Origin: Diplocarpon mali
Lineage: Eukaryota > Ascomycota > Leotiomycetes > Helotiales > Drepanopezizaceae
Reading direction: 5' to 3'
Length of the DNA: 28,874 bases
NCBI GenBank assembly: GCA_024741835.1
Contig: JAENRP010000453.1
Coordinates: forward strand, 1-28,874
This document shows positions 1 to 28,874 of this stretch, piece by piece. Numbering within the stretch: the stretch's first letter is position 1; each line of letters starts with the position of its first letter. Made by a program: the position numbers and the translations under genes. Under the pieces are notes generated by a model, which was not told the DNA's origin, made no database searches, and saw only the letters and a program-made list of their open reading frames with translations.

Positions 1-44
1 CCCTAACCCTAACCCTAACCCTAACCCTAACCCTAACCCTAACC

Positions 45-85
<41 letters not shown>

Positions 86-112
86 CCCTAACCCTAACCC
101 TAACCCTAACCC
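1..112. repeat. Telomere repeat array (CCCTAA)n
   Basis: Eighteen head-to-tail CCCTAA units run from the first base and end with a partial CCC at 110-112. One unit, at 61-67, has an extra A (CCCTAAA); all the others are perfect. CCCTAA at the left end (TTAGGG on the other strand, reading outward) is the standard telomere of filamentous ascomycetes and many other eukaryotes. The array marks a true chromosome end and is the least mutated sequence in the window. Confidence 0.98.
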
Positions 113-427
113 TCTTAGCCTAAGAGTTATTTCTATAAATTTCACTTGCGATCCTAGCTTAAGAGTCGTTATTAGTAAATTTATAAAATCCACTCGCAGT
201 CCTAGCTTAAGAATCATTTTTACTAAATTCACTTATGATCCTAGCTTAGGAGTCATCTTTAAGTATTGCATTCTACCTATAGTCCTAGCTTAAAAGTTAT
301 TTTCGCGAATTTCACTTGCAATCCTAACTTAGGAATCCATCTATTCTCCTTATCCTCGCTTAATTGTATTAAGGCAAAGAGTGCACTTTCCTTAAAGGAA
401 TCTACTTATAAGTCTGGCCTAGGAGTT
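113..427. repeat. Telomere-adjacent array of 25-bp palindromes
   Basis: Six full 25-bp palindrome copies lie at 143-167, 191-215, 230-254, 274-298, 313-337 and 403-427, and a seventh right arm lies at 118-128, directly against the telomere. Successive right arms start 39, 48, 39, 44, 39 and 90 bp apart, so the region behaves like an irregular minisatellite. On the minus strand the array continues the copia-1A polyprotein frame. Each copy reads as the same Thr-x-x-x-x-Leu-x-x-like octapeptide, apart from one frame change near the 44-bp interval. Confidence 0.85.
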
Positions 428-1875
428 AATTTCTATAATATTACCTTTGAAATAATATAAAGTCCATCTTTAATTTTAGCCTTAAAGATCACTTTATAAT
501 TATTATTTATAAACTATATAAATTGATTATTAAAAACTCTTATATAATTCAACTCTATATAGATCTTGCGGTTAGATAAAAGATTAATGCCTAGGCTAAG
601 TATAAGGAGAACATTTTGCAAAAGGAAAGAAATGCTAGCGATATTCATCTTTACTATACCTATCGAGTCTGTATACAACCTTCTACTACCAACCTTAATA
701 GAGCGCCTTTTTATTTTAGTAAGCGGGCGGAGATCGGCTTTTAAGACGTAGGCATCTTTATTATAATTATTATCTGAATTATTAGAAGTGGATTTAGGTT
801 TAAATAACCTACTATTATTATCAAAGGTATCTACTGAAGTTTTGGCTAAAAAGCCTTTTCCTTTGCCTTTCCTTAATAGTTGCGGCCTTTAGTAGGATAA
901 GGGCAGTTTACTTCTTGACTTTTGCTTTAATTGCTTTTTAATATTAAAGCTAGTGACTATATCGATCAGTTGCCTTTTAACTTTACAATTAGTAATATTA
1001 TAAGTACTATTATAGAAGTAGCATCCTTAATAAGCTTAAGGGCTCGTCCTGCGCTCTTTCCTCTTCTCGGGCTTATTATTGCCTTATAATATGGCATTTG
1101 CCGATTTAAAGCGTCCTTTAAAGTCTTACTTAATAGTTTAAAGGAGGTCGATCTTCTTATAGATCTTAAGGTTAGGTTAGATAAGAAGAGATTGTTTTAC
1201 AATAGCAAACTTAAGAGGGAGGCTATTAAATAGGAAACTAAAAAGCTGAATTTCCTTAAAAGTTATAGCTATCCTAGGATTTGCGGCTCTTACTCTCCTT
1301 CTTGCTTTATATAATATAAATTAAGTAGAGTTTATATTTATATCTATATCCTTACTATCTTTATCTTTTCTATATTAAAATAAAGTGATCTACTATAGTA
1401 GATACTAAGTATTAAAGGCAGTTATTTAAGAGTATTTTACCTTTAAAGTATCCTATCTTATCTTTGCGTTATTATAAATTTAAATAAAATCTCGGTCTTT
1501 ATCACTTAAACCTCTATTAATCTTAAGCTTACATTTAGCTAAGGCCAGCCTATACTCCTTCTTCTTTTCCATATTTAAAATCTGCCTTTAGGATTCTCGG
1601 TTATTATCTATTAAGACTCTTAGGCTAAGCTTATTTAATATATTTAGCAAATCCTTAGCAGTTGTATTAATTATTAAAGTAGAAGTAGACAAATCGGTAA
1701 AGGGAGTATAAGAGGCTATTCTCGCGTATTTAATAAGTATCTTTTGAATCGCTATTTTAATGCCTTTGCTCTTAAAGTAAAACTTTAAATCATTGAACTA
1801 TTATTGCCAGTTCTTTTAAAAGAGTTAGAGGTCTTTAGGTCTAGTGTTTCGATCGGAATCGGAAGCTATTGCCAT
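428..1875 (-). pseudogene. Copia-1A gag and start of pol, RIP-degraded
   Basis: The probable start is the ATG at 1875-1873, opening Met-Ala-Ile-Ala-Ser-Asp. The frame runs leftward with many TAA/TAG stops at Gln-like positions. An FNDLKFYFKSKG segment near 1800-1770 resembles the N-terminal part of copia Gag. A Cys-containing stretch near 1010-960 is in the place of the CCHC knuckle but is not intact. At about 700-560 is the copia pattern LLQNVLLILSLGINLLS, normally found just after the aspartic protease; the protease DTG itself is not recognisable. The frame then passes into the palindrome array. The product would be a nucleocapsid/protease polyprotein; it cannot be expressed now. Confidence 0.75.
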
Positions 1876-2263
1876 TTCGAATAGAATTGCATTTAAAATC
1901 AAATAAATTAAATAGTTAAAGGCACTCCTCCTATCGAAAAGTCGAAATGATTAAATAGTAGGTATTATAAAAGTATTAAATAAGGAAGAAGTCCTCTTAT
2001 CGAAAAGGGTTTTTAGGCTATAATGCAAGGAATCATACCTCTTACGAAATATAGTAAAGTAAGGAATTATACCTCTTGTAATACCAAAGGGTTATAGAGC
2101 AAGGAATCATACCTCTTATAATATAAGTTGGCTAAATAGGGAATTATACCTCTTATTCGCCGATTGCTCGCCTTTTACTATAAATCTCGTTCAACTTCCT
2201 ACTAATAGTTGCAGCGCAAGTGCTTTCTAAGGGAAGTTAATAATCTATTATCAGTCTATCTAA
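1876..2263 (-). repeat. Copia-1A leader with four tandem repeats
   Basis: This is the stretch between the primer-binding site and gag. It holds four imperfect copies of a motif close to AAGGAATCATACCTCTTA, beginning near 2026, 2061, 2101 and 2138, so 35-39 bp apart. Two related CTCCTATCGAAAAG/CTCTTATCGAAAAG copies lie near 1926 and 1994. No coding potential was seen. Short tandem repeats in the leader are common in LTR elements. Confidence 0.65.
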
Positions 2264-2275
2264 GGCTTATAACCT
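2264..2275 (-). promoter_or_regulatory. Candidate primer-binding site of copia-1A
   Basis: On the minus strand, immediately inside the LTR, the sequence reads AGGTTATAAGCC. With one RIP-type G-to-A change reversed it contains GGTTATGAGCC, which would pair with the anticodon stem-loop (CTCATAA) of initiator tRNA-Met. Copia elements often prime from such a half-tRNA. The two LTR copies of this family stop matching exactly here, which supports the position. Confidence 0.55.
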
Positions 2276-2469
2276 ATTGAGCTTAAGTAAGTCGGCGCAA
2301 TAGGTAATAGAAACTTCTAAAGGTCGATAGTCGATATATTAATAAGAGTTAGGGAAGGAAGGTTACCCCTTTCTTCCCTATAGCTATATACGTATCAATA
2401 TCCTACTAATTAAGCAATAGGGTCATATAATAATACATCGGAGTGATAGCTGTATCACCTATCTTAATA
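2275..2469 (-). repeat. Copia-1A 5' LTR (195 bp)
   Basis: This is an inverted copy of 3454-3648 with exactly the same length. On the minus strand it begins TATTAAGATAGG and ends GCTCAATA. Those ends are what RIP would make of the canonical TG...CA ends. Similarity stops at both edges, at the primer site on the inside and at the RNase H fragment on the outside. Confidence 0.85.
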
Positions 2470-2484
2470 TATTAAAGCGATTAT

Positions 2485-3135
2485 ATATACTATGGTATAT
2501 ATAAGACCAGATATCGCCTTTATTATAAGGTAACTTAGTCAAAACTTAAAGGATCCGACGATTCGATATAAGAATATAGTTAAGCGACTTAAAAGGTACC
2601 TTCGATCGATAATCATATAAAAGGTGAGATATAGACTAATAAAATATATAAGCGCAAAGCTTAAGGTATATACCGATTCCGATTAGGCAAATATAAAAGG
2701 TTAGAAAAGTATATCTAAAAGCGTAGTAATACTATATAGTAGACCTATATTGTAAAGAAGTAGGAAGTAGAAATCAGTAGCTACTGCAAGCACTAAGGCC
2801 GAATATATATTAATATTATCAAATTGCAAGTAAGGATTATAAATCGCTTAAGTTTTAAAAGATTTAGGTTTCGTTAAGTATATTAGATAGGATAGGAACT
2901 ATATTAATCTTTAAGTAGATAATATAAAGGCGATTGCACTTATAAAGAATCTATACTTATATAAGTGATTGAAATATATTAATATTGCTTACTACTTTAT
3001 CTGCAACCTTATTATAAAGAATAAGTTATTAATTACTTATATCCTAACTAATCGAATAGTAGTAGATAGATTTATAAAGCTATTAAAGATAATTGCAAAG
3101 TTCGAAGCGTTTAAAAATATATTAGGGTTATAGAA
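2485..3135 (+). pseudogene. Copia-1B RNase H domain, 5'-truncated
   Basis: Translation shows the strongly conserved end of a copia polyprotein. YIRPDIAF at the start is the copia YxRPDI motif that follows RT. VYTDSD near 2660-2680 carries a catalytic Asp of RNase H (usually YSDADWA). SVATASTKAEYI near 2775-2810 holds the ASTEAEY motif, with the catalytic Glu altered to Lys. VDNIKAIAL near 2915-2940 matches the DN.gAi.l motif, and an INIAYYFI segment matches the HIdvryHfIR motif. Multiple TAA/TAG stops fall at Gln positions. The fragment starts within 20 bp of the neighbouring LTR edge, so RT and everything before it are gone. Confidence 0.85.
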
Positions 3136-3453
3136 GATAGTAGGGGCTTAATAGGCTTAAGGACGACTCCTAAGCCTGCCCTGCGAGTCAAGTCATATAG
3201 TCTTATAAAGGAAAGTTTTTAAATCGACTCCTAGGCCTAGACCGCGAGTTAAGTTATATAATCTTATAAAGGAACGCTTTTAGGAAAATTAACTCCTAGT
3301 CCTGCCTTATAAGTAGAGTTTGGTAATTTTAATAAAGGTTGCTATTAATTGATTATTTTTAATTTAAAGAAATACTTAAGAGTTGGATTAGCGTAAAAGG
3401 ATAGTTATTATTTTCCTAATTATAGGTCAATTAAAGTAAGGTTTGAATAAGGG
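3136..3453 (+). other. Copia-1B 3' tail with three palindromes and polypurine tract
   Basis: This untranslated tail lies between RNase H and the 3' LTR. It contains three 25-bp palindromes at 3165-3189, 3226-3250 and 3291-3315, spaced 61 and 65 bp. The run GAATAAGGG at 3445-3453 sits directly against the LTR and is the expected polypurine primer for plus-strand synthesis, with some RIP damage. I see no other function. Confidence 0.6.
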
Positions 3454-3648
3454 TATTAAGATAGGTAATACAGCTATCACTCCGATATATTATCATATAA
3501 CCCTACTGCTTAATCAATAGGATATTGATATATATATAGCTATAGGGAAGAAAGGGGTAACCTTCCTTCCTTAACTCTTACTAATATATCGACTATCGAC
3601 CTTTAGAAGCCTCCTTTACCTACTGCGCCGACTTACTTAAGCTCAATA
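3454..3648 (+). repeat. Copia-1B 3' LTR (195 bp)
   Basis: It reads TATTAAGATAGG...GCTCAATA and matches 2469-2275 in inverted orientation over its full length, with mainly transition differences. The sequence after 3648 is unrelated to the copia leader, as expected for the outer edge of a 3' LTR. Left unmutated, the two copies 1 kb apart in inverted orientation would be able to pair as a hairpin. Confidence 0.85.
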
Positions 3649-3724
3649 TTTAAGCCCTTTTGAATTTCGAAGTACTCCTTTTAGCAACTAATCTTATAAT
3701 ATTAAAGCTTCCCCTTTGCCCCTT

Positions 3725-4960
3725 ATGGATTCTATCAACTTAGATAGTTAATATAAGATAATAATAGCCGCATTTAAGGCTATTACTAGTCACTTTCCCC
3801 TCCTTAGTTCCTCTAGTGCTCCTTACTTTATAAGAGCTAATATTACTAATTTCCTTAAAAAAATATAAGGAAACTTATTACAATTTTAGTATTATATAAG
3901 AGGATATGATTTCTTAGCTCCCTTACTATTATAACTATATAAGCAAAGATATTATTAAATCCCTCTTTAAATGGAAAACTTATAATTTATAAAAACTCCT
4001 TATTAAGGCTTTTAAATCTGAATTCTAAGAATTTGATAAATAGTAGATTCGTAATACCCTAGCTTTCTTAAAGGAATTTATTTTAGTTACTTATACTCCT
4101 AAGGAACTTAAGAACTACTATTAGACCTTTACTTGCGTATTAAATACCTTAATCGGCTAGAAAATACTTAGCAAAGTCGAAAGAGGTCGCCTTTTCTTAC
4201 TTAGATTACCTACTAGCCTTAGAAATAAGATTATTAAGTATTTTAAAATCAATAAGCAAGATCTTATAATATTTACCTTATTTAAGGAATTCTTAGCTTT
4301 TGCTTTAAAATCAGATCTTAATAAAAGAACTATTAATGCTATAGAGTAGGAAAAAGCCCTTACTCCCTCTTATACTAAAGACCTTAAGAGCCTGGTCCAA
4401 GAACACTCAAAGGCTTTAGAAGTTATAAAGGAGGTAAAGAAGAACCTAATAGTTATACCTTTTACTCGTAGGCCTAACTTAAGAGTAAGATCTAACCTTA
4501 GAATTAAGGAACTTAAGACTTCATTTGCAAAACTCCAAATCTAAAGCTTAAAAACTAGGATTAATAATCTCTTATAGGAAAAATAGCATATTCCTTAATT
4601 GAGTAATAGGTAAAACTCGGCTGTTATAAGCCAATTTAGTAGTTCCTATTACTAGACTTCTACTTCTTATCATTTGGAATAACTAATTAATATAAGAACT
4701 CAATAGTTGATTAAAGAAGGAGATAATAATCTTAATTAGCACTCTACTAATATTAATACTATAAGGTACTAAGGAAATAGCAATAGAAGAAGACTAACCT
4801 ACAACTTTTGCAATAATAAGAAACCTAATTGCCCTTTATATAAGTATTGCAATAAATATCCTCTTTTCTAATGTTTTATTAATACTAAGGTTATATATAT
4901 TAATAAGTATAGGATGCTTTGCATTAGAGATCCTAAGCTAGAAGCTATTCCTATTAAAAA
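3725..4960 (+). pseudogene. Gypsy-1 gag, RIP-degraded
   Basis: The first in-frame ATG at 3725 (Met-Asp-Ser-Ile) may be the start or an internal Met beside the truncation. The frame aligns with gypsy-2 gag: IIAAFKAIT near 3760, YFIRANIT near 3825, FALKSDLNKRTIN near 4300. It shifts by one base near 3860. One 25-bp palindrome at 4463-4487 is read in frame at the same gag position as in gypsy-2, so it predates their split. Past the region shared with gypsy-2, a Cys-rich stretch at about 4805-4880 (CNNKKPNCPLYKYC) is the likely remnant of the nucleocapsid. Gag would form the virus-like particle; about 20 stops prevent expression. Confidence 0.8.
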
Positions 4961-6790
4961 GCACTAGAATCGCTTATAGTTATAGACTATTCGAACGATG
5001 ATATATAATACGAAATAAGATAAGAATTTAGTCGAACGATAGCATATTATAGATATAAATACTAAAATTCTAACTTATATATATATAAGTATAATTAGCA
5101 ATCTACCTAAGGGAGTTCTTAAAGGCTTAGCTTTTAATTAAATAGCTATAGAAGTTAAAGGCATCTCTATCTTAAGATAGGTTAATAATAATATTTTAGC
5201 TAATATTAATACTACTTTTATATTTAAGAACCTTTGGAATTCTTAGCGTCCTTTTAAATCTTTTATTCTACTAATATTAATAAAACCAGCTAAAGTCCAG
5301 AAATCAGCGCGTGCAACTTAGGAATCTTAATATAAAGTCCAAACGCTAAAAGATATCTAATAATTTAAAACTATAGTAGACGAGGATAAAGCTAATAGGG
5401 CAGACGATTTAATTAGAGATATTATAAACGAAAGCGGCTTTAAGCTTAAAGATTAAGAAGTTAAAGTTATTACACAGACCCTTGACCTTAAGCGAAAGAG
5501 ATAAATATTAAAATAGGAAAAGTTTATTAATAAACATACTAATTCAACTATAATAGAGAAAGCTATAAAGAATGTTATAGCTTAGTAAATAAACCTTACA
5601 TTTAATGACCTATTTAGTTTAATTAAATAGTTTAATAAAGTATTAAGAAAATATATCCTAATTGCCTTTAAAGATTTAAATAATAATAAGGAAATAAAAA
5701 TTATAATACAAAAGAACTCTAAGAAACACTTAGCTTTAATTAAATGCCTTTAAATTGCAAAAGATAAAGGAACCTAAAGGTATTTTAATATTATAGTAAT
5801 AGCTTTAATATCTTAAAATATCAATTGAAATTATTAAATAGTTATAATAAAAAGCCCTATTATTATTTATTTAATAAAAGAATCAGTTAAAGTAAAGGCT
5901 TTAATTAATTATAGTTTAAAAGTTAATATAATAATAAGAAAAGTAGTAGAAATAGCTTAATTAATACTTATTAGTAATCGACTCCTTATTTATTCGACGA
6001 TCTTTAGATCGAAATACAATTTTAATAAATAGGTGAAAAATGTAAAGGTTAAAGTTAAAAGGATTATCAATTATACTGACTTTCTAATAATAGAGAATTC
6101 TTTAAATAATATTCTTTTAAAAATGCCCTTTATTTTAAAATCTTAGCTTATATTTAACTATTTTAAAGATAGTCTTATAAAAGCTAGTCTTTAGAATATA
6201 GATCGATCTTTAGAAGGATAAATGATTATTATAAAAGATATAGTAGAATTCTAAAATAAGGTTTTAAAAAACGATTGGCTAATATAAGGGCTAGGCTTAA
6301 TGCTAGTAAAGGAAAGCACTTAGTAAAGAGTTATAGCGAAAGGAAGGTAAGTTTTCTAATTTTAAATAATAGCGATTTAACTTATAAGCTTAACTTAAGA
6401 GTTAAATCTGGAATTTTAAAGAATAGTATAATAGGCGTTTTATTAGCTTAATAATTAAGAAGAAAGAAAAACAAAGTAAAGAAGAAAGTTCGTTTTATAA
6501 ATTTCGATAATTTACTAATTATTTTAAAAAACCTAAAAATTACTTATAAGTTGGACCTGCGAGTGAAAAACAATAATATTACTAATAATATTTCTATTTA
6601 CGCACTTTAAATTAATAACTTAGAAAATCTATTATTTGTTTTTAAAAAAGAAAATTCGGACCATTTTATAAGATTTTATAAAAAAGGAAAGAAGTAGAAA
6701 AGTATAATACTAGCTAATATTCGAACTATATATAAAAGTAAAGCAGATAAAGTACAACTAGTAGATTAGGGAATCTCTAATAGCTTAAAG
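4961..6790 (+). pseudogene. Gypsy-1 protease region and linker to RT
   Basis: A retropepsin-like domain lies at about 5850-6240. Its active-site segment at about 5905-5930 reads ALINYSLKVN where the family has ALVDSGSEVN, so the catalytic Asp-Ser-Gly has become Asn-Tyr-Ser, all explicable by C-to-T or G-to-A changes. About 100 residues further is LNNILLKMPFI, matching the protease LG.pfl segment. Upstream is a long charged linker without a recognised domain. Downstream, before RT, two 25-bp palindromes at 6379-6403 and 6541-6565 are read in frame as LTYKLNLRV and ITYKLDLRV. The protease would process Gag-Pol. Confidence 0.7.
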
Positions 6791-8480
6791 CTTAAAGGAT
6801 TAGATAATTAGTTGAAATAAGATAAGAAGCTTCGACCTTTAAAGCTAAGTAGCAAATTCGATAAGTTTATTATAGGTAGATTTTCTAATAAACCTATTGA
6901 ATATCGGCTAATAAAAGAGCGTTTTAATATATTGAAAATTAAAGATAACTTAATAGAATAAGAACGCGAACTACTTTATAAATCCTTAATAAATTGAAAG
7001 GACGCCTTAACTTTTGATTAGATTAAACTTAGCTAGATTTAAGAAGTCACGCCTTATATTAAGATTAAGATAATACCTTATAAAGCTTAATAAGAGAAAA
7101 CATTTAAAGTTCCTAAAGCTCTTTAAGAAAAGGTAATTGAAATACTAAAGGATAGGCTAAAGTAAAGCGTTCTCGAATTCTATAATAGCCCTTATAAGAA
7201 CAAATAGTTCTTAATTGTTAAAAAAGAAAAGGGAATTTATAAATTAATAATAGTAATAGTAAAGATGAATTAAGTTACTATTAAAGACGCTAACATTCCT
7301 TTAAATATAGATAAGTTCTTAAATAAATTCGTAGGATTAACCTATAGCTCTCTTATTAACTTTTGCTTTAAATATAACTAATTCATTCTTAATATTAAGT
7401 TAAGAGATATAATAGCAATTCAAACCCCTTTTAAGCTACTTTAGATAACTAGATTAACTTAAGAGGCTATAAATTCAATCGCTCAATTTATCTAAATAAT
7501 CTATAAGATACTAGTAGATTATATATCTAATATTGCGCTCCCTTATATAGACGATATAAGAGTAAAAGGATTAAGATCATTCTATAACTATAAGGAAGTT
7601 CTCCTTAGCATATAACAATTTATAATAGAATACATTTAAAACTTAGATTAGGTGCTTATATAATTTAAAAGAGCAAAAGTAATAGTTAGTCTAAAGTTAT
7701 AATACTATCTTTTATTAATAGAAATTGTTGGTTTTATTACTAATTCTAATAGCTAAAGTCTTTAAAAGGCTAAAGTACTTAAAATCGATAAATAGAAAAG
7801 GTATAATAATATGGTAGAAGCTCGCGCATTTATTAGCATTATAGTATACTATCGCATTTAGATTAAGGATTTTACTAAAAAGGCAGCACCTATTTACACC
7901 TTATTTTAAAAAGGGACTGAGTTTTAATAATAGGAACTTTAAATAGAGGTTATAAAACAACTAAAGCAAGTATTACTTAAAGTACTATATCTAATTAAAA
8001 TAGACTATAGGGCTGACGCTAAGCCAATTATACTAATAGTTGACGTAAGCCTAATTAAATAAGGTACTGTCTTTTAATAAGCTAATAACTAATAGAAAAG
8101 ACATTTAGCTTACTTTAAAAGCGGTCTTTAAAATCTAATAAAGATAAAGTATAATACTATTAAATAGGAATATAAAAGAGCTTTAAAAGTGATAAAAAAG
8201 ATAAGAAGCGACTTTTATAGTACTTACTTTATCTTTGAAACTAATGCTAAAGTGCTAGTAAAACAATTGAATAAATCTATAAGTGATTTTTTAAAAGCTT
8301 TACCAATAAAATGGATTGCTTAAATAAGACTAATAGACTTTAAAGTCAAATATATTTTAAGAATGAAAAATATTACTATAAATAGCCTTTTAAAAAGAAA
8401 TTATCCTTACCCCTTTGATTTAATTAAAGAAGAAGAAATAGATACTAATAAGTAAGTAGAGAACAAAGTTAGTTATCTTT
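6791..8480 (+). pseudogene. Gypsy-1 reverse transcriptase and RNase H
   Basis: The RT palm is readable. YKLIIVIVKMNQVTIKDANIP near 7240-7300 corresponds to the family's YR.vvd.R.LN..T..d..p. SLINFCFKYNQF near 7355-7390 is motif A (SLIDFFSGYDQ) with its catalytic Asp now Asn. LPYIDDIRVKG at about 7537-7570 is the catalytic YxDD box, with both Asp intact. RNase H follows: LIVDVS at about 8032-8049 keeps its first catalytic Asp, and FIFETNAKVLVKQLNK near 8230-8275 matches the f.v.TDhkpL segment, with Asp changed. KVKYILRMKNITINSLLK near 8345-8395 is the usual tether (G..N.vADaLSR). The enzyme would make cDNA; many TAA/TAG stops show it is dead. Confidence 0.85.
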
Positions 8481-9990
8481 TAATATATTGCCTTAAAGGG
8501 ATTGAACTTATAGTCCTAACCTATAAGTTAAATAAGAGAATTTTATTACCTAACTACTTAAGTGACTTTAAAAAAATCGTAAAATTTTTAATTACACTTA
8601 AACAACTAAAGATAGTTTTTTTTAAGGATTTTTAAAAGTTTAAAGCAAAAGCTTTGATTTATCTAATATAAGGAAGGCAATTATTTAAAAGGAGCCATAA
8701 CTTATTTCTTATATAACTCTATTTAAATAATAATAAACTATAAGCTAAGGCTATTAAAGATATTTATAAGGAGACAGGCTATTAAAGAGCTAAGTTTACT
8801 TACTATCGATTTTTAAAAAAATTCTTTTAAAAGGTTCTTTTAAAAACTGCAAAGCTTTTGTAAAAAGCTGCGTCCTTTATTAGAAATAAAAACCTAATTG
8901 TAAAGAGAATCCCCTATTCTTAACTTAGCTATTAAGCCTTTTTTATAAAGTTAGCTTTAATATTATATAAGTACTAACTATTAAGAATAGGATACTATAT
9001 TTTATTTTAACAAAAGAAGACCTATTTAAATAGCTAAAAGGACGACCTTTAAGATTTACTAACTTTAAATCTATTATAAAGTTCCTTTAAGAAGATGTAG
9101 TCTATCGCTATAGACTTTTTAATAGATTAACTATTAATAGAGGCCTTGAAAATAAAGGAGTAATTAAAGCTTTCTTATGAAAATATAGTTTTAAGTAGGT
9201 TCAAATCTTAGCGTATAACTCAAAAGCTAATAGAATAGTAGAATAAGGATACTATAATATTCTTAATAGTCTATCTAAAGTTACTTATAAAGGATTTAAG
9301 GATTAAATAAAACACTTTTATAAAATACTCTTTACTTATTAAACGATAATCTATAAACCAATTGGAGTTATACTATTCTTCCTTATTTATAGTAAAGAGG
9401 CATAGCTCCCTTTTAAATCTCGATAGCCTATTTAAAGATTATTCGACTATAGTCAAATTTAAAACCGTTCCGATTTATTTATAATAAGATGCCGACAACT
9501 TAAGCTTTAAGATATAAATATAAAGGAAATCATTCTATAAAAGAAACGATATAAGGAAAAAGCTAAAGAGGTATAAGCTACTTCTAAAGTACTTAAAACG
9601 TACCTTATTTAAAAAGATAATCTTATCTTAATCTATAATATTATAAGAAGTATTAATATATTAGCAGATACTAAACTTAACTATTAATAGCTTAATCTAT
9701 TTAAGGTTAAGTTTAAGTAGAAAGAAAAGGGATACTATTCTCTTTAAGAATTTAATAAAGTCGATATTAAAGGAACCTTTACAGCTAATTAACTAAAGCG
9801 CTTTTATTAATACAATTAAACCTTATTTCCCTTAAAAGACGAATTAGAAACTGGTATAACCTCTAAATCTTCTATAGGAACTAACGGCAATATAAGCAAT
9901 TTTAAGCCCTTAGATAAAGACTAAGATTTTTCCAACTTAACCTATAAGCCGGTCCTATAAATAAAGAATATTAAAATACCTAACTAATCA
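8481..9990 (+). pseudogene. Gypsy-1 integrase, RIP-degraded
   Basis: AIKDIYKETGYQRAKFTYYR near 8750-8810 is the HHCC zinc domain, in which both His (normally H...GH.G) have become Tyr, a CAT-to-TAT change. SIAIDFLID near 9100-9130 is the first catalytic-core Asp segment, followed by a degraded core to about 9340. Near the C terminus, KGYYSLQEFNKVDIKGTF and LKRFY (about 9725-9800) match the gypsy C-terminal GPF/Y-like strand region (G.Y.L..ldG....tf....LK.F). The integrase would insert cDNA; no target-directing chromodomain was recognised after it. Confidence 0.75.
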
Positions 9991-10351
9991 TAACCTTAAG
10001 TTATTATTTTTAAAATATCCGAAGAATATAAGTGGGAATATTAAATGATTTCTTAATCTATCAATTGTCCTACCTTCCTTTAATCCTTATTTTTTTTAAT
10101 AAAGTCGCCTCCTTTATTATTTAGGATATAGATCTTTTAGAATCATCCTAATTTCTTGCCTACTTTAACTTATTTTACATTCTTAATAATAGCCTTTAAT
10201 TATAGCATTCTTATTACTTTCCTTAAATAATAAATAAAAGTCCAATCTCTTTAATATATATATAGTAACCCTATTATAGCTTATATATACCTTTTAATTC
10301 TTATATCCTATTAAACTCTCTTATTTATACTCCCCATCTTTTATAAGTAAT
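9991..10351. other. Spacer between gypsy-1 and gene 1
   Basis: This 360-bp AT-rich stretch has no recognised frame. TATATATATAGTAACC near 10254-10270 and CTCTTATTTATACTCCCC near 10317-10335 are possible core-promoter elements for gene 1, whose first ATG is at 10352. If gypsy-1 had a 3' LTR it would lie here, but no second copy exists in the window to show it. Confidence 0.35.
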
Positions 10352-11046
10352 ATGCCTTTAAAGAACTTCTAAATGGTTTTATCTATTATAGCAAAGGATA
10401 AACAAATATTAATTATAAACTTCCTATAAGACGGCAGAGCTATTACATTATTAAAAAGCTTTAAATCGACCTATATAGTCTTAGGAGATATAAAGCAATA
10501 AAGACTCCTTTTAGCTTACGCGAATGCTATTAATAACCTTTCAACCTAAGTAGCCCTTAGAATTCTCTAATTTAACAACTTCCTAATTAAAGAATTAAGA
10601 TTAAAAGGAATCTTTAAAAAGGAATTCTTAGCTAATGCAAATTAATATATAACTTTAGCTAATACTTTTCAAACGAATTAAAATAAAAAGGAAGAATCTA
10701 TTCGATAATTAGATAATTTTACTATTAATAAGAGAGGGGCCTTATTTTATTCTCACTTTTTAATAAATATTGACTTAAATAATAGGAGGCAAGTTGTATT
10801 AAAAATCCTTAAAGAAAATACTCTTACTACTAAAGCTATTCAGATTCTTAATTTCTTTATCATTTAAAAAGGAGTAGCAAAGTTCTAAGGCAATCGAATT
10901 CGCAGCTATAGATTTATAGGCCTTTCTAATGCAGTTCTTATAGTAGTAGATAAGTCTATAAAGAGACCGAACTAGGCTATAGATATTATACTACTTAATA
11001 GTATAATTATTAATATACTAAGGCTTTGAGCTTTTGCTTATAGTTT
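10352..11046 (+). pseudogene. Gene 1, 5' part: unrecognised protein family
   Basis: The frame opens with ATG at 10352 (MPLKNF-stop-MVLS; the TAA is a likely mutated CAA) or the second ATG at 10373. It reads on to the copia-2 insertion, and the codon cut by the insertion is restored across the AGTTT duplication. The N-terminal segment FLQDGRAITLLKSF...QFNNFLIKELRLKGIF matches gene 2 (FLQDRKALRSLED...KFDDFLKKELKTKGID), so the two are paralogues. The composition is helical and charged, with no signal peptide or membrane span. I do not recognise the family, and find no RT, helicase, tyrosine-recombinase or zinc-finger motif. Confidence 0.65.
11042..11046. repeat. Target-site duplication AGTTT, left copy
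   Basis: AGTTT lies directly outside the left copia-2 LTR and recurs at 21989-21993 directly outside the right LTR. A 5-bp duplication is typical for copia integrase. Confidence 0.85.
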
Positions 11047-11345
11047 TATAGGTTCTATACCGGTAATCGATATTCACATAAATATAGTTAAGTACTTATT
11101 ATTAAAAAGAATCTATTATAATATCTGTCTATCTCTATATAATTGAGATAGTACCTTTATACTTATAAATATCCTCCCTCCTATAGTCCCTCCTAGCCAT
11201 ATATAGATATCCTTCCGAAGTCCTCCGGCTGAATAGCCGTCCGAAATATATATGAAACCCCTTATATCGCATATGGTATAGCTGTATAGGATGACCCTAG
11301 GAATAAGGGCAGCTTGCCTCCTATATAAGAATCTGCGTACTAATA
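11047..11345 (-). repeat. Copia-2 3' LTR (left), 299 bp, uninterrupted
   Basis: In plus orientation it runs TATAGGTTCTATAC...GCGTACTAATA; the right copy ends TACCAACA, which shows the original CA end. It matches the right LTR over 226 + 73 bp with only transitions noticed. It preserves the empty target of gypsy-2 (ATATCGCATATGG near 11264-11276), which proves the nested insertion at the right LTR. Confidence 0.9.
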
Positions 11346-11853
11346 CTGGTAGTACTCTCTTTTAAAAAGACCTTTTCAACTCATATAAGGAAGTACGTAG
11401 AATAGGTATATAAAGGAGGTAGATCGGTAGCAAATAATCAAATAGTAATAAAGAATAAAATAGCAAAGACAAATAGCTTAATAGCAAAGGTAGGTATAAT
11501 AAGTAATAAGGATAGTATATAGGAAGTAGAATAGCAAAGATAAAGGCAAATAGTAAAGAGGGAAAGGAAAGGTGTTTAAGTGATAGAAGTAATCTAAAGT
11601 CTTTGTTTAAGCCTTATAGTAGTGCGATTATAGTCCGGTTGCGTTCTAGTAAGTTCGAGACTCTTTATTAAAGAGTCATCTAGAGTTATAATCTACTATA
11701 GCTATGAATTATAATAATCTGTAGAAGGGAAAAAGAGGGGCCTTTAAGAAGGTATATATATCGAGCTTCCCTCTTCCTTTAATCTCTTAACTTTAACTCC
11801 TACTTCTCATAAGTAGGTCGATTCCCCCTTTTGCTTTTAAGTTAATTAACCCT
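11346..11853 (+). promoter_or_regulatory. Copia-2 non-coding region with promoter-like elements
   Basis: A purine-rich stretch at about 11420-11575 contains at least three AATAGCAAAG repeats. A perfect 8-bp stem, GACTCTTT-ATT-AAAGAGTC, lies at 11659-11677 and a second inverted repeat, CCTACTT...AAGTAGG, near 11800-11818. TATATATA at 11752-11761, followed by a pyrimidine-rich stretch (CTTCCCTCTTCC), looks like a fungal core promoter pointing right, towards the possible gene at 11854-12971. For copia-2 transcription this region is the 3' untranslated part. Confidence 0.4.
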
Positions 11854-12971
11854 ATAGTAGATCTTATCTTATATCATCTTATTAATACTATTATTATTAT
11901 TAGTAAGTGCTCCGATTATTAGCCGACCCCCTTTAATATATATATCGCTAATTGGATAGTGCTCGAATGCAACTCAAAAGATCTGCCTAAAGCCTTTCAA
12001 GTACTATACGTATATTATACGCGTATAATATTAAGAAAGGAGGCTAGTAAGAATAATACCGGCTATATATACGCATTTAATACTCTTACTTCTAAGAAGT
12101 ATAACTACTGCATTGCATAGTAGGCAAAGTATATCTTAGTAAGTGCCTTCTAATATCCTTATGCTTTAATAACCTCTAATAGATATCCGTTTTAAATACC
12201 TATCTAAGCTTAGGATAAGTATATTATCCTTTAGGATACTTAAATTAGCGGCGATATTAATGCGATCTAAGAGGCAGCTTAAATCCTATTTAAAGAGACT
12301 TAGATACAAATCTCTATAGTCCTAAAGACTTAGGATGCCCTTTAGCTAGCTTAGCTAAATAAAGCTTATGCCCTCTATTATAGTATCAACTTTGCAAACA
12401 CTTAGCAAGCTATAAGTGCCTTTGAATCTATCTAATATTAATAACTAACTATTCGCAAGATCTATTGCGCGCTATTTAAAGCGGCAATGCTGCCCTTAGG
12501 CGTTTTAAGACTTAAGGCGCCGAGGTGCTCGGCTCCCTCTAATGTATAAAGGGGCTATCTAGCTTAGCTAAGGGCCGTTCTTAGGCTCCCTTTAACAATA
12601 TCTACTACTAAAAGAGCAAGGGCAGATAAGTCCCTTTTAAGGGCTTTCTAAAGGGCAGAGATCTAGATCTTAATAATTTAGATAAACCGAATCTAAAGGA
12701 GATCGCAGCCGCTCTTACTTAGGTGTAAGCTTAAGAGGAGCAGGCCAACTTAGTCGCTGTTTCAGGTAGTAAGGCTTCTAGGCCTTAAGGGTTTAAGGAT
12801 CTACGCCTTAGAAATCCTAGTACTTAAGATAGGTGCTCTTTAGGGGTAGAATCATTAGTAGATCGTTGTTTTCAGCAATATAATAATCGCTGCTTTACTA
12901 TAATCCCCTTTCTCAAGTACTACTTAAGTGATAAAAATGCAAATACTCGCAGGTAAGTAAGGAAAAGATAA
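11854..12971 (+). pseudogene. Possible antisense gene inside copia-2
   Basis: A plus-strand frame, opposite to gag-pol, reads through with stops almost only at TAA/TAG. Its first half (to about 12480) contains SKDLPKAFQVLY and a helical, coiled-coil-like stretch ISGDINAI...EAAQILFKET. After a frame change near 12480 it continues with LNNLDKPNLKEIAAALT, KDLRLRNPST, DRCFQ.YNNRCFTIIPFLK and ends near 12956-12971. The final part is basic. I do not recognise it. A promoter-like TATA box lies 100 bp upstream. The caveat is that RIP'd AT-rich DNA also gives fairly open frames on the other strand here, so this may not be a gene. Confidence 0.35.
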
Positions 12972-13082
12972 AAGAAGGCAGTAATAATAAGTATAGGAAT
13001 ATATCTTATAGTAAAATAAAAAAATAAAAAAAATTGCTAATAGCGCGCAATTAAAAATCCGATATCGTTAATTTAGCACCTT

Positions 13083-14640
13083 TTCAGGTCTGGTTATACC
13101 CTAATAGGCCTTTGTACCTATCCCTCCTTCTTAATAATTATCGAATTAGTATCTACCAGTTGCTAAAGGGCCTGATTTGGATTGGCTTTTGTTATAGCGT
13201 CAGCAGGGTTGCTAGCGCTATTAATCCAACGTATTTCTATAAGCTCCCTATTCTCGTACGATTGTCGAATAGCCATTATATCGATCATTAATCGCTTCTC
13301 CTTTATAGTGCCCAATTTGACGATATACTTATATAAGGAGAGGGAATCTGTATATATAACAGTAAGGAGGTAGGGTAGACTTAGCTTAGCTATTACCATA
13401 TCGATCGTTATAGCCATAAAAACTAGCATATTAATACCCGCTACTATAGTATATAGTTCGGAGGCCAGTATAGCTCTTATTACTCTCTTACACTTTGTCA
13501 AGCTATAGTATAGAATATTGCCTTTTAGAGTAAACTGCGATTCTCCTTCCTCTTCAGTAGCTAGTATAATAATATAGCCGATCTGCGAGCTTAAATCCTT
13601 ATTATTAGCAAAAGATCTATCGATAAATGCGAATAGCTTAGCGTTTTATAAATTAATAGCAAGGTAGGTCAGGCCTCTTTTAGGGTTATTTCGGATCTAT
13701 TTAAGTCGCTTATTTAGATTCTCCGCATTTTAAACTATCGGATCCTAGTATTAGGCTATAGCTAACAAATCAAAGGAAGCTTCTAGCTAGCAGATCATAG
13801 CTAAGTAGGCTCCTCTTACTCTCTGCTCTAGGTATTATTACTTATAGTCCTCTTAAGAAGTATCGACTAGTTCCAGCCTTTAGCCTTGGCCCTTTTATTA
13901 TATATATACTATATCCCCTTCCTAGGAAATAATACACCTATTAAAAGCTAGTGATTCAGTACTCGACAGGTACTATATTAGCTTTATAAGGAATCCTACC
14001 CTTTTGATCTCGTTTTCCTCCTTTTTTAAGAAGTCTGCCTCTCTAAGTATTAAAGTATCGTCTATCTATATTCCTATTATACTAAAAAGGAGAGAAGTGC
14101 TTAAGGTTACTAATAGACAGGGGTTATAAGTTGAGTTGACTATGCCGAGATTACTACAATAGTACTTATAATAGGTGCTAAACTAGTAGTTTCCTAATTC
14201 AGGAATGCCATAGAGTAGCAGCACCACTTTAAAGACCGTACCTATAGAGAACAGCTCAGCAATATCTTATAGGGGAAATACAAATATATTACATAGTAGC
14301 TTTAAAGCTGCTTAGGTATATGCTTATATAATATCCTGTAAGCCGAGAATGCCCTCTTTGCCCTATTATTTGAAGTATTCTTAGATTAATACTAAAAGTA
14401 ATACCAAAAGGCGTTAGCTTGCTTATTAGATTATTAGAGATTAGGTAATTATACCTTCCTCCTTCTTACTAGTATTGTTCTAGGCCTATACAACTAGCCT
14501 TGATTTTTCGAATAGGTAGTCTATTTCCTTCCCCTTTATCTTATCAACTATTTTCGATTTAAAGATCCTTTTGCCTTTTACAGCAGGGTCATTTTTATTC
14601 ATTAGTATGAATATCCCTTTATTTATTAGCCCTTAATACT
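13083..14640 (-). pseudogene. Copia-2 reverse transcriptase and RNase H
   Basis: RT begins about 14640-14500 with the copia entry segment (GIFILMNKNDPAVKGKRIFK, KSRLVVQAQNN, equivalent to the KaRLVaqG motif). The catalytic box reads GI-stop-IDDTLIL at about 14075-14047, equivalent to the QTDDTLIL box of this fungal clade, with both Asp intact. RNase H includes KLFAFIDRSFANNKDLSSQIG at about 13645-13585, keeping the first catalytic Asp. The longest open piece of the element, 13501-13163, contains KCKRVIRAILASELYTI, VIYTDSLSLYKYIVKLG and RWINSASNPADAITK. A real stop probably lies at 13100-13075. Confidence 0.88.
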
Positions 14641-16480
14641 CCTTTAAGCGAGATTGCTAAAAAGGGCGCTTAAGAGTAGTAATCTTGCCTTCTGCCTATA
14701 GCTTCTGCGATAGTTCCTAGTCCCTATTCTCCTTCTCTATTAGGAATACCTCTAATTTAGCTATATATAGCTTATTGTCTACTCTAAAGGATATCTATAT
14801 CTTAGCATTATAGTTATTATCAATTATAAGAAGGCTGGAAATAGGCTTAACAAAGGGAACCTCTACTTTTGGCAATTGCTTATAGCTATTAAGTTGCGGC
14901 TCAACTAAGCGAAAGGGCTCTACTTCTTTATCGACCTTAATTGCGTTCTACTCCCTTTTAATAGTCGTTCGATCCTTAGGTTTAGTTCCTTTAGTTTCCT
15001 CTAAGCAGTTTTCTTTATTATCGATTTTAAATAGGCATACGCTTATCGACCTAAAGTGCTTTATTCTGCCGCTGATATTAACTATATAGGTTTTATTCTT
15101 TAAGCCTAGGAACTCAAATAGGCCTATCTATCCTTTCTTCTCCTAATATACTAATACTAGGTCTTTCAGCCTTAAATCGTAGATATAAGTAGTTCTAAGG
15201 CCATTCCTTATACTTAAAGTGTCGTTGACCTTGCGAGTAGTATAGATCTTCCTTACTTCTTTTATAGCCTTTTTAATTATTGCTGCCCTCTATTCTACTA
15301 ACGGACTTAGTAGATCTAGTTCAATTAGCCTTAGATATGCCTTAAAAATGAGTAGGGTGGGAATTATCCTATTAGGCCCTATTATATCGTTAACTGCTTT
15401 AATAGCTATTTGCAGCCTCTTATTATCGCTTAATTGGGGGTATTTAGCTGTTATTATCTTAAAGGTATATCTTAAAGGGCGATGATACCGTTCGACCTTG
15501 CTAATAGAGTGGTACGCTTTTATAAGAACCAGTTTAGGGGTTATTCCTATAGATCTTAAAGAGCTTTTAAACTCTGCCGAGTTGAAGTTAGTACTATAGT
15601 CATATATTATAAAATCAAGAGGTCTAATATATATATTTAGCTAAGCCAATTTAAGGGCTCGAAATACTGCGTCGGCCGAATGTGCTCCTATTCCCTTTTA
15701 TAAAAACCTTACGGCTCTAAATCCTATCGCTTTATCAACTATATAAAGGGCGTTCCTTCTACTAAACTAAGCAATATTGATATATATAGTATAATTAAAG
15801 TTAATATCGTCTTATAGCTTAAATCGGAATCTATAAAGGGCGTCGGCGTAAAATTGGTAGTATCGGCATATTTCCCTTACTCTTACTATAATGCTAGAGT
15901 CTATATTATAACCGGCCTAGTTCAAAAGGTATTTAAAGCGTTTTACCAAAGGATGTTCGAATCTTTTATATAGCCTTTGGATCTCTATTTATATTAAGTA
16001 GCATATATTAATTATACCTTCTAAAGTTATTAGAAGTTGCTCTATTATATTGAGTAGAAGCTATAGGTGCCTATGTTTTCTAATAATTAAGTGTTTCTCC
16101 TTGCCGATTATAAGCAAATTGCGCAGATTATCGTATTTAGCTCCTATTTTATCAAGTTATTGCAAGCAGACTAAAAACGGTATATCTGCCTTTATAATTA
16201 AAAACTCTATAGGGCCTGCTAGTATTCAAATAGTTATCTTGCCGATTGCATTTTACAAACCTGCCTTAAAGGTAATTTTATACTTTTCAACGCTAAGTAG
16301 AGCTAGAACTGCATCTTATATATTTTATAAGGCTTTGAATTAGTTGATTCCTTTTATATTTTTATTTAAAGCGCCTATATCGATTAAGAATCCTTAAAAG
16401 AACTGATCTGTCTACTAGGTTGTAAATACCTTAGGGTCCGTTTATATAGGTTTATTAACCCTTATTATCAAAAGGTATTC
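14641..16480 (-). pseudogene. Copia-2 protease and integrase
   Basis: Reading leftward, FLIDIGAL at about 16400-16375 is the retropepsin active site (FLIDTGA), with Asp kept and Thr to Ile. LIIKADIPFLVCLQ near 16210-16160 matches the protease C-terminal ADTPFLL.L..LD pattern. ILIIGKEKHLIIRKHRH near 16110-16070 leads into the gag-pre-integrase region. The integrase core shows DFIIYDYSTNFNSAEF near 15610-15560 (second catalytic Asp) and IKAYHSISKVERYHRPLR near 15525-15470 (normally EAHHSIGKVERYH, catalytic Glu kept). The order protease-integrase-RT is diagnostic of Ty1/copia. A charged linker (15060-14700) joins integrase to RT. Confidence 0.85.
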
Positions 16481-18373
16481 AGCCTTCTGCTTTTCAAGCT
16501 GGTTAAGTATAGTTTTCGAATTATATTCCTTTTCAAAAGTTAAGAATACTATAGTAAAGTTGATATTACTATCCTTAGGGTCGCTAATTGCTTAATCCTC
16601 CTCTTCTGAAGACGTTTCCTATTCCTCCTTATCAGTCCTATTGCCCTTTAAATATGCTCTATTTTCTTTTTGCAAAAGGTATGCCTTATATATTTTATCT
16701 ATTGGCTTATACCCTTCGGCTTATCGGCTTATTATATAGCAAGACTTCTAAGCGGCTCTTTCTTCTTTTAAGTACTTACTACTATAGCAGTCCTTTTTCT
16801 AATATATAATAAACCCTATATAGCTTAGTTTTAATTAAAAGGTTATTCCTCTCTTATTACCTTAGGTAAACTTTATCTTTCTATTTGAAAAGTATGCTAT
16901 AGATTGCCTTTACTCTTTAGCCAAATAATATTAAGGTTTATTAATAGCTAAACTAGGGTGCTAGGGTCTAAATAGTCCGTCTTAGGCAACTACTCCTACG
17001 CAAGCCCGTAAGCTATCTAATAGAGCTAGGAATATCGCTAATAGCTTAAAAAGTACCATTTAAAATAGCCGATTCCTAGAAATACCTTATATAAGTCTAT
17101 CTTTAATAGATCGATCGTTCCTTATATTAGCATATAGGCCTAATTGCAAGTTTTATAGCTCCTTAGTATAGTTCTTAAGTTAGGTTAGGATCGATTTCCC
17201 TCTCTAATAGTCTTCTTATTAGAATAGGTCAAATGTCAGCCGAAACCACCTCCTTAGGAATCTACTACTTCTCTCTTCAGTCTTATAATTAGCCCGAATG
17301 GCCTCTATTAAGTCGGCAAACTTAAAGTTCTTATTTTATAAGTACTAATAGTAGTAGGTTAAGGCTAAGTCTTATAATATAAAAGGAAACGCTCTATACT
17401 ATATACTTTAATCTATAAAGGCTCTTTAGTATAAATCGGCAAATATATAAAGCTTCTTATCAAGGTAATCTTTACCGCCTAAGTACTAAGTTTCCTTAGT
17501 ATATATCTTACTTAAATTTACAAGAGTTTTAGCCTAATCTAAAGTCAAAGGTTCTATAATATACTAGGATAGTTAAGCGTCGCTTTAGTTTAGGTTTAGA
17601 AGCGCTCTTAAACCCCTTCCTATAGCAAAGGGTAGTAATAATCCGTCTCTCGATTAGATTAGTAGCATTAGTATCAGATTCAGGATCTTTAAGTATTATA
17701 TAACTAGGGTTTATCCTAACCGGAGTTAATATAGTATTCTTTTAGGGTTATATCGTTCAATTATTTGTCTTAGAGTATCTACTTTATATAAGTTATCTTG
17801 TGAAGTATTATTATATCTAAGGTATCCTTACCGAAGCGAGTCTTAGCGTAGTATCTCCTATTCAGCTATAGTAACCCTCTGAGCAGGTGGCTCGCTTATT
17901 CGCATAGATTCGGCAAATTCTAAAGTAGACCTTATTCCATATCTCAGAGATTATGCTACAACTGAGTTTAGTACTTCTTAAGTCTATGATTTGAGCTGAT
18001 CTTTTGACTACTCGTTCCCTTTTTATTATACTATATTAAAAAGTGCCTAGCCGATCGAAATGCCCTTCCTATGCTAAATGTATACTCTATAGTACCGAAG
18101 GTTATCCCTTAGGCGTTATCGAACGTCCTTATCTAGCGATTTAAAATCGCCAACTATCCAATCTTAGAACTCCTTTTAAAAGTCCTTATCGAGGTATAAT
18201 CCTCTCCTTTTGCTATCTTATAGTATCTTCCGGAAGTTCTCTATATATAGGTCTTTTAGTCTAAGGGCCTTTTCGCTAAGTTGATCCTCTTAAGGTCTTA
18301 TATCCCTTTCAAGGTCCCTTAGTATTTAGGATTGCCTTAAGTTAAGTAGTATTAATAGTCCTCCTTTAATCAT
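16481..18373 (-). pseudogene. Copia-2 gag
   Basis: A likely start is the ATG at 18373-18371 (Met-Ile-Lys-Gly-Gly). Conserved helical Gag segments follow: EDQLSEKALRLKDLYIENFR near 18290-18230, KEFQDWIVGDFKSLDKDVR near 18180-18110, and FKFADLIEAIRANYKTEERS near 17325-17265. At about 16800-16745 is KKDCYSSKYLKEERAA, the fungal copia zinc knuckle (C..C....H type, CWSTKH) with the Trp and His altered. An acidic segment ETSSEEEDQAISDPKDSNI near 16620-16560 leads to the protease. Gag would package the element RNA; TAA/TAG stops occur throughout, all at Gln-like positions. Confidence 0.8.
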
Positions 18374-18746
18374 TTCCTAATATTATCCGAATATTGCTCT
18401 ACGCCCTAATAGGGTCCGAAAGAAGTCTAATATAGTCGTATTTTATATATTATTATACTATTATCTAATTATAATTAGGATATTAATTACACTCCAGTTT
18501 TACCCTAATTATAATGCGTAATAGAACGCAAGTAGAAGAGGATAGTATCTACCTTTAAAGTAATAACTCTAGCTAGATTCGCGTACCTTTCGCCTTTTCC
18601 CTTCTAATAGTAACTGATATTACTTCGTACGTTTAGGTTAGTATTTAAAGTAAGCCAGAAATACAATTAAGTACTCCTTAAATCAAGAAAGAATTCTTCA
18701 GTTTAATAACCTTACTATTTATAGTAAAGGTGCTACTACTAATTAG
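18374..18746 (-). other. Copia-2 5' leader
   Basis: This is the untranslated interior between the 5' LTR and the likely gag start. The sequence just inside the LTR (minus strand CTAATTAGTAGTAGCACC) should hold the primer-binding site, but I cannot match it to a tRNA. A short repeat, TAATTATAATTAGG and CCTAATTATAATG, occurs around 18468-18513. No frame was seen. Confidence 0.5.
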
Positions 18747-18972
18747 TATAGGTTCTATACTAGTAATCGATATTCATATGAATATAGTTAAGTACTTATT
18801 ATTAAAAAGAATCTATTATAATATCTATCTATCTCTATATAACCGAGATAGTACCTTTATACTTATAAATATCCTCCCTCCTATAGTCCCTCCTAGCCGT
18901 ATATGGATATCCTTCCGAAGTCCTCTAGCTAAATAGCCGTCCGAAATACATACGAAACCCCTCATATCGCAT
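18747..18972 (-). repeat. Copia-2 5' LTR, first 226 bp (split by gypsy-2)
   Basis: It matches 11047-11272 base for base in length, beginning TATAGGTTCTATAC and ending ATATCGCAT, where gypsy-2 starts. The rest of this LTR resumes at 21916. Differences from the left LTR are transitions, consistent with RIP. Confidence 0.92.
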
Positions 18973-19219
18973 TATAGAGACCTGGAAGTGGAGGATCTTG
19001 TGATATAGGTCATATAGTCGGATGAGGATCAAGAAAGGGGTATAAATAGGACTACTATTATACTTAGAGATAGCGCGTAATGCCAACTACCTATTCTACC
19101 TCTAACTAGTGAATTGTCCTAGTTCTTATCTTTAGAAAGCCTGCTTATAGTGCTTCTTCCCTCTTTGTCTTTAGTCTTCCCTTAGGCCTATTCTTATATT
19201 ATTCCTACTCCCTCTTATA
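18973..19219 (+). repeat. Gypsy-2 5' LTR (247 bp)
   Basis: It begins TATAGAGACCTGG and ends CCCTCTTATA, RIP-altered TG...CA ends. It contains a clear TATA box, TATAAATAGG at 19041-19050, about 70 bp from the left edge. Against the 3' copy the first 60 bases differ almost only as TGG/TAG, TG/TA and CA/TA pairs, a textbook RIP pattern. Confidence 0.9.
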
Positions 19220-19667
19220 TTAGTGACCTATGTAGGGACGATTCTTTTAAGATTTCGTCTTTATATGACTTCTCCTCTTAATTCTCTTAGTTTGCAAATA
19301 AGAGATTAACCCTTTGAAAACCCCTTTTAAAACAATAATTATTCAATTATTTATAACTATCGGTTATTACTCCTCTATTATCGACCTTACAATCATTTAG
19401 TTATTTGGAACTATCGATTGCCACTCTCTACTATTACTAACCTTAGATTTTCCTATTTCGGCCCCTATTCCGCCTCTCCTACCTCTGATTTAAAAAGCTT
19501 AAATTGTTAGCTTATTAATACGATTGTCGGATTTCCAGCCTTTCTAATATAAAGAAGTTTAATTAGCTATGATAGCTACTTTAAATAATAGCAGTTTTAA
19601 GTATTTATATAATATTAAACAAAAGCTCTAATTAGGAGTATCTTCTCAGTTTTCTTAAAAAGTTAAA
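19220..19667 (+). other. Gypsy-2 leader with primer-site candidate and duplication
   Basis: TTAGTGACCTATGTAGGGACG begins directly after the LTR and is the expected primer-binding site region (TTGGTGACC before RIP); I cannot name the tRNA. An imperfect direct duplication of about 55 bp lies at 19336-19389 and 19391-19446 (shared AACTATCG...ACT(C)CTCTA...ACCTTA). The remainder is pyrimidine-rich, untranslated leader. Confidence 0.5.
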
Positions 19668-21330
19668 ATGGATACTTCAGCTGCCCCTACTTAATAGAAC
19701 TTTGAAAACTGCCCTAGAATCGTCTCTAAAGACCCCTTTATTCTAAGGACTAATAAGAATTGTCCTAAAAGCTAAGATAAATCTTTCTTAGAAACTTTAT
19801 CTTAGAAATTAGTCTTTGACTTAATAAACCTTTTCTTATTACTAGTAATTGCAGTACCCTTATTTATTGCTTTGCACCTATTAAAGAAGTCTTAGCGAAG
19901 TATAAATAAACTTTCTGTAGAAGGCGGATTTTTACTCTTAGGCCAGGCTTGCGAGTAGGAATATAAAAATACAATTTTATATAACTCAAGTTCTTTATCT
20001 TCCCTTTTGATAATTGCACTTGCTTTTTTAATATTAATACTTGAAAATACTAAAAATATCAATTTTAAACCTCCTTCCAACCCTTTGCCTAAATCTTTTC
20101 AAGCTCGCCTTAATTACTTTAAGATTGACTCGGATTCTAAAAACTCTTTAGAATACCTTAGGCCCTATATTCGACCTAGCTCTCCTCCTATCGAAATAAA
20201 TAAAGCGATAATAGCCGCCTTTAAAGCTATTACTAATCATTTTCCCTTTCCTAGTTCCTTTAGCGCTCCTTATTTTACTAGAGCTAATATTACCGATTTC
20301 CTTAAATAATATAAGGAGACTTATTATAATTTCGGCATTAGATATAATAAGATAATTAATTGACTTCCCTACTATTACGACTAAATTAGCAAAGATATTA
20401 TCAAATCTCTACTTAAGTAGAAGCTTTATAAGTCTTAGGAACTACTTATTAAAGCTCTTAAGTCTAAATTCTAAGAATTTGATAGATAGTAGATTTATAA
20501 TACTTTAGCCTTTCTAAAGGAGTTTATTCTTATTACTCGCACTCTTAAGGAACTTAAAAACTACTATTAGACCTTTACTTAAGTATTGAATACCTTGATC
20601 GATTAGAAGATTCTTAGTAAAGTTGAAAGAGGATGCCTTTTCTTACTTGGATTACCTACTAGCCTTTGAAATAAGATTATTAAGCATTTTAGGATCGATA
20701 AGTAAAACCTTATAACCTTTGCCTTATTTAAGGAATTTTTAGCCTTTGCTTTAAAATCAGATTTTAGTAAGAGAACTATTAATATAATAGAAAAGGAAAA
20801 AGAGCCTACTTCCTCTTTTATTAAAGATCTTAAAAGCCTAGTATAAGAATATTCGAAGGCTTTAGAGGTTATTAAAGAGGTAAAGAGAAATCTAATAGTA
20901 ATTCCCTTTACTTGCAGTCCTAGCCTAGGAGTGAAATCTGCCTTAAAAATCAAGGAACTCAAAGCCTAGTTTTCCAAACTCTGCATTTAACGTTTAGAAA
21001 CCTTAATCAAAGGCCTTCTTTAGGAAACTTATCGCGCCTTTTAGTTTAGTAATCAATAGGCTTTAAAAGGCAAAAACTAGCATATGAACTCTAAATACCT
21101 AAATCTAGCTTCCCTTAGGTTAAATAAGCGAGTTGCTACCTTAGAAAGGCTTAATAATCGTATATAGCTATATTAAAGAAATTCCTAGATTATTAGTCGA
21201 ATTTTATATAAAGCCTAGATTTTCTTTAGCAAGGACGCCTTTTAAGTTAGTTAGGGCATATATGCTTAAGATTACTTGAAATTTTCTTCGAATTTTCTTT
21301 GAAATTGCGATTTAATAGCTTTGATAATTT
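19668..21330 (+). pseudogene. Gypsy-2 gag
   Basis: One frame runs without a shift from ATG 19668 (Met-Asp-Thr-Ser-Ala-Ala-Pro) for about 540 codons, through some 40 TAA/TAG stops at Gln positions and a few TGA at Trp positions. A hydrophobic stretch (LFLLLVIAVPLFIALHLL, near 19825-19880) and a Ser/Pro-rich region precede the conserved core IIAAFKAITNHF (20208), YFTRANITDFL (20270), FLLGLPTSL (20640) and FALKSDFSKRTIN (20745). Two palindromes lie in it. The one at 20909-20933 is shared with gypsy-1; the one at 19933-19957 is read in a different frame. No zinc knuckle was found. Confidence 0.8.
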
Positions 21331-21664
21331 CGAGCTTTTAACTTGCGGGCCTGGCCTAGGAGTCGCGTTACTAAAGGAGGAAAAGGAGTTTTTATTATTT
21401 TTATTCGTTTACTACCTTACCTTCCTCCTTCCCCTTCTCCTTCTATATATATTTCTTTAAAATCCATTCGCAAGCTTAACCTATGAGTTAAAAAAAAAAA
21501 AAAAAAAAAAACCCTCTTTCCTCTTCCTACCTTTATAACTTTAAGTACTAACCTTACTTGCACTTATTGTTTTTATAAATAGGAATTGGTATTCTCGACC
21601 TACAAGAGTCTTATATTCTTTGCTAATAGTAGCAGGGGCCGCTACTTAAGTTAATTAGGGCATA
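21331..21664 (+). other. Gypsy-2 3' tail: palindromes, A22 run, purine tract
   Basis: This untranslated tail contains palindromes at 21340-21364 and 21465-21489; the second is followed at once by 22 uninterrupted A residues (21490-21511). GTTAATTAGGGCATATA directly before the 3' LTR repeats GTTAGTTAGGGCATATA at 21245-21261, so the polypurine-type junction sequence is present twice, 400 bp apart. Confidence 0.55.
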
Positions 21665-21911
21665 TATAAAGACCTAGAAGTAGAGGATCTTATAATATAG
21701 GTTATATAATCGGATAAGGATTAAGAAAAGGGTATAAATAGGACTACTATTATACTTAAAGATAGCGCGTAATGCTAACTACCTATTCTACCTCTAACTA
21801 ATGAATTGTCTTAGTTCTTGTCTTTAGAGAGCCCGCTTATGGTGCTTCCTCCCTCTTTGTCTTTAGTCTTCCCTTAGGCCTATTCTTGTGTTGTTCCTAC
21901 TCCCTCTTATA
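21665..21911 (+). repeat. Gypsy-2 3' LTR (247 bp)
   Basis: It has the same length and order as 18973-19219, begins TATAAAGACC and ends CCCTCTTATA, with the TATA box at 21733-21740. Some sites are more RIP-mutated than in the 5' LTR and others less (CTTGTGTTGTTCC against CTTATATTATTCC), so the two copies were mutated independently after insertion. Confidence 0.9.
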
Positions 21912-21988
21912 GCATATGGTACAGCTGTGTAAGATGACCTTAGGAACAAGGGCAGCTTGCCTCCTATATAGGAATCTGCGTACCAACA
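21912..21988 (-). repeat. Copia-2 5' LTR, last 73 bp, after duplicated GCAT
   Basis: GCAT at 21912-21915 is the gypsy-2 target duplication. From 21916 the sequence continues the LTR exactly where 18972 left it and ends TACCAACA at 21988, retaining an unmutated CA terminus. It aligns with 11273-11345 (73 bp). AGTTT at 21989-21993 is the right target duplication of copia-2. Confidence 0.92.
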
Positions 21989-22143
21989 AGTTTGCTTATT
22001 TTAAAAGAGAACTAGTCTCTTATACCAGAGTTTAAATAAGATTTCTTTAATAATAAAGAAGGGAATTGGTTATTTATAATTAAGCCTACCTTATAATTCG
22101 CTTCTTAGCTTAAAGATATAATAAGTGCTAAATTACGTAATTT

Positions 22144-22175
22144 GACTTGCGGTCTTAAACTAAAACTTAGAAGTA
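22144..22175. repeat. Expanded palindrome in gene 1
   Basis: The left arm GACTTGCGGTC is normal but the centre is about 7 bp longer than in all other copies, and the right arm ACTTAGAAGTA is degenerate. It is still in the common reading frame (Thr-Cys-Gly-Leu-Lys-Leu). Confidence 0.55.
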
Positions 22176-23525
22176 AGAATTTTAAAACTAGACCTAACCT
22201 ACCTTTTGCTAAAATGATTTTAGAAACTGCTATCGAGTAAACTGCTTAAACGCTTAATGTAGCCTCTTTAGAATTTTCAGAATCTTTAAAGGACTCTCCT
22301 TTAGTTAAACGACCTATTTTAACTTAACCTTAAAGAAGGATAGATCGTTTAATAGCCACTTTAACTAACTTGCAATTTAAAACTAAAGGATTGCGCGCCT
22401 ATTTAAACTCCTTTTTTAATAACTTAAAGAGCTAGTTCTTAATTTCTATATATTTATATATAACTACTTTAAAAATAATAATATAAGGGAAGACCCTATT
22501 CCTATTGCTTTAAAGATAATTAAAAGAGCCGTTAGATAGATTTAATAGCTTACCTTAAACAAATTCGCCCTTATAGATATTATTTAATTCTTTAATAATT
22601 ATAAAAATTAAGAACCTAATCTCTTAGATATTAAGCGAGACTATTTTATCTTACAAGAAAGAGAACGCAAAGAGGAATCTATTAATTAGAATATTTGTAA
22701 TTATAGCAATATGCTGCAATTAGTTATTCTTAACCTTAAGCTTAAAGAAAGATATAATATTTAAATATCCTTTATAATAAAAACTCGCTTTCGATAGTAT
22801 CTTCTTAATATAAGAATCAAAAGGAGAAGACTTTGCGACCTTTATATTTGCTCTCTTTCAATTTACTATAGTCTTAATAATAAAGGATTTAATATTAATA
22901 AAGTTATGAAATACCTTAAACTTCTTTATATAGCAAAAGATACTGATCTTTTTCTAATCTACTTTAATTAATTCTTTATCTCTTTAAAGATACGCAAGTC
23001 TAACCTATTAATAATAGAGGTATTATTAGGTATTGCAAAATTTAGGGCTGATCTTAAAGCCTTAAAGGCATTAAAGCCAATTGAATAGAACAATTCTTTC
23101 TTTTTAATATTATTAAGTAATAAATAGTAAAAGGAAATAGAAGAAGAAGGGTTAATTATAATACTTAAACCCTTTAGATGCCGCTTCTTAACCGATAATT
23201 TTACTACTAATAATAGTACTTTTATAAGTATATTCCTTTCTATTATATAATAAGAAATAGAAATATATCTTTATCATTTCTAACCTATAGATAACGCAAC
23301 CTTTATACCTTTTTGCTTTTTCTATAATATAATATTTAGTCTTATTTAATAAGTCCTTCAAATGTACTATAGACTCTATATCTCAGCTATAATAGCGAAA
23401 AGTAAAGAAGCCTATTAGTTTATCGCTTACCTTAAACCTCTTTAATTAATTGGCCTTAGTCTTTATAGTTAGATTATTTTAATAAAAAGAGATATAAGTA
23501 CTATTAATAAAGAAAATCCGATTAT

Positions 23526-23550
23526 TACTTATAGTCCTAGCCTACGAGTC
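23526..23550. repeat. 25-bp palindrome in gene 1, middle copy
   Basis: It reads Thr-Tyr-Ser-Pro-Ser-Leu-Arg-Val in frame; the right arm GCCTACGAGTC is well kept. Confidence 0.8.
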
Positions 23551-24410
23551 AATTTTATTAGTAAGCGAGTCTTAGATTATTAGATCCTACCAATCGGATA
23601 AGGACCTGCTTTAGGAAGCTTTAATAGGTAGATCGGCTCTTAGTCAAATATAAAACTTACTCTATTTATAAAGAAGATAAGTCGATAGACTTTTTAAGCA
23701 CTTAGTTCAAAATCTTAACTAGCTTAAATAGCTGTAGAAATAAAGTAAAAAGAGATCTTGCGGCCTATTACTAATAATAGCAATCTAATTATAATAATAA
23801 TAAAACAAGGGCACCTTTTTAAAATGCTTTTAAAAGAACCTTATAAAACTAGTAGTTCTATAGCCTTTTGCAATAACTATATAGCTATTTATAATAATAA
23901 TACTTTAGAAAATAATACTCAAATCTCTAATTTTATCTTTTTAATCTTTGCTTTAAATTAACCTTTAGTACCTTAATAGATTAATATAAGTAGAACTATT
24001 ATACCTTTTAAAGTAGCTTTTCATCTTAAGAACTATAGTAGCCTTTTTAAAGCTATTATTAGTTAGCGCTTTTAAATAGATCCCTTAGTTATAATCGAAG
24101 TATAGGAGTTATTCCTTCTTAATAAGGATAAATTGAAAATCTACCTTATAAAATATAATTAAAAACTCTTTAATACCCTTATTAATACTTAAACGAATGT
24201 TATAAATACTAAGTCGCTTCTTTATAAACTTAAGTTTTAAGGATAATGCGATAAAGTAAATACTATTTAAAAGCCTAATATACTAATTGATAAAGGCATT
24301 ATTATAAGAAAGTTCGGAAAAGAGACGAACTAAGACGTTAGTATAGTATTAGACCCTTATTTGAGAACCAATTCCCTATTTTTACCTTTAAGCTTAGAAA
24401 TGCTAAAACT

Positions 24411-24435
24411 AACTTGCGAGCCCGGCTTGCGAGTA
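24411..24435. repeat. 25-bp palindrome in gene 1, C-terminal copy
   Basis: One of the best preserved copies: AACTTGCGAGC-CCG-GCTTGCGAGTA has near-perfect arms and reads Thr-Cys-Glu-Pro-Gly-Leu-Arg-Val. Confidence 0.85.
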
Positions 24436-24684
24436 AGGTTAGACTCAGCTGGCTTAAGCCTATAAGATAGTTCGGATAAACCTCGGTTATCAAATCTAAG
24501 GGTATTAATAAAAGATCCTTTAAAAGAGGTCCTTAAAGCTGAGAAATCGCTAAGAAGTAAGAGCTAATATAAAAGAAGAAGACTTTAAAGTCATAATAAA
24601 ACTGATAATTAAATTGAACGATCTAAAGAACCGAGTCTACTCCCTTTTAAAAACCATTTAGAGAAATTGCAAATTAGAAGTTGA

Positions 24685-25142
24685 ATTTTTAAGATTATCT
24701 ACTTTCTATATACCTATACCTCTTTATTCTTAACCTATTATTCTATTTTATATATATTCTTTATTTACTTTACTCTTTATATAATTTATTCTTTAATTAT
24801 TCCCTCTATATATAGCTTTCTAACGCTTACCTTTAAAATATCGTCTTTACCTTTAACAATTATCATTTACCAATTGTAGGTCCTTATATGCGTTATACCC
24901 TACTTTTGTTCCTACTTTTAGCCTCTTTATGCCTACTTTTCCTTTGCGCACTAGTATAATTCTAAACTCTATAAATAAGCCTCTCTCCTTCCTTGCACTA
25001 CGATTTTACTTTCTTTAGTTTTTCTATAGCCCTACTAGACCCTAGTACTAGCACTAGCAATACTACTACTACTATATTCTATTATCAATTCTTTCTTAAT
25101 ATAAGCTTACTATCTTATTAATCTTTTTTAAATAAGCTTCTA
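24685..25142 (+). promoter_or_regulatory. Intergenic region, likely gene 2 promoter
   Basis: The 458 bp hold no frame. CTCTATAAATAAGCC near 24967-24981 is a good TATA box, followed by a CT-rich stretch (CTCTCTCCTTCC) and then the first ATG at 25143, about 170 bp downstream; this is a normal fungal promoter layout. Three CCTACTTTT/CCTACTTTTAGCC-like repeats lie at 24900-24945. The left part is AT-rich and might include the gene 1 terminator. Confidence 0.45.
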
Positions 25143-26065
25143 TGAGTTCTATCATCCTATCCTTATTAAATAATTCATTATAGCACTACTAAGCTTAAGC
25201 AAGAAGGCTATACTTAAGAAAAATATATCAGTTGTTACCTTAAGTAGTAAGTCAATAAATACCGCTAGCAATAAACTAATGCTAAAGGGTAGCTTTTTAT
25301 AAGATAGAAAAGCTTTAAGATCATTAGAAGATATTATAACTACCTATAGAACGTTAGGTAAAACGGAGCAATAAGTATTCCTAAATTCGTCTATTGAAGT
25401 ATTGAACTATAGAATTTCTACTATTAAAGAAGGATTTTTAAAGTTCGACGATTTTCTTAAGAAAGAGCTTAAGACTAAGGGAATTGATTGGGAAAAGTTT
25501 CTATAAGAATATTAAAGGTATATTAATTTAATTGATTTATTTTAAAGAATCGAAATAAGAAAAATAAGTGTATAAAAAGACTTATGCAATTTATAAATAG
25601 AATATGTAGAACGCTCTTTTAAAGCCACTTTATAAATGATATTACTATTAAAAATGCTCTATAAGGATTTGGCAAGATTTTTAAGACGTACTAACCTACA
25701 GTAAGAGCGATATAGGTATTAAATCATTTCATTATATAAGAAGGAATGAAAAAGCTATAGGGAAATAACGTTAGAAGTAGAAAATTTATAGGGTTCTTAA
25801 GTATTATTATATACTCTACTAGTTAAACTATAAAAGACGATCCTTTATAATATAATAATTTTACACTTCTTCATCAGACTATTTTAAATACCCTTAGCTT
25901 ATAATAGTTATAATATAGTCTACTTATAGTAAGGGAGAAGATAATCTATCTAGCTAAGTATATTATAAACTACTTTAATAATAAGATAGAAAAATAGGAG
26001 TTTATTATACCTATCGCTTAGAAAATGCTGCTACCCTTAGCGGATTCAACTAACGAGCCAGATTT

Positions 26066-26090
26066 GACTCGTAGGCCTAGCCTATAAGTA
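26066..26090. repeat. 25-bp palindrome in gene 2, copy 1
   Basis: It reads Thr-Arg-Arg-Pro-Ser-Leu-stop-Val in the gene 2 frame and keeps the left arm GACTCG and the centre GGCCTAGCC. Confidence 0.8.
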
Positions 26091-26242
26091 GAAGCTCTAT
26101 ATAATAAAGATTCCTTTAAGTATAAGTTGCCTATAACACCTTATATATAAATAATAGACTACCTTAACCGCTAATTATCTAAGTTAAACGACTTTGATTC
26201 CCTATCTTTTAAAATCCCTTAAATACTTATAATAATAAAATC

Positions 26243-26267
26243 GACTCGCGAGCCTAGCCTATAGGTC
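26243..26267. repeat. 25-bp palindrome in gene 2, copy 2
   Basis: Left arm GACTCGCGAGCC is nearly unmutated; the right arm GCCTATAGGTC has lost pairing. In-frame reading is Thr-Arg-Glu-Pro-Ser-Leu. Confidence 0.8.
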
Positions 26268-27472
26268 GATATATATAATATTATTAACTCAAATAGTAAT
26301 TTATTTAATAAAGATAATAGTATAACCATTAACGTATTGGAAATTTTTAATAATAGTAAGAAAGATATATCTGACCTTATATAGACTTTTCCTAAAGACC
26401 TATAAAAGTTTATACTAGAATTTTATAAGTCCATAATAAAGCGTTTGAAAAGGGAAGACTAAGAAGAAGTTTTATTAGCGTAAGAAGGGATAGCAAGAGC
26501 TATTAAATAGATTATAAAGCTTTAAGAAAATGGATTTTCTATTAATAATATTATATAGTTTTTTATTAAGTATAAAAAGCTAAAGGGTGATTACTATATT
26601 CTTAAAGAAAAATCAGACAATAGTACGATAATTATTTTTATAGAGTATTATAAAGTCCCCTTTAATATTAAGATAATACTATAGTATAGTAATAGATTCA
26701 GAATTATAGTAACGCTAGAAATGAAGATACGATTAAGCAGATTTATAATAGGAATGTTTAAAGACTTCAATTTCGAAAAATTTTATACTCTTTATAAATG
26801 ATAATATATATAATATTATAGATTGGTAATAGCGTCTCTAACTAATGAATAAGTCTCCTTTAATATATATAAATTCTATACTATACTTAACCTAACTTTA
26901 TTCTTATTGCATCTTAGAAATTATATAATTGTAGCCGCTAATAGCAAAATGGCTAATTAGATTAAGAAAGATATATCATTAGGTTTTGCGAAATTTAATA
27001 TAGCACTTAAGGCTTTAAAATTGTTTTATAATATCTCCTAGACCCTTGCTTAATATAAGTCTATACTAACCTTAAACAACTTTATATTACTTTATAGCAA
27101 AAGCTTTTTAAATATACCTAAACTATTTAATTGCGCATTCTTAAGTATAATGCGTATATAAGGCTATAGTATTCGTAAGAAGAGTTCGTTTATAACCTTA
27201 GTATAAAAAGAGGTAGAAATATATAGATACTATTTCCGTACCTTAGATAAGAAATCATCGCCACCTTTTGCCTTCCTTTATAATATAACTTATAGCTTAA
27301 TATAATAGATATTAAGGATATATTATAGATTATATCTTAGTGCTCTATTAACTTATTATAATTCTTTATATAAGCTAATAGCTTATCTTAAGCCTATATA
27401 ATTTATAAGGATTGACTACTATTTAAAAGTTATTACTATTAAAATTAATACTAATATAAGGTTTGTAAAATC

Positions 27473-27497
27473 GACTCCTAGGCCTAGCTTATAGGTC
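27473..27497. repeat. 25-bp palindrome in gene 2, copy 3
   Basis: Left arm GACTCCTAGGC is of the CCTAGG type rather than the CGCAGG type. In-frame reading is Thr-Pro-Arg-Pro-Ser-Leu. Confidence 0.8.
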
Positions 27498-28294
27498 AGC
27501 TCCCTTAATAGTAGAACTATTAATTATTATATAACTCCTATAGTAAAATAATCTATTAGAGAATTTGCAGTTTAGGAAAAATCATATAAATTATTAAGTC
27601 TTATACTCTACTATCTTAAGAATGCTTAATAGGTCTTACTTAATCTAGTATAGAGCGCAGCATAGTAGAAAGAACTAAATACTAAGGATAGAATACTATT
27701 AAAGGAGTATATTTCTAATAAGACCGCTCTATTTTCTATATTTATAAGATAAGGTACTTTTATAGACTTGGACTTTGATAGAAAGCCTAGAAAAGGAGGT
27801 TTTCTAACTATTAGCAATATTTATATAGAAGTTGTTAGTAATAATTCACTTAAGAATAGCACTAACTTAAAAGATTTTCTTATCGACTTACTTAATGTAA
27901 AGAGATTAAGTATAGCAAGCTAGGGCGTAGTAGGAGAATCTTCTATAAAGTTCCATATAACCCTTAGTATAACGAAAGGTGGTCTATTATCAGAGGCCCT
28001 TATAGGTAGAAGATTATAGAATAACTTATTAGTAGTAATGATAGTAAAGGAATTGTTTTTTAAAGATATGATATAATTAATAATATATTTAAAGAGATAT
28101 GAGTAAGAACTCTTTAAAGATTTTTCAAATATATAGAAGATGATTTAACAATTAGAACTATAGCTATATAGAGATAAATTATAAACTAAGACGAAAGGCA
28201 ATAATAACGATATTAAGGCTGATAATATAATTGATAAGACGATACTTCTTGAGAAGTATAGTATTAAGAAACCCTATGCTATAACCCTTAATAC

Positions 28295-28319
28295 AACTCC
28301 TAGGCCCGGCCTATAACTT
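28295..28319. repeat. 25-bp palindrome in gene 2, copy 4
   Basis: AACTCCTAGGCCCGGCCTAT... reads Thr-Pro-Arg-Pro-Gly-Leu in frame. The centre CCCGGCC is one of the few without the TA dinucleotide. Confidence 0.8.
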
Positions 28320-28460
28320 GATTTGACTAAGGGTAAAGAGAAGGAGGTATTATCTATTAAATTACCTATTGCCTTCCCCTTTGCCGCTAACGAATCTTTA
28401 AAGGACGATAATAATAATAAAGATAAAGATAATAATAATGCTATAATATAAGTTTCTCTC

Positions 28461-28874
28461 TGTTGAATATAGAATCATAGCTATACTAGCTAAGTAGGAA
28501 TAGCTAAGGTGGAGTAGCTATACTAGCTAAGTTGGATTAGAAATCATAGCTATACTAAATTTAGCTATGAACTCTATATCCTAGCTATGAGTCATAGTTC
28601 TATATTTAGCTATGATTTATAGTACTAAGTTTAGCTAAAACTATATTACAAATCAAAGGATTACGTATTGCATTACGTATACCTATATTGATTTATAATC
28701 TAGTATAATTCCAATATACTAGAAGGTTCTAGAAGCTTAAGATATTTTGTATATATAGATGGCTTTGCTCCTGTAGTTAGGAATCAAGCCTCCTAAGTCT
28801 CTAAGTTCTTCAACTACTACTATTACTTACTACTCAATACTACCTTATACTCTCTTTACCATATCGGCCAGCCC
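28461..28874 (+). repeat. Candidate LTR start, running off the window
   Basis: TGTTGAATATAG at 28461 is a canonical LTR-type start with TG intact, placed just after the end of gene 2. It is followed by an AGCTA-rich repeat region and then a TATA-like GTATATATAGATGG at 28750-28763, which would suit LTR promoter layout. From about 28740 the sequence has more CA and TG than the rest of the window (GGCTTTGCTCC, GGAATCAAGCC), suggesting less RIP. The other LTR would lie outside the window, so this is unproven. It could instead be a gene promoter. Confidence 0.4.
28472..28636. repeat. TAGCTAT/AGCTA hairpin cluster
   Basis: Repeated TAGCTATACTAGCTAAG occurs near 28478 and 28515, then ATCATAGCTATAC...TTTAGCTATGA, and further TAGCTATGA copies near 28562, 28582 and 28607 in both orientations, so many short stems can form. 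Downstream, ATTACGTAT is directly repeated near 28660-28681 and TCTAGTATA...TATACTAGA forms a 9-bp stem near 28697-28722. Confidence 0.6.

Follow-up and report, generated by a model that had tools for sequence, protein, structure and literature searches.

The 28,874-nt stretch of Diplocarpon mali DNA analysed here (the window; contig JAENRP010000453.1) raises the question of how one very short palindrome came to lie in so many places, in coding and non-coding DNA alike. We counted 24 full copies and one half copy (113–127) of this 25-nt imperfect palindrome, the core of which is ACTNNNAGGCCTAGCCTNNNAGT, in agreement with the initial annotation, which had reported at least 23 full copies and one partial one. 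A search of the window for the literal 25-mer with ≤3 mismatches gave 0 matches because the copies differ from one another mainly by transitions. In the scan that defines the window copies, C/T and A/G changes were counted as half matches, and 29 windows scored at or above the cut-off of 24, against 0–3 in each of 10 Markov shuffles. The match at 287 was dropped because it overlaps the one at 274, and those at 2821, 7326, 14108, 15531 and 22989 because their scores of 24–28 are within the reach of shuffles and they are poor palindromes; the copy at 3291, missed by this score, was added. The match at 7326, with a score of 28, precedes the RNase H region of the gypsy-P element and falls in a stretch that we read as a putative reverse transcriptase with no Pfam hit; the homologous start of locus L066 continues as protein and has no palindrome match within 5 mismatches.

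Genome-wide, the 25-mer search proposed in the initial annotation gave 4,308 matches (≤2 mismatches) vs 6 for a reversed control, and one calibration suggests about 10,000 copies. Most of them lie in the transposon-bearing, AT-rich part of the genome with its RIP-like pattern. The 1-kb pieces from 24 loci not chosen by palindrome held 2 matches in 49 kb above 44% GC vs 19 in 37 kb below 38% GC (≤4 mismatches). The copies share a 23-nt core (a GC-rich example at L066:1278 reads ACTCGCGAGCCCGGCCTGCGAGT) and a degenerate, symmetric flank context, RAWTYN...NRAWTY, in which all 27 contexts have a pyrimidine at position −2 and 26 have a purine at position +2, at least three of these contexts being tandem relatives. 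Exact ACTCSNAGGCCTAGCCTNSGAGT had no match in bacterial/archaeal or viral contig collections, and a 1.5-kb element piece had no plasmid match. Telomere repeats and LTR-retrotransposon genes are present on the contigs of the host DNA, which displays a RIP-like pattern and GC bimodality; the telomere repeat, this pattern and the bimodality point to a filamentous ascomycete. A reading frame for an RNA polymerase subunit was also located.

Table 1. Palindrome copies in the window, with the observation on which each entry is based
Feature	Position	Strand	Basis
Right half of palindrome, adjoining telomere repeats	113–127		Sequence; family D9
Subtelomeric array (143–167, 191–215, 230–254, 274–298, 313–337)	143–337		Spacings 48, 39, 44, 39
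Palindrome, subtelomeric	403–427		Half-match window scan
Three copies (3165–3189, 3226–3250, 3291–3315)	3165–3315		Mutual tandem relatives
Palindrome in open stretch IVIPF-TRRPNLRV-RSNLRI	4463–4487	+	Homologue at 20909
Palindrome, TYKLNLRV	6379–6403	+	Half-match window scan
Palindrome, TYKLDLRV	6541–6565	+	Half-match window scan
Palindrome in gypsy-P RNase H–integrase linker, base-3 frame	8505–8529	+	Homologues L054, L066, L069
Palindrome downstream of gypsy-P integrase zinc domain	9939–9963	+	Half-match scan, Pfam coordinates
Palindrome, base-3 frame most open	19933–19957		Homologous to L012:1501
Palindrome, homologous to 4463	20909–20933		Half-match window scan
Palindrome	21340–21364		Half-match window scan
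Palindrome	21465–21489		Half-match window scan
Palindrome	23526–23550		Half-match window scan
Palindrome, TCEPGLRV in + frame	24411–24435		Half-match window scan
R-family site 1; stop within its frame in window	26066–26090	+	Filled in 26/26 copies
R-family site 2	26243–26267	+	Filled in 26/26 copies
R-family site 3	27473–27497	+	Filled in 26/26 copies
Palindrome, base-2 frame open on both surrounding strands	28295–28319		Half-match scan, stop count

The palindrome occurs in about 24 non-homologous contexts (from a hand-picked list of 27) whose flanks are dissimilar beyond ~6 nt. It behaves as the dispersed DNA-level unit on unrelated elements that had been proposed and is not confined to one ancestral repeat, the outcome that the same proposal had set against it. 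Its hosts are the linkers of gypsy and copia polyproteins, a high-copy coding repeat with no Pfam match for its reading (the R family), an element with terminal inverted repeats (TIR) and a subtelomeric array. The three tandem copies at 3165–3315 lie within a repeat (2275–3648) bearing 195-nt terminal inverted repeats; their spacing of 61 and 65 allows no single frame. Flank clustering of 136 sites gave 27 clusters, several of them chance-level singletons at 4 mismatches. Gypsy families without the palindrome exist, as 13 of the 16 gypsy loci fetched by H2C2 contain no match of ≤3 mismatches. Several families carry 45-nt tandem units, in arrays that vary by whole units as ordinary tandem repeats do, and at locus L099 we observed an apparent junction of the subtelomeric array and the R family near a palindrome.

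Where the palindrome is read as protein, it lies between domains. Among fetched homologues, gypsy-A L011 has palindromes at 486 and 501, between RNase H, which extends to residue 428, and the H2C2 zinc domain, which starts at 584 (H2C2 below the Pfam cutoff); gypsy-P L066 has RNase H to 364, a palindrome at 426 and H2C2 from 501 (both over the cutoff); and in copia L026 gag (196–302) and Pol_BBD (522–591) enclose palindromes at 483 and 501, an array follows SH3 (889–958), and all three domains are below the cutoff. The Pfam coordinates thus agree with the linker position assigned in the initial annotation, some of the matches being below cutoff. The open stretch at 4463, which has no Pfam match, appears gag-like in our reading. 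In the base-2 frame the peptide is Thr-x-Arg-Pro-x-Leu-x-Val, and when stops were counted in either strand, excluding the palindrome's own codons, this frame had the fewest in 16 of the 24 copies in the window and in 18 of the 27 flank clusters, against an expectation of one third. The near-constant frame first described therefore stands as a preference for base 2, with a bias less absolute than stated; base 3, then placed in one likely coding region (19933), is also used at 8505 and in its homologues L054, L066 and L069. Both orientations are present on coding strands, the reverse one reading TRRLGLGV. Two gypsy families carry the palindrome in the same linker but in different frames (STPRPSLRV vs RLASPACES), which speaks for separate entries and against a peptide function.

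Within the R family the palindrome is retained at three sites in 26 of 26 copies. Transversions are found in 2 of 69 palindrome columns vs 247 of 1,491 flank columns, and at third codon positions in 1 of 21 vs 141 of 499. Such conservation exceeds what passive tolerance of a linker would lead one to expect, yet for each site taken singly 4–9% of all 23-nt windows in the family are equally low in transversions. Loci of gypsy-A, of the L012 type and the paired loci differ almost only by transitions and so provide no test of conservation. The gypsy-A transversion columns fall at third positions 13 times vs 4 and 3 at the others, which fits the base-2 frame; in the L012-type family they have no clear period.

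Within this genome 91 places could be measured, 10 + 28 in gypsy-A, 14 in the R family and 39 in gypsy-P (four being the queries' own), and none was an empty site. BLAST alignments spanning the site and a subsequent flank pairing likewise showed none. Thus the palindrome is ancestral in each of these families, and its mobility is a matter of inference: the minute mobile insert of the initial annotation is supported as a dispersed DNA unit. A 5-bp target-site duplication, which by adding 5 to 25 nt would explain how the frame is kept, is unsupported (65 matches vs 61 expected, p 0.23), and 88 combinations of offset and length yielded no clean duplication of the kind expected of a MITE (lowest p 0.002), so none is claimed.

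We think it probable that the palindrome is an ancient, ultra-short insert that behaved like Rickettsia palindromic elements (RPE) and entered transposon linkers before the families expanded. The element would consist of the 23-nt core, flanked on both sides by the degenerate, symmetric RAWTYN context. Older transposon families would have received it at about 24 separate places, in coding linkers as well as in non-coding DNA and in either orientation. At coding places it would have survived where it contributed an open peptide, mostly in the base-2 frame, after which the host transposons would have amplified the palindrome to ~10,000 copies and RIP would have mutated hosts and palindromes together. 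It would have moved as a unit, its dyad or hairpin symmetry may have mattered for that movement, and movement would by now have stopped.

An unlikely alternative, in our judgment, is a functional DNA or RNA site, either a protein-bound dyad or a hairpin in the RNA with a 3-nt loop and a stem of ~10 bp. Such a site would serve the transposons or host control, and selection, not mobility of its own, would have brought it in or kept it. The near absence of R-family transversions, even at third codon positions, fits such a site, as do the symmetric flank preference, the presence of the palindrome in non-coding elements and the folding of two of the three real copies examined (−13.1 and −9.1 kcal/mol), which only 2 of 200 shuffles equalled; however, the third copy folds on par with shuffles (z 0.19), no shared placement with respect to the element ends was observed, the palindrome is absent from some gypsy families, and many families would have had to converge on the same 23 nt. 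Spread of one or a few ancestral palindrome-bearing linkers by template switching or gene conversion, with no independent mobile unit, would account for the conserved flank context, the 45-nt tandem units and the L099 junction, but we find it quite improbable given that flanks are unalike beyond ~6 nt and that two gypsy families use two frames in the same linker.

Selection on the peptide, with Thr-x-Arg-Pro-x-Leu-x-Val as a protein motif such as a site at which a protease cleaves polyprotein junctions, is consistent with the interdomain position in gypsy and copia and with the favoured base-2 frame. We give it very little credence in view of the conserved third positions, the base-3 frame of gypsy-P, the different peptide of the reverse orientation and the palindromes at 3165–3315, where the spacing breaks the frame. 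The likeness might also be chance or a RIP artefact, with GC-rich, RIP-resistant remnants resembling one another, and the core, which contains no CpA, should outlast RIP better than its surroundings; the reversed-pattern and shuffle counts already refute this reading, to which we assign almost no weight.

RPE and the coding palindromes of Wolbachia and Methanocaldococcus are palindromic repeat families that lie in frame within coding sequence, as a rule in non-structured protein segments (PMC10969869, PMC2996958). The D. mali palindrome resembles RPE in being a palindromic sequence family that occurs in frame in coding DNA, with a hairpin in two of the three copies folded. RPE, however, are ~150 bp, were first reported as 44 insertions and target ordinary, bacterial genes, whereas the D. 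mali palindrome has ~25 nt and thousands of copies inside the transposons of a eukaryotic-retrotransposon genome; the Rickettsia parallel drawn at the outset thus extends to behaviour but, at 25 nt and with transposon hosts, not to membership. PARCEL is dyad-symmetric coding DNA in tandem arrays with a mobile-element link, partly from eukaryotic microbes, encoding a 25-residue amphipathic protein repeat with palindromes that vary in sequence and phase (PMC2996958). By contrast, our palindrome combines a single 23-nt core with a peptide of 8 residues, and the readings searched gave no Pfam match to the 25-residue, DUF285-like PARCEL domain. Fungal mitochondria reportedly contain very short elements too, the GC-rich palindromes of Neurospora and the ultra-short elements of Podospora. 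The A/T palindromes of Fusarium and double hairpins of Allomyces, also mitochondrial, were judged mobile from their optional presence (PMC7218506). The D. mali palindrome differs from these in lying in coding linkers, on contigs marked by telomere repeats and by genes of LTR retrotransposons. REP elements are partnered by RAYT. They are high-copy palindromes of 20–40 bp (PMC3733652). REP elements are extragenic and prokaryotic; this genome yielded no Y1 transposase at E 0.001, in a search that was positive in 5 of 14 control genomes. Among the papers found by searching an open-access library, which misses most subscription papers, no title or abstract opening describes such an element in a fungal nuclear genome.

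We tentatively entertain a further reading, possible rather than probable, in which the palindrome is a selfish DNA unit of ~25–35 nt, equivalent in eukaryotes to the coding palindromes of Rickettsia. It would use a symmetric RAWTY-like context as its insertion site and live as a parasite in the polyproteins of other transposons. If so, its hosts would themselves be selfish elements, and few insertion elements known from nuclear genomes would, to our knowledge, be as small. The range of coding palindromes would then reach from bacteria and archaea to what seems a fungal nuclear genome, with copies at least a hundredfold more numerous and placed within other mobile elements. The ~10,000 RIP-marked copies open to study the spread of such a small unit and the building of protein linkers from short in-frame inserts. 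Among 149 palindromes, in a sample dominated by few families, both arms had the CCT form in 2, vs ~16 expected if the arms were independent.

The imperfect palindrome, 25 nt long, has 24 full copies and one half copy in the window, bearing out the initial annotation, which had counted at least 23 full copies and one partial copy. In G000, the genome carrying the window (676 contigs, 49.4 Mb), ACTNNNAGGCCTAGCCTNNNAGT gave 4,308 matches at ≤2 mismatches vs 6 for the reversed pattern. Because this cutoff was passed by only 24 of 60 sites in 20 loci of the R family, a high-copy coding repeat, fetched by flank similarity alone, the real number may be of the order of ten thousand, a figure calibrated on that one family. 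When G000 was sampled by contig number, most pieces had a GC content close to either 50% or 30%, with a few in between. The window is AT-rich (23–36% GC in 1-kb steps), none of the 30 loci retrieved through a perfect match exceeds 35% GC, and in 24 loci not chosen for the palindrome, divided into 1-kb pieces, there were 19 matches with ≤4 mismatches in the 37 kb below 38% GC, compared with 2 in the 49 kb above 44% GC and 1 in the 10 kb of intermediate GC.

Coordinates of palindrome-bearing and related features
Feature	Location	Remark
Telomere repeats	window 1-113	window is the end of the contig
1.37-kb repeat	window 2275-3648	195-nt terminal inverted repeats, 92% complementary; three palindromes
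R-family member	window 24560-27580	475 candidates, 133 scored
R-family site 1	window 26066..26090	
R-family site 2	window 26243..26267	
R-family site 3	window 27473..27497	
R-family copy L009, site 3	L009 2917-2939	loop TAG
gypsy-A L011	reverse transcriptase 75-231; RNase H to 428; H2C2 584-629	palindromes at residues 486 and 501; H2C2 match E 0.15, below cutoff
gypsy-P L066	RNase H to 364; H2C2 from 501	homologous to window 8505
gypsy-A loci exemplifying variation of the 45-nt unit	L011, L014, L019, L025, L027, L028, L030	
L063-type gypsy loci	L063-L065, L067, L068, L072, L074, L075	resemblance missing in L065
L099	G000:C94:6480-6889	array-like sequence beside an R-family copy

The proposal that palindromes sit in linkers held in three retrotransposons, with some of the domain matches below cutoff. 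In gypsy-A L011 and gypsy-P L066 palindromes separate RNase H from H2C2, and in copia L026 two reverse-orientation copies (TREPGLGV, TRRLGLGV) lie between gag and Pol_BBD, with a palindrome array after the SH3 domain, all three of these matches being below cutoff. L022, of the same kind as L011, has two palindromes upstream of reverse transcriptase. The gypsy-A RNase H-integrase linker also contains a 45-nt (15-codon) tandem unit that includes the palindrome, in 1 to 3 copies per element. No convincing Pfam domain was found in L010, window stretch 3700-6700 or the R family, where 520 residues of the window member were tried. With the palindrome itself excluded, stops are rarest in the base-2 frame for 16 of the 24 window copies and for 18 of 27 flank clusters. 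These clusters were built from 136 sites at ≤4 mismatches in the loci used for clustering; some of them fuse sites lying next to each other, and chance probably accounts for several 4-mismatch clusters with a single member. The frame described earlier as near-constant is thus favoured, but the L066 linker palindrome uses base 3 (RLASPACES). A second L066 copy, further downstream, reads TYKPVLRV; the two differ from the search core at 4 and 5 positions and were identified as homologues of sequence in L069, L054 and the window.

Conservation could be examined in 26 aligned R-family copies, where transversions are concentrated at third codon positions (mean 0.080 vs 0.031 and 0.022), showing that this stretch once encoded protein in the same base-2 frame as the palindrome. 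In every one of the 26, each of the three sites still holds a recognisable palindrome, and sites 1 and 2 are occupied in four further subfamily copies. Transversions affect 2 of 69 columns inside palindromes vs 247 of 1,491 outside, and 1 of 21 third positions inside vs 141 of 499 outside. Site 1 carries some bias, because a perfect match at this site was the criterion for fetching five of the copies; sites 2 and 3, free of this bias, have transversions in 2 of 46 columns. Any single site is weak evidence, since equally few transversions occur in 4% (site 1) or 9% (sites 2 and 3) of 23-nt windows of the region.

Copies differ from one another mainly by transitions (CGC to CGT, TGC or TAT), and the centres are CCG, CTG, CCA and CTA. 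This pattern fits RIP hitting host and palindrome alike, and R-family transition rates are similar within palindromes and outside. The core lacks CpA, which should help it stay recognisable. The second arm form, CCT/AGG, is not derivable by transition; among 149 copies (≤3 mismatches, loci L002-L102 plus the window, a sample dominated by few families), arms pair as CCT with CGC in 53, CGC with CGC in 53 and CGC with CCT in 41, and CCT in both is nearly missing (2). The TAG loop of L009, where the other 25 copies have CTA or a transition of it, is possibly a loop inversion, one case in 78.

Queries made of flanks without the palindrome, for which empty sites should rank first, returned none among 91 measured places in scored candidates of three families, four being the queries' own. 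For gypsy-A, scoring covered 40 of the 174 candidates: 23 extra nt were present at each of 10 spanning places, 28 paired halves enclosed 68 nt (24), 113 nt (3) or 77 nt (1) extra, mostly 23+45n, and two halves had no partner. For the R family (40 of 107), 14 places spanned, with 23 extra nt in 13 and 24 nt in one; the remaining 26 matched the left flank alone, with a right partner for only one. For two gypsy-P sites (40 of 504), 39 places spanned, all with 23 extra nt, plus one half. Within the scored part, entry therefore seems older than each family's expansion.

On our preferred reading, a DNA-level unit would have entered linkers many separate times; this best accounts for the unrelatedness of its hosts, its occurrence in both orientations, the use of two frames at one equivalent linker, the common symmetric context and the third-position conservation seen in one family. 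That context was seen in 27 hand-picked contexts, at least three of them tandem relatives. Their flanks are dissimilar beyond ~6 nt and share a symmetric pattern within it: pyrimidine at -2 (27/27), purine at +2 (26/27), T at -3 (22/27), purine at -6 (23/27) and pyrimidine at +6 (22/27). Positions -1 and +1 show no base preference, yet pair with each other in 12 contexts vs 6.8 expected (p 0.02). The pattern may be a target preference or the outer part of the element, and direct duplication was not established across 88 offset/length combinations. Mobility is a step beyond dispersal and conservation that we infer. The suggested parallel with Rickettsia coding palindromes stands for behaviour but not for membership: we do not class the palindrome as one, since it differs from them in size and targets and no empty site turned up among the places measured.

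Among 16 gypsy loci fetched via H2C2 (of 150 scored matches), three contain the gypsy-P palindrome (L066, L069, L070) and 13 have no ≤3-mismatch match within ~1.5 kb. A single match with 4 mismatches occurs in each of L071 and L074, and the L063-type family has a recurrent 4-5-mismatch resemblance at one place, ~1.3 kb from H2C2; we take these as chance. Since true L066 copies score 4 and 5, mismatch count does not prove absence from the 13, 11 of which exceed 40% GC (exceptions L074, L075). Absence, if real, would fit stopped activity or families the palindrome never reached.

The 1.37-kb repeat is present many times in the genome, a 231-nt piece of it giving 556 candidates (40 scored). In L099, sequence resembling the subtelomeric array (window 313-427) is apparently joined to an R-family copy, and the junction is close to a palindrome.
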